Shown piece after piece: positions 1-64,000 of a stretch of 64,000 bases of DNA (position 1 is its first letter; each line of letters begins with the position of its first letter). Position numbers and translations under genes: made by a program. The DNA comes from Paludibacter sp. (GTDB lineage Bacteria; Bacteroidota; Bacteroidia; Bacteroidales; Paludibacteraceae), in contig JAQVAV010000006.1 of NCBI GenBank assembly GCA_028690665.1, positions 124,001 to 188,000 on the forward strand, written 5' to 3'. A model generated the notes under the pieces. That model did not search any database. It had not been told where the DNA came from and saw only the letters and a program-made list of their open reading frames with translations.

Positions 1-695
1 GGGCTTTTTGGTTCCTTAGAGCTCTGTTTTTAGTTAGTCTGATCTTTTTATGTATCAGGATGATTATACACAAGGTATTCAGAGACAACCGTATTACCGA
101 TTATTTAACTTTTTTCCCTGTAACACTTATACTACTTCTTGGATATAAAATACAGTTTCCATATAATATCAGTTCTTCATTTGTTGCTTTGTTTTTTTAT
201 TTTGCTGGGTATTTACTTGCAAAGAATAGAGATATAATAAAGATGAATTTTTGGATCGCATTTGCCTCGTTTATAATAGTGGTTTGTTGTTCGTTTTTTA
301 ATAGTCCCGATCTTGCTTACAACAAATATAATTCTTTATTCTTATTCGTTTTGAGTGGTTTGTGCGGAACATATATGATAATGTATATATCTTTTAAAAT
401 TAAGGGAAACCGTTTTTTAGAACATATAGGACAAAATTCAATCACTATTATGATTTTTCATTTTTTTTCATTTGTTTTTATAAATCTAATCATTGTATTG
501 TGGTATGCATTACCAGTACAGAACGTTTTAGCTTATCCTTGTATAAAAAACTATCCATATTGGTGGATATTATATAGTTTCGCCGGTGTATTTATTCCAT
601 TGGTATTTAATAAGATTATAATAGGAGCAAAAAGAAAACTACCTCAATTTTTATTTTTGCCTTATTGGTTTGAAAAAATAAATATTCAATTGTGA
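1..695 (+). CDS. Membrane acyltransferase (acyltransferase-3 family), C-terminal part
   Basis: The reading frame is open from base 3 through the left edge, so this is the 3' part of a gene whose start lies outside the window; the Met codon at 60 is internal. The visible 231 or so residues are very hydrophobic with about six membrane segments. They begin with FWFLRALF, which resembles the FLRSLF-type segment of acyltransferase-3 (OafA/fucose 4-O-acetylase-like) proteins. Such enzymes put acetyl or other acyl groups on sugars of surface polysaccharides in the inner membrane. The context, a polysaccharide cluster, fits. The catalytic His is normally near the N-terminus and cannot be seen. Family assignment is by overall appearance, so moderate confidence. 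Confidence 0.65.
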   Translation, partial: AFWFLRALFLVSLIFLCIRMIIHKVFRDNRITDYLTFFPVTLILLLGYKIQFPYNISSSFVALFFYFAGYLLAKNRDIIKMNFWIAFASFIIVVCCSFFNSPDLAYNKYNSLFLFVLSGLCGTYMIMYISFKIKGNRFLEHIGQNSITIMIFHFFSFVFINLIIVLWYALPVQNVLAYPCIKNYPYWWILYSFAGVFIPLVFNKIIIGAKRKLPQFLFLPYWFEKINIQL

Positions 696-727
696 TTATA
701 TCAAACTATAAAATCTATTTAAACTTG

Positions 728-749
728 ATAAAAAACAGAAGTTTTTTAT
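728..749 (+). terminator. AT-rich hairpin after the acyltransferase gene
   Basis: A perfect 9-bp inverted repeat (728-736 and 741-749) with a 4-base loop lies 33 bases after the stop codon. The second arm itself contains a run of six T. The stem has only one G-C pair, so a working terminator is possible but weak. Confidence 0.22.
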
Positions 750-832
750 ACCAAAAAGAGACTTTGAGTTGGTGCAAGGGTAAATAATGAATGAAGAGGA
801 ACCTTATGAAATTATAATAGTTAGAAAATTAC

Positions 833-2128
833 TTGGACAATAGTATTAAAACTAAATATATACAATTAAAAACGCAACCAGCTTATGCCAAGGTACTACA
901 TTGGGGTAAATTGGTAAGTATTACCGGATCTGCCCAGATTATTATACAAGCGGTGGGTTTTTTGAGCGGGATTCTTATTATACGTCTGCTTCCGGTTGAA
1001 GAATATGCCCTTTACACTTTGGCCAATACTATGCTTGGTACTATGACGATATTGTCGGACGGAGGTATCTCTTCGGGAGTGATGGCGCAGGGTGGAAAGG
1101 TATGGCAGGATAAAGAAAAACTGGGCGCTGTATTGGCTACCGGACTTGATTTAAGAAAAAAGTTTGCCATTGGCAGCCTGATTGTCTCTATCCCTATTCT
1201 CTTGTATCTACTGCTAGATCATGGAGCTTCGTGGCTCACAGCCGTAATGATTGTACTTTCACTCATTCCGGCTTTTTATGCTGCTTTGTCCGATTCTCTT
1301 TTGGAAATAGTGCCTAAGCTGCATCAGGCGATTGCTCCTTTACAAAAGAATCAGGTAATGGTGAGTATCGGTCGGTTGATACTAAATGCCGGTTTGCTAT
1401 TTGTGTTCCCGTGGACGGCAGTTGCTCTTGTTGCCAATGGAATTCCTCGTATTTATGGAAATTATAAACTACATAAAATTGCTGAACCTTATGTAGTTGC
1501 AGAAAGGAAGCCTGACCCTATAGTAAGGAAAGAGATACTGAAAATTGTTAGAAAAATAATGCCAATCTCAATCTACTATAGTTTGTCAGGACAGATTGTT
1601 TTTTGGATATTGTCAATTTTTGGAAACACTAATAGTATTGCTCAAATTGGAGCACTGGGAAGATTAACTCAGTTAATTGCTTTTTTTTCAACTCTGATAA
1701 CCGTGCTAGTCATTCCTCGTTTTGCAAGAACGGAAAATGATAATAAAAAAATAATACGTTTCTTTTTATATATCCAATTATTATTATTGGTGATCTCTCT
1801 TGTAATTATGGTTCCTGTTTCCGTTTTTCCTCATCAAATTTTATGGATATTGGGAGAGTCATATGAAAATTTGAATTATGAATTAATATTAATCATGCTT
1901 TCTTCTTGTATTGGGTTATTTTATAGTACTTCCGGTAATCTCATAAGCTCTAGAGCTATTATACTTCAACCAGTTATTTTGATTTCATTAAATATATCTA
2001 TTCTTGTAGGTGCATCATTTATATGGGATTTGAGAACCCTTAATGGAATTCTTTATTATAATTTATTTTACAATTTACTTATGTATATTGTTACAATTGC
2101 GTTTTTCTTTATAAAAATAGATAAATAA
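833..2128 (+). CDS. Polysaccharide flippase (Wzx-like, MATE/MVF superfamily)
   Basis: A 431-residue protein with about 12 predicted membrane helices and short charged loops, the length and shape of O-antigen/capsule flippases. These move undecaprenyl-linked repeat units across the inner membrane before polymerisation by a Wzy protein; a Wzy candidate lies at 9359. The start is odd: the frame is closed by TAA and TAG at 815-820 and has no ATG until residue 67, inside the second helix, so TTG at 833 is the best start. The segment GSAQIIIQAVGFLSGILIIRLLP near the N-terminus is typical of the first helix. It is the only flippase visible in the window. Confidence 0.8.
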   Translation: MDNSIKTKYIQLKTQPAYAKVLHWGKLVSITGSAQIIIQAVGFLSGILIIRLLPVEEYALYTLANTMLGTMTILSDGGISSGVMAQGGKVWQDKEKLGAVLATGLDLRKKFAIGSLIVSIPILLYLLLDHGASWLTAVMIVLSLIPAFYAALSDSLLEIVPKLHQAIAPLQKNQVMVSIGRLILNAGLLFVFPWTAVALVANGIPRIYGNYKLHKIAEPYVVAERKPDPIVRKEILKIVRKIMPISIYYSLSGQIVFWILSIFGNTNSIAQIGALGRLTQLIAFFSTLITVLVIPRFARTENDNKKIIRFFLYIQLLLLVISLVIMVPVSVFPHQILWILGESYENLNYELILIMLSSCIGLFYSTSGNLISSRAIILQPVILISLNISILVGASFIWDLRTLNGILYYNLFYNLLMYIVTIAFFFIKIDK

Positions 2129-2133
2129 AAAAT

Positions 2134-2955
2134 ATGAAATTGTCTATAATCACTATTAATTATAATGATGCCGTTGGACTTGCAAAGACAATTAATTCGG
2201 TCATAGAACAAAGTTGGAAAGATTTCGAATATGTCATTATTGATGGAGGTTCCATAGATGGTAGTGTTGACATTATAAAATCCTATCAGGATTATTTGAC
2301 ATATTGGGTTAGTGAACCAGATCAGGGGGTTTTTAACGCGATGAATAAAGGTATTGGACATGCAAAAGGTGACTATTTATTAATCCTAAATTCAAGGGAT
2401 GTTCTAAATGGCATAGATACATTAAAATCAATTTTTGAAGATCAGTATTACGATGAAGATATTCTATATGGAGATGTTTTTCGTGAAAGTCAAGGAAAGA
2501 TTTTTACTAAAAGCATTTTCCCTGATACTTTAAATTTTGGCTTTTTAAGGCATGGAATGATTAGTCATCAAGCTGCTTTTGTTAAGAGAAAATTACATGA
2601 TAAGGTCGGGCTATATAATGAATATTTAAAGTTTTCTGCTGATTGGTATTTTTTTATAATGGCAATTTGTAAATATAATTCTTCATATAGACACATAAAG
2701 GAAATAATTGCTGTTTGCAATACAGATGGACTAACATGCAATCCTCAAAATTTTAAAGCAATGCGTGAAGAAAATCAACGTATACTTAATCAAGAATTCG
2801 GTGCTTTTCTTCCTGACTATAATAAATTAGATAAGTTAGAGAAAAAAGGTCTCAATAATATTATAAAAAAGATGAAAAATATGATTGTTTCAAAATTTAA
2901 AGTTTTAGAGGTAATGTATAATATCTTTTCTTATAATGATATAGATATAAAATAG
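2134..2955 (+). CDS. Glycosyltransferase family 2
   Basis: A 273-residue GT-A enzyme expected to transfer one sugar from a nucleotide sugar to a lipid-linked oligosaccharide at the inner face of the membrane. It starts MKLSIITINYND, the standard GT2 N-terminus. DGGSIDGS at about residues 38-45 is the nucleotide-binding motif, and EPDQGVFNAMNKGI follows, common in WcaA-like enzymes. The usual LNSGD metal site reads LNSRD, so the Gly before the acidic residue is replaced by Arg. There is no membrane segment. The start is 5 bases after the flippase stop, so co-transcription is very likely. Base composition is strongly AT-rich. The donor and acceptor cannot be told. Confidence 0.85.
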   Translation: MKLSIITINYNDAVGLAKTINSVIEQSWKDFEYVIIDGGSIDGSVDIIKSYQDYLTYWVSEPDQGVFNAMNKGIGHAKGDYLLILNSRDVLNGIDTLKSIFEDQYYDEDILYGDVFRESQGKIFTKSIFPDTLNFGFLRHGMISHQAAFVKRKLHDKVGLYNEYLKFSADWYFFIMAICKYNSSYRHIKEIIAVCNTDGLTCNPQNFKAMREENQRILNQEFGAFLPDYNKLDKLEKKGLNNIIKKMKNMIVSKFKVLEVMYNIFSYNDIDIK

Positions 2956-3014
2956 ATGATTATAATTTTATAAATAGAATATATGATATTGTTGTTTTTA
3001 TAATTATACAATCA

Positions 3015-3938
3015 ATGAAAAAAATAAAATACCAAGGTGGCGCTACAAAATTAATTGCAACACAAATTGCTAAAAAAAATAAAGTACGGTTTATTAAATA
3101 CATTCAAACACATTTTGAAAGTTTGATTAAGCAATGTGGCAATTCTGCAACAACATTAAATATGGAGGTTGTTAGTTTTTCATCTACTTATGATTTTAGT
3201 GAACAAGTTTTGTCCATCTTATCTTTCATTCGTTATGTTGGTATCCCTAATAAATGGGTACTGTTTTCAGATGGTACATATGTTTTGGAGCAAGAAAAAT
3301 TATTGTTGGACCATTTACCATTTTTGAAGATAGAAAAATTAAATTGGGAAAATATGTCTTGTTTGCCAAAGGATACTAAACCCGAATTGGTTCCATATGA
3401 AACTTACTTTCTTGATTATGCCAAACAAAAGCCACTCGGTAAGAGATTATTCTACTATTTAAATTATCAGGTGGAACGACCTGCATTATTTATTGATTCA
3501 GATATTTTGTTTTATAAACAAGCTTGTACCATTTTTCAGGCGATTGGTGATACCGCTACGGGCTGGTATTTACCCGATTTTGATTGGGGCTGTTTAGACA
3601 GTAGATATAAAGAACAGCATCAAAAACAAATGTATCAAGTGAATGGAGGATTTTTTTTATTTAATCAAAATATTAGTGATTATTCAGATGGATTAGATTT
3701 TTTCAAAAGTTTAGATTATAAATATGAGTATTTTAGCGACCAGAATTTATTTCATATTTTATTTCGTTCTAATCATTTCATGCCTTTTGACCCCCGTATT
3801 TTTTGGTTGAATAACAGTGACCAGTTTGATTTTGGGTATAATAAAAAACCGGAAGAAATGGCTATTCGCCATTATACGGGGCCTGTGCGCCACAAAATGT
3901 GGCAAAGAAACTGGAAATGGCATTTATCATTAAAATGA
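3015..3938 (+). CDS. Putative GT8-like glycosyltransferase (1st of three in tandem)
   Basis: This 307-residue protein matches no family I can name with certainty, but the GT8-type order of motifs is visible: a DxD site (D161-S-D163) in FIDSDILF, then NGGFFLFN, then a DQN motif (SDQNLFH), then a C-terminal RHYTGPVRHKMW that resembles the HYxG..KPW end of retaining GT8 enzymes. It probably transfers a sugar to the growing polysaccharide unit. The gene is very AT-rich and follows 59 bases of non-coding DNA. The next two genes have the same motif order with little overall similarity. A cytosolic location is inferred because no signal or helix is seen. Confidence 0.55.
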   Translation: MKKIKYQGGATKLIATQIAKKNKVRFIKYIQTHFESLIKQCGNSATTLNMEVVSFSSTYDFSEQVLSILSFIRYVGIPNKWVLFSDGTYVLEQEKLLLDHLPFLKIEKLNWENMSCLPKDTKPELVPYETYFLDYAKQKPLGKRLFYYLNYQVERPALFIDSDILFYKQACTIFQAIGDTATGWYLPDFDWGCLDSRYKEQHQKQMYQVNGGFFLFNQNISDYSDGLDFFKSLDYKYEYFSDQNLFHILFRSNHFMPFDPRIFWLNNSDQFDFGYNKKPEEMAIRHYTGPVRHKMWQRNWKWHLSLK

Positions 3939-3945
3939 ATTTGTT

Positions 3946-4863
3946 ATGAGTAAAGGCATTCTATTGGTAGCCAATAAAAAAAGTGGGGCACAATGTGAGA
4001 ACCTTATTTACAGTATCCGCCAAAGCGGTTGCATGCTTCCCATTCGTCTCATTCATTTTGGAGGCAGAGAAATTGAATCCCGCTATGTGTTGAATGAGGT
4101 CGAATTTATGCATTTTGAAGATTTTTCAAAAGAAGCACAGAATTTTATAGCCCAATTACGCAGTGTTTTAACTGATTGCCCTTTGGGATATCTTTATCGC
4201 TATTTGGGCTGGTTTACCGATTGGGACGAGTTTATTTATTCCGACAATGATATTGTTGCTTTGATGAATTGGGAAAAGCTGTTTGAATATGACATACGTT
4301 TTGATTTGATTCACGCTGATGAAGAATATCTCACTAAGGGTATATTTAATTATGATAAACCGGAAGAAATCGAACATATATTTGGCAAAGGAAGTCTGGA
4401 AACAGCTATTACTGCCGGACATATTCTGGTGCGCAAAAGTGATAAAATGATTGCAGATATTATAGCAGCCATTGAATGGTTCAGACAGTATCCTTATATC
4501 CCCAAAAAACACGATCAGGCACTTTTGCATATTGCCAGCTTATTGGGAAACTGGCATTGTTTGAATCTATGCAAACCGCCTCACTTGTGGTTAAGTTCTT
4601 GGGCAGGTGATTATAAAAATTCTTTAGCTCTAGTTCAAGCCATTCAGAATGCCGAGAGCAAAATTACTCATTTGCATTATTCGGGTAGATCTCCTAATGG
4701 ATCAAACGCCATGGATGAATTGCTATATTCCTATTTGCCTGAGAAAAAACGTGTTAATAAATTATATAAAGCCTTGTTGAATGAAGTGAGTGGTTTTAAT
4801 ACTATTCAATCGTTTTATAAACGTGGTAAAGATTACTTTGAACGAAAATTTAAACACATATGA
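3946..4863 (+). CDS. Putative GT8-like glycosyltransferase (2nd of three in tandem)
   Basis: A 305-residue soluble protein that starts 7 bases after the previous stop. It has YSDNDIVAL with an acidic D100-N-D102 metal site, TAGHILVRKSD in the place of the NxG strand, KHDQALLHIA as the D-Q motif, and THLHYSG near the C-terminus. This order is that of GT-A enzymes of the GT8 kind, but the match is at motif level only. It overlaps the next gene by ATGA, so translation is probably coupled. A role in assembling the repeat unit is inferred from its neighbours; the sugar is unknown. Confidence 0.55.
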   Translation: MSKGILLVANKKSGAQCENLIYSIRQSGCMLPIRLIHFGGREIESRYVLNEVEFMHFEDFSKEAQNFIAQLRSVLTDCPLGYLYRYLGWFTDWDEFIYSDNDIVALMNWEKLFEYDIRFDLIHADEEYLTKGIFNYDKPEEIEHIFGKGSLETAITAGHILVRKSDKMIADIIAAIEWFRQYPYIPKKHDQALLHIASLLGNWHCLNLCKPPHLWLSSWAGDYKNSLALVQAIQNAESKITHLHYSGRSPNGSNAMDELLYSYLPEKKRVNKLYKALLNEVSGFNTIQSFYKRGKDYFERKFKHI

Positions 4864-5828
4864 AGTCAGCAATATGTACATTATTTGAAGGACATTACCA
4901 TTATGGTGTAGCGGCTTTGACTAATTCTCTCTATAAGAGAGGGTTTAGAGGCAGTATTTATGCTGGCTATCGTGGTGCATTGCCACCGTGGGTTAAAAAT
5001 ATCTATAATACTACTGAATTTAGCTGGCCGGGAGCCAAAACCTTTAAAGTAGCTGATGGGTTAGTTTTATATTTTTTACCATTAACAACATCTTATCATC
5101 TAACCAATTATAAACCTGATTTTATGTTGGAATTGTGGGCAGGTCCGGCTAAAGATGCTGAAGCGATGTTTTATTTTGATCCGGATATTGTGCAAGTAGC
5201 TCCGTGGACATTCATGGAAGAATGGGTAAATTGTGGTGTAGCGGTTAGTGAAGATGTGAATTCTCCTCTTGAGAAGTATCATCCTAAAAGGGTTGCTTGG
5301 AGAAATTATTTTGGTAAATACGGTTATATGTTAAATTTTAAAAACAATATATATGTTAATGGCGGTTTCGTTGGTGCGAGAGTTGAAAATAAAGTGTTTA
5401 TTGAATATTGGAGACGAGTTCAAGAAAAAATGGGAGAAGGAATAGGTGGATTGAATAGATCTGCCTTTACGAAAGGAGAACCATTGTTCCTTCAAGATTC
5501 TGGCGATTTTGCCCCTTTTGGTAAAACGGATCAGGATGCTTTAAATGCTTCAATAGAATTTTATAAAGGGGATATTAGTTATATAACTAAAGCAGGGATG
5601 GGATTTGAAGCTGGTTTATTAGTAATGGCTCATGCTCTTGGGAAAAATAAACCGTGGTTAAAATTATATATTAAAGATTTTTTGAGAGGATATAAAATTG
5701 GAATTGTAGATAAATCTTTTTGGAATAATGTCGTAGAACCTATTAGGATTTATGATAAAATAAAAATTAATATGACTTTATTTGAAATTAAGATATTTTC
5801 TTTTTTGAATCGTTTTTATAGTAAATGA
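4860..5828 (+). CDS. Putative GT8-like glycosyltransferase (3rd of three in tandem)
   Basis: A 322-residue protein whose ATG overlaps the previous stop by four bases. Visible motifs are FYFDPDIV with a D107-P-D109 site, VNGGFVGARVEN, FGKTDQDALN, and MAHALGKNKPW. Together these are the DxD, NGG, DQ and H..G..KPW signatures of GT8-type retaining glycosyltransferases, and this member shows them most clearly of the three. The C-terminal 50 residues are basic and aromatic and could hold it at the membrane. It likely adds a hexose or hexuronic acid to a surface polysaccharide, which is inference from context. Confidence 0.6.
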   Translation: MKSAICTLFEGHYHYGVAALTNSLYKRGFRGSIYAGYRGALPPWVKNIYNTTEFSWPGAKTFKVADGLVLYFLPLTTSYHLTNYKPDFMLELWAGPAKDAEAMFYFDPDIVQVAPWTFMEEWVNCGVAVSEDVNSPLEKYHPKRVAWRNYFGKYGYMLNFKNNIYVNGGFVGARVENKVFIEYWRRVQEKMGEGIGGLNRSAFTKGEPLFLQDSGDFAPFGKTDQDALNASIEFYKGDISYITKAGMGFEAGLLVMAHALGKNKPWLKLYIKDFLRGYKIGIVDKSFWNNVVEPIRIYDKIKINMTLFEIKIFSFLNRFYSK

Positions 5829-5834
5829 TTGTTT

Positions 5835-6407
5835 ATGAGTAAATTGTTCGATAAAAGTCTTTTCGTTACCCGCTTTCATTTTAATTCTAAATTAAAAAGT
5901 TATTTTCGAAACAAATGGTTTCTTTTCCAAGGCATGACAATAGGAAAAAATACATCTTTACCTACGCTATTTGTTACTTGGCCTCACCAAGTATCCATTG
6001 GCAATAAATGTAATATTGAACATGGTGTCTACTTTAAATATGATGGAATATGGTCAAAAGGTCCATCCATCATTATAAAAGACAATGTTTTTATTGGATC
6101 AAACTGTGAATTTAATATTAAAAATAGAATTATAATAAAAAATAATTGTCTTATTGCCTCTGGAGTTCGTTTTATAGATCATGATCATGGAATTGACAAA
6201 AAAACATTAATGAGAATGCAGATTTGTCCATCTTTACCTATTGAGATTGGAGAAGATGTCTGGATCGGAGCCAATGCTATTATATTAAAAGGTGTCAGTA
6301 TTGGCAATGGTGCTATCATTGCCGCTGGTGCAGTGATTAATAAGAATATTTCTCCCTATGAAATTTGGGGTGGCATCCCTGCAAAAAAAATAGGAGAAAG
6401 AAAATGA
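5835..6407 (+). CDS. Hexapeptide-repeat acetyltransferase (LbH, WcaF/Maa-like)
   Basis: A left-handed beta-helix acyltransferase of about 190 residues. Imperfect [LIV]-G-x4 turns run through the protein. FIDHDHG carries the usual catalytic-type His, and the C-terminus has GEDVWIGANAIILKGVSIGNGAIIAAGAVI followed by GGIPAKKIG, the standard end of xenobiotic/sugar O-acetyltransferases. Acetyl-CoA would be the donor and a polysaccharide sugar the acceptor. ATG at 5835 is preferred to the in-frame TTG at 5829 that abuts the previous stop. It overlaps the next gene by ATGA. Confidence 0.82.
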   Translation: MSKLFDKSLFVTRFHFNSKLKSYFRNKWFLFQGMTIGKNTSLPTLFVTWPHQVSIGNKCNIEHGVYFKYDGIWSKGPSIIIKDNVFIGSNCEFNIKNRIIIKNNCLIASGVRFIDHDHGIDKKTLMRMQICPSLPIEIGEDVWIGANAIILKGVSIGNGAIIAAGAVINKNISPYEIWGGIPAKKIGERK

Positions 6408-7501
6408 CCATCCTTTTTATCTGTGGTTCTCTTGAACCCGGACGTGACGGTGTTGGGGATTATACCCGGAGACTCGCAGGGGAACTGATCCGGCAGGGGC
6501 AAATCGCGACTATTATTGCATTGAACGACAGGAGCATTCTTGATGTCTATGAAGGAGTGCAGGAATCAGAAGGTATTTATATTAACGTGTTGCGTATACC
6601 TGCCGTTTTGAAGACAAAAGAACGTTTTAACTTAGCCGGTGAATTTATAGCGCGAATTGATCCGGAATGGCTGAGCCTACAATTTGTACCTTTTTCTTTT
6701 CAGAAGAAAGGATTGCCTTTTGGATTAGGCCGGAGACTTGCTAAAATAGGAAAAGACCGGAAATGGCATGTAATGTTTCATGAATTGTGGGTGGGAATGG
6801 ATGTTGATGCCTCATTAAAGTTTAAATTATGGGGAAAGTTGCAAGGAATTTTAATTGAGAATTTAATAAAAAGTTTAAATAACTCTTTACTTACTACACA
6901 AACAGAATTATATCGGTGGCAACTATTTAAATTAGGATACAATTCAAAATATTTGCCTCTGTTTGGAAATATTCCTTGTATTAGTAATAAAACAGATAAT
7001 TATTTGACAAATTATTTAAAGTTTGTCGTATTTGGAAATATATATTCCGGATCTTCTGTTAAACGTTTTGTTAAAGAGATAACAGAGTATTTTATTGAAA
7101 AAAATATAATAATTGAATTTTGTTTTATTGGACGTTGTGGTGCCGAACAATCTGTATGGGCAAAAGAACTTGAAGAGTTTGGTGTTAAAATCAAAATAAT
7201 GGGAGAGCAATCCGAGAATATAGTTTCAGAAACTCTGTCAACCTCAGATTTTGGAATATCAACTACTCCGGCTCTATTGTTAGAAAAGAGTGGGAGTGTT
7301 GCTGCTATGCTTGAGCATGGATTACCCGTTATATGTGTTTCGAAAGATTGGAAAGTTAGAGGATATAATGCGAGAAAGAATTTACTTTTTTTCATTTGGG
7401 GACAGGATGACTTCAGTACTCTGTTGCTTTTAAAAAAGAATGAACCGTATAAATATAATTTGGAATTTATTGTGAGAAACCTATTGAATTATATGAATTA
7501 A
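6404..7501 (+). CDS. GT4-type (GT-B fold) glycosyltransferase
   Basis: A 365-residue protein starting MTILFICGSLEPGRDGVGDYTRRL, typical of GT-B enzymes that bind the acceptor with their N-domain. The ATG at 6404 overlaps the upstream TGA and is preceded by TAGGAGAAAG, one of the few Shine-Dalgarno-like sequences here; an upstream in-frame TTG at 6365 lies inside the previous gene and is not credible. The C-domain has VFGNIYSGSS and LEKSGSVAAMLEHGLPVICVS in place of the usual E-x7-E region, so the donor-site acid pair is not classical. The first half has a higher GC content than the AT-rich second half. Confidence 0.72.
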   Translation: MTILFICGSLEPGRDGVGDYTRRLAGELIRQGQIATIIALNDRSILDVYEGVQESEGIYINVLRIPAVLKTKERFNLAGEFIARIDPEWLSLQFVPFSFQKKGLPFGLGRRLAKIGKDRKWHVMFHELWVGMDVDASLKFKLWGKLQGILIENLIKSLNNSLLTTQTELYRWQLFKLGYNSKYLPLFGNIPCISNKTDNYLTNYLKFVVFGNIYSGSSVKRFVKEITEYFIEKNIIIEFCFIGRCGAEQSVWAKELEEFGVKIKIMGEQSENIVSETLSTSDFGISTTPALLLEKSGSVAAMLEHGLPVICVSKDWKVRGYNARKNLLFFIWGQDDFSTLLLLKKNEPYKYNLEFIVRNLLNYMN

Positions 7502-7504
7502 GAG

Positions 7505-8098
7505 ATGGCTACATTAAGATATTTATGGAAAAACAGAATTAAATTTCCTTTATTTTCTAAATTTTTTTTTAAAGCATGGGCCAAACGAATCGTATTACTT
7601 CCTGAATTGATAAAGAGAAACAGACGAAGATCAGAATTTATACGTAAGGGAGCCAATATTAGTGTCACTGCTGAGATTGGAAAACTTCATGCTGATGGTA
7701 AAGGGCCGAACTTAAGCATTGGTGAATTTTCGTTTATTGGGAGAGTATATATTGCATTACATGAAAAAGTTGAGATCGGAAATCGCGTATGTATTAATGA
7801 TGGTGTACAACTTTTAACTGCCTCTCATGATGTGCTTGATGCTGAATGGAAGCAGATAAAAGCTAAAATTATAATTGAAGATTATGTATGGATCGCAACA
7901 AATGCGATTATTTTACCTGGTGTACATATAGGAAAAGGGGCTGTGGTTGGTGCTGGGGCTGTGGTTAGTAAAAATGTTGGCGTTGGTGAAATTATAGTAG
8001 GTAATCCGGCAAGAGTTTTATCGAAAAAACGGAGTGAGTTTTTAAATTACAATCCGTGTGAATTTTTAGCTGGGAACAGAGCATGGTTAATCGGATAA
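7505..8098 (+). CDS. Hexapeptide-repeat acetyltransferase
   Basis: A 197-residue left-handed beta-helix protein. After a basic 55-residue N-terminus come hexapeptide turns, then LTASHDV with the catalytic-type His, IIEDYVWIATNAIILPGVHIGKGAVVGAGAVV, and GNPARVL, the closing motif of this family. It should O-acetylate a sugar of the polysaccharide using acetyl-CoA in the cytosol. It begins 3 bases after the upstream glycosyltransferase and ends 7 bases before the next, so it is inside one transcription unit. It is one of three such enzymes in the first 16 kb. Confidence 0.82.
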   Translation: MATLRYLWKNRIKFPLFSKFFFKAWAKRIVLLPELIKRNRRRSEFIRKGANISVTAEIGKLHADGKGPNLSIGEFSFIGRVYIALHEKVEIGNRVCINDGVQLLTASHDVLDAEWKQIKAKIIIEDYVWIATNAIILPGVHIGKGAVVGAGAVVSKNVGVGEIIVGNPARVLSKKRSEFLNYNPCEFLAGNRAWLIG

Positions 8099-8105
8099 AT
8101 TATTT

Positions 8106-9347
8106 ATGAAAATTCTTTTTATTCACCCTACCGGAAATCAAAATGTTCGGGAAGCGGCCAAAGGGTTGCAAAAGGCTGGTTTGTTGGGGCTTTTTGTTAC
8201 TTCCATTGCGGTATTCCGTGGAACTGTATTGTATAGGGTGGGAAAATTCAGACCGTTCTCGGAATTGCATAAAAGAGTGTTCGATGCAGTATTGCACCCG
8301 TTGACGAAGGTTTTTCCGTTCAAAGAGGGAGGACGATTGTTTTCCTCTAAATTTGGTTTTAATAAATTAATCAAACATGAAAAGGGCTTCTTTTGTGTTG
8401 ATTCGGTGTACCGTAGCTTGGATAAAAAAGTTTCCAATAGATTAAAATTGTGGAAACAAAAATACGATATAGGAGTTGTTTATGGGTATGAAGATGGCTG
8501 TGCCTATAGTTTTGAAAAGGCGAGAGTTTTAAATATGCGCTGTATTTACGACCTGCCAACAGGTTATTGGAGAGCTGCCCGTGATTTATTGAAATCGGAA
8601 ACAGAACGGAGGCCTGAATGGGCCGATACGATTACCGGATTTTACGATTCCGGAAATAAATTGAAGCGGAAAGATACTGAACTTCTTTATGCCGATACGG
8701 TTATTGTGGCAAGTACTTTCACTGCTGATACACTAAAATATTGTCCGAATAGTCTCCCCCCGGTAAAAGTGATTCCATACGGTTTTCCTGAAGTTTTTGA
8801 TGGCAGAATATATCCGGATTTTAATGACCAACGGAAAATTAAGTTGTTGTTTGTAGGTAAGTTAAGTCAGCAAAAAGGAATTGCCGATTTATTTGAAGCC
8901 GTGAATGAGCTTTCGAATTTGTTTGAATTAACATTAATTGGGGCAAAAGCCAATCGGAATATTTATCTCGAATCGGAATTGAAAAAACACAGCTATTTGC
9001 CACCTTTACCACACCCCGAAGTGCTTCAACAAATGCGGCAGCATGATATTTTAATATTTCCTTCTTTGTTTGATGGCTTTGGCTTAGTTATGACCGAAGC
9101 TATGTCGCAGGGAACCCCTGTAATTGCAACGGAACGTTCGGCAGGACCCGATTTAATCAAACATGGACGAAATGGCTGGCTGTTCCGTGCCGGAGATGCT
9201 TGTGGATTAAAAACGTTGTTATTACAAATAGCCGAACAGCCTCTTCAAATTAGTACCGCCGGCAAGGCGGCTATGGAAACAGCCCGGCAGAGGCCCTGGG
9301 CTGTATATGGCCGGGAACTGGCGGAAGCCATAAAAATTTTTAGTTGA
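8106..9347 (+). CDS. GT4 glycosyltransferase
   Basis: A 413-residue GT-B enzyme. The N-terminus MKILFIHPTGNQNVREAAKGLQ is typical. The C-domain has KLLFVGKLSQQKGIADL, the beginning of the nucleotide-sugar site, and FDGFGLVMTEAMSQGTPVIATERS with the E-x7-E pair that binds the donor. It should be a retaining transferase acting on a lipid-linked intermediate at the inner membrane. The stop overlaps a possible TTG start of the polymerase gene. Identity of the sugar is not readable from sequence. Confidence 0.85.
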   Translation: MKILFIHPTGNQNVREAAKGLQKAGLLGLFVTSIAVFRGTVLYRVGKFRPFSELHKRVFDAVLHPLTKVFPFKEGGRLFSSKFGFNKLIKHEKGFFCVDSVYRSLDKKVSNRLKLWKQKYDIGVVYGYEDGCAYSFEKARVLNMRCIYDLPTGYWRAARDLLKSETERRPEWADTITGFYDSGNKLKRKDTELLYADTVIVASTFTADTLKYCPNSLPPVKVIPYGFPEVFDGRIYPDFNDQRKIKLLFVGKLSQQKGIADLFEAVNELSNLFELTLIGAKANRNIYLESELKKHSYLPPLPHPEVLQQMRQHDILIFPSLFDGFGLVMTEAMSQGTPVIATERSAGPDLIKHGRNGWLFRAGDACGLKTLLLQIAEQPLQISTAGKAAMETARQRPWAVYGRELAEAIKIFS

Positions 9348-9358
9348 ACATCAGAGAC

Positions 9359-10720
9359 ATGCAGGAAAATTATATAAAAAGTAACAAAGTTTTGCTTCGT
9401 CGACGCCAGAAAGACATTATCCGGATAAAACAGCTAATCTGGCTGTATTTCTATTTATTGATTTTTGAAGGAGCTTTGCGAAAATGGGTATTGCCCGGAA
9501 TGTCAAACCTGCTTTTGATTATCCGTGATCCGGTAGCGCTTTACATTCTATTTTTGGCATTTCGTAACGGCTGGCTACGAAATAACTATATTGTTTCCAT
9601 GGTTGTTGTTTCGGGTATAGGTTTTTTTTCGGCCTTGTTATTTGGTCATGGCAATCCTGTTGTGGCTCTCTACGGTTTACGGATCACCCTGATTCATTTC
9701 CCTTTGATATTTATTATTGGCCGGGTATTTAACAAACAGGATGTCCTGCGGGTGGGAACGGTGCTTTTATGGTTGTCTCTGCCCATGATGATTCTGAATG
9801 CTTTTCAGTTTTACACGCCTCAGTCTTCCTGGTTCAACCGGGGAGTAGGTGGAGATATGGCTGGGGCCGGTTTTGGTGGAGCTTTGGGTTATTTCCGTCC
9901 TCCCGGTACTTTTTCTTTTACCAATGGTAATGTGCTGTTTTGGAACCTGACCGGGGCGTATGTTTTTTACGGCTGGCTTAGCCGGGAGAGATTTAACCGC
10001 AATTTATTGATCGTGGCTTCCGTGGCTTTATTCGGAGCCGTGGCATTTTCTATCAGCCGTACTTTGGTATTTCAGTTGGGACTGACTGGAATATTTGTGT
10101 TGTTTGCACTTGCCCGCAAGCCGGGCTATTTCAGCCGGGTGGTTGTGGGTATAGTTGCTGTTGCTTTGGCAGCTTTTGTTTTGTCTAACCTCCCGGTATT
10201 TCATACGGGATTACATGCTTTTGAAGTTCGTTTTGAACAGGCGACAACATCCGAAGGTCATGGAAGTGTCAGTAAGAATATTATAGATCGTATGATATTG
10301 GGTGGGATGGTAAATGCGCTTACACAGTCGACAGAATTACCTTTTTGGGGGTACGGCCTGGGAATGGGTACCAATGCCGGAGCGAAAATATTAACCGGCA
10401 AAACCCTGTTTTTAATATCGGAAGGAGAATGGGGACGTTTGCTGGGCGAATGCGGTTTGTTGCTGGGGTTGGCCATGATTCTGATTCGCGTTGCTTTGTC
10501 CTTCAAAATGTTGAGAAATAGTTACGTAGCCATGACAAGGGGGAATGTATTACCCTGGATATTATTAAGTGTTGGGTTGGTCAATATTTTACAGGGGCCA
10601 TGGGCACAGCCGACTTCCTTAGGTTTTGCTATTTTTATCGGAGGGTTGGTATTGGCTTCTGGTCAGTCCGTGAAAAGATTAAAATCCAAAAAAGAATTGA
10701 AAAAAATAGGAAGTAAATAA
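9359..10720 (+). CDS. O-antigen polymerase/ligase-like membrane protein (Wzy_C type)
   Basis: A polytopic protein of about 453 residues with roughly 10-11 membrane helices and a large loop in the C-terminal half (around residues 280-340) that ends in WGYGLGMGTNAG, as in Wzy/WaaL-type proteins. Such proteins polymerise or ligate undecaprenyl-linked oligosaccharides on the periplasmic side. ATG at 9359 is chosen; TTG at 9344 would add five residues and overlap the upstream stop. The gene is richer in G and C than the genes on both sides, so it may have a different history. Together with the flippase at 833 it suggests a Wzx/Wzy-type pathway. Confidence 0.78.
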   Translation: MQENYIKSNKVLLRRRQKDIIRIKQLIWLYFYLLIFEGALRKWVLPGMSNLLLIIRDPVALYILFLAFRNGWLRNNYIVSMVVVSGIGFFSALLFGHGNPVVALYGLRITLIHFPLIFIIGRVFNKQDVLRVGTVLLWLSLPMMILNAFQFYTPQSSWFNRGVGGDMAGAGFGGALGYFRPPGTFSFTNGNVLFWNLTGAYVFYGWLSRERFNRNLLIVASVALFGAVAFSISRTLVFQLGLTGIFVLFALARKPGYFSRVVVGIVAVALAAFVLSNLPVFHTGLHAFEVRFEQATTSEGHGSVSKNIIDRMILGGMVNALTQSTELPFWGYGLGMGTNAGAKILTGKTLFLISEGEWGRLLGECGLLLGLAMILIRVALSFKMLRNSYVAMTRGNVLPWILLSVGLVNILQGPWAQPTSLGFAIFIGGLVLASGQSVKRLKSKKELKKIGSK

Positions 10721-11716
10721 ATGCAGATTGTTTTCTTTCACTGGAATAAGAATAACGGGCCAAGTATCTCCCGGAGCTTTCAACCATTTATTAATGAATT
10801 GAGAAAGAGGCAGGAGGTACAGGAATTTTTTGTTCCGTATAGTGGCAGCAGTCCGGTGAATTTGTTACGGAATATACTTTTTATTCACAGACATCGCACA
10901 AAAACAGGCATTAATCATATTACGGGAGATATACATTATGGAATTTTAGGATTAATCGGGGCAAAATCGGTATTGACAATTCATGATGATTATGCCATTG
11001 TAAAAGCGAAAGGTGGTATAATCGGAAGACTGTATAAATGGTTATTTTGGATTTTTTTACCCGTAAAATTAGCAAATAAGGTCGTTTGTATTTCAGAATC
11101 AACAAAGGTAAAGATTGATAGATTATCCCATAATAATAAAACAATTGTGATCGCACATCATGTTGCAGGGCGTGGTTTTGTAAATACTCCATATCTTTTT
11201 AATAAAGAATGTCCTGTTGTTTTACAAATAGGAGCAACTTATCAAAAAAATTTAGAAACAACAATTAAATCACTTCAGAATATTAAATGTAGATTGCGTG
11301 TTATAAAGAAAATGACAGAAGAGCAGCATTTGCTGGCAAAGAATCTGGGGGTAGTATATAGTAATGTTTTTGATTTGTCAGATGATGAAATTCTTGATGA
11401 GTATATAAAAGCAGATATTGTAGTTTTTCCATCTCTTTATGAAGGTTTTGGTATGCCGATTATCGAAGCTCAAACCATGGGAAGACCATTGATAACATCA
11501 AATCTTGCTCCAATGAATTGGGTTGCAGGAAATGGAGCCGTTTTGCTAAATAATCCAGAAGATGCAGCGGAATTTAAAAGTTGTATTAAAAGAATAATTA
11601 ATGATGATGTTTTCAGAAAATCAATAATAGAAAAAGGTTTTATTAATGCCCGTAGATTTGATATAAATAAAGGAATTGAAAAATATAGTGAAATCTATAA
11701 AAAAATTTTATGTTGA
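10721..11716 (+). CDS. GT4 glycosyltransferase
   Basis: A 331-residue GT-B protein that starts immediately after the polymerase stop. The N-domain contains GINHITGDIHYGILGL and TIHDDYAI, seen in GT4 members close to mannosyl- and glucosyltransferases. The C-domain has VVLQIGATYQKNLETTI and YEGFGMPIIEAQTMGRPLITSN with the E-x7-E donor-binding pair. Composition drops back to AT-rich in the second half. It probably extends the repeat unit. Specificity is unknown. Confidence 0.84.
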   Translation: MQIVFFHWNKNNGPSISRSFQPFINELRKRQEVQEFFVPYSGSSPVNLLRNILFIHRHRTKTGINHITGDIHYGILGLIGAKSVLTIHDDYAIVKAKGGIIGRLYKWLFWIFLPVKLANKVVCISESTKVKIDRLSHNNKTIVIAHHVAGRGFVNTPYLFNKECPVVLQIGATYQKNLETTIKSLQNIKCRLRVIKKMTEEQHLLAKNLGVVYSNVFDLSDDEILDEYIKADIVVFPSLYEGFGMPIIEAQTMGRPLITSNLAPMNWVAGNGAVLLNNPEDAAEFKSCIKRIINDDVFRKSIIEKGFINARRFDINKGIEKYSEIYKKILC

Positions 11717-11717
11717 C

Positions 11718-13052
11718 ATGTTGAGGATTAATAACATCGTTTTTTTGTTAAAAAATAATGCATTCAGAAGACAGGCTATCAAGCAATATAAAAAAGCGCT
11801 AAAGAATGAATCTCTTTCATATAAGTGTTTGTCTGAACTTAATTTTAAAAAAAGAAAAAAATTAGTAAATTACGCATATAATAATATTTCATTCTATAAA
11901 AAATTTTATGATACGGCGGGTTTTAATCCTGATATGTTAGTTTCTGATAAAGATTGGGAAATGGTTCCTATTTTGGAAAAGGATATGATAAGATCTAATA
12001 TATATGATATAAAAAATCCATTTGTATTAAAGAAATATTTAGGTGTGGCTACGACAGGTGGGTCTACAGGATTACCTTTAAAAATATATACAGATCTAAG
12101 ATTTCATCATGAAATTCTGGGTTGGCGTGCTTTTGAATGGTGGAATCTGTCTCCAGCTGCGAATGTTGGCATAATACATAGGAGAACTCCAACAACATTT
12201 ATAGGAAAATTGAAAAACAGACTTTTGTGGTGGCCTACTCAAAGAATCTATTTAAATGCATCTTCAATAGATGAGAAACAATTAACGGATTTTATTAAAA
12301 GTATAGGCCGTAAAAAAATTAGATGGCTACAAGGGTATGTGGGAGGATTAGAACGAGTTGCTGAATATATTATAATAAACAATATAAAAATAGATACATT
12401 AAAATTGGTGTGGTCAACATCAGCCCCTTTGACGAAAAGTATTCGTAATAAATTAGAAAAAGCATTTAATTGTAAAGTAATGAATCAATATGGAAGTTGC
12501 GAAGTTCCTAATATTGCCATCCAATGTCCGCATAGTCATGATCTACATGTAAACTATGATTATGTTCATGTTGATATAGTGGATGATAGCGGAAAGTTGA
12601 TTCGCGAAGGTGAGGGAGATATTTTAGTGACGAATCTTGAAAGTTATGCATTCCCGATTATAAAATACAGAATTGGTGATAGAAGTGCTTGGGTCGGGAC
12701 TGAATGTAATTGTAACATACCATTCCCTTTAATTAGAGAAGTTAAAGGACGGATTTCAGATGCCATTTATACCCCAGATGGAATATATGTGGACGGAAGT
12801 TATTTAACTACTATTTTTGATGAATATGTTGATGTAATTAGTAAATTCCAAGTATATCAAAAAAGGGATTATTCGGTAATAATATATGTTATACCTTATA
12901 ATAATTCTTTCCCGATTGAAGATACCATTTTGAATATTAAAAATACCCTTTTGGAGAAGGTGCATAATAAAATATCGGTAATTATTCAAGTTGTAGATAC
13001 AATAGCAGATGATAAAGGAAAAATCAGGTATGTTATAAGTGAAGTATTATAA
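11718..13052 (+). CDS. PaaK/CapK-like adenylate-forming enzyme
   Basis: A 444-residue member of the phenylacetate-CoA ligase-like branch of adenylating enzymes. The P-loop motif TTGGSTGLP is at residues 112-120, followed by NQYGSCE in the place of the A5 motif and FPIIKYRIGDR as the A7-like motif. These enzymes activate a carboxylate with ATP; the CapK group is repeatedly found in capsule clusters, where the substrate is mostly unknown. ATG at 11718 lies one base after the previous stop; the longer form from TTG 11676 would sit inside the previous gene. Very AT-rich. It could activate an acid for transfer to the polysaccharide, which is inference. Confidence 0.8.
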   Translation: MLRINNIVFLLKNNAFRRQAIKQYKKALKNESLSYKCLSELNFKKRKKLVNYAYNNISFYKKFYDTAGFNPDMLVSDKDWEMVPILEKDMIRSNIYDIKNPFVLKKYLGVATTGGSTGLPLKIYTDLRFHHEILGWRAFEWWNLSPAANVGIIHRRTPTTFIGKLKNRLLWWPTQRIYLNASSIDEKQLTDFIKSIGRKKIRWLQGYVGGLERVAEYIIINNIKIDTLKLVWSTSAPLTKSIRNKLEKAFNCKVMNQYGSCEVPNIAIQCPHSHDLHVNYDYVHVDIVDDSGKLIREGEGDILVTNLESYAFPIIKYRIGDRSAWVGTECNCNIPFPLIREVKGRISDAIYTPDGIYVDGSYLTTIFDEYVDVISKFQVYQKRDYSVIIYVIPYNNSFPIEDTILNIKNTLLEKVHNKISVIIQVVDTIADDKGKIRYVISEVL

Positions 13053-13220
13053 TTTTAAAGTTTAACTTATAAATTTATCTTTTGGGTGCAGGTGGTTTAA
13101 TTTTGACTAATGATGAATTTTGGTTGATAATAAGTTTGTTATAAATATATTTTCCAAATAATCATTTTTACTTTTACCCGTTAGTTTTATAACTCAATGA
13201 ATTTTTATATCTGGGATAGC

Positions 13221-14303
13221 ATGAATATACTTCACATTATCAGGTCAATAGATAAAAGTACGGGAGGCCCGGCACGTAGTGTAACTCAAATCTGCGAACA
13301 GCTTTCCTTGCTGGGTGTAGATGTTGATCTTGTAACCAATGATTCTCCCAGTCCGGTGGTGGTAAATACATCTGCTCATTTTCGTCTTATTTTTTACACT
13401 TTCAAAGAGTTGTTTGTTTTTAGCAAGTCACTTTCAAAAACAGATTATTCACTGATACATTTGCAACATATCTGGAATCCGTATATTCATATCGTGGCTC
13501 GTGCAGCCCGTAAAAAAGGGATTCCTTACATCATTAGTCCGAGGGGAATGCTAGAGCCTTGGATTATGAACCGTCATCCCTGGAAAAAGAAAATGGCTAT
13601 GTGGCTATATCAGCGAAAAGACATTGCCAGGGCTGCATGTATTCATGCTACAGCCGAAAGTGAAAAGGATAATATCCGGAAATTGGGTTTTAATAACAAA
13701 ATAACCGTTATTCCCAATGGCATAGAAACGGATAAGATTCAATTAAAAACCTCATGGGAAGTGAATAAAAAAATTTTATTTCTTTCACGGATACATGTAA
13801 AGAAAGGCATAGAATTGTTGCTTGAAAGTATCGCCGGATTAAAAGAACAAATGGCAGGTTATTCTGTAATTATTGCCGGAGAGGGGGAAGAATTTTATAT
13901 CCGGCAATTAAAACAAAAGTCGGCGGATTTGGGTGTGAGTGATATTATTCATTTTGCGGGTGGTGTTTATGGAGATGAGAAGTGGCAATTGTTGCGGGAG
14001 GCGGATTTTTTCGTACTTCCTACTTTTAGTGAAAATTTTGGAATTGTGGTGGCCGAGGCTTTAGCTTCAGGTACTCCCGTAATTACCACAACCGGTACAC
14101 CGTGGCAGGGACTGAATTCGGAAGAATGTGGCTGGTGGATCGATTTATCGGTAGAAAATCTGAAAAAAGCATTGACAGATGCCCTGAATAAAGATGCAAA
14201 ACAATTGGAAACCATGGGACGTAATGGTAGAACATTGGTAGAAGGGAAATACGATATTAGGGCGGTGGCGCAAAAAATGTATGATTTTTATAAAATCCTG
14301 TAG
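13221..14303 (+). CDS. GT4 glycosyltransferase
   Basis: About 360 residues. MNILHIIRSIDKSTGGPARSV is the characteristic start of a GT4 group common in Bacteroidota; the ATG at 13197 would add eight residues and is less likely. HLQHIWNPYIH and SPRGMLEPW are typical N-domain motifs, and SENFGIVVAEALASGTPVITT carries the E-x7-E pair. The 168 bases upstream hold no gene and could contain its own promoter, but I see no clear -7 element. The TAG stop lies inside a REP-type palindrome (14300-14327), so the repeat forms the very end of the gene and its 3' UTR. Confidence 0.86.
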   Translation: MNILHIIRSIDKSTGGPARSVTQICEQLSLLGVDVDLVTNDSPSPVVVNTSAHFRLIFYTFKELFVFSKSLSKTDYSLIHLQHIWNPYIHIVARAARKKGIPYIISPRGMLEPWIMNRHPWKKKMAMWLYQRKDIARAACIHATAESEKDNIRKLGFNNKITVIPNGIETDKIQLKTSWEVNKKILFLSRIHVKKGIELLLESIAGLKEQMAGYSVIIAGEGEEFYIRQLKQKSADLGVSDIIHFAGGVYGDEKWQLLREADFFVLPTFSENFGIVVAEALASGTPVITTTGTPWQGLNSEECGWWIDLSVENLKKALTDALNKDAKQLETMGRNGRTLVEGKYDIRAVAQKMYDFYKIL

Positions 14304-14327
14304 AGACGTGGCATGCCGTGTCTCTAC
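14300..14327. repeat. REP-type palindrome overlapping a stop codon
   Basis: A 28-base palindrome made of 14-base arms GTAGAGACGTGGCA and TGCCGTGTCTCTAC. Twelve positions pair by Watson-Crick rules and the central two by G-T, so the hairpin survives the sequence change. It has the look of the REP sequences mobilised by RAYT transposases, one of which begins 70 bases downstream. Its second to fourth bases are the TAG stop codon of the upstream glycosyltransferase. Confidence 0.7.
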
Positions 14328-14396
14328 GTTGGGTAAATCAACAGATATGGGTTTGTCGAACGATATGTCGGGCAAAATAAAAGGATAATTTTTTAT

Positions 14397-14978
14397 ATGA
14401 ATCCGGAAAAATTCCAAAATAAATACCGTGTACCTTCGGCCCGTGCTACATGGCACGATTACAACGGTGGCGATTATTTTATTACCATTTGTACGGCAGG
14501 CAGGTTACACTATTTTGGCGAAATAGAAAATGGTGAAATGCATAAAAATGTTTTGGGGCATAAATTAGATGAATTGATACAGGAAACCAAAACGCATAAT
14601 CCATATAGCGAAATACCTTTGTATAAAATTATGCCTAATCATGTACATTTAATTGTTTGTATTGACGCGGCATGTAGAGACGCGGCATGCCACGTCTTTA
14701 CGGGTGAACCCGGGAAAAATGAAAAAATGCGGGATATTGCGAATCGATGCGGATTGTTATCAACGGTGATAGGTGGGCTAAAATCGGCATTGACAAAATA
14801 TGCCAATTTGAATAAAATAAAATTTGGATGGCAATCCCGTTTTCATGATCATATTATTCGCAATCAGGAAGAGATGGAACGAATTGTTATCTATATCGAA
14901 AATAATGTTTTGTCATGGGAAATGGATAAATTTTATACGCGTTATACCACGTCAATACAGGGAAACGATTTATTATAA
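14397..14978 (+). CDS. REP-associated tyrosine transposase (RAYT, Y1/HUH family)
   Basis: A 193-residue single-strand DNA transposase of the IS200-related group. WHDYNGGDYFITICTAGR is typical of the N-terminus, IMPNHVHLIV gives the HUH pair (H82, H84), and Y166 in IVIYIENN is the likely nucleophile, after WQSRFHDHIIRNQEEM. RAYTs nick REP hairpins and are domesticated, single-copy genes rather than freely moving insertion sequences. It is the only mobile-DNA enzyme in the window and interrupts a run of polysaccharide genes. A REP-like palindrome lies upstream and another inside the gene, in the loop after the HUH motif. No frameshift is seen, so it may be active. Confidence 0.88.
   Translation: MNPEKFQNKYRVPSARATWHDYNGGDYFITICTAGRLHYFGEIENGEMHKNVLGHKLDELIQETKTHNPYSEIPLYKIMPNHVHLIVCIDAACRDAACHVFTGEPGKNEKMRDIANRCGLLSTVIGGLKSALTKYANLNKIKFGWQSRFHDHIIRNQEEMERIVIYIENNVLSWEMDKFYTRYTTSIQGNDLL
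14674..14701. repeat. REP-like palindrome inside the RAYT gene
   Basis: A second 28-base palindrome closely matching 14300-14327, here with arms GTAGAGACGCGGCA and TGCCACGTCTTTAC (one G-T pair, one mismatch). It is translated in frame as about residues 93-102 of the transposase. A 10-base partial copy, GACGCGGCAT, precedes it at 14664-14673. The reading frame is kept. Confidence 0.65.
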
Positions 14979-15002
14979 AAACAACAATAAAAAAATATAC
15001 GG

Positions 15003-15560
15003 ATGGGTGACATCAAAATAGACCTTTCTAAATATAATTCAACATTCAGTCTATCCAACAAACTGGGACGTGTTCTTTGGAATATCTGTTATTGGATTTT
15101 ATTTCGTCCGTTCAACGCTGGATTTTTAAAGGGTTGGCGTAGGTTTTTACTCCGGCTTTTTGGAGCCAAACTTTCTGCTCATGTTAATATTTACTCCAAT
15201 GTAAAAATATGGGCACCATGGAATCTGAAAATGGGAGAATATGCTTGTTTGGCACCCAATGTAGATTGCTATAATCAGGGGAAAATATCCATTGGAGCAA
15301 ATACAGTTATTTCACAAAAAACTACTTTATGTGCATCTGGTCATGATATAACTCAAAGTGATTTTCCACTTATTTGTAAACCTATAAATATTGGTTCACA
15401 AGTTTGGATTTCTTCTGAGGCTTTTATCGGTCCCGGTGTAACCATTGGAGAAGGAGCAGTGGTAGGTGCCCGTTCAGCAGTATTTAAAGATGTTGAACCG
15501 TGGACTGTTGTAGGTGGAAATCCGGCAAAGTTTATCAAAAAAAGAGAGATAACAGTATGA
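15003..15560 (+). CDS. WcaF-like colanic-acid-type acetyltransferase
   Basis: A 185-residue left-handed beta-helix enzyme. The N-terminus with LSKYNSTFSLSNKLGRVLWNICYWILFRP is typical of WcaF-like proteins, followed by WRRFLLRLFGAKL, hexapeptide turns, LCASGHDI with the catalytic-type His, VWISSEAFIGPGVTIGEGAVVGARS, and GGNPAKFIKKR at the end. It should transfer acetyl from acetyl-CoA to a sugar. It overlaps the next glycosyltransferase by ATGA. The RAYT gene ends 24 bases upstream, so it may be transcribed through from there. Confidence 0.86.
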   Translation: MGDIKIDLSKYNSTFSLSNKLGRVLWNICYWILFRPFNAGFLKGWRRFLLRLFGAKLSAHVNIYSNVKIWAPWNLKMGEYACLAPNVDCYNQGKISIGANTVISQKTTLCASGHDITQSDFPLICKPINIGSQVWISSEAFIGPGVTIGEGAVVGARSAVFKDVEPWTVVGGNPAKFIKKREITV

Positions 15561-16378
15561 ATAGAATTCCGGTGACGGTAATAGTCCCTGTTCGTAACGA
15601 AGAAGTAAATTTACCACGTTGTCTGGCATTGTTATCAGATTTTGATCAGATAATCGTTGTCGATTCAAACAGTACCGACCGAACCCCAGAGATATGTGGT
15701 AAGATGGGGGTGGAGTACGTGAATTTTGAGTGGAATGGGCAGTTCCCCAAAAAACGTAATTGGGCGTTGCGCAATTTAGTAATAAGCAATGAATGGGTGT
15801 TGTTTTTGGATGCCGATGAATATATTACCGATGAATTTAAAGCGGAATTGCGGGAAAAAATTCAGAATAAAGCGATAAACGGCTATTGGATAAAATTCCA
15901 CAATCATTTTATGGGTAAACAGCTCAAATATGGTTATCCGTTGCTGAAGTTGCCATTGATCCGGAAAGGAAAAGGTGAATACGAGCATATTGACGAAGAT
16001 CATTGGAGTCATTTGGATATGGAGGTGCATGAACATCCGGTTATAGAAGGCAGAACCGCTAAATTTAAATCGGGGATTGTTCATAATGATTTTAAATCAA
16101 TGGAACATTATATTGCCCGGCACAACGCATATTCATCCTGGGAGGCGCATCGTTTTATCGCGTTGCAAAAAAAAGGCTTTTCTGATATGACTGCTATGCA
16201 AAAAATAAAATACGGCCTGATGAAAACTTCCTTTTTGCCAGTGATTTATTTTATAGGAGCTTTTTTTCTCAAATTGGGATTTTTGGATGGTAAAGCCGGT
16301 TTTGCCATAGCCGTAAATAAAGCCATGTATTTTTATCAGGTAAAACTTAAAATAGAAGAACTGGAAAGAATTAGTTAA
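15557..16378 (+). CDS. Glycosyltransferase family 2 (WaaE/KdtX-like)
   Basis: A 273-residue GT-A enzyme. VIVPVRNEEVNLPRCL, then VVDSNSTDRTPEIC, then QFPKKRNWALRN and FLDADEYI give the order seen in the WaaE group, which adds glucose to the LPS inner core; here it may equally finish a polysaccharide unit. The C-terminus carries a hydrophobic stretch that could touch the membrane. ATG at 15557 overlaps the previous stop; the upstream TTG at 15500 lies inside the previous gene. It is the last gene of the first polysaccharide cluster. Confidence 0.84.
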   Translation: MNRIPVTVIVPVRNEEVNLPRCLALLSDFDQIIVVDSNSTDRTPEICGKMGVEYVNFEWNGQFPKKRNWALRNLVISNEWVLFLDADEYITDEFKAELREKIQNKAINGYWIKFHNHFMGKQLKYGYPLLKLPLIRKGKGEYEHIDEDHWSHLDMEVHEHPVIEGRTAKFKSGIVHNDFKSMEHYIARHNAYSSWEAHRFIALQKKGFSDMTAMQKIKYGLMKTSFLPVIYFIGAFFLKLGFLDGKAGFAIAVNKAMYFYQVKLKIEELERIS

Positions 16379-16400
16379 TTGAGAGTTGACAATTGATAAT
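16377..16400. repeat. AATTGAGAGTTGACAATTG-type intergenic repeat remnant
   Basis: The bases at the stop of the last glycosyltransferase read AATTGAGAGTTGACAATTG, a short imperfect palindrome (AATTG...CAATT) that I recognise as a frequent intergenic sequence in Bacteroidota genomes. Only one unit is present. Recognition is from memory and would need a genome-wide count. Confidence 0.3.
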
Positions 16401-16551
16401 AACCGTTTTGTCTTTTTCATTTTCCGGAATGCCTTCCATTGGGGCACACCCGCAAATATCGGTCGAAATTAATTCCTGCATACTCCTCGGGCTGTTGATA
16501 AGTTTTGAGCCAGGTTTTTCGGGCTGCTCCCTGATTTTTGATTATCTTTAT

Positions 16552-16559
16552 TATCTTTG
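16552..16559 (+). promoter_or_regulatory. Bacteroidota -7 promoter element for the DUF3127 gene
   Basis: TATCTTTG matches TAnnTTTG exactly and lies 33 bases before the ATG at 16593. CTG at 16531-16533 is a poor -33 match 18 bases upstream. The spacing to the gene supports a short leader. The 213-base gap from 16379 holds no convincing gene. Confidence 0.5.
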
Positions 16560-16592
16560 TTGTCCGAAAAAAATTTAAGCAATATATAAATC

Positions 16593-16946
16593 ATGGAAAT
16601 CTCAGGAAAAATTATTGCCGTATTACCTCAGGCAAGTGGTCAGGGTAAAAACGGTTTATGGCGTTCGCAGGATTATGTGTTGGAAACAGCCGATCAATAT
16701 CCTAAAAAAGTATGTTTCAATCTTTTTAACGATAAAATAGACCAATTTCCAATGGCCATTGACGATGATGTAAAAGTAAGTTTTGACATTGAAAGCCGGG
16801 AATATAACGGACGTTGGTACACTACAGTACGCGCGTGGAAAGTAGAAAAAAATGTAGCAGCATCCAATGAGCCTCAACCGGTGGTAAGCGCACCGCCTTT
16901 TACCGCGGCTCCTCCTGCCGGCGAAGGCAGTGACCTGCCGTTTTAA
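16593..16946 (+). CDS. DUF3127 protein
   Basis: A 117-residue protein beginning MEISGKIIAVLPQASGQGKNGLWRSQDYVLET, which I recognise as the DUF3127 family of Bacteroidota. The core (residues 1-88) looks like an OB-fold strand pattern similar to single-strand-binding proteins; the rest is a Pro/Ala-rich tail that ends in SDLPF, and an acidic/hydrophobic end of this kind is also typical of SSB tails. Function is not established. A -7 promoter element lies 33 bases upstream, so it seems to be transcribed on its own, outside the polysaccharide operon. Confidence 0.8.
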   Translation: MEISGKIIAVLPQASGQGKNGLWRSQDYVLETADQYPKKVCFNLFNDKIDQFPMAIDDDVKVSFDIESREYNGRWYTTVRAWKVEKNVAASNEPQPVVSAPPFTAAPPAGEGSDLPF

Positions 16947-17035
16947 TTTGGTTCGGTCGGTTCAAAAGAATTTGTATGTTTTAAAGTTCACTGGACAGCA
17001 ATGCTTTATAAAACTAATGCAATGACCAATTAAAT

Positions 17036-18088
17036 ATGGGTAATATTAAAAAACAGAAAATACTTCTTGGAATGAGTGGCGGCACCGATAGTTCGGTTGC
17101 TGCCATTCTTTTAATGGAGCAGGGCTACGAGGTGCTGGGCATTACCTTTCGTTTTTGGGAGGAGGGTGTGAACTCTCACCTGCAGGATGCCCGGAATTTA
17201 GCCCGGCAACTTGGCATTGAGCATTATGTTTACGATGCCTGCGACATTTTTCGGGAAACAGTGGTTCGTTATTTTACTGAAGAATATCTGGCAGGCCGGA
17301 CTCCTTTCCCGTGTGTAAAATGCAATAACGAATTAAAGTGGAAGTTGATCCTTGAAGAAGCCGACCGTTTAGGGTGCGAAAAAGTGGCTATGGGACATTA
17401 TGTCCGTATGGAAAAAGACAATGGCCTGTTTTTCCTCAGGGAAGGAGTCGATCCGGATAAAGATCAGTCATTTTTTCTGTGGGGACTGACACACAGTCAA
17501 TTATCCCGCATTGTTTTTCCATTGGGTAAGTATTTTAAAACAGAAATACGCCGGATAGCGGCAAAAAACGGTTTTAAGCAGATGTCCGAAAAAAAAGACA
17601 GCCTTGGCGCTTGTTTTTGTTCCGGCGATTACCGCCCCTTTCTGAAATCACAACTTGCAGAACCTCAAAAATATATTTATCCCGGGAATTTTATAGATGA
17701 GCAGGGACAAATACTTGGAACGCATCAGGGCTATCCGCTTTATACAGTAGGGCAGAGACGTGGCCTGATTCATCTGAACCGCAGGACTTTTGTGAAAGAA
17801 ATTCGTCCGGAGACCAATGAAGTTGTGCTCACTTCTCTGCAAAATATGTATAAGACCGTTTTTATGGTTTATAATGTAAATGTTGTTGACTCAAAGTTGT
17901 TTGGTCCCGATTTCAATACGATTATTCGCATTCGTTACCGCAAGCAAAACACTCCGGGACGGGTTGTCCTGCTCGAAAATAATACGGCCCGCATTGAACT
18001 TGCAGCACCTCTCGAATCCGTTGCTCCGGGGCAGACGGCTGTTTTTTATCGAGATGGACGTGTTCTGGGTGGCGGATTTATTGTATAA
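17036..18088 (+). CDS. mnmA: tRNA 2-thiouridylase (MnmA/TrmU)
   Basis: A 350-residue enzyme that puts sulfur on the 2-position of U34 in tRNAs for Lys, Glu and Gln, using ATP to adenylate the base. The PP-loop is SGGTDSS at residues 14-20 (the usual Val is Thr). The first catalytic-type Cys is C93 in FPCVKCN, and the second is C193 or C195 in LGACFCSGDYRPFL, where the family has G-x-C-F. VGQRRGL and the C-terminal barrel domain ending VLGGGFIV are typical. Bacteroidota often carry more than one MnmA-like gene, so this could be the paralogue with another target. Confidence 0.85.
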   Translation: MGNIKKQKILLGMSGGTDSSVAAILLMEQGYEVLGITFRFWEEGVNSHLQDARNLARQLGIEHYVYDACDIFRETVVRYFTEEYLAGRTPFPCVKCNNELKWKLILEEADRLGCEKVAMGHYVRMEKDNGLFFLREGVDPDKDQSFFLWGLTHSQLSRIVFPLGKYFKTEIRRIAAKNGFKQMSEKKDSLGACFCSGDYRPFLKSQLAEPQKYIYPGNFIDEQGQILGTHQGYPLYTVGQRRGLIHLNRRTFVKEIRPETNEVVLTSLQNMYKTVFMVYNVNVVDSKLFGPDFNTIIRIRYRKQNTPGRVVLLENNTARIELAAPLESVAPGQTAVFYRDGRVLGGGFIV

Positions 18089-18453
18089 AGTCAATCGGTT
18101 CACCGGAAAAACAGGTAATTGTTCCGACCTCTATCGAAATGACAATTGGTAATAGCTATTGTTATATTCATTGACTTTTTTTCTGATTTGTCTACGTTAA
18201 TGAGAAGATTGTGATACTAAAAGGTGCTAAATATATTAATTTTGCAGACTTTAGTAAATATGAAGACTGTATTTGCAAAATTTGAGAAAAATTTTATTCA
18301 TAAATGGTTTTAAACGTATTTGTTAAAGTATGAATAATATAAGCTCAAAACGGAAGTAGTCTGTTAGAACCTGAATATCAACAAAAGTAAACATTCTCGG
18401 ATTATCCGTTTTTTTGATATCTTTTTATAAAATGACCTTATAATACATAAATA
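18089..18453. other. Intergenic region before the large secreted protein
   Basis: 365 bases, AT-rich, no credible gene or RNA. It contains TAATTTTG at 18237-18244, which fits TAnnTTTG, with a TTG 25 bases upstream (longer than the usual 19-21). A leader of about 200 bases would follow if it were used. TATCTTTT at about 18418 is a one-mismatch alternative close to the ATG. Neither is strong. Confidence 0.3.
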
Positions 18454-21400
18454 ATGCAGCGAAAAATATTGGTGATTTTCACATTGTTTTTATCTTTTTC
18501 TTCTTTTAGCCAGATTTATATTAATGAATTTATGGCGGCAAATTCTTCGGTTGTTAAAGATCCTGATTTTAACAATGATGCCGATTGGATTGAGTTATAC
18601 AATGCCGGTAACTCAGCTGTAAATCTGAATGGTTATTATCTTACTGACAATCTTGATAATCCCGATAAATGGCCCATCTCCAACGTTACTATTCCGGCTT
18701 TAGGTTATGTTATTTTTTGGGCTGATGGTAAAGATACTTTACAGACTCATACAAATTTTAAATTAAGTGCCGACGCAGAACAAATCGGACTGTTCAGACC
18801 CGATTTAAGTGTTGAAGATTCAGTGTCTTACAGCGTTCAGAAGTCTGATGTTTCGCAGGGACGAAATATGAATGATATTACTCTTTGGGGATATTATAAT
18901 GAACCTACTCCTGGAGCCGTCAACTCAACGGAATTTTATAGCGATCAGGTGTTCAACGAACCCATGTTCAATATTCGCGGGGGAATTTATAATAGTCACC
19001 AGACCATTACATTATTTACAGATTTAGGCGGTGAAATTCGTTATACGCTTGATGGTTCTCAACCAACATTAGACTCACCTGTTTATACGAATCCTGTGCA
19101 ATTAGGTACAACAACAGTGGTACGTGCCAGAGTTTTCAAGGACAATATGTTACCGGGTCCTGTAATTACAAATACTTATTTTATCAATGATGGCATGGAA
19201 AGCAGAGGTTTGCCGGCGGTCTCAATATCCTCCGAACCTGCTAATTTTTGGAGCGACTCCGTCGGGATATATGCCCAGAGTTATAAACCGGATTGGGAAA
19301 TTCCTGTCAATATCGAACTTTTTGAAAATAACGGAGCAGACCGGGCTGCCTTTAACGAGGAAGCGGGAGTGAAGATCAATGGTTTGTATTCCTGGCAATT
19401 GCCTCAGAAAATGCTGGGTGTGTATTTCCGTAAAAAATATGGTTCAGGCAGTCTTGATTATTCAATTTTTTATGATACAAACCGTTCAAGTTTCAGCACA
19501 TTTGCTTTACGGGCTTCCGGAAATGACTGGAGTAACACGCTGATGCGCGATATTCTCGGACAGCAGATGACCAAGCTGAATATGAATCTGGATATTTCCG
19601 CATGGCGCTGGTGTACGGTATATTTCAACGGGGAATATATGGGTATCCATAATTTCCGGGAAAAAATAGAAACAGATTATATTGAGCAACATTACAGTAT
19701 GGACGCAGGAACTTTTGATATGGTTGAAAATGAAGACTATGCTGAATGCGGTGATTTGGAACAATATAATAGCCTTAAAGTGTTGTTTAATAAGAATTTA
19801 TCTATTCAGTCGAATTTTGATGCCGTTGCCACAGTTATGGATGTGGAGGAATTTACCGATTTGGTGATTACCGAAATCGAATCAGGAAATTCATCTATCA
19901 ATCACAACGTTATGGCCTGGAAACCTAAAGACTCGGGCAAATGGAGATGGATATTAATGGATCTTGATCGCGGGTTCTATACGACAACTTCATATCTTAC
20001 AGCTTTCAGTGTCAGCCAGACTTCGTATCCGTTTTCCAGGCTTATGGCCAATGACAGCTACAAATCATATTTTGCCAAACGTTTGGCCGATCATATTTAT
20101 ACCAGTTTCAATCCGGCTTTGATGCGCAGTTACATTGATGGACATCATGATGTTTTGGCTCCGGAAATCGAACGTCATGTTGCACGTTGGCTGGCAACTA
20201 CTTCGGATTATGGCGACGCCATGCCCTCGGTCTCATATTGGGAAAATGAAGTTGCGCATTTGAGAACATTTGCCGAGGAACGTCAGTTTGTGCTGTACAA
20301 CGATCTTGCTAATTATGGCCTGACAGGAGGAACCGCCCAACTGACAGTGGGTGTTTTTCCGGAACAGGCCGGAACGTTGAAATTGAACGATTTTAAAATA
20401 GCCATGAACAGTGCTTCCGGTCCTTATATGAAATCGCTCGATTCAAAGTTAACCGCTACTTCTAAAGCTGGATATACTTTTAAAGGCTGGTCGATAGCAA
20501 CAAAGCACGACCTAATTGCCAAACAGTCCGTTTGGAAATATCTGGACAATGGGACGGATCAGGGAATTGCGTGGTATGTCACTGATTTTGATGATTCCGC
20601 ATGGAAGTCGGGGCAGGCGGAACTGGGATATGGAGATGGCGATGAAATAACAACTGTCGGATACGGATCTTCTTCAAATAAATATGTAACTACTTATTTT
20701 CGTAAAAGTTTTACAGTCAATGATTCCGATCTGAATGGTTGCGATTATTGGATTCGTTTAAAACGCGATGATGGTGCCGTTGTATATATCAACGGGCAAG
20801 AAGTGGTGCGCGATAATTTGCCCGGCAATGTGGATATAAATTATAATACGCTGGCATCATACGCCACGGGTAGTATGAATGAATCTGCATTTTTTAGTTT
20901 TCATATTGATAAAAGCGTGCTAAAGTCCGGAACAAACGAGATTGCCGTGGAAATGCATCAGGAAGACGTTACAAGTTCTGATATAAGTTTCGATCTCGAA
21001 CTGTGCTATTACAACTCCACGGATGAGATTATTTCAACTGCGGCCGAATATCCGTTTAATATGTCGAATGATTTAAGTTTAGTGGCTGTTTTTGAGTCTA
21101 CATCCGATTGTGTTGTTCCTGGAACTATTTCCCAAAATATGACTTTGTACAAGGCCTGTTCACCTTATATTGTTCGTGGTGATGTCACTGTCGGTGACGG
21201 AGTGACATTGACTATTGAGCCCGGAGTTGAGGTGTTTATGTCTCCCGAAAGTAACTTTTATATTCATGGAAATATCATGGCTGAGGGAACAGCGACCGAC
21301 AGCATTTCATTCCGTATCAATCCGGATTATGACGGGCAGGGGTGGGGAGCACTCAATTTCTGGAATTGTAGCGCCGCTTCAACTTTGAAACATATTTATA

Positions 21401-22896
21401 TTGCCGATGGAACGCGGGGCCCGATACCTCAGCGGGTTGGCGTTATTTCTGCCTTTAACAGCGATTTGAATATGGACTATCTGCGTATTGATAATACGTT
21501 AATGAATCCGATAGCAACCCGTTATTCCGATGTCGTTCTTACCAATAGTTATATCCATTCAAATTATACAAGCGATCTGGTGAACTTTAAATATGGTCAT
21601 GCGCGTGTAGAAAACTGCGTGTTTGAAGGAAATCCGGAATTCGATTCGGACGCTATTGATTATGATGGTATTGAAGATGGTGTAATTAAAAATACCCGGA
21701 TTCTGAATACCCTGGGGAATAACGGAGATGCTATTGATATTGGAGAAGAAACCAAAAATGTGCAAATCGACAGTGTAATTATTGTTAATGTTTATGATAA
21801 AGGAGTCTCTGTGGGACAGCGTTCAACAGTAACCATGACAAATTGCTTGTTGGTTAATTGCGATATGGGAGCGGGTGTGAAAGATTCCAGCAGTATCAGC
21901 ATAAATCATTGTATTTTCTATGGAAATGGTTATGCGGTAAATTGTTACGAAAAAAATCCGGGAAGAGCCGGCGGAAATGCGAAAGTCTATAACAGTATTC
22001 TTTCAAATGCCTTTACCGGTACATTTAATGCCGATAGTAAATCTACCATTCTGTTTAATAACTGTTTGTCGGATAACGATTCATTACGTAATACTGTTAA
22101 TACTGTTTATGCCGATCCGGAATTTATCAATCCGACATTGTATAATTTTGGTCTGAAAAGCACTTCGCCTGCTGCAAATGGTATCGGAACAGGATATGCC
22201 GGGTTTAATATGAAACCCGAAGCATTGATTTGCGGATTGTATTTGAAGCCTCAAAATGGTACACGACCTGAATATATTACTATTACTAATCCGGGTTCTG
22301 AATCTTTAGATTTATCCGGCTATTATATTGATAAAGGTATTGTAGCAACGATCCCCGATGGAACTGTTCTCAATGGAGGAGACACATTGTTTGTGACATC
22401 GGACGCTTCTTCGTGGTTGACAGCCTTACATGTTGTGCAGTGGGATGAAGGACATTTGTCAAATGATGGAGAAGATGTTCGTCTTATGAATAATTATGGT
22501 TTGGTAGCCGATTATATCAACTATGCTCCGGAAACAGGTTGGCCGGCAGCGGCCTTTACTGATGCCGGAACAGCCATGAGGTTGATATCCAACAATGTTG
22601 ATAATCATTTTGGCAAAAACTGGGTCGGAATTCCTGTACTGAATGTTTTGAGTGATACAATAATTGATGGAAAAACAAGTTTGTTGATTTATCCGAATCC
22701 TGTGATTTCCACTACTACTATTCAGGGGAATTTTGATGCCGGAACCCCAATCTATATCCTCAATTTGATGGGCCAGAATATAGCTGTTTATACTGCAACA
22801 CAAGGTGGAAGAACGACGGTGGATTTGTCTGATTTACGACAGGGTATTTACATGGTGCAGGTGGCCGGACAAACAAGAAAAATTGTAAAGAGATAA
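18454..22896 (+). CDS. Secreted lamin-tail / CotH-kinase / beta-helix protein with T9SS sorting domain
   Basis: A 1480-residue exported protein. Residues 1-20 are a signal peptide. A lamin-tail domain follows (about 21-145, from IYINEFMAAN), then a chitobiase C-terminal-type beta domain (about 170-245, with RYTLDGSQPT). A CotH-type kinase domain (about 270-600) contains LRASGNDW, the YMGIHNFREK loop and WRWILMDLDRGF with D503 and D505 as likely metal-binding acids. A jelly-roll-like segment (about 690-850) and a right-handed beta-helix (about 880-1240) come next, then a second lamin-tail domain (about 1260-1370). The last 75 residues (YPNPV... to KIVKR) are a type A T9SS sorting domain, so it crosses the outer membrane and is probably anchored at the surface. 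Confidence 0.85.
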   Translation: MQRKILVIFTLFLSFSSFSQIYINEFMAANSSVVKDPDFNNDADWIELYNAGNSAVNLNGYYLTDNLDNPDKWPISNVTIPALGYVIFWADGKDTLQTHTNFKLSADAEQIGLFRPDLSVEDSVSYSVQKSDVSQGRNMNDITLWGYYNEPTPGAVNSTEFYSDQVFNEPMFNIRGGIYNSHQTITLFTDLGGEIRYTLDGSQPTLDSPVYTNPVQLGTTTVVRARVFKDNMLPGPVITNTYFINDGMESRGLPAVSISSEPANFWSDSVGIYAQSYKPDWEIPVNIELFENNGADRAAFNEEAGVKINGLYSWQLPQKMLGVYFRKKYGSGSLDYSIFYDTNRSSFSTFALRASGNDWSNTLMRDILGQQMTKLNMNLDISAWRWCTVYFNGEYMGIHNFREKIETDYIEQHYSMDAGTFDMVENEDYAECGDLEQYNSLKVLFNKNLSIQSNFDAVATVMDVEEFTDLVITEIESGNSSINHNVMAWKPKDSGKWRWILMDLDRGFYTTTSYLTAFSVSQTSYPFSRLMANDSYKSYFAKRLADHIYTSFNPALMRSYIDGHHDVLAPEIERHVARWLATTSDYGDAMPSVSYWENEVAHLRTFAEERQFVLYNDLANYGLTGGTAQLTVGVFPEQAGTLKLNDFKIAMNSASGPYMKSLDSKLTATSKAGYTFKGWSIATKHDLIAKQSVWKYLDNGTDQGIAWYVTDFDDSAWKSGQAELGYGDGDEITTVGYGSSSNKYVTTYFRKSFTVNDSDLNGCDYWIRLKRDDGAVVYINGQEVVRDNLPGNVDINYNTLASYATGSMNESAFFSFHIDKSVLKSGTNEIAVEMHQEDVTSSDISFDLELCYYNSTDEIISTAAEYPFNMSNDLSLVAVFESTSDCVVPGTISQNMTLYKACSPYIVRGDVTVGDGVTLTIEPGVEVFMSPESNFYIHGNIMAEGTATDSISFRINPDYDGQGWGALNFWNCSAASTLKHIYIADGTRGPIPQRVGVISAFNSDLNMDYLRIDNTLMNPIATRYSDVVLTNSYIHSNYTSDLVNFKYGHARVENCVFEGNPEFDSDAIDYDGIEDGVIKNTRILNTLGNNGDAIDIGEETKNVQIDSVIIVNVYDKGVSVGQRSTVTMTNCLLVNCDMGAGVKDSSSISINHCIFYGNGYAVNCYEKNPGRAGGNAKVYNSILSNAFTGTFNADSKSTILFNNCLSDNDSLRNTVNTVYADPEFINPTLYNFGLKSTSPAANGIGTGYAGFNMKPEALICGLYLKPQNGTRPEYITITNPGSESLDLSGYYIDKGIVATIPDGTVLNGGDTLFVTSDASSWLTALHVVQWDEGHLSNDGEDVRLMNNYGLVADYINYAPETGWPAAAFTDAGTAMRLISNNVDNHFGKNWVGIPVLNVLSDTIIDGKTSLLIYPNPVISTTTIQGNFDAGTPIYILNLMGQNIAVYTATQGGRTTVDLSDLRQGIYMVQVAGQTRKIVKR

Positions 22897-22948
22897 TGTC
22901 TTAATAATACGTCATGGTGAAAGAGGATTCCAAAAGGAAAAAGAACGT

Positions 22949-23030
22949 AAATCACGTAAGTTTCTACAAATCAACACAAATTATAAGTGATTAATATTGA
23001 AAATGAAATTTGCGTAAACTTGTGTGATTT
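22949..23030. repeat. Imperfect inverted repeat between convergent genes
   Basis: Arms AAATCACGTAAGTTT (22949-22963) and AAACTTGTGTGATTT (23016-23030) pair over 15 positions, 13 by Watson-Crick and the other two by G-T. The loop is 52 bases. It lies in the 278 bases between the stops of two convergent genes and resembles dispersed intergenic repeats of Bacteroidota. A terminator role is doubtful because the loop is long and there is no T run. Confidence 0.4.
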
Positions 23031-23174
23031 GCGAAATTCGTGTTCAGAATAGGCACTTATTGGATACCCTCGTTTTTAATATAAATGATTGATGTCTGGT
23101 AAAGTTTCCCGGAGTATAATACACTTTTGACTGGACTTATATTAGTTGGTATTATTTTTTTTACCGGAGAACAA

Positions 23175-24257
23175 TCAAAACCTGAATAGTAAACCGGCTG
23201 ATGGTGTTGTGCTTATCAGATAATCAGGTACAATAATATATTTGTTGACAAATTCTAAATCAACATCTAATTTAAAACCAATGTGATTGGTCAGCATAAT
23301 ATTGGCTCCGGCATGAAAACTGTCAAAGATACCTGCGGACGGATAAATATTGCATCCCGCTCCGATATACACACCGGATTTTGTTGATGATAAGTTATAC
23401 TCGAGGAATAGTGGAATTTTCAGAGATACTACCACCGGAGTATTTCGTAAATCACCGGATGTTATAAAAGCGCTTATTCCGCTCTGCATGTAGAAATTAT
23501 GGCCTGTACTTATAGCCATTCCGAGGTTTAATAACGGGTAATTTTCTTTAGCGTATCCTTTTGATTCATTTCCGGTAAACATAACTCCGCCTCCAACGAT
23601 CAGATCAAATCTGGATTTATCAGAATTTGATAATGAATTTTCGGAGTTTGTGACAGAATTGTATTGTGTGGCGATTTGAACCAGATTATAGCGATTCAAA
23701 ACGGTTAAGTTGTTGATGTTGACCTGTAATTGAGGTACATCGGACGTAAGTTCAGTAAGTGTTTTTTTAAATTCGGCAGAACTGCCTGTTTTTTTGTAAA
23801 CATCATCATTATTACTGTATTCAGGCTGCACTAAGTCTACAAGCCCGTTGTTTTCCTTTTCAGCATAGAATTGATTCCCGATACTGTCTCGGTAATAATA
23901 TATGCTGAGTCGGCCTTCTGTCAGACATTCTAGAAATGCTTTAAATTTATGTCCATTGGCTTGTATTTCGCGGCTGACAAATTTTTGTCCGTTTTCAAGC
24001 CTGTATGATTGAAGTTGTTCCGGTGAAAATTCTTCTCTGTCGGCATATTCGCTGGTATGGAAGATGCAGCGGGATGAAATTTGGTTATCTTTGATATGAA
24101 GAATTTTTCCATTAATAGTTTTTCCATCTTTGGTAACGACAGAGCCTCTCAAAAAATACCGGGAATAGGTTGGCTGTCGGCTTCCCTGAGGCTGTGCCGT
24201 AGATATTGTCGGAAGAAGTAGTAGTGTAATGATCAGTAAATTGATAATTTTTCTCAT
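23175..24257 (-). CDS. Predicted outer-membrane beta-barrel protein of unknown function
   Basis: A 360-residue exported protein starting MRKIINLLIITLLLLPTISTAQ, a clear signal peptide; the longer form from 24290 adds eleven residues before it and is unlikely. Residues 30-150 contain GSVVTKDGKTINGKI, a small beta domain seen in many Bacteroidota secreted proteins. Residues about 210-360 have alternating hydrophobic strands with aromatic ends and the last residues GLLFRF end in Phe, as expected for a barrel inserted by BAM. The gene is on the minus strand and 80 bases after folC, so it may be transcribed with it. I do not recognise a specific function. Confidence 0.65.
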   Translation of the reverse strand: MRKIINLLIITLLLLPTISTAQPQGSRQPTYSRYFLRGSVVTKDGKTINGKILHIKDNQISSRCIFHTSEYADREEFSPEQLQSYRLENGQKFVSREIQANGHKFKAFLECLTEGRLSIYYYRDSIGNQFYAEKENNGLVDLVQPEYSNNDDVYKKTGSSAEFKKTLTELTSDVPQLQVNINNLTVLNRYNLVQIATQYNSVTNSENSLSNSDKSRFDLIVGGGVMFTGNESKGYAKENYPLLNLGMAISTGHNFYMQSGISAFITSGDLRNTPVVVSLKIPLFLEYNLSSTKSGVYIGAGCNIYPSAGIFDSFHAGANIMLTNHIGFKLDVDLEFVNKYIIVPDYLISTTPSAGLLFRF

Positions 24258-24337
24258 AATTATGTATTTGATTAAACTTACACAGAACAAGAGATTTATA
24301 ATCCTATTTAAATAGAATTCTGTCTTTACAGGTGTGT

Positions 24338-25621
24338 TCAGAATAATTTTAAGGCTTCTCCGACTATAAAATTACTTCCTCCGATGAATATAAAATCATC
24401 CGGTGAAGCTTCCGACATGGCTGCATTTACAGCTTTCTGAACAGTATCGAAAGTTTTTCCTGTCAATCCGGCCTGATAGGCTTTTTCAGATAACTCTGTT
24501 GCCGGTAGTGCCCGTGATACCGAAGCCTGTGTAAAGTAATAACGGGCATTTACAGGCAATAATTTTAATACGTGGTCGATATCTTTGTCGTTTACCATGC
24601 CGATAACGATTCTCAGATGGCTGTATATCTGATGTTTAAGCTGCTCGACAACGAATGATAAGCCTGCTACATTATGTCCGGTATCAGCAACAATGGCAGG
24701 AGAGGAGGATAGTTGTTCCCAGCGTCCGCGTAAGCCTGTAAGTTCAACAACATTCGCAATGCCATTGAAGATCGCCATATCGCCTAATTGTAAATTGTCT
24801 GGGCAATTCTGCCGGAATACCTCAACTGCTTTAAGTAGTGTTGCAAGATTAAGCAACTGATATTCTCCGGTAAGTCCGCAGACGAATTCCGTTCCTGAAA
24901 CCGTTTTGCACCACATTTTTCCTGATTCGTATTTTGAAAACCGAATATTCTCATCGGCAAAAAACAACGGACTTTTATTTATGTGAGCCTGTTTTTCGAA
25001 AACAGGTTTTGTTTCCGGCAAGGTTTCTCCTACAACAACAGGAACTCCAGCTTTTATAATGCCGGCTTTTTCAAAAGCAATTTTATCCAGTGTGTTGCCT
25101 AAAAAAATAGTATGGTCAAAACTGATATTGGTAATAACCGATAGTAAAGGAGTAATAATATTGGTGCTGTCTAACCGGCCTCCGAGGCCAACTTCAACGA
25201 TAGCAATATCTACTTTCATATCGGCGAAGTAGCAAAAAGACATGGCCATTGTCGCTTCAAAAAAAGACGGTTGTATTGTTTCAATCAGCTTTTTGTTACT
25301 CTCGACAAAGTCAATAACATATTGCTGTTCAATCATCTGGCCGTTTATGCGAATGCGCTCGCCAAAATCGACCAAATGGGGAGAGGTGTAAAGCCCTGTT
25401 TTATACCCTGCCGACTGAAAAATGGCTGAAAGGATATGGGACACAGATCCTTTCCCGTTTGTTCCGGCAATGTGTATACTTCGGAATTTTTTATGAGGAT
25501 TTCCTAAAGCCTCTAATAGTTTGATGGTATTATCTAAACCGGGTTTATAAGCTGCTGCGCCAATCTGGTGAAAAACAGGAAGCCGGACATAAAGATAATC
25601 GAGTGTAGCTTCGTATGTCAT
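24338..25621 (-). CDS. folC: Folylpolyglutamate / dihydrofolate synthase
   Basis: A 427-residue Mur-ligase-type enzyme that joins glutamate to dihydropteroate or folate with ATP in the cytosol. The P-loop is GTNGKGS at residues 53-59, followed by TGLYTSPHLVDFGERI, the Omega loop typical of FolC, and FFEATMAMSFCYFA and GLGGRLDSTNII for the Mg and substrate sites. DTGHNVAG in the C-domain replaces the more usual DGAHN, which is seen in Bacteroidota. Length is normal. It lies between def and a membrane protein gene on the same strand, 62 bases after def. Confidence 0.93.
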   Translation of the reverse strand: MTYEATLDYLYVRLPVFHQIGAAAYKPGLDNTIKLLEALGNPHKKFRSIHIAGTNGKGSVSHILSAIFQSAGYKTGLYTSPHLVDFGERIRINGQMIEQQYVIDFVESNKKLIETIQPSFFEATMAMSFCYFADMKVDIAIVEVGLGGRLDSTNIITPLLSVITNISFDHTIFLGNTLDKIAFEKAGIIKAGVPVVVGETLPETKPVFEKQAHINKSPLFFADENIRFSKYESGKMWCKTVSGTEFVCGLTGEYQLLNLATLLKAVEVFRQNCPDNLQLGDMAIFNGIANVVELTGLRGRWEQLSSSPAIVADTGHNVAGLSFVVEQLKHQIYSHLRIVIGMVNDKDIDHVLKLLPVNARYYFTQASVSRALPATELSEKAYQAGLTGKTFDTVQKAVNAAMSEASPDDFIFIGGSNFIVGEALKLF

Positions 25622-25683
25622 AGGTAAACATAAAAAGCAACCGGAACTTTTTGTTGTATTTTGTTCCGGTCGTGAATGTTTTT

Positions 25684-26235
25684 TTAGGCAGTTTTTACTT
25701 TGTACTGGGTTGCAGTTTTTCCTTTTACGATATTCGTAAGTTTCGATTTCAGCAACTGGCGACGAATCGGAGATACTCTATCGGTGAAAAGATTTCCTTC
25801 GAGATGATCGTATTCGTGCTGAACAACTCTGGCTTTGTAGCCTTCAAATTCTTCGGTATGTTCCTCAAAATTTTCGTCCCAATATTGGATACGTATTTTT
25901 TGTGAACGCATTACAGTTTCATGAATGCCCGGAATGCTCAGACAACCTTCTTCTCCGGAAACTTTATTTTCACTGAATTCGAGCATTTGTGGATTAATCA
26001 TTGCGATTTTAAAACTTCCCAGTTCGGGATCTTCGTCTTTAAATGGAACAAGATCGATAACTAACAAACGTATCGGGAGGCCTATCTGAGGTGCAGCAAG
26101 CCCGACACCATCTGCATAATACATGGTTTCGAACATGTTTTGAATAAGCTCGGAGAGACCCGGATAGTCTTTACTGATTGGTTCAGCTACTTTTCGTAAC
26201 ACCGCTGTACCATAAGTATAAATAGGGAGAATCAT
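25684..26235 (-). CDS. def: Peptide deformylase
   Basis: A 183-residue metallo-hydrolase that removes the formyl group from new proteins. All three family motifs are present: GVGLAAPQ at residues 43-50, EEGCLS at 95-100 with the metal ligand C98, and QHEYDH at 139-144 with ligands H140 and H144 and the catalytic E141. It starts [20 protein letters not shown], the normal N-terminus. It lies 52 bases after ruvX on the same strand, an order common in Bacteroidota, so the two are probably co-transcribed. Confidence 0.96.
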
Positions 26236-26287
26236 TTTTTGAAATATATTTTTTAGTTTATAACGTGTTTTTATCAGGATTAAATGT

Positions 26288-26701
26288 CTAAATATTGCTC
26301 GTTAAATAGCTCTGTAATATAATGGTTGCAGATATTTTATCCACCAGTTCCTTGTTTTGGCGGTCTTTTTTTTTAAGTCCGGCATCCCGCATTGTTTGAT
26401 GAGCCAAAACCGAGGTAAAACGTTCGTCGACATAGATTATTTCAATATCGGGAAATTTTTTTTGAAGCTTTACCGCAAAAGGTTTTATGTACTGCATGGA
26501 TTGAGAATCCTGACCATTCATTTGTTTAGGCAGACCAATAACAAATTTTTCAACCGGTTCTTTTTCTATGTAGCGGCCTATATAGTCAAGCACTTCATGT
26601 GAGGCAACAGTGTCAAGTCCGTTCGCTGTAATTTGAAGCGGATCCGTTACTGCTAAACCAACGCGTTTTTGACCATAGTCGATAGCCAGAATTCTTGCCA
26701 T
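26288..26701 (-). CDS. ruvX: Holliday-junction resolvase-like / pre-16S rRNA nuclease (YqgF)
   Basis: A 137-residue RNase H-fold nuclease that trims the 5' end of pre-16S rRNA and was first proposed as a Holliday-junction resolvase. The first acidic strand is [15 protein letters not shown] with D8. [11 protein letters not shown] is the second motif, and YVDERFTS the third. The length is normal. It is the first gene of the minus-strand block, with a candidate promoter just upstream. Confidence 0.93.
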
Positions 26702-26723
26702 TTTATATTGTTTTCAGAATCTG

Positions 26724-26754
26724 CAAATATACAAAATTTTAAGTGAGCATGAAA
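26724..26754 (-). promoter_or_regulatory. Candidate promoter for ruvX-def-folC
   Basis: On the minus strand TATATTTG (26731 down to 26724) matches TAnnTTTG. TTTC at 26754-26751 sits 19 bases upstream as a one-mismatch -33 element. The ATG of ruvX is at 26701, so the leader would be about 15-20 bases. Confidence 0.45.
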
Positions 26755-27156
26755 GTATGAAGAATGATTAGTTGGTTAATATTTCTATGCTTTAAAATTA
26801 ATATTTGTATTGTGTACTAAAAAATATGACATTTTAAATGCTATGAACATGTAGCTTCTAATTTTTTGTTTGACGCAATTTGCATTGTAGTTTTAATATA
26901 TACTCTATTATACAGTCAAATAATCAGACTTAAACCTATAACATTTTATATTCTGAATATTTTCTATAATTAATTATTCTTTTTTTGTAGAAATTATTAA
27001 ATATATTTTATCTTAGTGCAGTGTATTGTTAATTGAATCGTAATTTCTATTACGAGAGGTTAATTTATATTTGTTCTTATTTTTATAATCTGGTTTAATT
27101 GACTTTTATATTTGTTTAGCTACTATCCTTGATTGTTAACATAAAGAAGTATGTAA
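26755..27156. other. AT-rich intergenic region before the signalling block
   Basis: About 400 bases between divergent genes without a credible gene. On the plus strand TATATTTG occurs twice (27066-27073 and 27107-27114), each matching TAnnTTTG. The first has TTTC 18 bases upstream and the second TTTA 21 bases upstream, so the -33 parts are weak. One of them may start transcription of the FIST-kinase genes. The rest is low-complexity AT sequence. Confidence 0.35.
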
Positions 27157-28275
27157 ATGAAACCGATTTTTGCAAGAAATAAAGTAGATTTCATCCATAA
27201 GTTAGATGAATTCAATAAAGCTGTAAATTTCCAATCAATCATTATTTTAATGGCTGAAAATAGTGATTGTATGGATGAAGAAATTCAGCATGCAATTAAA
27301 AATAGCTCTAAAACGATACTTGGAGGAGTTTTTCCACAGATAATATTCGAATCGGAATTGAAAGATACCGGGGTGGTGCTTATTCCGGTAGAAAATAAAA
27401 TTGATGTTTATGAGTTTGATTTAAATTATTCTATTATAGAATGTTATGAAACAATGTGTGGCCATATTCCCGGATATTCGGAAGAAAATAAAACACTATA
27501 CGTCTTTTTGGATGCAAGAGGTAAAAGAAAAGATGAATTTATCGAATGTTTGTTTAATTATTTCGGTATAAGTGTGAAATATCTTGGTGGAGCTTGTGGC
27601 AGCAAATCATTTCGGTCAATTCCCTGCGTAATTAGCAATAAAGGGATTAATTCTAATGTAGCTTTATTTGGTATATCTCAAAGATCAGTTTCATTTGCAA
27701 TAGCCAATGGTTGGAAAAGTATATCTTCTACCCTTAAAATAACAGAAGCAGTTGATAATACTGTAGTCACAATAAACTTGAAACCGGCCTATCCGGTTTA
27801 TAAAAATGTTATCAGGGAAATTACCGGCAGAAAAGATATTGATAAAGAGTTTTTCAGGACGTATAAATCTAATCCTTTCGGAATTCTCAAAATAGATGGA
27901 GATTATACAATCCGTGAAGTAGTTGATGTTAATGACGATGTGCTGATATGCAGTGATAGAATAAATAGTGGAGAATATGTTTCTGTTATGCAGGCTACTA
28001 AAGAGGATTTGTGGAATGCTGCACGGGAAGCAATGGAAATGGCCCGTTCTCCGTTCGAAGATTTTAAAACCGAAGACTATTGTACGTTTTGTATCAACTG
28101 TGTCGCCCGCGCATTGTATCTTGGAGATGATTTTAATCAGGAACTGAATATTATTGGAAGCGGAACCAAAGTTTTTGGTATGTTGTCATTGGGGGAGATT
28201 GCTAACCGGGGCGATCATTTTTTAGATATTTACAATAATACTGTTGCAATTGCTGTATGGAAGAAGAACATATAA
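27157..28275 (+). CDS. FIST-domain sensory protein
   Basis: A 372-residue protein with the N- and C-terminal halves of the FIST (F-box and intracellular signal transduction) family: SSKTILGGVF, DARGKRKDEFIECLF and YLGGACGS in the first half (to about residue 205), and a second half with SVMQATKEDLWNAAREAMEMA, a Cys-rich CTFCINCVAR and GMLSLGEIA before the end. FIST domains are thought to bind small ligands, possibly amino acids, and feed histidine kinases. No signal peptide or helix is seen, so it acts in the cytosol. The next gene, a giant hybrid kinase, starts inside its last 19 bases, so they should be made together. Confidence 0.8.
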   Translation: MKPIFARNKVDFIHKLDEFNKAVNFQSIIILMAENSDCMDEEIQHAIKNSSKTILGGVFPQIIFESELKDTGVVLIPVENKIDVYEFDLNYSIIECYETMCGHIPGYSEENKTLYVFLDARGKRKDEFIECLFNYFGISVKYLGGACGSKSFRSIPCVISNKGINSNVALFGISQRSVSFAIANGWKSISSTLKITEAVDNTVVTINLKPAYPVYKNVIREITGRKDIDKEFFRTYKSNPFGILKIDGDYTIREVVDVNDDVLICSDRINSGEYVSVMQATKEDLWNAAREAMEMARSPFEDFKTEDYCTFCINCVARALYLGDDFNQELNIIGSGTKVFGMLSLGEIANRGDHFLDIYNNTVAIAVWKKNI

Positions 28276-31200
28276 ATAAAGAGATTTTGCTGGAACTTGT
28301 TTATGCTTCAGACATCAAGGATGACGAACAAAGCATACTGCGAAAAGTTTTAATGGCTTATTTGAGAAAATTGAATTGTTTTCTGGCCGGGATTTTTGCG
28401 CTGCAAGGTCAGAATTTGGAAAATAAGTATATATTGCCTCACATGTTTTTAACTAATCCTTTGTGGGATACCCTCAAATTTTATATTGCAACCCATAAAC
28501 GGGAATTTGTTGATAAGGCATTTCTTAAATATACAGTTAACGATGATATATTTTATATATTTAAAATTAATGATTATGGCTTTCTTATATTAGGGAGGAA
28601 GAAACCATTGTCTGATATGTTTATTAATGATCTTACACATGTAATCAGTTATTCTGGCAAGGTGCTGACTCAGTCTGTAATAGAAAAAGAAAAAGAAGAA
28701 TTTGAAAAGGCAATAACCCGGGAGAGACAGTTGCTACGTACTATTATAGATAATATCCCTGTACGTATATACGTGAAAGATAACAAGTTACGTAAAACAT
28801 TGGTCAATAATGAAGAACTGGGATTTCTTGGGGTAGAGAGTGAAGACGAAGTTCTGGGGAAAACAGATTATGAATTGTTTGACAGCGAAATGGCCGAAAA
28901 GTTTTTTATAGAGGATGAGAAAGTGCTAAATGGAGATACTTCGATACTCAATGAAGAAAATTATCTTGGCAATAACAGATGGGGAATTATTTCAAAAGTA
29001 CCTTTAAAAGATGTAGATGGAAATATAAACGGGATAGTTGGGCTTGGTATCGATTTTACAGAACAGAAAAGAAACCGGGAACAATTACAAATATTCAGTG
29101 ACTTATTTGATAACCTCTCTGATTCAGTGCAAATTGCATTCGAAAATGGTCAGATGTTTTATATTAATCAAGAGGCTGCCGAACGGTTTGGAGTAAACAA
29201 GGATGATGTCCGAAACTATAAAGCGTGGGAGTTTGAGCCTAATATAGAAAATGTTGCCAGTTGGAATTCTTATGTTGAGCAGTTGAGACTGAATAAGTTT
29301 TTTAGGACAGAAGGGATGCAGATTAACCGCAAAACGGGAAAATCTCTTCCTGTGGAAATGACCGTAAAATATTCTGTTATTAACGGACAAACTTATATTA
29401 CCGGGATTGCACGGGATATTACGGAACGGAAAAGATATGAAGAGGAGTTGAAAAACAGCAACAATCGTTACGAACAGCTTGCAATACAGTCAGGAACAAT
29501 TGCCTGGGAGTTAGATGTAAATGGTATGTATACTTATATTACTCCAGTAGTTGAAAAGGTGCTTGGCTATTCACCGGGCGAACTTGTCGGAATAAAATAT
29601 TTTTATGATATGCTGACAAGTGAAAGCCGGAGTAACACAAGAAAGTTACTGCATAAAATGATGAAACAGCAGCAGCCAATTGTAAACATGGAGATGCAAG
29701 TATATCATAAAAATGGGCATACAATTTGGCTTTTAACGAACGGATCACCTATGTATAGCCCCAATGGGGAATATATTGGATTCAGGGGAAGTGATACGGA
29801 TATAACAGAAAGAAAACTGCAGGAAAAAATTATATTGCAAAATGAAGGCTATCAACGTGCTCTGCTTGAAAATCTTTCGTTGGGAATTATGATTGTTGAT
29901 CCGGTTACCCGTATTGTCGAAACTGTAAATAGTTTTGCAGCTAAAATGTTTAATGCTCTTCCTGAAGATATAATCGGAAAGCAATGTCATAACTTTATAT
30001 GTCCGGCAAAATATGGAGAATGTCCTGTTTGTGAAAGATTTAATATAATTGACAATTCAGACAGGGTTATGTATGATATAAATGGAGGTGCAGTTCCTGT
30101 TTTGAAGACAATTAAAACCATTCATATAAACGGGAAGGTAAAATTACTGGAGAGCTTTATAGAAATAAGAGAACGTAAAGAAATAGAGAGACAACTAAAG
30201 GAAAGCGAAGAGCGAAAAGCTGCATTAATTGCAAGTATGAATGATGTGGTTTTTGTTTTGGATGATCAGCTTAATTTTATAGAATATCATTATCATCGGA
30301 ATTTTGATTTTTCAGTTAATTCGATAGATAGTATTTTATATAAAAAATTTCAGGATGTAATAACTAATAAAGAAGTTACAGACGAAGTTATCCCCGTTTT
30401 TTATCATTGTCTGGAGAGTGGTGAAACTTCTAAAATAGAATTCTGTGTTAATCATAAAAAAGGGCAGAGATGGTACGAAATAACGGTTACACGAATGACC
30501 CTAAATTCCGAAAATGCGCTTACCTGTGTTGTACGGGATATCTCAGAAAACAAACAGCATGAATTGATTATTAATAATCAGATAAAACTCCAGGAACTAT
30601 TAATCAAAATATCAACAACTTATATTAATATAGATGTAAAAAGCACAGAAGATGTTATTAACCAGTCACTTATGGAACTGGGTGAATATGTCGGTGCCGA
30701 TCGGTCTTATATTTTTGATTATGACTTAGACAATAATACATGCACTAATACATACGAATGGGTCCGTACCGGAATTTTTTCCGAAATAAAAAATCTTCAG
30801 GAAGTGCCTCTTGATACGTTAGCTTATTTAGTAGAACAACATGAGAACGGTTTACCTTTTATAATTAAAGATATTGACGACCTTGCTAAAGATGGTCCAA
30901 ATGGGTTACGTGCACATCTTGAACCTCAAAATATTAAAAGTTTAATAACTATTCCGCTTATTGATGAACGAGAATTAATCGGATTTGTTGGATTTGATTA
31001 TGTTAGTCATATTCATCCATACTCGGAAATAGAGAAACAGTTGCTGCAGATTTATGCAGAAATGCTGGTTAATCTCGAAAACAGGAAAAGAGGTCAGAAT
31101 TTTTTGATTTCTCAGGAAGAGAAATATCGTAATATTATATCCAATATGCAGTTAGGATTTGTTCTGATGGACAACTTCAATAATGTTCTGGATGTTAATA

Positions 31201-33035
31201 AACAATTTTGTAATATGTCTGGTTACACGCAGGAAGAACTCAAAGGAAAAAATGCTGCTGAATTTGTGATACCAGGCAAAAAAAAGGATTTGTTGAACTA
31301 TAAAAGGAGTTATCTTAAATCTATTAATATACCGGCCATTGAGATGGTCTTCAGAAAAAAAAATGGTGAAAAAGTTTGGTGGTTGATAAATGGTGCACCA
31401 CAATATAATGATAAAAAAGAGCTTATTGGTACGATATCGGTATTTCTGGATATAACTTCCCAGAAGAAAATACAATCAGATCTTGAATTGTCAAAGAATC
31501 TTGCCGAGGATGCAGCAAAGGCAAAAGAACTTTTTCTGACTAATATGAGCCATGAAATCCGGACTCCACTTAATGTAATCATAGGAATGATAAGAGAGTT
31601 GAGCAAAGAGAATCTTACAAAGAATCAGCGGACATATCTGGAACACTCTGAAGCTGCATCATATCATTTACTGTCAATTGTAAATAATGTGATGGATATG
31701 TCAAAAATAGAGGTTGGAGAATTTGTATTGGAGAATATTGATTTTAATATTTATACATTGGTTGCTAATGTAAAAAGCATATTATCTTCGCGTGCACAAT
31801 CTAAAAAAATTAACATGACTTTTGAGGTTGATCCTCAAATTTGTCAGGCTCTTGTTGGAGACCCGGTAAGACTTAGCCAGGTGTTGATTAATTTTCTTGG
31901 TAACTCGCTAAAATTTACCGATGAGGGTTTTATCAGATTACATATAAGCTCTGTTGCTAAAACAGATACTTACCAAAAAATAGAATTTTCAGTGCAAGAT
32001 TCAGGAATTGGAATGAGCTTGGATTTTCAGCAGAAGATTTTCAATAAATTTACTCAGGAAAACAGTCGGTCGAATCGTATATATGAAGGTACCGGGTTAG
32101 GATTGAGTATCTCAAAGGAGATTATAGAGTTGATGGGAGGCACGATTACTTTTAGAAGTGAGAAAGGGAAAGGCACTGAAATCACTTTTGATGTGAGTTT
32201 CCCTATCGGAAATCAAAATAAGCTTGTTAATCTGGATAAAACAACTAAAAGCTATGATATTTCAGGCTCTCACATTCTGATAGTAGAAGATAATGACATG
32301 AATCGGTTTATTGCCCGCCAAAGCCTTAAACAGGCACAATGTATTGTTGCAGAGGCTTCCAATGGCATTGAAGCTGTTGAGAAAATTAAATCGGGGCGGT
32401 TTGATATCATTCTTATGGATATACAAATGCCTGTTATGGATGGTGTGGAAGCAACTATGAAAATTCGGAACGAATTAAAGAAACAGACTCCTATTATTGC
32501 CTTAACAGCCAATGCTTTTAAACATGATGTAGATCAATATCTTAATTCAGGAATGAATGACTTTTTGATTAAGCCCTATAAAGAGGAAGATTTATATATG
32601 AAAATAGAAAATAATTTGCGGCAGATGAATCGGCCTGTAATAAATTCCGAAATTGACAATATAAATAGTGAAAAAGAAAATATGAAATCAAAAAATGTAA
32701 ATCTATACAGTACCAAACAGATTGAAACACTGGGTGGTGGAGATAAATCTTTTGTAAATAGTATGTTGGAACTATTTGTAAAATTAGCTAATGAAACAGT
32801 TGAACAGATAGAGCAATCTATAAAAATAAATAATATAGAGATTATAAAAAGGGTTTCCCATAAGATAAAGCCAAGTTTGGATAATTTAGAAATAAGCTCG
32901 CTATATGAAGATATAAGATACCTTGAAGCGTTAGATAAGGATGGTCAGATAAATGATGATGTGAAATTAAAGGCCAATAATGTAATCGTGACCCTGAAAT
33001 CAGTTGTTGATCAAATAAATAAGGACTCAATATAA
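28257..33035 (+). CDS. Giant soluble hybrid histidine kinase (PAS x6, GAF, HK, REC, HPt)
   Basis: A 1592-residue sensor kinase with no membrane segment. After a 150-residue N-terminus come PAS domains at about 160-272, 278-396, 400-522, 530-640 and 648-772, a GAF domain at about 780-952 and a sixth PAS at 955-1080. HisKA has NMSHEIRTPLN with H1099, the ATPase domain has NFLGNSLKFT and GTGLGLSIS, the receiver has MDIQMPVMDG with D1388, and a C-terminal HPt has VSHKIKPS with H1535. The fourth PAS holds four Cys (577, 582, 589, 592) that could bind a metal or react with redox signals. Its start overlaps the FIST gene, which suggests that the FIST protein is its input partner. Confidence 0.88.
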   Translation: MEEEHINKEILLELVYASDIKDDEQSILRKVLMAYLRKLNCFLAGIFALQGQNLENKYILPHMFLTNPLWDTLKFYIATHKREFVDKAFLKYTVNDDIFYIFKINDYGFLILGRKKPLSDMFINDLTHVISYSGKVLTQSVIEKEKEEFEKAITRERQLLRTIIDNIPVRIYVKDNKLRKTLVNNEELGFLGVESEDEVLGKTDYELFDSEMAEKFFIEDEKVLNGDTSILNEENYLGNNRWGIISKVPLKDVDGNINGIVGLGIDFTEQKRNREQLQIFSDLFDNLSDSVQIAFENGQMFYINQEAAERFGVNKDDVRNYKAWEFEPNIENVASWNSYVEQLRLNKFFRTEGMQINRKTGKSLPVEMTVKYSVINGQTYITGIARDITERKRYEEELKNSNNRYEQLAIQSGTIAWELDVNGMYTYITPVVEKVLGYSPGELVGIKYFYDMLTSESRSNTRKLLHKMMKQQQPIVNMEMQVYHKNGHTIWLLTNGSPMYSPNGEYIGFRGSDTDITERKLQEKIILQNEGYQRALLENLSLGIMIVDPVTRIVETVNSFAAKMFNALPEDIIGKQCHNFICPAKYGECPVCERFNIIDNSDRVMYDINGGAVPVLKTIKTIHINGKVKLLESFIEIRERKEIERQLKESEERKAALIASMNDVVFVLDDQLNFIEYHYHRNFDFSVNSIDSILYKKFQDVITNKEVTDEVIPVFYHCLESGETSKIEFCVNHKKGQRWYEITVTRMTLNSENALTCVVRDISENKQHELIINNQIKLQELLIKISTTYINIDVKSTEDVINQSLMELGEYVGADRSYIFDYDLDNNTCTNTYEWVRTGIFSEIKNLQEVPLDTLAYLVEQHENGLPFIIKDIDDLAKDGPNGLRAHLEPQNIKSLITIPLIDERELIGFVGFDYVSHIHPYSEIEKQLLQIYAEMLVNLENRKRGQNFLISQEEKYRNIISNMQLGFVLMDNFNNVLDVNKQFCNMSGYTQEELKGKNAAEFVIPGKKKDLLNYKRSYLKSINIPAIEMVFRKKNGEKVWWLINGAPQYNDKKELIGTISVFLDITSQKKIQSDLELSKNLAEDAAKAKELFLTNMSHEIRTPLNVIIGMIRELSKENLTKNQRTYLEHSEAASYHLLSIVNNVMDMSKIEVGEFVLENIDFNIYTLVANVKSILSSRAQSKKINMTFEVDPQICQALVGDPVRLSQVLINFLGNSLKFTDEGFIRLHISSVAKTDTYQKIEFSVQDSGIGMSLDFQQKIFNKFTQENSRSNRIYEGTGLGLSISKEIIELMGGTITFRSEKGKGTEITFDVSFPIGNQNKLVNLDKTTKSYDISGSHILIVEDNDMNRFIARQSLKQAQCIVAEASNGIEAVEKIKSGRFDIILMDIQMPVMDGVEATMKIRNELKKQTPIIALTANAFKHDVDQYLNSGMNDFLIKPYKEEDLYMKIENNLRQMNRPVINSEIDNINSEKENMKSKNVNLYSTKQIETLGGGDKSFVNSMLELFVKLANETVEQIEQSIKINNIEIIKRVSHKIKPSLDNLEISSLYEDIRYLEALDKDGQINDDVKLKANNVIVTLKSVVDQINKDSI

Positions 33036-33041
33036 CATTTT

Positions 33042-36000
33042 ATGAATCCCAGTGTTTTAAGTTTTATATATCTCATATCTGCGCTGATTTCCGTTTTTTT
33101 AGCAGCGTTATCTTTTCGGCGTAAGAATGATGCGATTTCCAGAACATTAAGCTTGTTATTATGTGGTGCTTCTGTCTGGTCTTTTTTTTACGGATTAGAA
33201 ATTGCGGCCACTGCCTTTTGGGCAATCAGGATCTGTCTTACTTTAGAGTATGCCGGAATCGTTTCTATTCCGGTGTTGTACTTATTTTATGTTTTGCGTT
33301 ATAGCGGAAATGAAAATAAGCTAACTAACAAATTTAAGATTTTGATTTCTATTGTTCCTGTATTGACTTTTTTGATACAGGCTACCAATGATTACCAGCA
33401 TTTATTTTATAAAAGTTCTGATTTAGGTTATGCTTTTGGTTATTGGTATCATCATTTCTCTCCGGGTGTTTTTTATTATATACATCTCGTTTATTCTTAT
33501 TCACTCATATTTATAGGAGTTGTGATATTATTCAAAATGTATTCAAAAGTACAGCGAGAAGCCAGACATGCGGTAGGATATATTTTGTTTGCTTCCCTTA
33601 TTCCTTTTCTGGTAAGCCTCATATATGCTTTTGGATATCATCCTATGGGTTTTGTCGATTTAACTCCCCTGGGATTTTTGGTAATGGGTATTATTTTAAT
33701 TATAGGTGTGTTTAATGAAAATATATTTAATATAAAGCCTCTGATTCTTAATTCTTTATTTGAAAGCATTCCAGATGCAATCTTTACACTTAATTTAAAT
33801 TCGGAAATAATTAGTTTGAATCCTGCTGCTGAGAAGCTAATGAAAACGGATTCATTCCGGGGAAAAAAGAATATAAAAGAATTGTTACTCGGAAATTCAG
33901 ACAAAGATGTTAAATGTCCGTATTGTAATACCGAAGCTGATATTGAGGGCAAAACATATACTGTAACATACAATAAGTTATGTAATAATGCCGGAGTTAT
34001 CATTGGAGAAATATTTATTTTGCATGATATCACAAGCCGGATTATTACCGAAAACGCTTTAAAAACTAGTGAAGAAAGATTTAAAGAACTTACTGAAATT
34101 TTCCCGGAAGTAATTTATGAAGCAGACAGATACGGCAATCTGACTTATGTCAACAGGCATGGATTTGAAAAGTTTGGTTTTTTTGATGGCGATTATCATG
34201 GACTCAATATATTGGATTTCATAAGTCCTGGAGATAAAGTTAAGGTACTAGCCCGTTTGAATGAACGTTTTGATGGGGGAAAAGGTACTTTTCACGAATA
34301 TACAGCTGTGAAAAGTAATGGCGAAGAGTTTGATGTTTTGTCATACACTGCCAATATCATGGATGCCGATAAGAAGATCATAGGTATCAGGGGATTTATT
34401 CTTGATATTTCAGAAAGAAAGAGGATAGAATCATCGTTAAGAGAAAGTGAAATAAATTTTCGTTCTTTTTTCGAAACTATGAACGATATGGTTTTTATTT
34501 GTAACGGAGAAAGGCGTATTATTTTTTCGAATAGTGCAATGTGTAACAATATGAACATTCCCATGGAAGAACTTACACAGTTGCATGTTTTAGATCTTAT
34601 TCTTAAATCAGAACAACGTCAGGCCTCAATTACTTTTAATGAAATATTACGGGGGAAAAAACAATCATGCACAATTCCGTTTGTCAGAAAAGATGGCTCT
34701 GTTATTCCCGTAGAGACCCGTATCTGGAGAGGAAAATGGAATGGAGCAGAGTGTGTTTTCGGTATTTCAAAAGACCTGACAAACGAACGGGCAGCATTAC
34801 AAAAATTTAATAAAATTTTTGACAGTAATCCTACTCTTATGGCCTTACTTTCTATTGAAAATCTTCAGATTGCAGAGGTAAACAAAGCATTTCTACAGAA
34901 AACCGGTTATACCGAAGATGAGTGTATTGGAAATACCGTATCAGAATTGAATTTGTATCCGGATTGGCAAAATACGGATTACCTAATGGATGTACTTTGC
35001 CAGAGAGGGCGGGATGGTAATTTTGAATTAAAGATGAAGACTAAAAATAATCATCTTTTATCGGGAGTTTTGTTTTGCGAAGTCATTGAAAATCTTGGGA
35101 AGAAGTTTATACTTACGGTTTTTTCCGATATTACCGAATTGAAACAAATGTCCTCTCTTCAGGAATTGTTGGTCGAAATTGCAGAAAAATACATTAATAC
35201 ATCGATTGAAACTCTTGATAATGAAATCAACAAATCATTAAAAGATGTTGGTGTTTTTGTCAATTCTGACAGAACATATATTTATGAAAAATCAGGAAAA
35301 GATAATAGCTATATCAATACTTATGAATGGTGTCGGAAGGGAATTCCCACTGAAATTGGAACACAGCAATCGAATTTTAATGATTTAATAAAAGCTCATA
35401 AGAAGAATATGCCTTATGTAATTGAGGATGTTGACAAAATTGAGTCTGACTCTCAAATAATCAAATACCTTAAAGCTAAACAGGTGAAAAGTTCAATCTG
35501 TATACCTCTTTATTTGGAAGAAAAATATATGGGTTTTGTAGGCTTTGATTCAATCAGGCTTGTGCACAGATATTCAGAAAGAGAAGTGACCCTATTACAG
35601 GTGTTTGCTCAAATGATAGTCAATGTGCGAAACAGAAAAATAAATAATGATTTGCTGAAAGACCAAATTCTTTTTCAAAAACTTATCAGTGATATATCAT
35701 CAGACTTTGTTTCAGCGACAAATAGCAATATTGAGCAGAAAGTAAATCAGATGCTCAAACAAATGGGCGAATTTTTTAATGTAGACCGCAGTTATCTGTT
35801 ACGATATACCAAAGATACGGAAAAGGAAACCAATACACACGAATGGTGTGCATCAGGCATTAGTTCTCAGAAGGACTCGATCAAAGATGTTGTTATGAAT
35901 GATTTTCCGTGGTGGAAACAGCAGGTTATGTCAAAGAAAATTATTCAGATTTATGATATAAATGAACTGCCTAAAGAGGCTACCGCCGAGAAAAAAGATT

Positions 36001-38138
36001 TTATACGTCAGGAAATTCAATCGATTATTTGTTTGCCGATAATATTTAATAACGACCTTATCGGGTTGATTGGTTTTGATTCGGTGAGAGAAAAACGGCA
36101 TTGGGATAATGAACAGATTGCACTTCTGAAAGTTATAGCCAATACATTAGGCGATGCTTTAATGAGGGCGGAAACAGAGGCTGAGTTAATAAGGGCAAAA
36201 GAAATGGCTGAAGCAGCAAACGTTGCAAAAACAGAATTTCTCTCAAATATGAGCCATGAAATCCGTACTCCGTTAAATGGTGTTATCGGATTTACTGATT
36301 TACTTAGAAATACTCCGCTTACCAAAGTTCAAAAAGATTACCTTGATAATGCTATAACTTCGGCAAACTCATTGCTTGGAGTTATCAGCGATATTCTTGA
36401 TTTTTCGAAAATTGAGGCAGGTAAGCTCGATTTAGAACTTGTCCAGACCGATATTATTCAGTTGTTACAAGATACTACGGATATTGTAAAAGTTAATGCA
36501 GCTAAAAAGGGTTTGGAGTTGTTACTAAACATTCAGCCTGATATGCCAAGATATGTTAAGGTTGATCCAATTCGGTTTAAACAGATCTTAGTAAATCTGA
36601 TTGGAAACGCTGTGAAATTTACAAATGACGGGGAAGTCGAGCTTGTCGCTACTTTCCGTAAACTTTCAGATGTAAAGGTTCAAATTACAGTTGGAATACG
36701 TGATACAGGTATTGGTATTAAAGATGAGGATAAGAATAAACTCTTTAAAGCTTTTTCCCAGGCTGACACATCCACTACACGAAGATATGGCGGTACAGGA
36801 CTTGGATTAATCATTTCAAATTCACTGGCTCATAAAATGGGTAGCTTCATATCATTTGAAAGTACTTATAAAAAAGGTTCTACTTTTCGCTTTACCATCG
36901 AAACTGAGTATGAAGTGGAAGATTTGGAGATAAATAAGCAAAAGTTAGATAAAATCAGAAAAGTGATGATTGTTGATGATAATGGTAAAAATAGAATGAT
37001 TTTGGAACATAACTTTAAATTCTGGGGAATTGAAACGGTTGGTTTTGAAAGTGGGATGAAAGTGATGACATGGCTTGATTCTAATCCGGCAAATGATTTT
37101 GATCTTATGATAGTTGATTATCACATGCCTCATTTAAATGGGATTGAAACGATTAGAGCTCTGAGAAATTCGGATATAAAAAAAGCCAAAAGTTTGCCTG
37201 TCATTTTGCTTCACAGTTCAGCTGATAATCTTTCTGTATACAAAGAATCGAAAGAATTGAATATTAAATTCATGCTGACTAAACCAGTGAAAGCAGATGA
37301 ATTATTTCTTTATTTATACAATATCAACAACAAACAATCTGGAAAAAACACTGCCAGATTAGAATTTTTTAATGAGAATAAAGATACTGTTGTTTCAGAA
37401 AAACCTGTAAGCATTATGGTTGCTGAAGATACGGATATTAATATGTTGTTGATTACTAGAATTTTGAAAGATATATTGCCGGCAGTTCATATTTTTAAGG
37501 CCGTGAATGGAATGGACGCACTAAAAATATTATCGGAAAATAAGCCTGAGCTTATTATAATGGACGTGCAAATGCCTGTTATGGATGGTATTGTTGCAAC
37601 CAAAGAAATAAGGAAGATGGAGCATCTTAAAAATGTACCTGTTATCGCTCTTTCGGCAGGAGTAACTAAAGAAGAAAGAGAGGTTTGCTTCAATGCCGGT
37701 ATGAATGACTTTTTAGCAAAGCCGATTGATAAAAATGAACTTCAGAGTAAGTTATATCAATATTTACAAATTTCGGATGTTCAGGAATCGGCAATAAATC
37801 CGGAAGCAGAAGAGAGTGAACATTTCAGACGCGAAATTCTTCTTGAGAAGACCGGAAATAATAAGAGTGTTGTAAAAAATATGCTTTTACTTGCAGAAAC
37901 AGAATTTCCTAAATACTTACTTGAAATTGAAAAGGCTTTTATCGAAAAGAATCAAGATCAGATTAAAAAAACGGCTCACAAAATTAAGGGAAGCAGTTTG
38001 AATCTAGAGTTCTTAAATTTAGCAGAACTAGCCTCTAAAATAGAATCAAATTCAGAAAATATGAAAATAATACCAAATTTACTTACAGAATTAAAAAAAG
38101 AATGGCAGGTTATTGAAAGAATAATTATTGAAATATAA
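33042..38138 (+). CDS. Giant membrane hybrid histidine kinase (7TM, PAS x4, GAF x2, HK, REC x2, HPt)
   Basis: A 1698-residue kinase that starts 6 bases after the previous stop. Residues 1-225 form seven membrane helices of the type found N-terminal to histidine kinases. PAS domains follow at about 235-335, 345-455, 465-575 and 585-700, then two GAF domains (705-860, 870-1035). H1072 in NMSHEIRTPLNG is the phosphorylation site, and GGTGLGLIIS marks the ATPase. Two receivers follow (D1359 in VDYHMPHLNG; D1508 in MDVQMPVMDG), then an HPt with H1646 in TAHKIKGSS. C292, C295 and C314 lie in the first PAS. The kinase core is close to that of the gene at 39841, so the two look like paralogues. Confidence 0.88.
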   Translation: MNPSVLSFIYLISALISVFLAALSFRRKNDAISRTLSLLLCGASVWSFFYGLEIAATAFWAIRICLTLEYAGIVSIPVLYLFYVLRYSGNENKLTNKFKILISIVPVLTFLIQATNDYQHLFYKSSDLGYAFGYWYHHFSPGVFYYIHLVYSYSLIFIGVVILFKMYSKVQREARHAVGYILFASLIPFLVSLIYAFGYHPMGFVDLTPLGFLVMGIILIIGVFNENIFNIKPLILNSLFESIPDAIFTLNLNSEIISLNPAAEKLMKTDSFRGKKNIKELLLGNSDKDVKCPYCNTEADIEGKTYTVTYNKLCNNAGVIIGEIFILHDITSRIITENALKTSEERFKELTEIFPEVIYEADRYGNLTYVNRHGFEKFGFFDGDYHGLNILDFISPGDKVKVLARLNERFDGGKGTFHEYTAVKSNGEEFDVLSYTANIMDADKKIIGIRGFILDISERKRIESSLRESEINFRSFFETMNDMVFICNGERRIIFSNSAMCNNMNIPMEELTQLHVLDLILKSEQRQASITFNEILRGKKQSCTIPFVRKDGSVIPVETRIWRGKWNGAECVFGISKDLTNERAALQKFNKIFDSNPTLMALLSIENLQIAEVNKAFLQKTGYTEDECIGNTVSELNLYPDWQNTDYLMDVLCQRGRDGNFELKMKTKNNHLLSGVLFCEVIENLGKKFILTVFSDITELKQMSSLQELLVEIAEKYINTSIETLDNEINKSLKDVGVFVNSDRTYIYEKSGKDNSYINTYEWCRKGIPTEIGTQQSNFNDLIKAHKKNMPYVIEDVDKIESDSQIIKYLKAKQVKSSICIPLYLEEKYMGFVGFDSIRLVHRYSEREVTLLQVFAQMIVNVRNRKINNDLLKDQILFQKLISDISSDFVSATNSNIEQKVNQMLKQMGEFFNVDRSYLLRYTKDTEKETNTHEWCASGISSQKDSIKDVVMNDFPWWKQQVMSKKIIQIYDINELPKEATAEKKDFIRQEIQSIICLPIIFNNDLIGLIGFDSVREKRHWDNEQIALLKVIANTLGDALMRAETEAELIRAKEMAEAANVAKTEFLSNMSHEIRTPLNGVIGFTDLLRNTPLTKVQKDYLDNAITSANSLLGVISDILDFSKIEAGKLDLELVQTDIIQLLQDTTDIVKVNAAKKGLELLLNIQPDMPRYVKVDPIRFKQILVNLIGNAVKFTNDGEVELVATFRKLSDVKVQITVGIRDTGIGIKDEDKNKLFKAFSQADTSTTRRYGGTGLGLIISNSLAHKMGSFISFESTYKKGSTFRFTIETEYEVEDLEINKQKLDKIRKVMIVDDNGKNRMILEHNFKFWGIETVGFESGMKVMTWLDSNPANDFDLMIVDYHMPHLNGIETIRALRNSDIKKAKSLPVILLHSSADNLSVYKESKELNIKFMLTKPVKADELFLYLYNINNKQSGKNTARLEFFNENKDTVVSEKPVSIMVAEDTDINMLLITRILKDILPAVHIFKAVNGMDALKILSENKPELIIMDVQMPVMDGIVATKEIRKMEHLKNVPVIALSAGVTKEEREVCFNAGMNDFLAKPIDKNELQSKLYQYLQISDVQESAINPEAEESEHFRREILLEKTGNNKSVVKNMLLLAETEFPKYLLEIEKAFIEKNQDQIKKTAHKIKGSSLNLEFLNLAELASKIESNSENMKIIPNLLTELKKEWQVIERIIIEI

Positions 38139-39799
38139 TGTTAAATAGAGACAACTTTAAAATATTATTGATAGTTTTGCTAATATTTTTAATTAACAGA
38201 GAAATGTCAAGTCAGAATTCCGTTCAGAAAAGTGGAAATCGTGTCACAGTCGGTCTTGATATAACCAATGTTGATGGAAATATTTTTGACATAAATCCGG
38301 GTGATACGATTTGTATAGTTCCAGGGGTTAGAGACCATTTGCGCTTTGCTAATATTCATGGTGATTCTATTCGTAGAATTTTTATAGTTAATGATGATGG
38401 AATCGTAAATATTAATACGGTTGAACATTATTTTGGGATTCAGTTTTATAATTGTTCTTTTTTTAGAATTACCGGTACTGGAGATACGGCAGTTGACTAT
38501 GGTATTAAAATTAATGAAACACCTGTAGGAACAAATGGTATAAGTTTCGATGGACTATCTACTGATTTTGAAGTCGATCATGTTGAAATATCCAATACTG
38601 GCTTTGCCGGTATCTTTTCGTTGACACAACCCGATTGTGAGGGAAAGTCTACACGAGATAATTTTGTGATGCGCAATACATCGTATCATGATAATTATAT
38701 TCATGATACTTATGGCGAAGCATATTATATCGGGCATTCATATTACACCGGTTACACAATGGAATGTAACGGAAGAGATACGGTAGTGTATCCACATGTT
38801 CTTAAAGGTGTAAGAATATATAATAATTTGATCGAACGTTGTGGCTTTGATGGAATTCAGATTAGCTGTGCCGACGAAGATTGTGAAGTTTACAACAATA
38901 AACTGTACAACTATGGATACAGAAGTGTTACTTTTCAAAATTCAGGAATTCAGTTTGGGGCCGGTTCTACCGGAAGATGTTATAATAACTTGTTGGTGAA
39001 CGGAAGTGGAAACGGAATCAATATTTTTGGCCTTGGGAATATTACGGTCTCAAATAATATCATTGTACAGCCCGGTTATAATTTTACCGATTCGGTTCCT
39101 AATGGCAGTGCCTATGGCATTTTTTGTGATGACAGGGCTACAATAGCAGGCGAATCGTTTTATTTTATAAACAATACAATTATCCGTCCGGCAACCGATG
39201 GCATCCGGATTTATAGTGATGAATCTGCCAATAATAAGATATATAACAATCTTATTTTAAAACCCGGATCAATCGGCAAATATAATACTATATACAATAG
39301 TTACGTGTATTATAACACAAATGTAGACGTTGATATAAGAAATAACTACTTTAGTTATCATTTATCTCCTTATATCGATTATTCAGATCCGGAAGATATA
39401 TATGATTATACTTGTACTCTGGACGTTTTTGATAAAGGGATAGATGTAAGCGATCTGGGGATTTATTATGACTTTAATAATAATGGCCGGGTTCTGGGAA
39501 GCTGTACAGATATAGGAGCTTTTGAGATTGAGGAACAGGATAATAATTCGGAAGCCCGGCGAATGATTAAAGTATATACAAATTCCGATAAATCAGGATT
39601 TGTTATTGATAATAGTTTTGGAGATAAAATAAACAAAATACAGGTTTATTCAATTAACGGACAACTTTTATTTCATGATGAAGATGTTAATTCAACAGAA
39701 CCTGTGCTATCATATCCGTTAGAAATGAATTTAGGTGTTTATATTGTTTGTATTTCTACCGATTTTTCAGATCAGGCTTATAAAATGCTTGTAAGATAA
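38138..39799 (+). CDS. Secreted right-handed beta-helix protein with T9SS sorting domain
   Basis: A 553-residue exported protein. Residues 1-25 are a signal peptide. Residues about 60-460 have repeated short strands with Asn ladders (for example NNKLYNYG, NNLLVNGSGNGINIFGLGNITVSNNIIVQ, NNTIIRPATDGIRIY), the pattern of right-handed parallel beta-helices of the pectate-lyase-like type, which often bind or cut polysaccharides. The last 75 residues, from VYTNSDKSGF to KMLVR, fit a type A T9SS sorting domain. Its ATG shares one base with the stop of the preceding kinase, and another hybrid kinase follows, so it is embedded in a signalling operon. The catalytic residues are not recognisable, so it may be a binding protein. 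Confidence 0.8.
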   Translation: MLNRDNFKILLIVLLIFLINREMSSQNSVQKSGNRVTVGLDITNVDGNIFDINPGDTICIVPGVRDHLRFANIHGDSIRRIFIVNDDGIVNINTVEHYFGIQFYNCSFFRITGTGDTAVDYGIKINETPVGTNGISFDGLSTDFEVDHVEISNTGFAGIFSLTQPDCEGKSTRDNFVMRNTSYHDNYIHDTYGEAYYIGHSYYTGYTMECNGRDTVVYPHVLKGVRIYNNLIERCGFDGIQISCADEDCEVYNNKLYNYGYRSVTFQNSGIQFGAGSTGRCYNNLLVNGSGNGINIFGLGNITVSNNIIVQPGYNFTDSVPNGSAYGIFCDDRATIAGESFYFINNTIIRPATDGIRIYSDESANNKIYNNLILKPGSIGKYNTIYNSYVYYNTNVDVDIRNNYFSYHLSPYIDYSDPEDIYDYTCTLDVFDKGIDVSDLGIYYDFNNNGRVLGSCTDIGAFEIEEQDNNSEARRMIKVYTNSDKSGFVIDNSFGDKINKIQVYSINGQLLFHDEDVNSTEPVLSYPLEMNLGVYIVCISTDFSDQAYKMLVR

Positions 39800-39840
39800 A
39801 TTGAATTGCCAGCTAAAACTGAATTATTTATTCGTTATAT

Positions 39841-42800
39841 ATGAAAAACAAAGGATCAATAGAATTAGAATTATTGGATATAATAAGCAGGTTAAAGAAA
39901 ATTGTCTTTAATGCAAATATTGATTCCGGAAATTCAGTATATGATGAGTTAATTAATGTTGAACATGATCTGTTGCTAACAGGAAAAAGTGGTTCGTTGA
40001 ATGAATTGTCAACTCTTGGTTTTTCAATAGAGTCGGTCATTTTTAATCAGTTGGGATTTATCTGGATTAAAGATATTGATGGAAGATATGTTGTTGCTAA
40101 TAAGGCTTATGCCAGTTTGTGCGGTGTTGCAGATCCTGTAAAATTAATTGGAAAATATGATGGAGATGTTTGGACCGAGGAAATTGCAAAAAGACATATT
40201 GATGAGGATAATATTGTTTTTCGGACCGGCAAAACAGTAACTACAGAGGAAAAAATATCGGTTAATGATAAATCAGAAAGATGGCTTGAAACTTATAAAG
40301 CTCCGGTTTATAATGCAAATTCAGAAATTATTGGTCTTACAGGATTTTCACGTGATATAACGAGTAGAAAAAATGCATTAGATAAAGTCCGTAAATTATC
40401 TCATGCGGTGGAACAAAGTTCTGTTTCTGTTATTATTACAGATACTGAAGGAAATATTGAATATGTAAATCCGAATTTTGTCCAGGTTTCAGGATATCAG
40501 AAGAATTTTGTTTTGGGTAAAAATCCTCGTATTTTAAAGGGAGGAAATACTCCACCGGAAGTTTATCATGACCTTTGGACCACAATTACGGCTGGTAATG
40601 ACTGGTATGGTGAATTTTGCAACAGAAAAGCCAATGGAGATACTTATTGGGAAAGAGCGGTAGTTTCTCCCATAAGGAATGAATCTGGTCTGATTACCAA
40701 CTATGTGGCCATTAAGGAGGATGTAACTCAATTGAAACAAAAGGAAAGAGATATCCAAAACGTTACCCGCCAGTTACAAGATATTACTGAAAACATAAGT
40801 GAAATATTTTGTTTGTTGGATGCTAATTGTGAGAAATTTCTTTATATCAGTCCAGCTTTTGAAAAAATAACCGGTTTGACACCGGATATTATTTATCACG
40901 ACTCTAAATCTTTTTACAATATAATTCATAAAGATGATGTCGATGATTTATTGTATAAGTTTAATGGGTACAAACAGAATTTGGATTTTGATGCAGAATT
41001 CAGGTTAAAGAAAGTGAATGATGCGTACCGTTGGATTCATGCACGCATTTATCCGGTAAAAAATCATGATGGGAAAACAGAACGGCATATTGTTATTGCG
41101 GTTGATATTACAAAGCAAAAGGAAACAGAAGATATTCTCCGAAAAAGTGAAGAAAAGTACCGCTTAATTACTGAAAACTCATCTGATGTAATTTGGGTTT
41201 ACAACCTGAATAAGAAAAGATATACATTTATAAGTTCAGCTGTAAAGTCGTTGAGGGGAATTACAGTTGAGGACGCAATGTCAGAGAAACTGAGTGATAG
41301 TCTTGATAATGAATCAATTGTAACGATGAATAAACTGATTTCAAGTAATGCATTAAATTTTTTTGCATTAGGAAAAGAAACAGTTTATAGTATTGATGAA
41401 ATAAGGCAAAAACACAAAGATGGCCATTTTGTTTGGGTAGAAGTGTCTTCCATGTTACAATACAATCAGCAGGGTGAGTGCGAGTTAATTGGAGTTAGCC
41501 GTGATATAACCAAACGGAAAAGAACGGAAAAAGAGCTGGAAAGTCTGACACGTTTTCAGAATGTCCTTGTTAATATGTCGCTAAATTACATTAACATGAA
41601 AATAGGCGATATAAATCAGAATGTGTTCTTTTCTCTGAGGGATCTGAGCCAGTTTATTGATGCCGAGCGAGCTATGATTTTTAGCTATGACTGGGAAAAG
41701 AAATGCTGTAACTGCGATTTTGAATGGCGAGATCCTGCTTTGATATCCTTGCAGGAAGAGCTGAAAGTAATTCCTTTGGAAAATATGCCGGAATGGGTTA
41801 ATCAGCATATTCGGGGAAAAATATTTGAGATCAGAAATGTTGAAAATTTTGAGGGAGTATCTCGTTCTGACTTAATATTACATGGCGTTAAGAGCATGAT
41901 ATCCATCCCATTAATGTTGGATAATAAATGTATTGGATTTATTACTTTTGATTCAACGAAAAAAAATCATAACTATATTGCTGCAGAAAAATCACTCCTG
42001 ACTGTTTTTGGACAACTTTATATCAACCTTATCCAGAGAAAGAATCTGGAAACGGGACTCATCCAGGAAAAAGAAAATGCCTTAAGTGCCAATAAAGCAA
42101 AGTCTGAATTTTTAGCAAATATGAGTCATGAATTAAGAACTCCACTTAATGGGGTTATCGGATTTTCGGAACTTCTGACTCAAACATCTTTGACCGATGT
42201 GCAAAAACAGTATACTAATGCGATTACAACCAGTGCCAATGCATTATTGGGAGTTATAAATGATATTCTTGATTTTTCTAAAATAGAAGCTAACAGAATG
42301 GAGCTTGAAATCGTTAATACGGACATGGCGAAATTGTTAGGTCAATGTGTTGAAGTTATAAGTCCGGCTGCTGAAAAAAAACAACTCGAACTGTTGTTAG
42401 ATGTTCCAGCTGATTTACCTGAATTTGCTTACGTTGATCCTATCCGGTTAAACCAGATTCTTGCTAATCTTTTGAGTAATGCCGTCAAATTTACGGCTCA
42501 GGGAGAAGTTGAATTAAAGGTTGAATATCTACCTGTAACAGATAAACATGGTAAATTTACTTTTACTGTAAGGGATACAGGTATTGGTATAACGGAAGCT
42601 CAAAGGGAAAAATTGTTTAAAGCATTCAGCCAGGCAGATAGTTCTACCACACGGAAATTTGGAGGAACAGGACTCGGTCTGATTATTTCAGATATGATTG
42701 CCCGGAAAATGGGTGGAAAAATTGAACTTCGGAGTGAAAAAGATAAAGGAACAGAGTTCTTTTTTACAATTGAGGCAGATACCGAATTCTCTAAAAAAGA

Positions 42801-43635
42801 ATTTGTGAAATTTCCAGATGAATTTGGACAGATATTAATTATTGATGATAACAAAAAAAGCGGAACGATTATTTCTGAAATGTTATCAGAAATGAATATC
42901 AAAAGTGAATATTGTGAAAGTGCACTTGAGGCCATAATGATATTAAAATTAAATTATGATTTTAATATCATATTGATCGATAATAATATTTTTAATACTT
43001 CCGGTGTTGATGTAATAGACATGATTTGTTCCCGACTGAGCATTTCTCCCTTGGATAAACAGTTTGTCGTTATGCACAATTTGACAGAAGATTATCTGTT
43101 TTATGAAGAATGTAAAGATCTTGGGGTGAGTTATTTTCTTACAAAGCCAGTTAGTTTTGACCAATTATACAAGGTACTTCTGGAAATTCAAAATATAGCA
43201 GATATTTCAAAAACGGAGAAGAAAGTTCTATCAGAAAATAAAGGTCACAAAGATAAAATGTTCAGAATTCTGATTGCAGATGATGACATGTTTAATATGA
43301 TGCTTGCAAAAGCTATGATTGGGAATCTTTTGCCAAATGTGGAATTTACAGAAGCACGTTCGGGAACAGATGCCTACAATTTTTTCAGGGATAATGAATA
43401 TGATTTGGTTTTTATGGATGTACAAATGCCAGAAATGGATGGAAATGATGCCACTTGCTTAATCAGGGAATTTGAGCAAAATAGGGGAACTCATGTTCCT
43501 ATCATTGGATTGACAGCAGGTGCATTAAAAGAGGAGAAGGAAAAATGTCTTCAATCGGGAATGGATGAGTTTCTAACAAAACCAATCGATTCAAATAAAC
43601 TGAAAGAAACAATCATTAATTATTTAAATTTATAG
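39841..43635 (+). CDS. Soluble hybrid histidine kinase (PAS x4, GAF, HK, REC x2)
   Basis: A 1264-residue kinase without membrane segments. PAS domains lie at about 65-175, 185-300, 305-430 and 432-560, a GAF at about 570-735, HisKA with H763 in NMSHELRTPLNG, an ATPase domain with GGTGLGLIIS, and two receivers. The first receiver (about 998-1115) has only D1047 in LIDNNIF and lacks the usual MP motif, so it may be weakly active; the second has D1193 in MDVQMPEMDG. There is no HPt, so output to a response regulator would need an HPt in trans, perhaps from a neighbour. The core is similar to that of the kinase at 33042. Confidence 0.88.
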   Translation: MKNKGSIELELLDIISRLKKIVFNANIDSGNSVYDELINVEHDLLLTGKSGSLNELSTLGFSIESVIFNQLGFIWIKDIDGRYVVANKAYASLCGVADPVKLIGKYDGDVWTEEIAKRHIDEDNIVFRTGKTVTTEEKISVNDKSERWLETYKAPVYNANSEIIGLTGFSRDITSRKNALDKVRKLSHAVEQSSVSVIITDTEGNIEYVNPNFVQVSGYQKNFVLGKNPRILKGGNTPPEVYHDLWTTITAGNDWYGEFCNRKANGDTYWERAVVSPIRNESGLITNYVAIKEDVTQLKQKERDIQNVTRQLQDITENISEIFCLLDANCEKFLYISPAFEKITGLTPDIIYHDSKSFYNIIHKDDVDDLLYKFNGYKQNLDFDAEFRLKKVNDAYRWIHARIYPVKNHDGKTERHIVIAVDITKQKETEDILRKSEEKYRLITENSSDVIWVYNLNKKRYTFISSAVKSLRGITVEDAMSEKLSDSLDNESIVTMNKLISSNALNFFALGKETVYSIDEIRQKHKDGHFVWVEVSSMLQYNQQGECELIGVSRDITKRKRTEKELESLTRFQNVLVNMSLNYINMKIGDINQNVFFSLRDLSQFIDAERAMIFSYDWEKKCCNCDFEWRDPALISLQEELKVIPLENMPEWVNQHIRGKIFEIRNVENFEGVSRSDLILHGVKSMISIPLMLDNKCIGFITFDSTKKNHNYIAAEKSLLTVFGQLYINLIQRKNLETGLIQEKENALSANKAKSEFLANMSHELRTPLNGVIGFSELLTQTSLTDVQKQYTNAITTSANALLGVINDILDFSKIEANRMELEIVNTDMAKLLGQCVEVISPAAEKKQLELLLDVPADLPEFAYVDPIRLNQILANLLSNAVKFTAQGEVELKVEYLPVTDKHGKFTFTVRDTGIGITEAQREKLFKAFSQADSSTTRKFGGTGLGLIISDMIARKMGGKIELRSEKDKGTEFFFTIEADTEFSKKEFVKFPDEFGQILIIDDNKKSGTIISEMLSEMNIKSEYCESALEAIMILKLNYDFNIILIDNNIFNTSGVDVIDMICSRLSISPLDKQFVVMHNLTEDYLFYEECKDLGVSYFLTKPVSFDQLYKVLLEIQNIADISKTEKKVLSENKGHKDKMFRILIADDDMFNMMLAKAMIGNLLPNVEFTEARSGTDAYNFFRDNEYDLVFMDVQMPEMDGNDATCLIREFEQNRGTHVPIIGLTAGALKEEKEKCLQSGMDEFLTKPIDSNKLKETIINYLNL

Positions 43636-43657
43636 GCTTAACTATATATAATTAGAC

Positions 43658-44752
43658 ATGAAAGCATTAGATCAATATCTCGTATTAATAATAGATGATA
43701 ATCCTATGAATTTGTTGGTGGCTGCGAAGTCTCTTGAGAATTATGGGGTAAAAACGCTTACTGCAGAAAGTGGAAAAGAGGGTTTGGAAATGCTGAAAGT
43801 TCATACTCCATCATTAATTCTTTTAGATATAATGATGCCAGAAATGGATGGATATGAAGTTTGCAGAAAGATAAAACAAGAGGACAAATGGAAAGATATA
43901 CCAGTCATTTTTCTTACAGCCAATAGCCATATGGAAAATTTGGTAGAAGGTTTTGATGCTGGTGGTGTGGATTACATAACAAAGCCATTTAAACAGGAGG
44001 AGCTTCTTGTTAGAATCAAGAATCATATTGAATTAGCCGAATCAAAAAAGACAATTGTTGAAATGATTCGGTCGAGAGACAAATTATATTCGATTATTGC
44101 ACACGATGTCAGATCCCCGCTTTCAGGTATTTTACAAACTATAGATGCTATTGATCAAGGTTTTATAGATGTTAATAGTGAAGACTTTAAGGAAATAATG
44201 CATCACTTGCGTATTCGTACCCGTGAAACTAATACGCTCCTGACTAGTTTATTACAGTGGACCAGATTGCAGGCGGATACAATTGTTTTGGATTTTCAAT
44301 TTGTAAATATAAAACAAGTGTTGCATAGTTGTATTGAGCTACTTGGAGCTAATGCGCAAGATAAAAAAATACAAATTAATCTGGCTGTTGATGAGGATGT
44401 GTATGCTTGGTGTGATGAAGTTTCAGTACACACGATATTCAGAAATATTATTTCCAATGCTATAAAATTTACTAAAGAAAGTGGATTTATTGAAATAAAA
44501 GTAATCCGAAAAACCGCAAGTGTTGAAATCTCTGTTGCCGATAATGGGGTCGGGATGGCTGAGGAAACAGTTCGGAAAATATTTCGGGAAAACCAACATT
44601 ATACAAGCTCTGGAACTGCTAATGAGCAAGGAACAGGGCTTGGCCTTATGTTGGTAAAAGATTTTATTCGAAAAAATAACGGGCATATCGAAGTTTCAAG
44701 TACTTTGAATGTCGGAACAAAGATTGTTGTTAAATTACCTCTGGAAAAATAG
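43658..44752 (+). CDS. Receiver-histidine kinase fusion
   Basis: A 364-residue protein with a receiver (residues 1-125; D57 in LDIMMPEMDG, K in ITKPF) followed by a kinase core: H149 in IIAHDVRSPLSG, NIISNAIKFT and GTGLGLMLV. This order, REC before HK with no other input, is common for kinases that sit in the middle of a relay: they are switched by phosphate from another kinase and pass it on. It is soluble. The next gene, an NtrC-type regulator, starts 2 bases after its stop, so that regulator is its most likely target. Confidence 0.9.
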   Translation: MKALDQYLVLIIDDNPMNLLVAAKSLENYGVKTLTAESGKEGLEMLKVHTPSLILLDIMMPEMDGYEVCRKIKQEDKWKDIPVIFLTANSHMENLVEGFDAGGVDYITKPFKQEELLVRIKNHIELAESKKTIVEMIRSRDKLYSIIAHDVRSPLSGILQTIDAIDQGFIDVNSEDFKEIMHHLRIRTRETNTLLTSLLQWTRLQADTIVLDFQFVNIKQVLHSCIELLGANAQDKKIQINLAVDEDVYAWCDEVSVHTIFRNIISNAIKFTKESGFIEIKVIRKTASVEISVADNGVGMAEETVRKIFRENQHYTSSGTANEQGTGLGLMLVKDFIRKNNGHIEVSSTLNVGTKIVVKLPLEK

Positions 44753-44754
44753 TT

Positions 44755-46146
44755 ATGTACGAATCTAAACAAAATTTATTAATTATAGATGACGACCCTG
44801 TATATCGTAAACTTTCCAGTTCGATATTGAAAGAGAGGTTTAACGTCTTTACAGCCGATGCTCCCTCTGCCGGCTTATTAATTCTCCGAACTAAAAAGAT
44901 TCATTATGTGATTTGTGATTATTTGTTACCTGAGATGGATGGTCTACAGTTGATAGAGTTAATAAAAACGGAATTTTCTGATGTTATGATTATTGTCGTC
45001 AGTGACTCTGGCAATATGGATACAGTTATTGAAGCGATGAGAAAAGGAGCTGTCGACTATTTTAGAAAACCGTTTACTCCTGCTGATATTTGGATGTCTA
45101 TTGAAAGGTCAGGTAAAATTGCAGAACTTAATAAAACAATTGATTTTGAAAGAAACAAAAATAAACAGCTCAAAGATTTTGTAGATAAGGAATTTGGAGT
45201 CGATATTGTTGGAAGTTCTTCTCAGTTGCAGGAAATAAAAAATCAAATGAGGCTGGTTGCACAAACCCCGGATACTTCTGTTTTGATTTTGGGGGAAAGT
45301 GGAACTGGAAAAGAACTTGTTGCCAGAGGAATCCATAATTTAAGTGATAGAAAAAATGAACTTTTTGGTGCTGTGAATATGTCTGCAATTCCGGAAGCAT
45401 TATTTGAAAGTGAATTTTTTGGACATAAAAAAGGCAGTTTTACCGGAGCTATTGCAGATAAGTCCGGTTGGTTCGAAACGACAAATAAAGGAACCTTGTT
45501 TTTAGATGAAATAGGAGAGATGTCGCAAGGGCTACAAGTGAAACTTTTAAGGGTATTAGAGGATCGTACTTTTGTGAAAGTAGGAACCCAAAATGAACAA
45601 AAATTCGATATAAGAATAGTCGCTGCAACCAACAAACAGATACAGGAGATTACAAATGGGAGTATATTCAGGTTAGATTTATTCCATCGCATAGCCACTT
45701 TTATTATTTATTTACCTCCGTTGAGGGAAAGGCCCGAAGATGTTGTGGAACTGGCTGATTATTACGCAAAAAAATATTCAAATAAATTATCTAAAAATAA
45801 TATAACCTTACATCCCGAAAGTGTATCACTCCTGAGAAATTATAGTTTTCCCGGCAATGTTCGCGAATTAAGAAATATGATTGAAAGAGCTGTGATTTTA
45901 TGTGACGGACATGAATTATTACCTTCCCACTTCTTTTTAATTAACAATTCCGTAGAAAAAAAATCTGATATAACCGTAGAAAAGGAAGAAATTTACAATT
46001 TAGAAGAGATAGAAAAACAAACTATATATAAGGCACTCAGAAAATGTAATTTTAATAAATCTGAGGCCGCCAAACTGCTCAATATTGAATGGAATGCTTT
46101 ATATCGAAGAATTCAAAAATATGGGATATTGCTCGAAAATGAATAA
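44755..46146 (+). CDS. NtrC-type sigma54-dependent response regulator
   Basis: A 463-residue activator. The receiver (1-120) has D55 in CDYLLPEMDG. The AAA+ domain has Walker A GESGTGKE at 180-187, the sigma54-contact loop GSFTGA at 227-232 (GAFTGA in most members; Ser for Ala is a known variant), Walker B in LFLDEIGEM and ATNKQI. The C-terminal Fis-type helix-turn-helix has NKSEAAKLLNIEWNALYRRIQKYG. It should bind an enhancer and open promoters held by RpoN. A sigma54-like promoter lies 96 bases after its stop, before the next gene. It is the only transcription regulator with a DNA-binding domain in the signalling block. Confidence 0.93.
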   Translation: MYESKQNLLIIDDDPVYRKLSSSILKERFNVFTADAPSAGLLILRTKKIHYVICDYLLPEMDGLQLIELIKTEFSDVMIIVVSDSGNMDTVIEAMRKGAVDYFRKPFTPADIWMSIERSGKIAELNKTIDFERNKNKQLKDFVDKEFGVDIVGSSSQLQEIKNQMRLVAQTPDTSVLILGESGTGKELVARGIHNLSDRKNELFGAVNMSAIPEALFESEFFGHKKGSFTGAIADKSGWFETTNKGTLFLDEIGEMSQGLQVKLLRVLEDRTFVKVGTQNEQKFDIRIVAATNKQIQEITNGSIFRLDLFHRIATFIIYLPPLRERPEDVVELADYYAKKYSNKLSKNNITLHPESVSLLRNYSFPGNVRELRNMIERAVILCDGHELLPSHFFLINNSVEKKSDITVEKEEIYNLEEIEKQTIYKALRKCNFNKSEAAKLLNIEWNALYRRIQKYGILLENE

Positions 46147-46241
46147 GTGTCTCAGGGTAGTTCTTCACAAATGAATAAATAAAATTTTGTTTGATTTTGT
46201 AAACCCTTTATTTATAGTATATAAATGTAGTATATTTCTTA

Positions 46242-46256
46242 TGGCATGGGAATTGA
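46242..46256 (+). promoter_or_regulatory. Sigma54-like -24/-12 promoter
   Basis: TGGCATG-GGAA-TTGA matches TGGCAYG-N4-TTGC at all but the last base (A in place of C), with exact spacing between GG and TTG. It lies 38 bases before the ATG of the LruC gene, giving a leader near 27 bases. An 8-base direct repeat TAGTATAT occurs at 46215-46222 and 46228-46235 just upstream. The neighbouring activator gene makes the match more credible than sequence alone would. Confidence 0.5.
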
Positions 46257-46293
46257 TTTTATTAAAATCTAAAAATTATTAAATATAAATAAT

Positions 46294-48393
46294 ATGAGAT
46301 TTGTAAGAAAAATTGTCCCTATTTTGGCTTTGTTAATCTCGATACTTGGTTTTAATTCATGCCTTAATAAGCTAGAAGAAATTCAGGTGGGTTTTGTAAG
46401 TTCTGATTTTGATTACAAGACCATTAAAGAATATAGTGTCAGTATTCAGGCTTTAGACGCTAATAACGATGCATTTAAATCTGCTTATATCGAACTGTAC
46501 ACTTCAAATCCTTTGAATGAAAACGGTACTTTATCTGAAAATAGTGCTTCTAATTTGATTTTTAAAGGAGTAACTGATGCTTCCGGCAAGATGGAATGTA
46601 AAATATCTCCTGCTACAACAGTAGATAGTTTATATGTGCTTGCCCGACAAATTGGATTGCCCAATTGTACTGTTTCAGCTCTATCCTCTACTGATCTTAC
46701 AATTACAATTGGAGGTAATTTTGTAGAAAAACAATCATTAAATTCTGTCGCACAAAAAATAAAAGCAACAACAATTCCTTCTGTTGCAAAAACTAATGAT
46801 CACAAATATTATGTTCTGGGATCATGGAATACATTGGGTGTCCCCAATTATCTAACTACAGATGACGTGATCAGCCAATCATTATTGGATGATATAGATG
46901 CAACACTTCCTGAATATAAATCATTGCCAACAACACATCCTGAATATTTTCAAAGTAATGATGATTCAAAAATTGTGTTAGTAAAGGATGCTGAAGTTTG
47001 GGTGACTTTCGTACACGAAGGGGCTTCATATAAAAATAGTTTGTTGTATTACACCTATCCTACGGGTAGTGAACCAAGTTCTACAAATCAGATTTCCAAT
47101 GCTACTGTTATTTTTCCTAATGTTTCTGGAAATGGTAGTGGACTGAATGGTGGAGGCGGTCTTTATGCCGGCAATAAAGTTCAACTGTTTTACTATAATA
47201 AGGCAACAAACACATATTCGAATATCTTTCCGGCAGGAACAACAGTCGCATGGATGTTTAAATCAAATGCATGGAGTAACTATACTGTTGGGAATGGATA
47301 TAATACATTTTATTCTGATTTGAATTTAAATCCGGAATCGAATACAAGTCTTAAAAAACATAATGTTGTCTTGAAAGATGATGTTCGTAAACTTTTGCTT
47401 TTAGGTTTTGAAGATATTCGTAGGGACCAAAATTCAGATAATGATTTTAATGATGCTGTTTTTTATGCGACAGTTACTCCGTTTACTGCTGTTTCGGGAG
47501 TTTATCAAAAGATAGTTTCAACATCGGATACAGACAACGATGGTGTTGGTGACGAATATGATGAATATCCAAATGATCCAGATAAAGCGTTTAACAATTA
47601 CTATCCTTCAGAGAATGGTGTAGGTACGCTGGCTTATGAAGATTTATATCCTTCTAAAGGTGATTATGATTTTAATGATATGGTCATTGATTATAATTTT
47701 AATCAAATTACAAATGCCAACAATAAAGTTGTAGTTGTTGACATGAAGCTGAATCTAAGAGCTATCGGAGCCTCTTATGTGAACGGATTTGGAATCCAGT
47801 TTAATACAGATCCTGATAATGTAAAATCAGTGACAGGCCAAAATTTATCTGAAAATATTGTTAACTTGTTATCTACGGGTGTAGAGGCCGGACAATCAAA
47901 AGCGGTGGTAATTGCATTCGATAATGCCTTTAAAATTTTACCACATCCGGGTAATGGTATTGGAGTTAACACTACTATTGGAGCAACCTATGTTGAACCT
48001 CAGGAACTTGATTTGAGTATAGAGTTAAACTCTCCGGTAGCTGTGAACGATTTAGGAACTCCTCCATATAATCCTTTTATTTTTATTGATAAAATAAGAT
48101 CTAAAGAGGTTCATTTGCCGACTTATGAACCTACGGATTTGGCAGATGAGAGCTTATTTGGAACCGAAGACGATAACTCAAACCCAACAGCAGGAAAGTA
48201 CTATGTGTCGGATAAATATCTTCCTTGGGCTATCAATCTTCCGGTACAATTTGATTATCCAGCCGAAAAGGAAGATATTACAAATGCTTATCTTTTATTT
48301 AAAAACTGGGCGAATAGTAATGGGGCTGAAAATGTGGATTGGTATTTAAATATATCAGGATATCGAACAGAAAGTAAGATATATAAACATTGA
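46294..48393 (+). CDS. LruC-domain lipoprotein
   Basis: A 699-residue protein with an N-terminal signal and a lipobox-like GFNSC at about residues 19-23, so it should be lipidated and may reach the cell surface. Residues about 25-120 look like a beta-sandwich. A segment with LLGFEDIRRDQNSDNDFNDAVFYA (in parts, residues 370-390) and a second with LYPSKGDYDFNDMVIDY (about 450-465) mark the DUF4114/LruC type, and DTDNDGVGDEYDEYPND at about 410 is a calcium-binding thrombospondin-3-like loop. Such proteins are probably adhesive or matrix components, but the role is not established. It follows a sigma54-like site and ends at a hairpin terminator, so it is likely transcribed alone. Confidence 0.82.
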   Translation: MRFVRKIVPILALLISILGFNSCLNKLEEIQVGFVSSDFDYKTIKEYSVSIQALDANNDAFKSAYIELYTSNPLNENGTLSENSASNLIFKGVTDASGKMECKISPATTVDSLYVLARQIGLPNCTVSALSSTDLTITIGGNFVEKQSLNSVAQKIKATTIPSVAKTNDHKYYVLGSWNTLGVPNYLTTDDVISQSLLDDIDATLPEYKSLPTTHPEYFQSNDDSKIVLVKDAEVWVTFVHEGASYKNSLLYYTYPTGSEPSSTNQISNATVIFPNVSGNGSGLNGGGGLYAGNKVQLFYYNKATNTYSNIFPAGTTVAWMFKSNAWSNYTVGNGYNTFYSDLNLNPESNTSLKKHNVVLKDDVRKLLLLGFEDIRRDQNSDNDFNDAVFYATVTPFTAVSGVYQKIVSTSDTDNDGVGDEYDEYPNDPDKAFNNYYPSENGVGTLAYEDLYPSKGDYDFNDMVIDYNFNQITNANNKVVVVDMKLNLRAIGASYVNGFGIQFNTDPDNVKSVTGQNLSENIVNLLSTGVEAGQSKAVVIAFDNAFKILPHPGNGIGVNTTIGATYVEPQELDLSIELNSPVAVNDLGTPPYNPFIFIDKIRSKEVHLPTYEPTDLADESLFGTEDDNSNPTAGKYYVSDKYLPWAINLPVQFDYPAEKEDITNAYLLFKNWANSNGAENVDWYLNISGYRTESKIYKH

Positions 48394-48412
48394 TATCTAA
48401 AATTTTAGTATT

Positions 48413-48450
48413 AAAATGCTGGTGAAATTTTATTTTGCTGGCATTTTTTT
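48413..48450 (+). terminator. Rho-independent terminator after the LruC gene
   Basis: Arms AAAATGCTGGTGAAA (48413-48427) and TTTTGCTGGCATTTT (48433-48447) pair over 15 positions with four G-T pairs and a 5-base loop. A T-rich stretch follows. It starts 20 bases after the stop. Confidence 0.7.
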
Positions 48451-48829
48451 ATTTTTATGATATTCTTAAGGTATTTAGCAATGTTTTTTCATCTTTGCTG
48501 GCTAGCTTGTATGTAATAATTTTTCTTACTTATGTAATTGGAAATTATATATATGAATATGATCGAAATGGTTTGCTAATGAAAAGTTATAGCGGTTGTT
48601 TGTTTTTATATATACATGATTTTTAGTTGTGTATAATGTTTTAAGGCCAAGCAAGGAAAAAATGACAAAAAAATGTTCTATATTTTTTAAATATAATTAT
48701 ATTTGAACAATGTGTTTTTCTTGGGGGTCGGCAATTTGGATAAAGCGCATTTGTTTTTGATATTTTGAAGGTTCTTTGTAAGAGTATTTGCTATAGGGTG
48801 CTAATTCAGGTAATCAATTATAGTGTTTT
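48451..48829. other. Intergenic region between the LruC gene and the EPS operon
   Basis: No credible gene, RNA or repeat was found in these bases, which are AT-rich. A frame that begins at TTG 48435 inside the terminator (63 codons) has no start signal and reads like random hydrophobic sequence. Confidence 0.5.
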
Positions 48830-48839
48830 GTTTGCAAAC
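48830..48839. promoter_or_regulatory. Palindrome upstream of the EPS promoter
   Basis: GTTTGCAAAC is a perfect 10-base palindrome 47 bases before the -33 element at 48887. Its position suits an activator site, but a 10-base palindrome could occur by chance. Confidence 0.2.
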
Positions 48840-48886
48840 CGGAGGTAGTAACAAGCAGCTTATTAAAAAACCTTTAATTCTTGCGA

Positions 48887-48916
48887 TTGTCGGATAATAC
48901 AAATCCTTTATCTTTG
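48887..48916 (+). promoter_or_regulatory. Bacteroidota housekeeping-type promoter of the EPS operon
   Basis: TTG at 48887-48889, 19 bases, then TATCTTTG at 48909-48916: both the -33 and the -7 element fit, and the spacing is in the usual range. The first ATG is at 49030, so the leader is about 105-110 bases, long enough for control at the RNA level. No hairpin stands out in it. Confidence 0.65.
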
Positions 48917-49029
48917 CTTGTCGAAATTAGAAATATTGTAATATGTTATTTCACGCTAGGGTATCTTTATGATTAATCTATATTTGTCTTTTTGAATTTC
49001 TAACAATAGAATTATAATAATTTCATATT

Positions 49030-49401
49030 ATGAAAAAGAAGATATTAATTATTGATGACAAGACAGAGTTTAGACGGTTAACAAAAACTATACTGTCAAG
49101 CAAATATGAAGTTCAAAGTGCTGAAAATGGAATAGAAGGGCTTGCGCTACTCCAAAGTGGTTTTATGCCCGATTTGATTGTAACAGATTTAATGATGCCT
49201 GTGCTCGGAGGAAAAGATTTTGTTGAACAAGTAAAAAGCAGCGGGGCATTTAGTCATATTCCGGTAATTGTGTTATCAAGTATTGATAAGAGTGATGAAA
49301 AAATAAAACTTATCAACTTAGGAGCCAATGATTATTTGGAGAAGCCATATAATCCGGCAGAGTTATTGGCCCGGATTGAAAATCTTTTAAAATTAAAATA
49401 G
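49030..49401 (+). CDS. Stand-alone receiver (CheY-like)
   Basis: A 123-residue receiver only. D53 in VTDLMMPVLGG is the phosphate site, the acidic pair is in LIIDDKTEFRR, and the Lys is in YLEKPYNPAEL. It has no output domain, so it must act by binding another protein. It is the first gene of the EPS operon, and the next gene starts 45 bases downstream and itself has a receiver-like N-domain. A role in switching the first step of polysaccharide synthesis is therefore plausible, but it is inference. The three hybrid kinases upstream are possible phosphate sources. Confidence 0.88.
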   Translation: MKKKILIIDDKTEFRRLTKTILSSKYEVQSAENGIEGLALLQSGFMPDLIVTDLMMPVLGGKDFVEQVKSSGAFSHIPVIVLSSIDKSDEKIKLINLGANDYLEKPYNPAELLARIENLLKLK

Positions 49402-49446
49402 GATAAGGATAATACAGATTCTTATTCATCTTATAATGTCTTTGGT

Positions 49447-50565
49447 ATGAAGTATAAAGCTATCTATATTGGTACTGATCACGAACTGATGGAGAGACTA
49501 AATGTGGAAACAGATGTTCTTGATCTACAGGTTACTGACAGACCTCTTGGTTTTTGGGGTAATATCTCGGAAATAGACTTGATACTTTTTGATATTGCTG
49601 ACGATGTGAAAGACATAGCCTTGATAAATAATCTTAAAGAGGAAATAGAAAAAAATAAGATAGTCGTTTTTGCAATTAATCGATTGAAACGGCCCAATGA
49701 TTATTTGAAATATGGTATCCACGATGTATTTGATGCGGATTTTGATGTTGAAAAATTGCTCAAAAGATTTGAGTTTATAAGATTGAATTACGATAAGCTT
49801 TTAAGTCCGGATGCAGAACAGCTTGTGTTGTTTAAAGTTCCACATTGGAAACGTGTGTTTGATGTTGTCTTTTCTTTAATTGTTTTGATATTATTATTCC
49901 CATTTTTTATTTTAATTGGGCTCGCAATAAGGTTAGAGTCTAAAGGTAAAGTGTACTATTCGGCGTCGAGGGTAGGTACGGGTTATAAGATTTTTGGTTT
50001 TCTTAAGTTTAGAAGCATGTATATTGATGCAGATAAAAAAGTCGATACTTTATTAAAGGAAAATCAATATACAAGTTTGGAAGCAGAGGATACAAACATG
50101 CATGAAGAGTTTATAGATAACGGACCTGTGCTAATTTCGGATGATGGACTGGTACCGGAAGGAAAAGTAAAAAAGCAAAAAGCAATAAAACGTGAGAATG
50201 CATTCTTTAAGGTTGCTAATGATCCACGAATAACCAAAGTTGGGCGTCTTTTGCGTAATACGAGCATCGATGAATTGCCACAGTTCATTAATGTTTTGAA
50301 AGGTGATATGTCTATCGTTGGCAATAGACCATTACCATTGTATGAAGCAGAAATGTTGACGACAGATGAATGGTCAAAAAGATTTTTGGCTCCGGCTGGT
50401 ATTACTGGTTTGTGGCAGGTTACTAAAAGAGGCGGTGCTAAGAAAATGTCTGCAGATGAGAGAAAACAGTTAGATATCGAATATGCTGAGAAATTTTCAT
50501 TTTGGTTTGATATGAAAATTTTAATAAAAACTATACCGGCTATGCTTCAACACGAAAACGTATAA
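49447..50565 (+). CDS. Initiating phosphoglycosyl transferase with receiver-like N-domain
   Basis: A 372-residue protein. Residues about 1-125 look like a receiver: YKAIYIGTDHELMERL, LILFDIADD with D49 where the phosphate Asp belongs, VVFAINR, and GIHDVFDADFDVEKLLKRF. The usual second Asp pair and Lys are poor, so it may be a pseudo-receiver. Residues about 135-372 are a bacterial sugar transferase (monotopic PGT): one membrane hairpin at about 138-160, FLKFRSMYIDAD, D275-E276 in TSIDELPQ, and GNRPLP and GITGLWQV. It transfers a sugar phosphate to undecaprenyl phosphate, the first committed step. A charged insert (about 200-260) separates the halves of the catalytic domain. The four-helix/CoA-like N-domain of most large PGTs is absent. 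Confidence 0.85.
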   Translation: MKYKAIYIGTDHELMERLNVETDVLDLQVTDRPLGFWGNISEIDLILFDIADDVKDIALINNLKEEIEKNKIVVFAINRLKRPNDYLKYGIHDVFDADFDVEKLLKRFEFIRLNYDKLLSPDAEQLVLFKVPHWKRVFDVVFSLIVLILLFPFFILIGLAIRLESKGKVYYSASRVGTGYKIFGFLKFRSMYIDADKKVDTLLKENQYTSLEAEDTNMHEEFIDNGPVLISDDGLVPEGKVKKQKAIKRENAFFKVANDPRITKVGRLLRNTSIDELPQFINVLKGDMSIVGNRPLPLYEAEMLTTDEWSKRFLAPAGITGLWQVTKRGGAKKMSADERKQLDIEYAEKFSFWFDMKILIKTIPAMLQHENV

Positions 50566-50570
50566 TAAAC

Positions 50571-51341
50571 ATGAATAAGCTTTGTAGGAAAATAATATAT
50601 GCACTTTTATTTTGTTTGATAAATAGTAGCATTGTTTCTGCCCAAACAGATTCTTTATCAGCGATTACTACCTTACAAAAAGATACAACTAAAATTGAGA
50701 ACGAAATTCCTGATTTAAATTTCTTTTTAGAATCAGCAATTACAAATTCTCCTTTGTTACATGCGTCAGACAGACAAATAGAGATAGTTAAAGAACAAAT
50801 TAAGAAAGAGAAGAAATCTTGGACGGATTTTGTGTTTTTAGATGCGAATACAAAATATGGTTTGTATAATCAACTAACAGTCACTGATCTCTCGACAGAT
50901 GGTATAGACCAGGTGGGCGTTCAGTCAAATAAGGAGCAATTTAATTATTATGCAGGCATTACTTTCAGAATTCCTATTTCAAAATTTACAAGCAGAAAAA
51001 ACGATCTGAAAATTCTAAATAAAAATCTTGAAGATAAAAAATTTCAGAAAGAAGAGGTGAAAAACCAGTTGCAACAAATGGTTGTTGAACAGTATTATAC
51101 TGTAAACTACCTGTATAAAGCAATGAAAATAAATCAGGATATGTTACAGGCATTCTCGTTAAATTTGCAAAAATCGGAGAGAGATCTAAAGTTAGGATTG
51201 ATAGGATTGGAAGAATACAATGCCATGATTGTTCAGAAAGGAAAAGTTGAAGACAGTTTTTATAAAATTCAGAATGAGTTTTATGGTCAATATAAAAAAC
51301 TTCAGATTATATCAGGCATTAATTTAGACGATAAAAAATGA
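50571..51341 (+). CDS. Half-length TolC-family outer-membrane protein
   Basis: A 256-residue exported protein with a signal peptide ending VSAQ at about residue 25. The rest has one coiled-coil/beta repeat of the TolC type: FFLESAITNSPLLHASDRQIEIVKEQIKKEK, then a strand pair (residues 95-145), then QLQQMVVEQYYTVNYLYKAMKIN and the EEYNAMIVQKGKVEDS helix. TolC proteins have two such repeats and over 400 residues, so this would need a different oligomer. It overlaps the Wzc-like gene by ATGA. No Wza-type exporter is seen in the window, so it may be the outer-membrane part of the export path. Confidence 0.7.
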   Translation: MNKLCRKIIYALLFCLINSSIVSAQTDSLSAITTLQKDTTKIENEIPDLNFFLESAITNSPLLHASDRQIEIVKEQIKKEKKSWTDFVFLDANTKYGLYNQLTVTDLSTDGIDQVGVQSNKEQFNYYAGITFRIPISKFTSRKNDLKILNKNLEDKKFQKEEVKNQLQQMVVEQYYTVNYLYKAMKINQDMLQAFSLNLQKSERDLKLGLIGLEEYNAMIVQKGKVEDSFYKIQNEFYGQYKKLQIISGINLDDKK

Positions 51342-53494
51342 ATATTCTAAAATTTATAGGGTTACTTGTAAGTAAATTAAAATACTTAATTATGCTTCCG
51401 GTTATTGCCGGACTTCTGGTTTTTTTGTTTACTATGAATATTCCCAAGCAATATACAGCAGATACGACAATTTATACGGGCGTGACCTCTAATAGTGGAT
51501 TAGATGTTAGTGCTGCAAAAGTAGATAAGCTGATTACTCAGAATGAATATAATAACATAATGAGTATTTTTAAGTCAAGCTCTTTGTTTCAGGAGGTCAG
51601 TTTACGATTGCTTGCACAACATTTATTGCTAAAGAAAGCTACTCCGGAAATTATTTCAGAAGAAAACTTTCGAAAAATACAAAAAGAGATTCCGGATGAT
51701 ATTAAGAAACTAGCAGTGAAAAATAATGAGCAAAAAACGTATGAAAATTTATGTAACTATATAAAACAAAGTGATGAAAATTTTTTATACAGATTGTTGA
51801 ATTATGAACATCCTCTATATAGTATAAAAGCAATTTCAAAAATAAAGGTAGAGCAGGTAAACTCAAGCGATATTTTTAAGCTTACTTATCAGTCCTGTGA
51901 TCCGGGAGTTTGTTACAATACTGTGAAAATAGCTGCAGATGTATTTGTAAAAACTTATGGACAAATTAAGCGCAATTTAAAAAGCTCTGCTGTCGATTAT
52001 TTTCAAAAAAAACTTGAAGAAATTGCCGGTAAATTAGATGAGACAGAAAATCAGTTGTTGAGTTTTAATGTTGACAACAATATTATTAATTATGATGAGC
52101 AGACAAAACAAGTAACTACACAACATGAAGAGATTGAATTACGGCTTCAAACAGCTAAAATGAATTATGAAGCTTCTGCAGCTGTGTTGAAAAAACTTGA
52201 AGCAGAAATTGCAAAAAGATTTGCCATTAACCTTCAAAATATAAATATTCTCAGGATTCGGAGTGAACTCGTTGACTGCAATAATTCAATTGCGACATAT
52301 CAGGTGAGTCCAGAGAAAAATAAAGAAATTAATGCCGATGAACTTTATAATCGGAAAAAAGATCTTGAGCAAAAACTTCAATTATGTTTAGATTCTATAT
52401 ATAGTATTGAAAGTACGAGTCAGGGTGTAGAATCTCAGAAAGTATTGAGCGATTGGCTCGATGCCGTTACAAATTTTGAGACCAACAAAGCTATGTTTAA
52501 ATCTATGCAGGATAGAAATGCCGAATTTATGCTGCAATTTAAACGTTATGCTCCGCTTGGTGCAACTATTAAGAGAATCGAGAGAGAAATTAATGTTTAT
52601 GAGAATGAATATCTGAATATTCTGAATAATCTTAATGCAGCCCTTCAAAATGAGCAGAATACAGATATTATTTCAAATATGCGTATTATAGATCCGGCTA
52701 AGTTTCCAATCAGTTCCATTCCTTCAAAAAGGAAACTCTATTTAATTATAGCGGTACTGATGACTTTAATTTTTTATATAGCTGGATTGTTTATTATAGA
52801 ACTGCTTGATAACAGAATCAAATGCCCTTCGTTTTTAAGCCGTTTAACCGGTTTGGAAATAGCTGGTGCTTATAGTATAGAAAATAATAGAAGATATACT
52901 TCAGAGATGCAGGTAGCTGAAAAGGCAAATAATTTTATTTTTGAGAAAATAAGAAATTTGTTTGATGATAAGGAAAAATATTTTGTTATTCAGTTATTTA
53001 GTAATTGGAGTGGAGCGGGTAAGAATCTGGTTGCTGTAAATATCTTTAAAGACATGAAAAACAGAGGATATTCAGTAGGTTTAATTGATTTGGCAACTCA
53101 TGTTTTAGAGAATGTGCAATCAGAGAAGCTTGATTCTGTCAGGGATTTGAGAGCTTATTATGATGCTGAAAATTATGATGAATATCTTTCTGCTGAGGAT
53201 AAAAAGAACGATTTTGTTATTGTGGTTATGCCTCCGATTTCGAAAGGGATAGATAATAGTAGGTTAATAAAAAGTGCTAATATAAATTTTGTAGTATTTG
53301 ATGCAAATCTTACATGGACAGCTGCCGATCAGTATAATATTGATAAATTAAAGTCTATTATTGGCCAGCAACTTTATCCAGTTTTGACAAATGCAATCCC
53401 TGAAAATTTAGAAGAAATATATGGCGAAATCCCTAAAAAACGCTCTAAACTCAGAGTCTTAATTAAAAAACTACTCCAAAGGTTTGTGAGGTAG
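51338..53494 (+). CDS. Wzc-like polysaccharide co-polymerase with degenerate kinase domain
   Basis: A 718-residue inner-membrane protein of the PCP-2 kind. Helix 1 is at about 14-32 and helix 2 at about 468-488, with a long coiled-coil periplasmic part (about 200-440). The cytosolic part resembles a BY-kinase but the motifs are altered. Walker A reads WSGAGKN with K562 followed by N563 where Ser/Thr binds Mg. D584 in GLIDLATH remains in the A' position. The Walker B strand reads VIVVMPP with M631 where Asp is expected. The C-terminus KKRSKLRVLIKKLLQRFVR has no Tyr cluster. It probably controls chain length without tyrosine-kinase activity. Overlap and spacing place it in the EPS operon. Confidence 0.8.
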   Translation: MNILKFIGLLVSKLKYLIMLPVIAGLLVFLFTMNIPKQYTADTTIYTGVTSNSGLDVSAAKVDKLITQNEYNNIMSIFKSSSLFQEVSLRLLAQHLLLKKATPEIISEENFRKIQKEIPDDIKKLAVKNNEQKTYENLCNYIKQSDENFLYRLLNYEHPLYSIKAISKIKVEQVNSSDIFKLTYQSCDPGVCYNTVKIAADVFVKTYGQIKRNLKSSAVDYFQKKLEEIAGKLDETENQLLSFNVDNNIINYDEQTKQVTTQHEEIELRLQTAKMNYEASAAVLKKLEAEIAKRFAINLQNINILRIRSELVDCNNSIATYQVSPEKNKEINADELYNRKKDLEQKLQLCLDSIYSIESTSQGVESQKVLSDWLDAVTNFETNKAMFKSMQDRNAEFMLQFKRYAPLGATIKRIEREINVYENEYLNILNNLNAALQNEQNTDIISNMRIIDPAKFPISSIPSKRKLYLIIAVLMTLIFYIAGLFIIELLDNRIKCPSFLSRLTGLEIAGAYSIENNRRYTSEMQVAEKANNFIFEKIRNLFDDKEKYFVIQLFSNWSGAGKNLVAVNIFKDMKNRGYSVGLIDLATHVLENVQSEKLDSVRDLRAYYDAENYDEYLSAEDKKNDFVIVVMPPISKGIDNSRLIKSANINFVVFDANLTWTAADQYNIDKLKSIIGQQLYPVLTNAIPENLEEIYGEIPKKRSKLRVLIKKLLQRFVR

Positions 53495-53522
53495 GTTTAT
53501 TAACGAGCGATAATTTCAGAAT

Positions 53523-54992
53523 ATGTCTTTTGAGGGAACAAAATATAATGGTGAATTTGATTATCGAATAATGAAAATTATTGTGATAATCATATTTTCC
53601 TTATTAATCTGTACTTCAATTTATTTTTTCTCAAAAGATAATTTGTTAGCCGGATTGGCTGTTTTAGTCGTTCCGGTGCCTGTCTATTTTTTATACATGG
53701 TTTTTAAATATCCACGTATAGGTTTTATTTCAGTACTCTTTTGTAATTATTTTGCGGTTGGTTTGTCTCGTTACATTCCTGCCCCTGTCGGGTTAACCGT
53801 TGATGCAACTCTTGTTCTGACATTGATTGCTGTTATATTCAGTCAGTTTAATACAACTGTTTTATGGAGAAATGCAGCGAAAGATTATACCATTTGGGCT
53901 ATTGTATGGTTTGTTCTGACTTTTATGCAGTTATTCAATCCAGAGGCAGTGAGCCGTGAAGCCTGGTTTTATGCTATGCGTGGACAGGCTTTATATGTTT
54001 TTTTTACGGTACCCCTAGTTTATCTTATCTTTAATAAACCACGCGATATGGATTTGTTTATTAAACTTTGTGCATGGTTTACCTTATTAGCCGTCTTGAA
54101 GGGGCTTGTACAGAAATTTATCGGAGTTGATCATTGGGAGCAACAATGGCTTAATATGCCTGGAAACAGGACGACACACATCCTTTTTGGCCGACTCAGG
54201 GTATTTTCTTTTTATTCGGATGCTGGAACTTTCGGGGGATCGATGGGATATTTTGGAGTATTATATATTATTCTTGGCATACACGAAACGCTTAAAAAAA
54301 GAAAATACTTTTATTTTTTTGTTGGAATAATGTCATTGTATGCTATGTTGATTTCTGGAACCCGAAGCGCAATCGCTGTTCCATTGACCGGATTCGTTGT
54401 ATATACATTACTTACAAAGCGGCTTAAAATCATGCTGACGGTTGGATTTGCTGTCTTTGCCATTATCTTTTTTCTTAAATATACAACGATTGGTCAGGAT
54501 AATTATGATATAAGGCGAATGAGAAGTGCTTTTTCCGAAAATAATGCTTCATTTAATGTTCGGGTTGAAAACCGTAAATTGATTGCCGATTATCTCAAAA
54601 CGAGGCCATTTGGTGGAGGAGTAGGGGCATCGGGTAATTGGGCTGACCGTTTTAGTCCTGGAACATTTCTGGCTGATACACCAACAGATGGCTGGTATAT
54701 TCAAATATGGGCAGAACAAGGTATTGTTGGTTTGCTGGTTTATTTATCATTGCTTTTATATTTTACCCTAAAATCCATATATTTAATTCTTTTCAAATTG
54801 AAGAGTGCCGAAAATCGTTATAAAGCAATCGCTTTTACTTCGGGCATGTGTGGGCTTCTGGTGTCATCGTATACAGCTGCAAGTCTGGGGCAAATGCCAA
54901 ATACAATAATTGTTTTTACGAGTCTTACGCTAATTTCCATGATGCCTGGCTGGGAAAAAGAAAAATTGACTAATGATGTAATCAAAGCTTAA
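53523..54992 (+). CDS. O-antigen ligase/polymerase-like membrane protein
   Basis: A 489-residue polytopic protein with about 11-12 helices. The central stretch with FYSDAGTFGGSMGYFGVLY and LISGTRSAIAVPLTGF, and the loop with RPFGGGVGASGNWADRFSPGTFLADTPTDGWYIQIWAEQGIVGLL (in parts), are typical of the Wzy_C group. It would polymerise the repeat unit in the periplasm or ligate it. It begins 28 bases after the co-polymerase stop. It is the second such protein in the window, so the two polysaccharide clusters each have their own polymerase. Confidence 0.8.
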   Translation: MSFEGTKYNGEFDYRIMKIIVIIIFSLLICTSIYFFSKDNLLAGLAVLVVPVPVYFLYMVFKYPRIGFISVLFCNYFAVGLSRYIPAPVGLTVDATLVLTLIAVIFSQFNTTVLWRNAAKDYTIWAIVWFVLTFMQLFNPEAVSREAWFYAMRGQALYVFFTVPLVYLIFNKPRDMDLFIKLCAWFTLLAVLKGLVQKFIGVDHWEQQWLNMPGNRTTHILFGRLRVFSFYSDAGTFGGSMGYFGVLYIILGIHETLKKRKYFYFFVGIMSLYAMLISGTRSAIAVPLTGFVVYTLLTKRLKIMLTVGFAVFAIIFFLKYTTIGQDNYDIRRMRSAFSENNASFNVRVENRKLIADYLKTRPFGGGVGASGNWADRFSPGTFLADTPTDGWYIQIWAEQGIVGLLVYLSLLLYFTLKSIYLILFKLKSAENRYKAIAFTSGMCGLLVSSYTAASLGQMPNTIIVFTSLTLISMMPGWEKEKLTNDVIKA

Positions 54993-55005
54993 TTGTGAAG
55001 ATTTT

Positions 55006-56037
55006 ATGAAGAGAATTGAAATAATTGAATTTTTAAAAGGATATTCTATTTTTACAATAGTTTTGTTTCATTATTTACAGACTTTCCATTGGCAAAATAT
55101 CGCCGGAAAATTAATTTTTTTCGGAGGAACGGGTGTTCATTTATTTATATTTTTGTCTGGATTTGGATTATACTATTCCCATTTACATAAACAACTGAAT
55201 TTCAGTGCATTTATTAAGAAGAGAATGTCCAAGGTATATTATCCGTACATTATAATTGTAATAATATCAGCGTTAATATCATTATTTATTCCGATATATA
55301 AAAATTCATGGTACGCTTTAGGAGGACATATATTTTTATATAAAATGTTTGATGAGTCCATTATCGGGTCTTACGGTTATCCTTTGTGGTTTATTTCTAT
55401 GATAATTCAATTTTATTTAGCATTTTATTTAATTTTGAAGCTTCGAAAAATAACTGGGGAAAAATATTTTTTTATTGTCAGTTTTATCATCAGCTTGTTG
55501 TGGACAATAATAATTATTGTAACCAATAAAGATATTTACAGAGTATGGAATAGCTTTTTTCTTAAATATCTGTGGGAGTTTGCTTTGGGAATGATACTGG
55601 CAGAAACATATTATAATAATGAATATAAATTAAATTTAACAATTAAGCGTTATTATTTTCTTTTGATTGGTATTGCTAATTGTATACTGTACGCATTTTT
55701 GGCATTGAAAGCCGGCGTAACAGGTAAGATGTTGAACGATGTCCCTGCTTTGATAGGTTATTCTTCCATTGCAGTATGGATATATTTGTTGCGAATAAAA
55801 CCATTGAACAGCGGATTAAAGTACATAGGAAAGATTTCGTATGCATTTTATCTTTTACATACTTTGGTTTTATTGCTGGTAGCTCATTATTGTGGAGAGA
55901 TTTACAGGCCGCTTCTTCTGACAATCTCTTTGTTATTAAGTATATTAATCGCTAATTATTATCAGAAATTTATAGCTTATATTTCTGTAACATATATGAA
56001 AATAAAACAAAAAGAAACATATAACAATCAAAAATAA
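55006..56037 (+). CDS. Membrane acyltransferase (acyltransferase-3 family)
   Basis: A 343-residue protein with about 10 membrane helices. KRIEIIEFLKGYSIFTIVLFHYLQTF at the N-terminus contains the conserved His of the family, and GGTGVHLFIFLSGFGLYYS is its second hallmark. It likely O-acetylates or succinylates the polysaccharide. It starts 13 bases after the polymerase stop. The C-terminal 20 residues are basic and cytosolic. It is a complete homologue of the family member truncated at the left edge. Confidence 0.85.
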   Translation: MKRIEIIEFLKGYSIFTIVLFHYLQTFHWQNIAGKLIFFGGTGVHLFIFLSGFGLYYSHLHKQLNFSAFIKKRMSKVYYPYIIIVIISALISLFIPIYKNSWYALGGHIFLYKMFDESIIGSYGYPLWFISMIIQFYLAFYLILKLRKITGEKYFFIVSFIISLLWTIIIIVTNKDIYRVWNSFFLKYLWEFALGMILAETYYNNEYKLNLTIKRYYFLLIGIANCILYAFLALKAGVTGKMLNDVPALIGYSSIAVWIYLLRIKPLNSGLKYIGKISYAFYLLHTLVLLLVAHYCGEIYRPLLLTISLLLSILIANYYQKFIAYISVTYMKIKQKETYNNQK

Positions 56038-56043
56038 AAAATT

Positions 56044-57372
56044 ATGAATATTTCAATTGTAGGGACAGGTTATGTCGGATTGGTTTCAGGGGCATGTTTA
56101 GCCGAAACCGGAGCTGTGGTTAATTGCATTGATGTAAACCAGGCAAAGATTGATAATCTGAATAATGGCCTAATGCCTATTTATGAACCGGGGCTTGAAG
56201 ATATTGTCAAACGTAATGTTCAAAAAGAAAGATTATTCTTTAAAACAAAGCTTGCTGAGGTCGTGAATGACAGTGATGCCATTTTTATTGCAGTTGGAAC
56301 TCCTCCTGACGAAGATGGAAGTGCTGATTTGAAATATGTACTTGGTGTTGCGCGTGAAATCGGGCAGCATTTGAATAATTACACTGTAGTTGTTACAAAG
56401 AGCACTGTGCCTGTGGGTACTGCCAGTAAAGTGAAAGCGGCTATTCAGGATGAACTTGATAAAAGAGGCGTACAGGTAGAGTTTGATGTAGCTTCTAATC
56501 CTGAATTTCTTAAAGAAGGGAATGCTGTGGATGATTTTTTGAAACCCGACAGGATTGTAGTCGGTGTTGAAACAGAAAAAGCGGAAAAAGTGCTTAAACG
56601 GCTTTATAAACCATTTGTACTGAACAATCATCCGATTATTGTTATGGATATTACTTCTTCGGAAATGACAAAATATGCCGCTAATTCAATGTTAGCTACA
56701 AAAATCAGTTTTATTAATGACATCGCTAATTTGTGTGAAATAGTCGGAGCAGACATTAATTTGGTGAGAAAAGGTATAGGGTCTGATACCCGGATTGGGT
56801 ATAAATTTCTTTATCCGGGAGCAGGATATGGAGGTTCCTGTTTTCCGAAAGATGTGCAGGCTTTAATCAAAACAGCCAAAGAATATGATTATGAACTGAA
56901 GGTGCTGCAAGCGGTGGAAACTGTAAATAAATACCAGAAAACGGTGTTATACAATAAAATATTTAGTCATTTCAAAGGAGATCTGAAAGGAAAAACAATT
57001 GCGTTGTGGGGACTTTCGTTTAAACCTGAAACTGACGACATGCGCGAAGCTCCAGCTTTGGTGCTAATCGATAAACTTTTGGAAAAAGGTGCAATTGTAA
57101 ATGCTTATGATCCGATTGCAATGCATGAAGCTGAACGTATTATAGGTGCGAAAGTAAAATACTGCAAAGATATGTACGAGGCTTTGATCGGAGCAGATGC
57201 CTTGGCAATTGTTACTGAATGGAGTGAATTCCGCCTTCCAAACTTTAAGGTAATGGCAAAACTAATGCAGGAGAAAGTTGTATTTGACGGAAGAAATATT
57301 TTGGATGTTGAACAGCTTGTAGAATTTGGATTTGCTTATTACAGTATTGGTAAGAAACCGGTAAATTTATAA
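56044..57372 (+). CDS. ugd: UDP-glucose/UDP-sugar 6-dehydrogenase
   Basis: A 442-residue cytosolic NAD-dependent enzyme that oxidises UDP-glucose to UDP-glucuronate. The Rossmann motif is GTGYVGLVSGACLAE near the N-terminus, TKSTVPVGT is the middle motif, NPEFLKEGNAVDDF follows, and the catalytic Cys is C266 in GYGGSCFPKD. The C-domain has SFKPETDDMREAP. All active-site motifs are present, so it should be active; Ugd rather than another nucleotide-sugar dehydrogenase is the best guess. It suggests uronic acids in the product. A terminator-like hairpin follows its stop. Confidence 0.9.
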   Translation: MNISIVGTGYVGLVSGACLAETGAVVNCIDVNQAKIDNLNNGLMPIYEPGLEDIVKRNVQKERLFFKTKLAEVVNDSDAIFIAVGTPPDEDGSADLKYVLGVAREIGQHLNNYTVVVTKSTVPVGTASKVKAAIQDELDKRGVQVEFDVASNPEFLKEGNAVDDFLKPDRIVVGVETEKAEKVLKRLYKPFVLNNHPIIVMDITSSEMTKYAANSMLATKISFINDIANLCEIVGADINLVRKGIGSDTRIGYKFLYPGAGYGGSCFPKDVQALIKTAKEYDYELKVLQAVETVNKYQKTVLYNKIFSHFKGDLKGKTIALWGLSFKPETDDMREAPALVLIDKLLEKGAIVNAYDPIAMHEAERIIGAKVKYCKDMYEALIGADALAIVTEWSEFRLPNFKVMAKLMQEKVVFDGRNILDVEQLVEFGFAYYSIGKKPVNL

Positions 57373-57384
57373 AGAATCAGAAAT

Positions 57385-57423
57385 CAATATCAGTTTTTTA
57401 CTATATACTGATATTGGTTTTTT
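57385..57423 (+). terminator. Intra-operon terminator after ugd
   Basis: CAATATCAG (57385-57393) and CTGATATTG (57408-57416) form a 9-bp perfect stem with a 14-base loop, followed by six T (57418-57423). The next gene starts 17 bases further on, at 57440, so the terminator lies in front of the distal part of the operon. Confidence 0.7.
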
Positions 57424-57439
57424 ATTATTTGACAGTTAT

Positions 57440-58636
57440 ATGATTATTTCAATAATTACTATATTACAATTGTTTCTTTTAATCATTTTAGGACTGGCAA
57501 TTATCTATATTTTTATTTTTGCTTTTGCCGGTTTGTTTTATAAGGAAATGATTTTATCTGAAGCTTTATTGAACAGAAAAATGGCCGTCTTGATTCCCGG
57601 TTATAAAGAAGATGCCGTAATTCTGGAAGTTGTCGATGAGGCCCTGAAGCAAAGTTATGCTTCGGAAAATTATGATGTAGTAGTTATTGCCGATTCTTTT
57701 CAATCTGACACTTTGGAATTATTGAAAAAATTACCGGTAAAACTTATTGAAGTTAGTTTTGATAAGAGTACCAAATCCAAAGCACTCAATAAAGCTATGT
57801 CGCAATTGCCGGATATTTATGATATTGCTGTTATTCTGGATGCTGATAATTTGATGGCTCCGGATTTTTTGGAAAAGATCAATAAATCCTTTGAAAAAAA
57901 TATTATCGCCGTTCAGGGGCATCGGGTAGCCAAAAATTTAAATAACGGTTTGGCTGTGTTGGATGCTGTAAGTGAGGAAATTAATAATCATATTTTCAGA
58001 AAGGGACACAGGGCTTTAGGTTTGTCTTCCGCAATTATCGGGTCGGGAATGGCCTTCAGGTACGACTATTTTAAGACAATGATGAGTGATGTTAAAGCCA
58101 TTGGCGGTTTTGACAAGGAAATTGAACTGAAAATGCTCAGTGAGAAACAGAAAATTGAATACCTGAATGAAGCTTTGGTATACGATGAGAAGGTACACAA
58201 AGCCGAAGCCTTCACTAATCAACGAAGACGCTGGCTTTCGGCTCAGATTCATTATTTTCAAAAAGATATAGGCAAAGCTGTAACAGAACTGATAATTCAT
58301 GGAAATGTTGATTATTTTGACAAGGCAATGCAATTTATCCAACCTCCGAGAATTCTTCTGTTAGGTATTTCAGTGCTTGGAATGGTTTTATTTGTCCTTA
58401 TAAATTATTGGTTGAATATTCAGCCAATATACTCTTCTGCATGGATCATTGAGTGCACTTTGTGCATTTTGGCTCTGTTAATGTCGGTGCCGGCTTCTTA
58501 TTACGATAAAAAAACTTTTTGGGCTTTATTGGAACTTCCTAAAGGTATGTTGCTAATGTTGAGTTCTCTTTTGAAAATAAAAGGAGCGAACAAACAGTTT
58601 TTACATACACAGCACGGAACAAATAACAATAAATAG
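57440..58636 (+). CDS. Membrane-bound glycosyltransferase family 2
   Basis: A 398-residue processive-type GT2. Helix 1 lies at about 8-32. MAVLIPGYKEDAVI, then DADNLM at about 134-139 for the metal site, GSGMAFR, and QRRRW (the QxxRW motif of processive enzymes such as NodC and cellulose/hyaluronan synthases) are visible. Two or three helices close the C-terminus. It could extend a chain or add the first sugars at the membrane. The gene follows the internal terminator, so it may be expressed at a lower level or from another start. It is 10 bases before the next gene. Confidence 0.84.
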   Translation: MIISIITILQLFLLIILGLAIIYIFIFAFAGLFYKEMILSEALLNRKMAVLIPGYKEDAVILEVVDEALKQSYASENYDVVVIADSFQSDTLELLKKLPVKLIEVSFDKSTKSKALNKAMSQLPDIYDIAVILDADNLMAPDFLEKINKSFEKNIIAVQGHRVAKNLNNGLAVLDAVSEEINNHIFRKGHRALGLSSAIIGSGMAFRYDYFKTMMSDVKAIGGFDKEIELKMLSEKQKIEYLNEALVYDEKVHKAEAFTNQRRRWLSAQIHYFQKDIGKAVTELIIHGNVDYFDKAMQFIQPPRILLLGISVLGMVLFVLINYWLNIQPIYSSAWIIECTLCILALLMSVPASYYDKKTFWALLELPKGMLLMLSSLLKIKGANKQFLHTQHGTNNNK

Positions 58637-58646
58637 TTTAATTGGC

Positions 58647-60428
58647 ATGCAAAAAATAAAATCATTTAATTTTACAACATCAGCTTTTCAAAAGAGTGAT
58701 TATTCAGCACTGAATGAGTTCCAACTAACCGAAGTGGGAGCTGATAAAATGTTTCTGAATGGTCGCTTATATAATATATCTGCTGCCGAACTACTAAACA
58801 GTTATCAGGTAGAAGGTATTCGGGCATTGAAAAAAGTCGATGGCGATTTTACTTTATTTGTAATTAGTTCTCAAAAAATTGTCATTGTTCGTGATCGCCA
58901 TGGAGTCGGAGCGCAGGTTTTTTATAACCGGGATTTTATTACGTCTAATTTGTCAGACTTTACAAAGCTTGAAAATTTTGAATGTAAACCTAACATAGAA
59001 GCGTTGTTTACTTTTATGAGTATCGGATATATTCCGGCTCCAATGTCCTCTCTCGAAGGCGTAAAAAAATTGCCCGCAGGACATTGTCTGACGATTGAAA
59101 ATGGGCAAACTACTGTAACCGATCTTTTCCCGTCTACAGAATATTTTGCCCGAAATAACACTTGTAAACTGGCATTGGATGAAGCGGTGGTTGAATACGA
59201 GCGTTTACACAAGAAGGCTATCAGTCAGCGAATCGAGAATGCGTCGAAGGTAGGACTTCTGCTTAGCGGAGGATATGATTCGGGAGGAAATATTTCCGCA
59301 TTGCGAGATGTGTATGATGACTCAATTACCTCTTATTCAATTGGTTTTAAAAACAATCAATGGACCGAACTTCCTTTGGCAAAATTACTTTCGGAAAAGT
59401 ATGGCAGCAAACATTATGAGTATGAGATAGACGGTTCTGAGATTATGAATTTGCCGCAAATTTTGTCAGTTACCGGAGATCCTTTTCAGGAAGGCGGATT
59501 GTTGGTAAACTATACAGCAATGGAACTTGTCCGGCAAAGTGGTGAGGAGCCTGATGTAATACTCGGAGGTGATGGTAACGATCAACATTTCGGAACTTCT
59601 GGCAAAGAATTGGCTTTACACTGGAAAATGAAACAAAAGAGATTGCAGCCTTTTCAAAAAATGTTTGATTATGTCGGAAATCTGGGCGTGTTCAATAAAG
59701 ATAATATCCTGTTTCGTACTGAATTTCATAACCGGAAAATACTGTATATTCAGCAGAGTGATATTTTTGGATTTACGCCATACGAGATTAATAAATTAAA
59801 TTCTACAGGATTGAAAATAGATGGTTTTGAATATCTGAAATCTCATCCTGAAAAATTTGAGAATTTTGATGCATTCTTTTTCAACCGGAATTTGAATATT
59901 GATATAAAACAGGTTATTAATGAAGTAATTTTATATAAATCTTCCCGAATGGCGGAATTGTTTGACAATTGTATGACATTTCCGTATATGAGTACTGATT
60001 TGTATGAGTTTTTGAGCACCTTGCCTGTTGATTATAAATGCCATGGAACGTTCGATAAATTAAGCAGTGGACAGGGAGTTTCTAAATATCTTCATAAAGA
60101 ATATCTGAAATCAAAATTGCCGACAGAGATAACTGATCGTAAAAAACAGGGCGGTTTTGCTCCATTACCAATTTTTTTGAGAGATGATAAGCAACGGAAA
60201 ATGTTGTTTTCGTATTTGAGAAAGTCGGATATGGTAAAACTTTTATTTAAGGCTCACGGAATAGATAAACTCCTGAATCATTATGAGAATTCTTTAAAAT
60301 CGAAACCTTATTGGTTCTGGTTTCAGCAGGTAAAATCAAATCAAATTATAAATTTACTGACTGTTGCTGTTTGGTGGGACATGGTTATCAATAAAAAAAA
60401 TATATCTTCAATGAATGAATTGGTTTGA
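58647..60428 (+). CDS. Asparagine-synthetase-like amidotransferase without catalytic Cys
   Basis: A 593-residue protein related to AsnB. The N-terminal half resembles the Ntn glutaminase domain (ALKKVDGDFTLFVI, VRDRHGVGAQVFY, ALFTFMSIGYIPAP), but the essential Cys directly after the start Met is missing: the protein begins MQKIKSFNF. The synthetase half has the PP-loop SGGYDSGG at 207-214, and ILGGDGNDQHFG. It should bind ATP and adenylate an acid, then use ammonia or another amine. In a polysaccharide operon with ugd, amidation of uronic acids is a reasonable guess, but only inference. Confidence 0.8.
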   Translation: MQKIKSFNFTTSAFQKSDYSALNEFQLTEVGADKMFLNGRLYNISAAELLNSYQVEGIRALKKVDGDFTLFVISSQKIVIVRDRHGVGAQVFYNRDFITSNLSDFTKLENFECKPNIEALFTFMSIGYIPAPMSSLEGVKKLPAGHCLTIENGQTTVTDLFPSTEYFARNNTCKLALDEAVVEYERLHKKAISQRIENASKVGLLLSGGYDSGGNISALRDVYDDSITSYSIGFKNNQWTELPLAKLLSEKYGSKHYEYEIDGSEIMNLPQILSVTGDPFQEGGLLVNYTAMELVRQSGEEPDVILGGDGNDQHFGTSGKELALHWKMKQKRLQPFQKMFDYVGNLGVFNKDNILFRTEFHNRKILYIQQSDIFGFTPYEINKLNSTGLKIDGFEYLKSHPEKFENFDAFFFNRNLNIDIKQVINEVILYKSSRMAELFDNCMTFPYMSTDLYEFLSTLPVDYKCHGTFDKLSSGQGVSKYLHKEYLKSKLPTEITDRKKQGGFAPLPIFLRDDKQRKMLFSYLRKSDMVKLLFKAHGIDKLLNHYENSLKSKPYWFWFQQVKSNQIINLLTVAVWWDMVINKKNISSMNELV

Positions 60429-60464
60429 TAAATAAGATTTTCGTAAACTTAAAAACTGTTGAAT

Positions 60465-61616
60465 ATGAAGATTGGCATTGAAGGACAAAGACTTTACCGA
60501 AAAAAGAAACACGGTATGGACATGGTGGCGTTGGAGTTGATTAAGAATCTTCAGAAAATAGACCATGACAATGAATATGTGATTTTTGTGAAACCGGATG
60601 AGGATAGAGGCTGTATACCGGAAGCTGCCAATTTCAAAATAGTGGAATTAAAAGGAGGCCCTTATCCTCTTTGGGAACAAGTAGCTTTACCGAGAGCTGC
60701 AGAACAGGAGGCTTGCGAATTACTTCATTGTACCAGCAATACTGGCCCTGTAAAATGCAACGTACCTTTGATTACGACTCTTCATGATATTATTTATCTC
60801 GAAAGTATCAGCCTGTTCAAAAAATCCGGAACATGGTATCAGAAGTTCGGCAACATGTATCGTCGGTGGATTGTACCTCCGGTAGTGCATAAAAGTGTGA
60901 AAGTAGTTACGGTTTCTGAGTTTGAAAAGAAACGCATTCGTGATTTTATGGGACTTGGTGATAATCTCGTTGCCATATACAACGGAGTGGGAGAGCATTT
61001 TCGAAAAATTGACGATCAAACTATGCTTGATGCAGCAAAATCCAAATATAATTTACCTGACAATTTTATATTTTTTTTAGGAAATACAGATCCTAAAAAA
61101 AACACTCCCAATGTACTGAGAGCTTTTGCCGATTTTAATGCAAATTCAGATATTCAGTATAAATTAGTGATGCTGGATTATGAAGAGAATGCTTTACAGC
61201 AGGTACTGAGTGATATTGGACACTCTGAAATCCGGAAAGATATAGTTATGACAGGGTATGTACCTAATGCCGAATTACCGGCTATTGTCAACCTGTGCAA
61301 GGTTTTTCTGTATCCGTCATTGCGTGAGAGTTTTGGAATTCCTATTCTCGAAGGAATGGCCTGTGGAGTTCCGGTAATTACTTCAAATACGTCTTCTATG
61401 CCGGAAATTGCCGGAGATGCAGCTTTGTTAGTCGATCCGGCAAGCACTGTTGGAATTACAGTGGCTATCCGAAAAGTGCTGACGGATGATAACCTGAATA
61501 AATCGTTGCGGGAAAAAGGGTTGAAACAGGCTCAGAAATTTTCATGGAAAATTATGGCTGAAAATTATTTAAAGCTCTATAAAGAAATAATTTCGGCAAA
61601 AGGAAATGAGGAATGA
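60465..61616 (+). CDS. GT4 glycosyltransferase
   Basis: A 383-residue GT-B enzyme. MKIGIEGQRLYRKKKHGMDMVALELI is a typical GT4 start; the in-frame TTG at 60459 is ignored. The C-domain has NFIFFLGNTDPKKN, MTGYVPNAELPAIVNLCKVFLYPS and RESFGIPILEGMACGVPVITSN with the E-x7-E pair. It is likely retaining. Its stop overlaps the next ATG by four bases. The sugar transferred is not known. Confidence 0.87.
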   Translation: MKIGIEGQRLYRKKKHGMDMVALELIKNLQKIDHDNEYVIFVKPDEDRGCIPEAANFKIVELKGGPYPLWEQVALPRAAEQEACELLHCTSNTGPVKCNVPLITTLHDIIYLESISLFKKSGTWYQKFGNMYRRWIVPPVVHKSVKVVTVSEFEKKRIRDFMGLGDNLVAIYNGVGEHFRKIDDQTMLDAAKSKYNLPDNFIFFLGNTDPKKNTPNVLRAFADFNANSDIQYKLVMLDYEENALQQVLSDIGHSEIRKDIVMTGYVPNAELPAIVNLCKVFLYPSLRESFGIPILEGMACGVPVITSNTSSMPEIAGDAALLVDPASTVGITVAIRKVLTDDNLNKSLREKGLKQAQKFSWKIMAENYLKLYKEIISAKGNEE

Positions 61617-62791
61617 TTAAAGAACAAAACATTGTTTGCATAGCTAATACGAGTTGGTTTGGTAATTATGCCAAATCAACAGTTCAGATTTTGGAGCGTC
61701 TTGCAAAATACAATAAGGTTTTGTTTGTAGAATATCCTTATACGATAAAAGATGTTTTGGCTACCTGGCAGGGAAAGCAAAATGCTCCGGTAGTGCGCAT
61801 GCTGGGTTTTGACGATCGTTTGAAACAAATTGAAACAAACTCCGGAAGCAAAGTTTGGAATTTAGTTGTTCCACCGGGATTGCCCTTGTATTTTCTGAAA
61901 AATGAATCTGTTTTTAATTTATTATTCAGGTTTAATATATTTATATATAGAAAAATACTGAAGAAATATATCAAAAAACTACAGATGGACTCTCCCTTGG
62001 TAATTACCGCCTACAATCCATTTTATGGTTTGTCATTGCTTCACAAACTGAACGAAAAAGCGCACATATATTATTGTTATGATGGTGTAGAATCCGGATA
62101 TTTTGGAAAACGGATTTTTGATTTTGAAGATAAGTTTTCGGCTCAGGTTCAGGCTGTTATTACAACGTCGGATTTTCTGAATAGTCAAAAGCTGAAACTA
62201 AATAAGAATAGTTTTGTTGTAAAAAACGGAGTAGATTTTCCTGTTTTTGTGAAATCAGCTAAAAAGGTCGTCAGTACCCGGAAACGAAAGAAAGTGGGAT
62301 TCATTGGCAGTCTTGATCCACGTTTTGATATCGAAACTGTTGAATTTGCTGTCAGGAACTTACCCGGTTTTGATTTTGAGTTTATTGGGGATATGCGGAA
62401 TGAAGTTTTGAAATCAAGATTGAGCAATTATCCCAATATCAGTTTTGGCGATCCGGTAAAACCTAATGATGTTCCTGCATTGATGGCAGGATGTGATGTC
62501 GGAATTATTCCGTATATTATGAATGAGGTGAATAGAAATATTTATCCATTGAAAATAAATGAATACCTTTCGGTCGGTGTGCCGGTTGTTATGAACGCTT
62601 TTGCTACGCTTCCCGAGTTTGATGGAATGGTTTCCGTAGCCAGAAATAAAAGCGAATTTGTGGAAAAAATTCAATGGGAAATCATCCATGATTCGGAGGA
62701 AAAAATCAAACAAAGAATAGATTTTGCTTCCGGTAATTCGTGGGATGCCCGTACTGAAAATTTTAGTGAAATACTCGAAAAATTTATTTAA
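61613..62791 (+). CDS. GT-B glycosyltransferase (TuaH-like)
   Basis: A 392-residue protein. MIKEQNIVCIANTSWFGNYAKSTVQILERLAKYNKVLFVEYP and YYCYDGVESGYFG are reminiscent of the TuaH-type group found in teichuronic-acid and EPS clusters. The C-domain shows KVGFIGSLDPRFDIETV and MNEVNRNIYPLKINEYLSVGVPVV, with the acidic residue in KINEYLSVG at the donor site. It is cytosolic or membrane-associated. Start overlaps the previous gene by ATGA. Specificity is unknown. Confidence 0.78.
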   Translation: MIKEQNIVCIANTSWFGNYAKSTVQILERLAKYNKVLFVEYPYTIKDVLATWQGKQNAPVVRMLGFDDRLKQIETNSGSKVWNLVVPPGLPLYFLKNESVFNLLFRFNIFIYRKILKKYIKKLQMDSPLVITAYNPFYGLSLLHKLNEKAHIYYCYDGVESGYFGKRIFDFEDKFSAQVQAVITTSDFLNSQKLKLNKNSFVVKNGVDFPVFVKSAKKVVSTRKRKKVGFIGSLDPRFDIETVEFAVRNLPGFDFEFIGDMRNEVLKSRLSNYPNISFGDPVKPNDVPALMAGCDVGIIPYIMNEVNRNIYPLKINEYLSVGVPVVMNAFATLPEFDGMVSVARNKSEFVEKIQWEIIHDSEEKIKQRIDFASGNSWDARTENFSEILEKFI

Positions 62792-62838
62792 TTATAAATT
62801 TATATTTAGTAATATAAATATCAATAAATTAAAAAGTT

Positions 62839-63774
62839 ATGTATTATAGAAACGTTGCGGATATGAACCGGATAATTATCAAACGCTTGTGCATTTTGCC
62901 TCGCGATTTTGATCTTATTGTTGGTATTCCACGTAGCGGTATGCTACCGGCCAATCTTCTGGCTTTATATCTCAGCAAACCATTTACCGATATAGATTCT
63001 TTCCGGAACGGACATATTTACAAAGCTGGAGAGCGGGGACAATTTATCGACGTAAAAAAATTTAAAAAAATTCTTGTTGTTGATGATAGTATTGCCTCCG
63101 GTTCGGCCATGAATAAGGCCAAAGAACAGATTAAAGAGGTCGGGGAGGATTTTGAAATCAGTTTTTGTGCGGTTTATGTAATTCCGGGAAAAGAGAAAAT
63201 GGTGGATTATTATTTTGAAGTTGTTCCTCTGCCGAGATATTTTCAGTGGAATATATTGAATCATACAATTTTAGAAAAATCCTGTTTTGATATTGACGGA
63301 GTGCTATGTGTAGATCCCACAGAAGAACAAAATGATGATGGCCCGAAATATATTGATTTTATTTTAAATGCAGCTCCTTTGTATATTCCTACCAGCCAGA
63401 TAGGAACATTGGTAACTTCAAGACTCGAAAAATATCGAAAGGAAACTGAAACGTGGTTGAAAAAGAATAACGTAAAATATAAAAAGCTTGTTATGCTTGA
63501 TTTGCCGGATAAGGAAGCTCGTCAGAAAGCAAATAACCATGCTTCGCACAAATCAACTACATATAAATCAAGTGAATATGCGTTATTTTTTGAAAGTTCG
63601 TTAAATCAGGCAATTGAAATAAATCATATAACCAAAAAACCGGTATTTTGTACGGAAACTTTTGAAATGATTTATAATGACCAGTCTGTTATATATAATC
63701 TGAAGAGTGGAAAATATTTTCCGGGATTGAAAAATCTGGCGTTGAAACTCAGAAACAAACTCAGAAACAGATGA
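62839..63774 (+). CDS. Phosphoribosyltransferase-HAD phosphatase fusion
   Basis: A 311-residue protein in two parts. Residues about 1-135 are a type I phosphoribosyltransferase: LIVGIPRSGMLPANLLA and the PRPP loop VVDDSIASGSAM at 80-91. From residue about 145 a HAD phosphatase domain begins with CFDIDGVLC (D151, D153), then TLVTSRLEKYRKETETWL as motif II. It could move phosphoribose from PRPP and remove the phosphate, leaving ribose on a sugar chain. This route to ribofuranose in surface polysaccharides is known in principle, and I infer it here from the fusion and the context. Cytosolic; it overlaps the next gene by ATGA. A nucleotide-salvage role is the alternative. Confidence 0.72.
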   Translation: MYYRNVADMNRIIIKRLCILPRDFDLIVGIPRSGMLPANLLALYLSKPFTDIDSFRNGHIYKAGERGQFIDVKKFKKILVVDDSIASGSAMNKAKEQIKEVGEDFEISFCAVYVIPGKEKMVDYYFEVVPLPRYFQWNILNHTILEKSCFDIDGVLCVDPTEEQNDDGPKYIDFILNAAPLYIPTSQIGTLVTSRLEKYRKETETWLKKNNVKYKKLVMLDLPDKEARQKANNHASHKSTTYKSSEYALFFESSLNQAIEINHITKKPVFCTETFEMIYNDQSVIYNLKSGKYFPGLKNLALKLRNKLRNR

Positions 63775-64000
63775 AAAAAATCGGAATTCTTACTATTACC
63801 GATTATTTGAATTACGGTAACAGATTACAAAATTATGCGACTCAGGAAATTTTAAAAGCGAGAGGTTTCGATGTTGTGTCAATTGCGAACGTAACAATTT
63901 CTCCAAAAGAAGAAGGCTTCAAATTTTTGATGTTCAGGATAAAAAATGCGTTGGGGAAGTCTCCTGCTACCTTACTGAGAAGTTTTCAGGAGAAATTAAG
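63771..64000 (+). CDS. Polysaccharide pyruvyl transferase, N-terminal part
   Basis: The frame opens with ATG at 63771, overlapping the previous TGA, and runs off the right edge after about 76 residues. MKKIGILTITDYLNYGNRLQNYAT matches the N-terminus of the polysaccharide pyruvyl transferase family, with the N-Y-G-x-x-L-Q-N-Y-A signature. Members put a pyruvate ketal on sugars of EPS from phosphoenolpyruvate. The catalytic part is outside the window. Confidence 0.78.
   Translation, partial: MKKIGILTITDYLNYGNRLQNYATQEILKARGFDVVSIANVTISPKEEGFKFLMFRIKNALGKSPATLLRSFQEKL

Follow-up and report, generated by a model that had tools for sequence, protein, structure and literature searches.

In Myxococcus xanthus, the kinase HsfB, which has an N-terminal receiver, phosphorylates the NtrC-like regulator HsfA, and HsfA directly controls PilY1.1, a surface protein with a DUF4114 domain that acts in exopolysaccharide (EPS)-dependent motility (passages of PMC9109919). 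In the PrsK/PrsR system, the NtrC-type regulator is mostly encoded near EPS genes, and a two-part site precedes genes for extracellular proteins (passages of PMC1569441 and PMC9850573). A FIST protein is co-encoded with a histidine kinase in NosP-NosK and in the Vibrio NosP-VpsS-LuxU-LuxO relay (passages of PMC12570481 and PMC6769237). More generally, sigma-54 has been linked to EPS and lipoproteins as a controller of the bacterial exterior (PMC3162934, in part), and a comparison of sigma-54 regulons covering Bacteroidota includes GrpE/GroES as sigma-54 dependent (PMC12316311, in part). The string "Bacteroid" occurs 0 times in the main text of PMC3162934 and "exopolysaccharide" 0 times in PMC12316311, and the passages of both papers name neither LruC nor an lruC operator. 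Among the matches listed for LruC, DUF4842 and DUF4114, no title or opening of an abstract linked LruC to an EPS operon or mentioned the operator described here, and the same was found for titles and openings of abstracts on sigma54, NtrC or RpoN together with EPS in Bacteroidetes.

The window analyzed here, 64,000 nucleotides of a Paludibacter sp. contig, contains seven nearly continuous plus-strand genes (27157-46146) upstream of the LruC gene. They encode a FIST protein (27157..28275; 372 amino acids), hybrid kinase 1 (28257..33035; 1592 amino acids; PAS/GAF-HisKA-HATPase-REC and a weak Hpt match of 20.6 bits, below the Pfam cutoff of 24.6), hybrid kinase 2 (33042..38138; 1698 amino acids; 7TM-PAS/GAF-HisKA-HATPase-REC-REC-Hpt), a secreted protein (38138..39799), hybrid kinase 3 (39841..43635; 1264 amino acids; PAS/GAF-HisKA-HATPase-REC-REC), a receiver-kinase (RK) of HsfB-like layout (43658..44752; 364 amino acids; REC-HisKA-HATPase), which adjoins NtrC in relatives, and an NtrC-type sigma-54 activator (44755..46146; 463 amino acids). 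The places, lengths and domains that the first-pass annotation had given for the reading frames of the block, lruC, the receiver and the phosphoglycosyl transferase were all confirmed by the open reading frame list, Pfam and NCBIfam. A counterpart of kinase 2 lies at the corresponding position in L174 and G108/L122. The activator matched PF00072 (REC), PF00158 (AAA+ sigma-54 interaction) and PF02954 (Fis-type HTH) above their cutoffs, contains GSFTGA, which we take to be the loop motif of sigma-54 activators, and has the recognition helix WNALYRR. The genome has a single RpoN match (PF04552; 181.3 bits). The predicted target, lruC (46294..48393, plus strand; 699 amino acids), encodes a protein with DUF4114 and DUF4842/TIGR04456 domains (270.1 bits on TIGR04456 against a cutoff of 36), and the N-terminus of LruC suggests a lipoprotein. 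Taken as a whole, these genes are best explained, and we think probably correctly so, as a sigma-54 relay dedicated to LruC, a presumed matrix lipoprotein.

The RK-NtrC-LruC(DUF4114) order has the same layout as HsfBA-PilY1.1 (PMC9109919, in part): a REC-HK kinase, an NtrC-like regulator and a DUF4114 protein, the last of which appears to be the target on account of its operator. This likeness is one of layout. PilY1.1 is a type IV pilus protein, whereas LruC is a predicted lipoprotein encoded at an EPS locus, and the window has extra hybrid kinases. With PrsK/PrsR, the locus shares the general plan of a conserved upstream site made of an activator motif and a sigma-54 box, as seen before lruC (PMC1569441 and PMC9850573, in part); however, the proteins there are subject to PEP-CTERM sorting rather than being lipoproteins such as LruC, PrsK is one transmembrane kinase, and the window NtrC scores below the PrsR cutoff (TIGR02915; 340.5 versus 502.6 bits). 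The parallel with both systems suggests that an NtrC-type regulator gating a matrix protein is a recurrent design.

The conserved operator before lruC consists of a palindrome near TTCRTTTTCGAA followed by a sigma-54 -24/-12-like box, with spacings that are mostly helically phased. In the window, the box TGGCATGGGAATTGAT (46242..46257, plus strand) lies 52 bp 5' of the lruC ATG. The best enhancer-like palindrome, TTCATTTTCGAG (46132..46143; read on the minus strand; 1 mismatch), falls within the 3' end of ntrC, its center 105.5 bp from the -24 GG, and a motif scan placed a second, weaker palindrome, TTCACAAATGAA (46164..46175; 2 mismatches), at the commonest spacing, with its center 73.5 bp from the -24 GG. 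A sigma-54 weight matrix gave 11 matches in the window, none of them before lruC at the threshold used; it misses the lruC box because the -12 half of this box is TTGA, and in the operator boxes this half is mostly TTGA or TTGT and not TTGC. The matrix was therefore replaced by the pattern TGGCAY/TGGAAY-N5-TTG.

Across the 4.05-Mb genome, the strict patterns yielded 52 sigma-54-like boxes and 12 palindromes, and pairs no more than 200 bp apart occurred only at lruC; by this strict motif pair, a broad NtrC regulon is rejected for this genome. Neither box alone was enriched genome-wide over the reversed-pattern control (52 versus 53 sigma-54-like boxes; 12 versus 12 palindromes). This would fit a view in which the kinases and NtrC lie beside lruC and the EPS genes by chance and NtrC acts elsewhere, and near kin of the window NtrC do adjoin other genes (L122-L128). 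Against such an adjacency, which we regard as very improbable, the gene order and the operator recur together, and the operator is absent at loci without NtrC. The fetched loci, 2.71 Mb in total, contained the composite 16 times (control, 0): 9 times before lruC, 6 times before small secreted-type genes in loci with this type of NtrC and once elsewhere. Where NtrC was encoded within 6 kb, a palindrome with at most 1 mismatch preceded lruC in 10 of 16 cases; this fell to 2 of 66 where no NtrC and no phosphoglycosyl transferase (PGT) was seen nearby, and to none of 8 where PGT alone was seen. The corresponding counts for both boxes together were 7/16, 0/66 and 0/8. The sigma-54 box alone occurred before 7 of the 66 unlinked genes, and both boxes were present in 0.025% of 20,000 random 300-bp stretches. 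These upstream counts exclude reading frames shorter than 500 amino acids, without a DUF4114 match or with less than 150 bp upstream; they include loci on which the palindrome had been spotted by eye, and the box patterns were relaxed once some of the sites were known. Among loci that had played no part in deriving the palindrome, the composite was present in 5 of 7 with a WNAL-helix NtrC (L123-L128 and L133) and in none of 11 others (L130-L132 and L134-L141). Overall, 4 of 17 WNAL-helix loci (L126, L127, L176 and L192) have no strict composite. Both boxes are absent from L195, which has the order kinase-RK-LruC-EPS with no NtrC in the examined flanks. The spacing between palindrome and box was phased at about 10.5 bp (R, 0.89; 13 genomes; p, 5e-5 against a uniform null), with L176 (83.5, in phase) left out and a 2-mismatch site used for G207; the G197 spacing of 65.5 is out of phase. 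Control of lruC by NtrC, as proposed in the first-pass annotation, is thus supported by a conserved operator, at which binding remains putative.

An order-wide scan for the strict composite gave five matches in 3 of 295 genomes and none with the reversed pattern. The scan misses the window site (gap of 98 bp, 1 mismatch) and that of G163, and it is therefore stricter than the sites themselves. Of the three composites in G197, the first precedes lruC, another precedes a further gene that encodes an LruC-domain protein to judge by position and frame length, and the third sits at a contig edge. The single composite of G033 lies in its RK-NtrC contig, and that of G143 precedes the gene for a 160-amino-acid secreted-type protein. 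We lean slightly towards the view that hybrid kinases, the receiver-kinase and an NtrC with a WNAL recognition helix form a surface-switch cassette that has been used repeatedly in Bacteroidales. Its DNA code would be a TTCRTTTTCGAA element in helical phase with a -24/-12 box, and evolution would have connected it to various surface products: matrix lipoproteins of the LruC kind next to EPS genes in some genomes and DUF4402-type secreted proteins in others, with the polymer possibly made independently and only the protein that retains it being gated. The neighbors of the DUF4402-locus proteins may be a chaperone and an usher, an identity for which Pfam gave no support, and five proteins of these loci gave nothing above the cutoff on NCBIfam.

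Of 80 LruC loci retained for comparison, six (L172, L173, L174, L176, L178 and L233) show the order NtrC-LruC-receiver-PGT-OEP-Wzc-Wzy, with the receiver-kinase before NtrC in five and a hybrid kinase before RK in four; G163 shows it too, split over two contigs. Plebeiobacterium sediminum AAT is an isolate with a collinear locus. The relay block upstream of LruC and the EPS genes, noted in the first-pass annotation, therefore recurs in relatives; because the order from NtrC onward is found in loci of other families, it is more than chance. FIST is not part of the recurring core. In the window, the EPS locus, apparently of Wzx/Wzy type, begins with a stand-alone receiver (49030..49401; 123 amino acids) and a PGT (49447..50565; 372 amino acids) and continues with OEP, Wzc/Wzz-like, Wzy_C, acyltransferase, UDP-sugar dehydrogenase, glycosyltransferase and AsnB-like genes (50571..61616), all on the plus strand; its reading frames extend to 63774, and the Pfam scan stopped short of the last ones. 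Pfam recognized PGT, OEP, Wzy and a chain-length/GNVR protein, the GNVR match (24.7 bits) being under the cutoff of 27.7. Of the receiver-like domain assigned earlier to the PGT N-terminus, the fold was supported, but it is a pseudo-receiver, with E, H or Q in place of the phosphoacceptor Asp in 7 of 7 aligned orthologues.

In the six collinear relatives, lruC and the receiver gene are 11 to 185 bp apart (about 19 bp in G163, from an inferred start), which makes cotranscription plausible there, and one sigma-54 promoter could drive lruC and EPS genes together. This favors direct control of EPS synthesis by the relay, either through a single transcript or through an EPS promoter activated by NtrC. 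For the window, we consider this rather unlikely: the gap is 636 bp, a terminator-like hairpin follows lruC (48413..48447, plus strand; 1 found versus 1.4 expected by shuffling, and so weak alone), and positions 48394-49029 contain neither a palindrome at up to 2 mismatches nor a sigma-54 box. In Aquincola, moreover, the matrix protein is RpoN regulated and the EPS genes seemingly are not (PMC9850573, in part). The first-pass annotation had suggested that the relay could control polysaccharide as well; for this genome, a direct action of NtrC on the EPS operon was not supported. The operon is probably transcribed separately, and what the relay gates would therefore be the matrix protein, not the sugar polymer.

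In the dedicated relay that we favor, which we infer to be a multi-input one, the hybrid kinases would pass phosphate, partly via Hpt domains, to RK and/or the NtrC receiver. Phosphorylated NtrC would bind the palindromes before lruC and activate RpoN polymerase at the -24/-12-like box. LruC, whose function is suggested by its neighbor genes and domain, may then, as a surface lipoprotein with DUF4114, hold or organize the neighboring exopolysaccharide on the cell. For the extracellular matrix of environmental Bacteroidales, this would provide a regulatory code that can be tested, made up of regulator type, enhancer, promoter and target, and it points to a likely role of LruC-domain proteins with exopolysaccharide.

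The FIST protein (FIST_N-FIST_C; PF08495 and PF10442) is the sole FIST match of the genome and stands beside a histidine kinase, as in NosP; its gene overlaps that of kinase 1 by 19 bp. By manual reading, FIST is immediately followed by a kinase gene in 20 of the 31 regions examined in the order, and in a tree the window protein groups with the FIST proteins of L207 and L035. In V. cholerae, the NosP relay leads through LuxO to the control of vps (PMC6769237, in part). LuxO is sigma-54 dependent according to its NCBIfam name. A NosP-like switch, in which heme-bound FIST inhibits kinase 1 and NO is the main signal, would fit this layout, and FIST also occurs at the far end of the L233 relay locus and adjoins NtrC, RK and lruC in L207. 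However, L233 is the only one of the six collinear loci with FIST in the examined flanks (by a phmmer query that misses some divergent FIST), so that the relay seems not to need it, and the window protein has Asn184 where all 12 other members of the aligned clade have His, which makes NO sensing only putative. We therefore view NO as the main signal as unlikely. FIST was found in 30 of 295 genomes of the order, and among the 31 regions fetched around them, of which some were truncated where a contig ended, a script flagged NtrC in one (L033), PGT in one (L035) and LruC in none, which rules out FIST as the organizer of the block. No PDB relative was found by sequence at an E value of 1 or less, and nothing relevant on FIST in Bacteroidetes was among the literature matches listed. 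The FIST-kinase 1 pair looks accessory, an add-on of NosP-like layout that would supply one further input to the relay.

The secreted protein (553 amino acids) between kinases 2 and 3 has a T9SS tail (TIGR04183; 24.1 bits; cutoff, 23), no Pfam family and no PDB relative by sequence at an E value of 1 or less. Foldseek matches of its AF2 model (pLDDT, 69) include RbmB, AlgE and PL6, and the model indicates a probable right-handed beta-helix of polysaccharide lyase/epimerase-like fold. Its gene was found in one of the six collinear loci (L174), within the flanks examined, and looks accessory to the relay. Homologues were found near EPS genes, and the protein may be an add-on that acts as a matrix-modifying enzyme.

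The first-pass annotation had placed FIST, three hybrid kinase, beta-helix protein, receiver-kinase (RK), sigma-54 activator (NtrC) and LruC genes beside an exopolysaccharide (EPS) operon, and an ORF check and domain profile searches bore out each gene, position and domain. The source genome comprises 4.05 Mb in 29 contigs. FIST and kinase 1 share 19 bp, kinase 2 and the beta-helix gene share one base, and the intervals between kinases 1 and 2 and between RK and NtrC are 6 bp and 2 bp, respectively; we infer that 27157-46146 is a single seven-gene operon. Gaps of 147 bp and 636 bp separate this block from lruC and lruC from the EPS operon, respectively. Upstream of the block is a 1,480-aa ORF (18454-22896) with a T9SS-tail match (genome C24:146687-146890); the genome has 142 such matches.

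Among 295 genomes of the order, kin of NtrC (E <= 1e-100), LruC (E <= 1e-30) and the phosphoglycosyl transferase (PGT; E <= 1e-70) occur in 63, 58 and 41, respectively, and regions were examined around 20 NtrC and 20 LruC matches, a subset of all matches. The nearest PGT by far is that of genome G163 (394.7 bits versus 319.9 for the next). One G163 contig carries LruC-REC-PGT-OEP-Wzc-(450 aa)-Wzy, its end truncating an NtrC C-terminus, and another carries kinase, 393-aa receiver protein, RK and NtrC, with the remainder cut by the contig end; the two contigs presumably adjoin. LruC loci were compared in the best 80 of 522 relatives, obtained by LruC alignment against genome contigs. In 6 of these 80, NtrC-LruC-REC-PGT-OEP-Wzc-Wzy is collinear (L172; L173, a Paludibacter jiangxiensis MAG; L174; L176; L178; and L233, Plebeiobacterium sediminum AAT). 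RK lies upstream of NtrC in five of the six, L176 having a kinase fragment at the contig edge, and a same-strand hybrid kinase precedes RK in four (L172, L173, L174, and L178), the L233 kinase being on the opposite strand. The order is thus complete from kinase to EPS in 4/80 and from NtrC onward in 6/80. Neither NtrC nor PGT was seen in the examined flanks of most of the 80 loci. L174 and G108/L122 both show the series of a 7TM kinase with Hpt followed by another hybrid kinase, RK and NtrC. The phosphate route in the relay is a prediction. In the L173 MAG, an in-frame stop interrupts lruC (9992-12095; 77-aa start, 608-aa rest).

The Myxococcus HsfBA relay (PMC9109919) comprises a receiver-kinase, an NtrC-like regulator and a surface protein with DUF4114 that is linked to motility dependent on EPS. 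Since HsfBA and PrsK/PrsR (PMC1569441, PMC9850573) work in a similar way, the relay proposed here is a variation on a known design. Algoriphagus and Roseivirga EPS loci (L217, L219, L225, L237, and L247) read REC-LruC-PGT-...-OEP-Wzc without NtrC in the flanks, so the association of LruC, whose function and surface location are predictions, with EPS loci extends beyond the relay.

The window has a single sigma-54-like box of the form TGGCAY-N5-TTG, which lies 52 bp 5' of lruC. A palindrome near TTCRTTTTCGAA, found by eye from lined-up upstream regions, occurs once in the window at <=1 mismatch (46132-46143), and a second, weaker copy lies at 46164-46175. With a relaxed pattern, [TC]GG[CT][AT][CT]-N5-T[TA]G, loosened after the sites had been inspected, a box follows the palindrome upstream of 10/10 lruC genes in eight EPS- and NtrC-containing loci (the window, G163, L172 with three lruC, L173, L174, L176, L178, and L233). 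Group counts used a stricter box (TGGCAY-N5-T[TA]G) and the palindrome at <=1 mismatch. The palindrome was found upstream of 10/16 NtrC-linked lruC genes, 2/66 with neither NtrC nor PGT seen within the flanks examined and 0/8 PGT-only genes; the box was found in 8/16, 7/66 and 0/8, and both in 7/16, 0/66 and 0/8, L173, which actually carries both, being scored as a miss owing to a miscalled ORF start. In 20,000 random 300-bp stretches, the frequencies were 1.7% (palindrome), 0.3% (box) and 0.025% (both). The seven unlinked lruC genes with only the box suggest other activators there. Locus L195 (kinase-RK-LruC-REC-PGT-OEP-Wzc-Wzy) lacks both boxes (8649-11975), as well as NtrC in the flanks examined. 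At the sequence level, these comparisons establish the gene content, the recurrence of its order, the conservation of the operator and the link between operator and NtrC presence; NtrC probably binds at this candidate operator. In L172 (5120-12068), a palindrome precedes each of three tandem lruC genes, the middle one having two exact copies 20 bp apart.

A scan of 2,710,145 bases for the composite of both boxes gave 16 matches, versus 0 with a reversed-box control: 9 upstream of lruC, 6 upstream of small signal-peptide-type genes, two of which use a common promoter, and 1 elsewhere (L057). Among loci outside the palindrome derivation, the composite is present in 5/7 with a WNAL recognition helix (L123-L128 and L133) versus 0/11 others, L130 (WNALHRK, without an operator site) being placed among the latter. 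In all, 13/17 loci with a WNAL..RR helix, read by eye and with the G163 helix taken from L142, have it. The strict composite is absent from L126, L127, L176 and L192, although the first three retain an exact palindrome; in L192, none was found within one mismatch near lruC. The helix label changes 3 times on the NtrC tree, versus a shuffled mean of 11.8. In L122 (9291-15688), an NtrC near the window's on the tree has an altered recognition helix and no composite operator, and the genes that follow are, by appearance, presumably carbohydrate enzymes. In L124 (G207; 4772-12299), a tandem NtrC pair is followed by a row of small genes for secreted proteins, of which some have sigma-54-like boxes of their own; both members tested are DUF4402. 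This domain was detected in 5/9 proteins of alternative-target loci, one match being below cut-off. In L253/L259 (G143 C19), a strict composite precedes the gene for a 160-aa secreted-type protein. In L207 (3775-15814), FIST, NtrC, RK and hybrid kinases adjoin lruC; the NtrC is from another clade, and no palindrome was found within one mismatch.

The palindrome centre lies 72.5-75.5, 83.5-85.5 or 105.5 from the -24 GG, with outliers at 64.5/65.5. A test of helical phasing gave R 0.88 over the full set of 21 values and R 0.89 over 13 values, one per genome and without L176 (p 5e-5 versus uniform 60-107); the related sequences are not independent. The window's entry is its weaker site, the stronger (105.5) being likewise in phase; the G207 entry is a 2-mismatch site, and a 1-mismatch site in that genome yields the identical 74.5. 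Later spacings, outside the phase test, were 94.5 (L133), 106.5 (L123) and 75.5 (L057). The window's genome has one RpoN and ten sigma-54 activator domain matches, six of them strong. Neither element was enriched genome-wide (52 boxes versus 53 control; 12 palindromes versus 12 control); only at lruC do they lie within 200 bp of each other.

FIST (PF08495) occurs in 30/295 genomes of the order. Of 31 regions around FIST genes, several of them possibly incomplete where a contig stops, 20 have a kinase immediately 3' of FIST (read by eye); PGT and NtrC were flagged in one each, and LruC in none. The layout resembles that of NosP; however, FIST has Asn184 where all 12 other members of the aligned clade have His, and we therefore do not class it as NosP.

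Homologues of the beta-helix protein occur within the EPS operon of L174, at L185 and L186 (loci with EPS glycosyltransferases), near kinase-FIST in G119/L036 and, partially, at L228. Its AF2 model (four sequences; mean pLDDT 69, <50 at 418-475) matched mainly beta-helix polysaccharide enzymes in Foldseek, including RbmB, AlgE epimerases and PL6 lyases (TM 0.17-0.55 among the 50 matches listed). On this model, a beta-helix fold is likely for the secreted protein; a polysaccharide-enzyme activity would be a guess. For the PGT N-terminus, the model has a receiver fold (mean pLDDT 78.9, top match at E 4.9e-6), and since its acceptor Asp is replaced by E, H or Q in 7/7 aligned orthologues, it is a pseudo-receiver.
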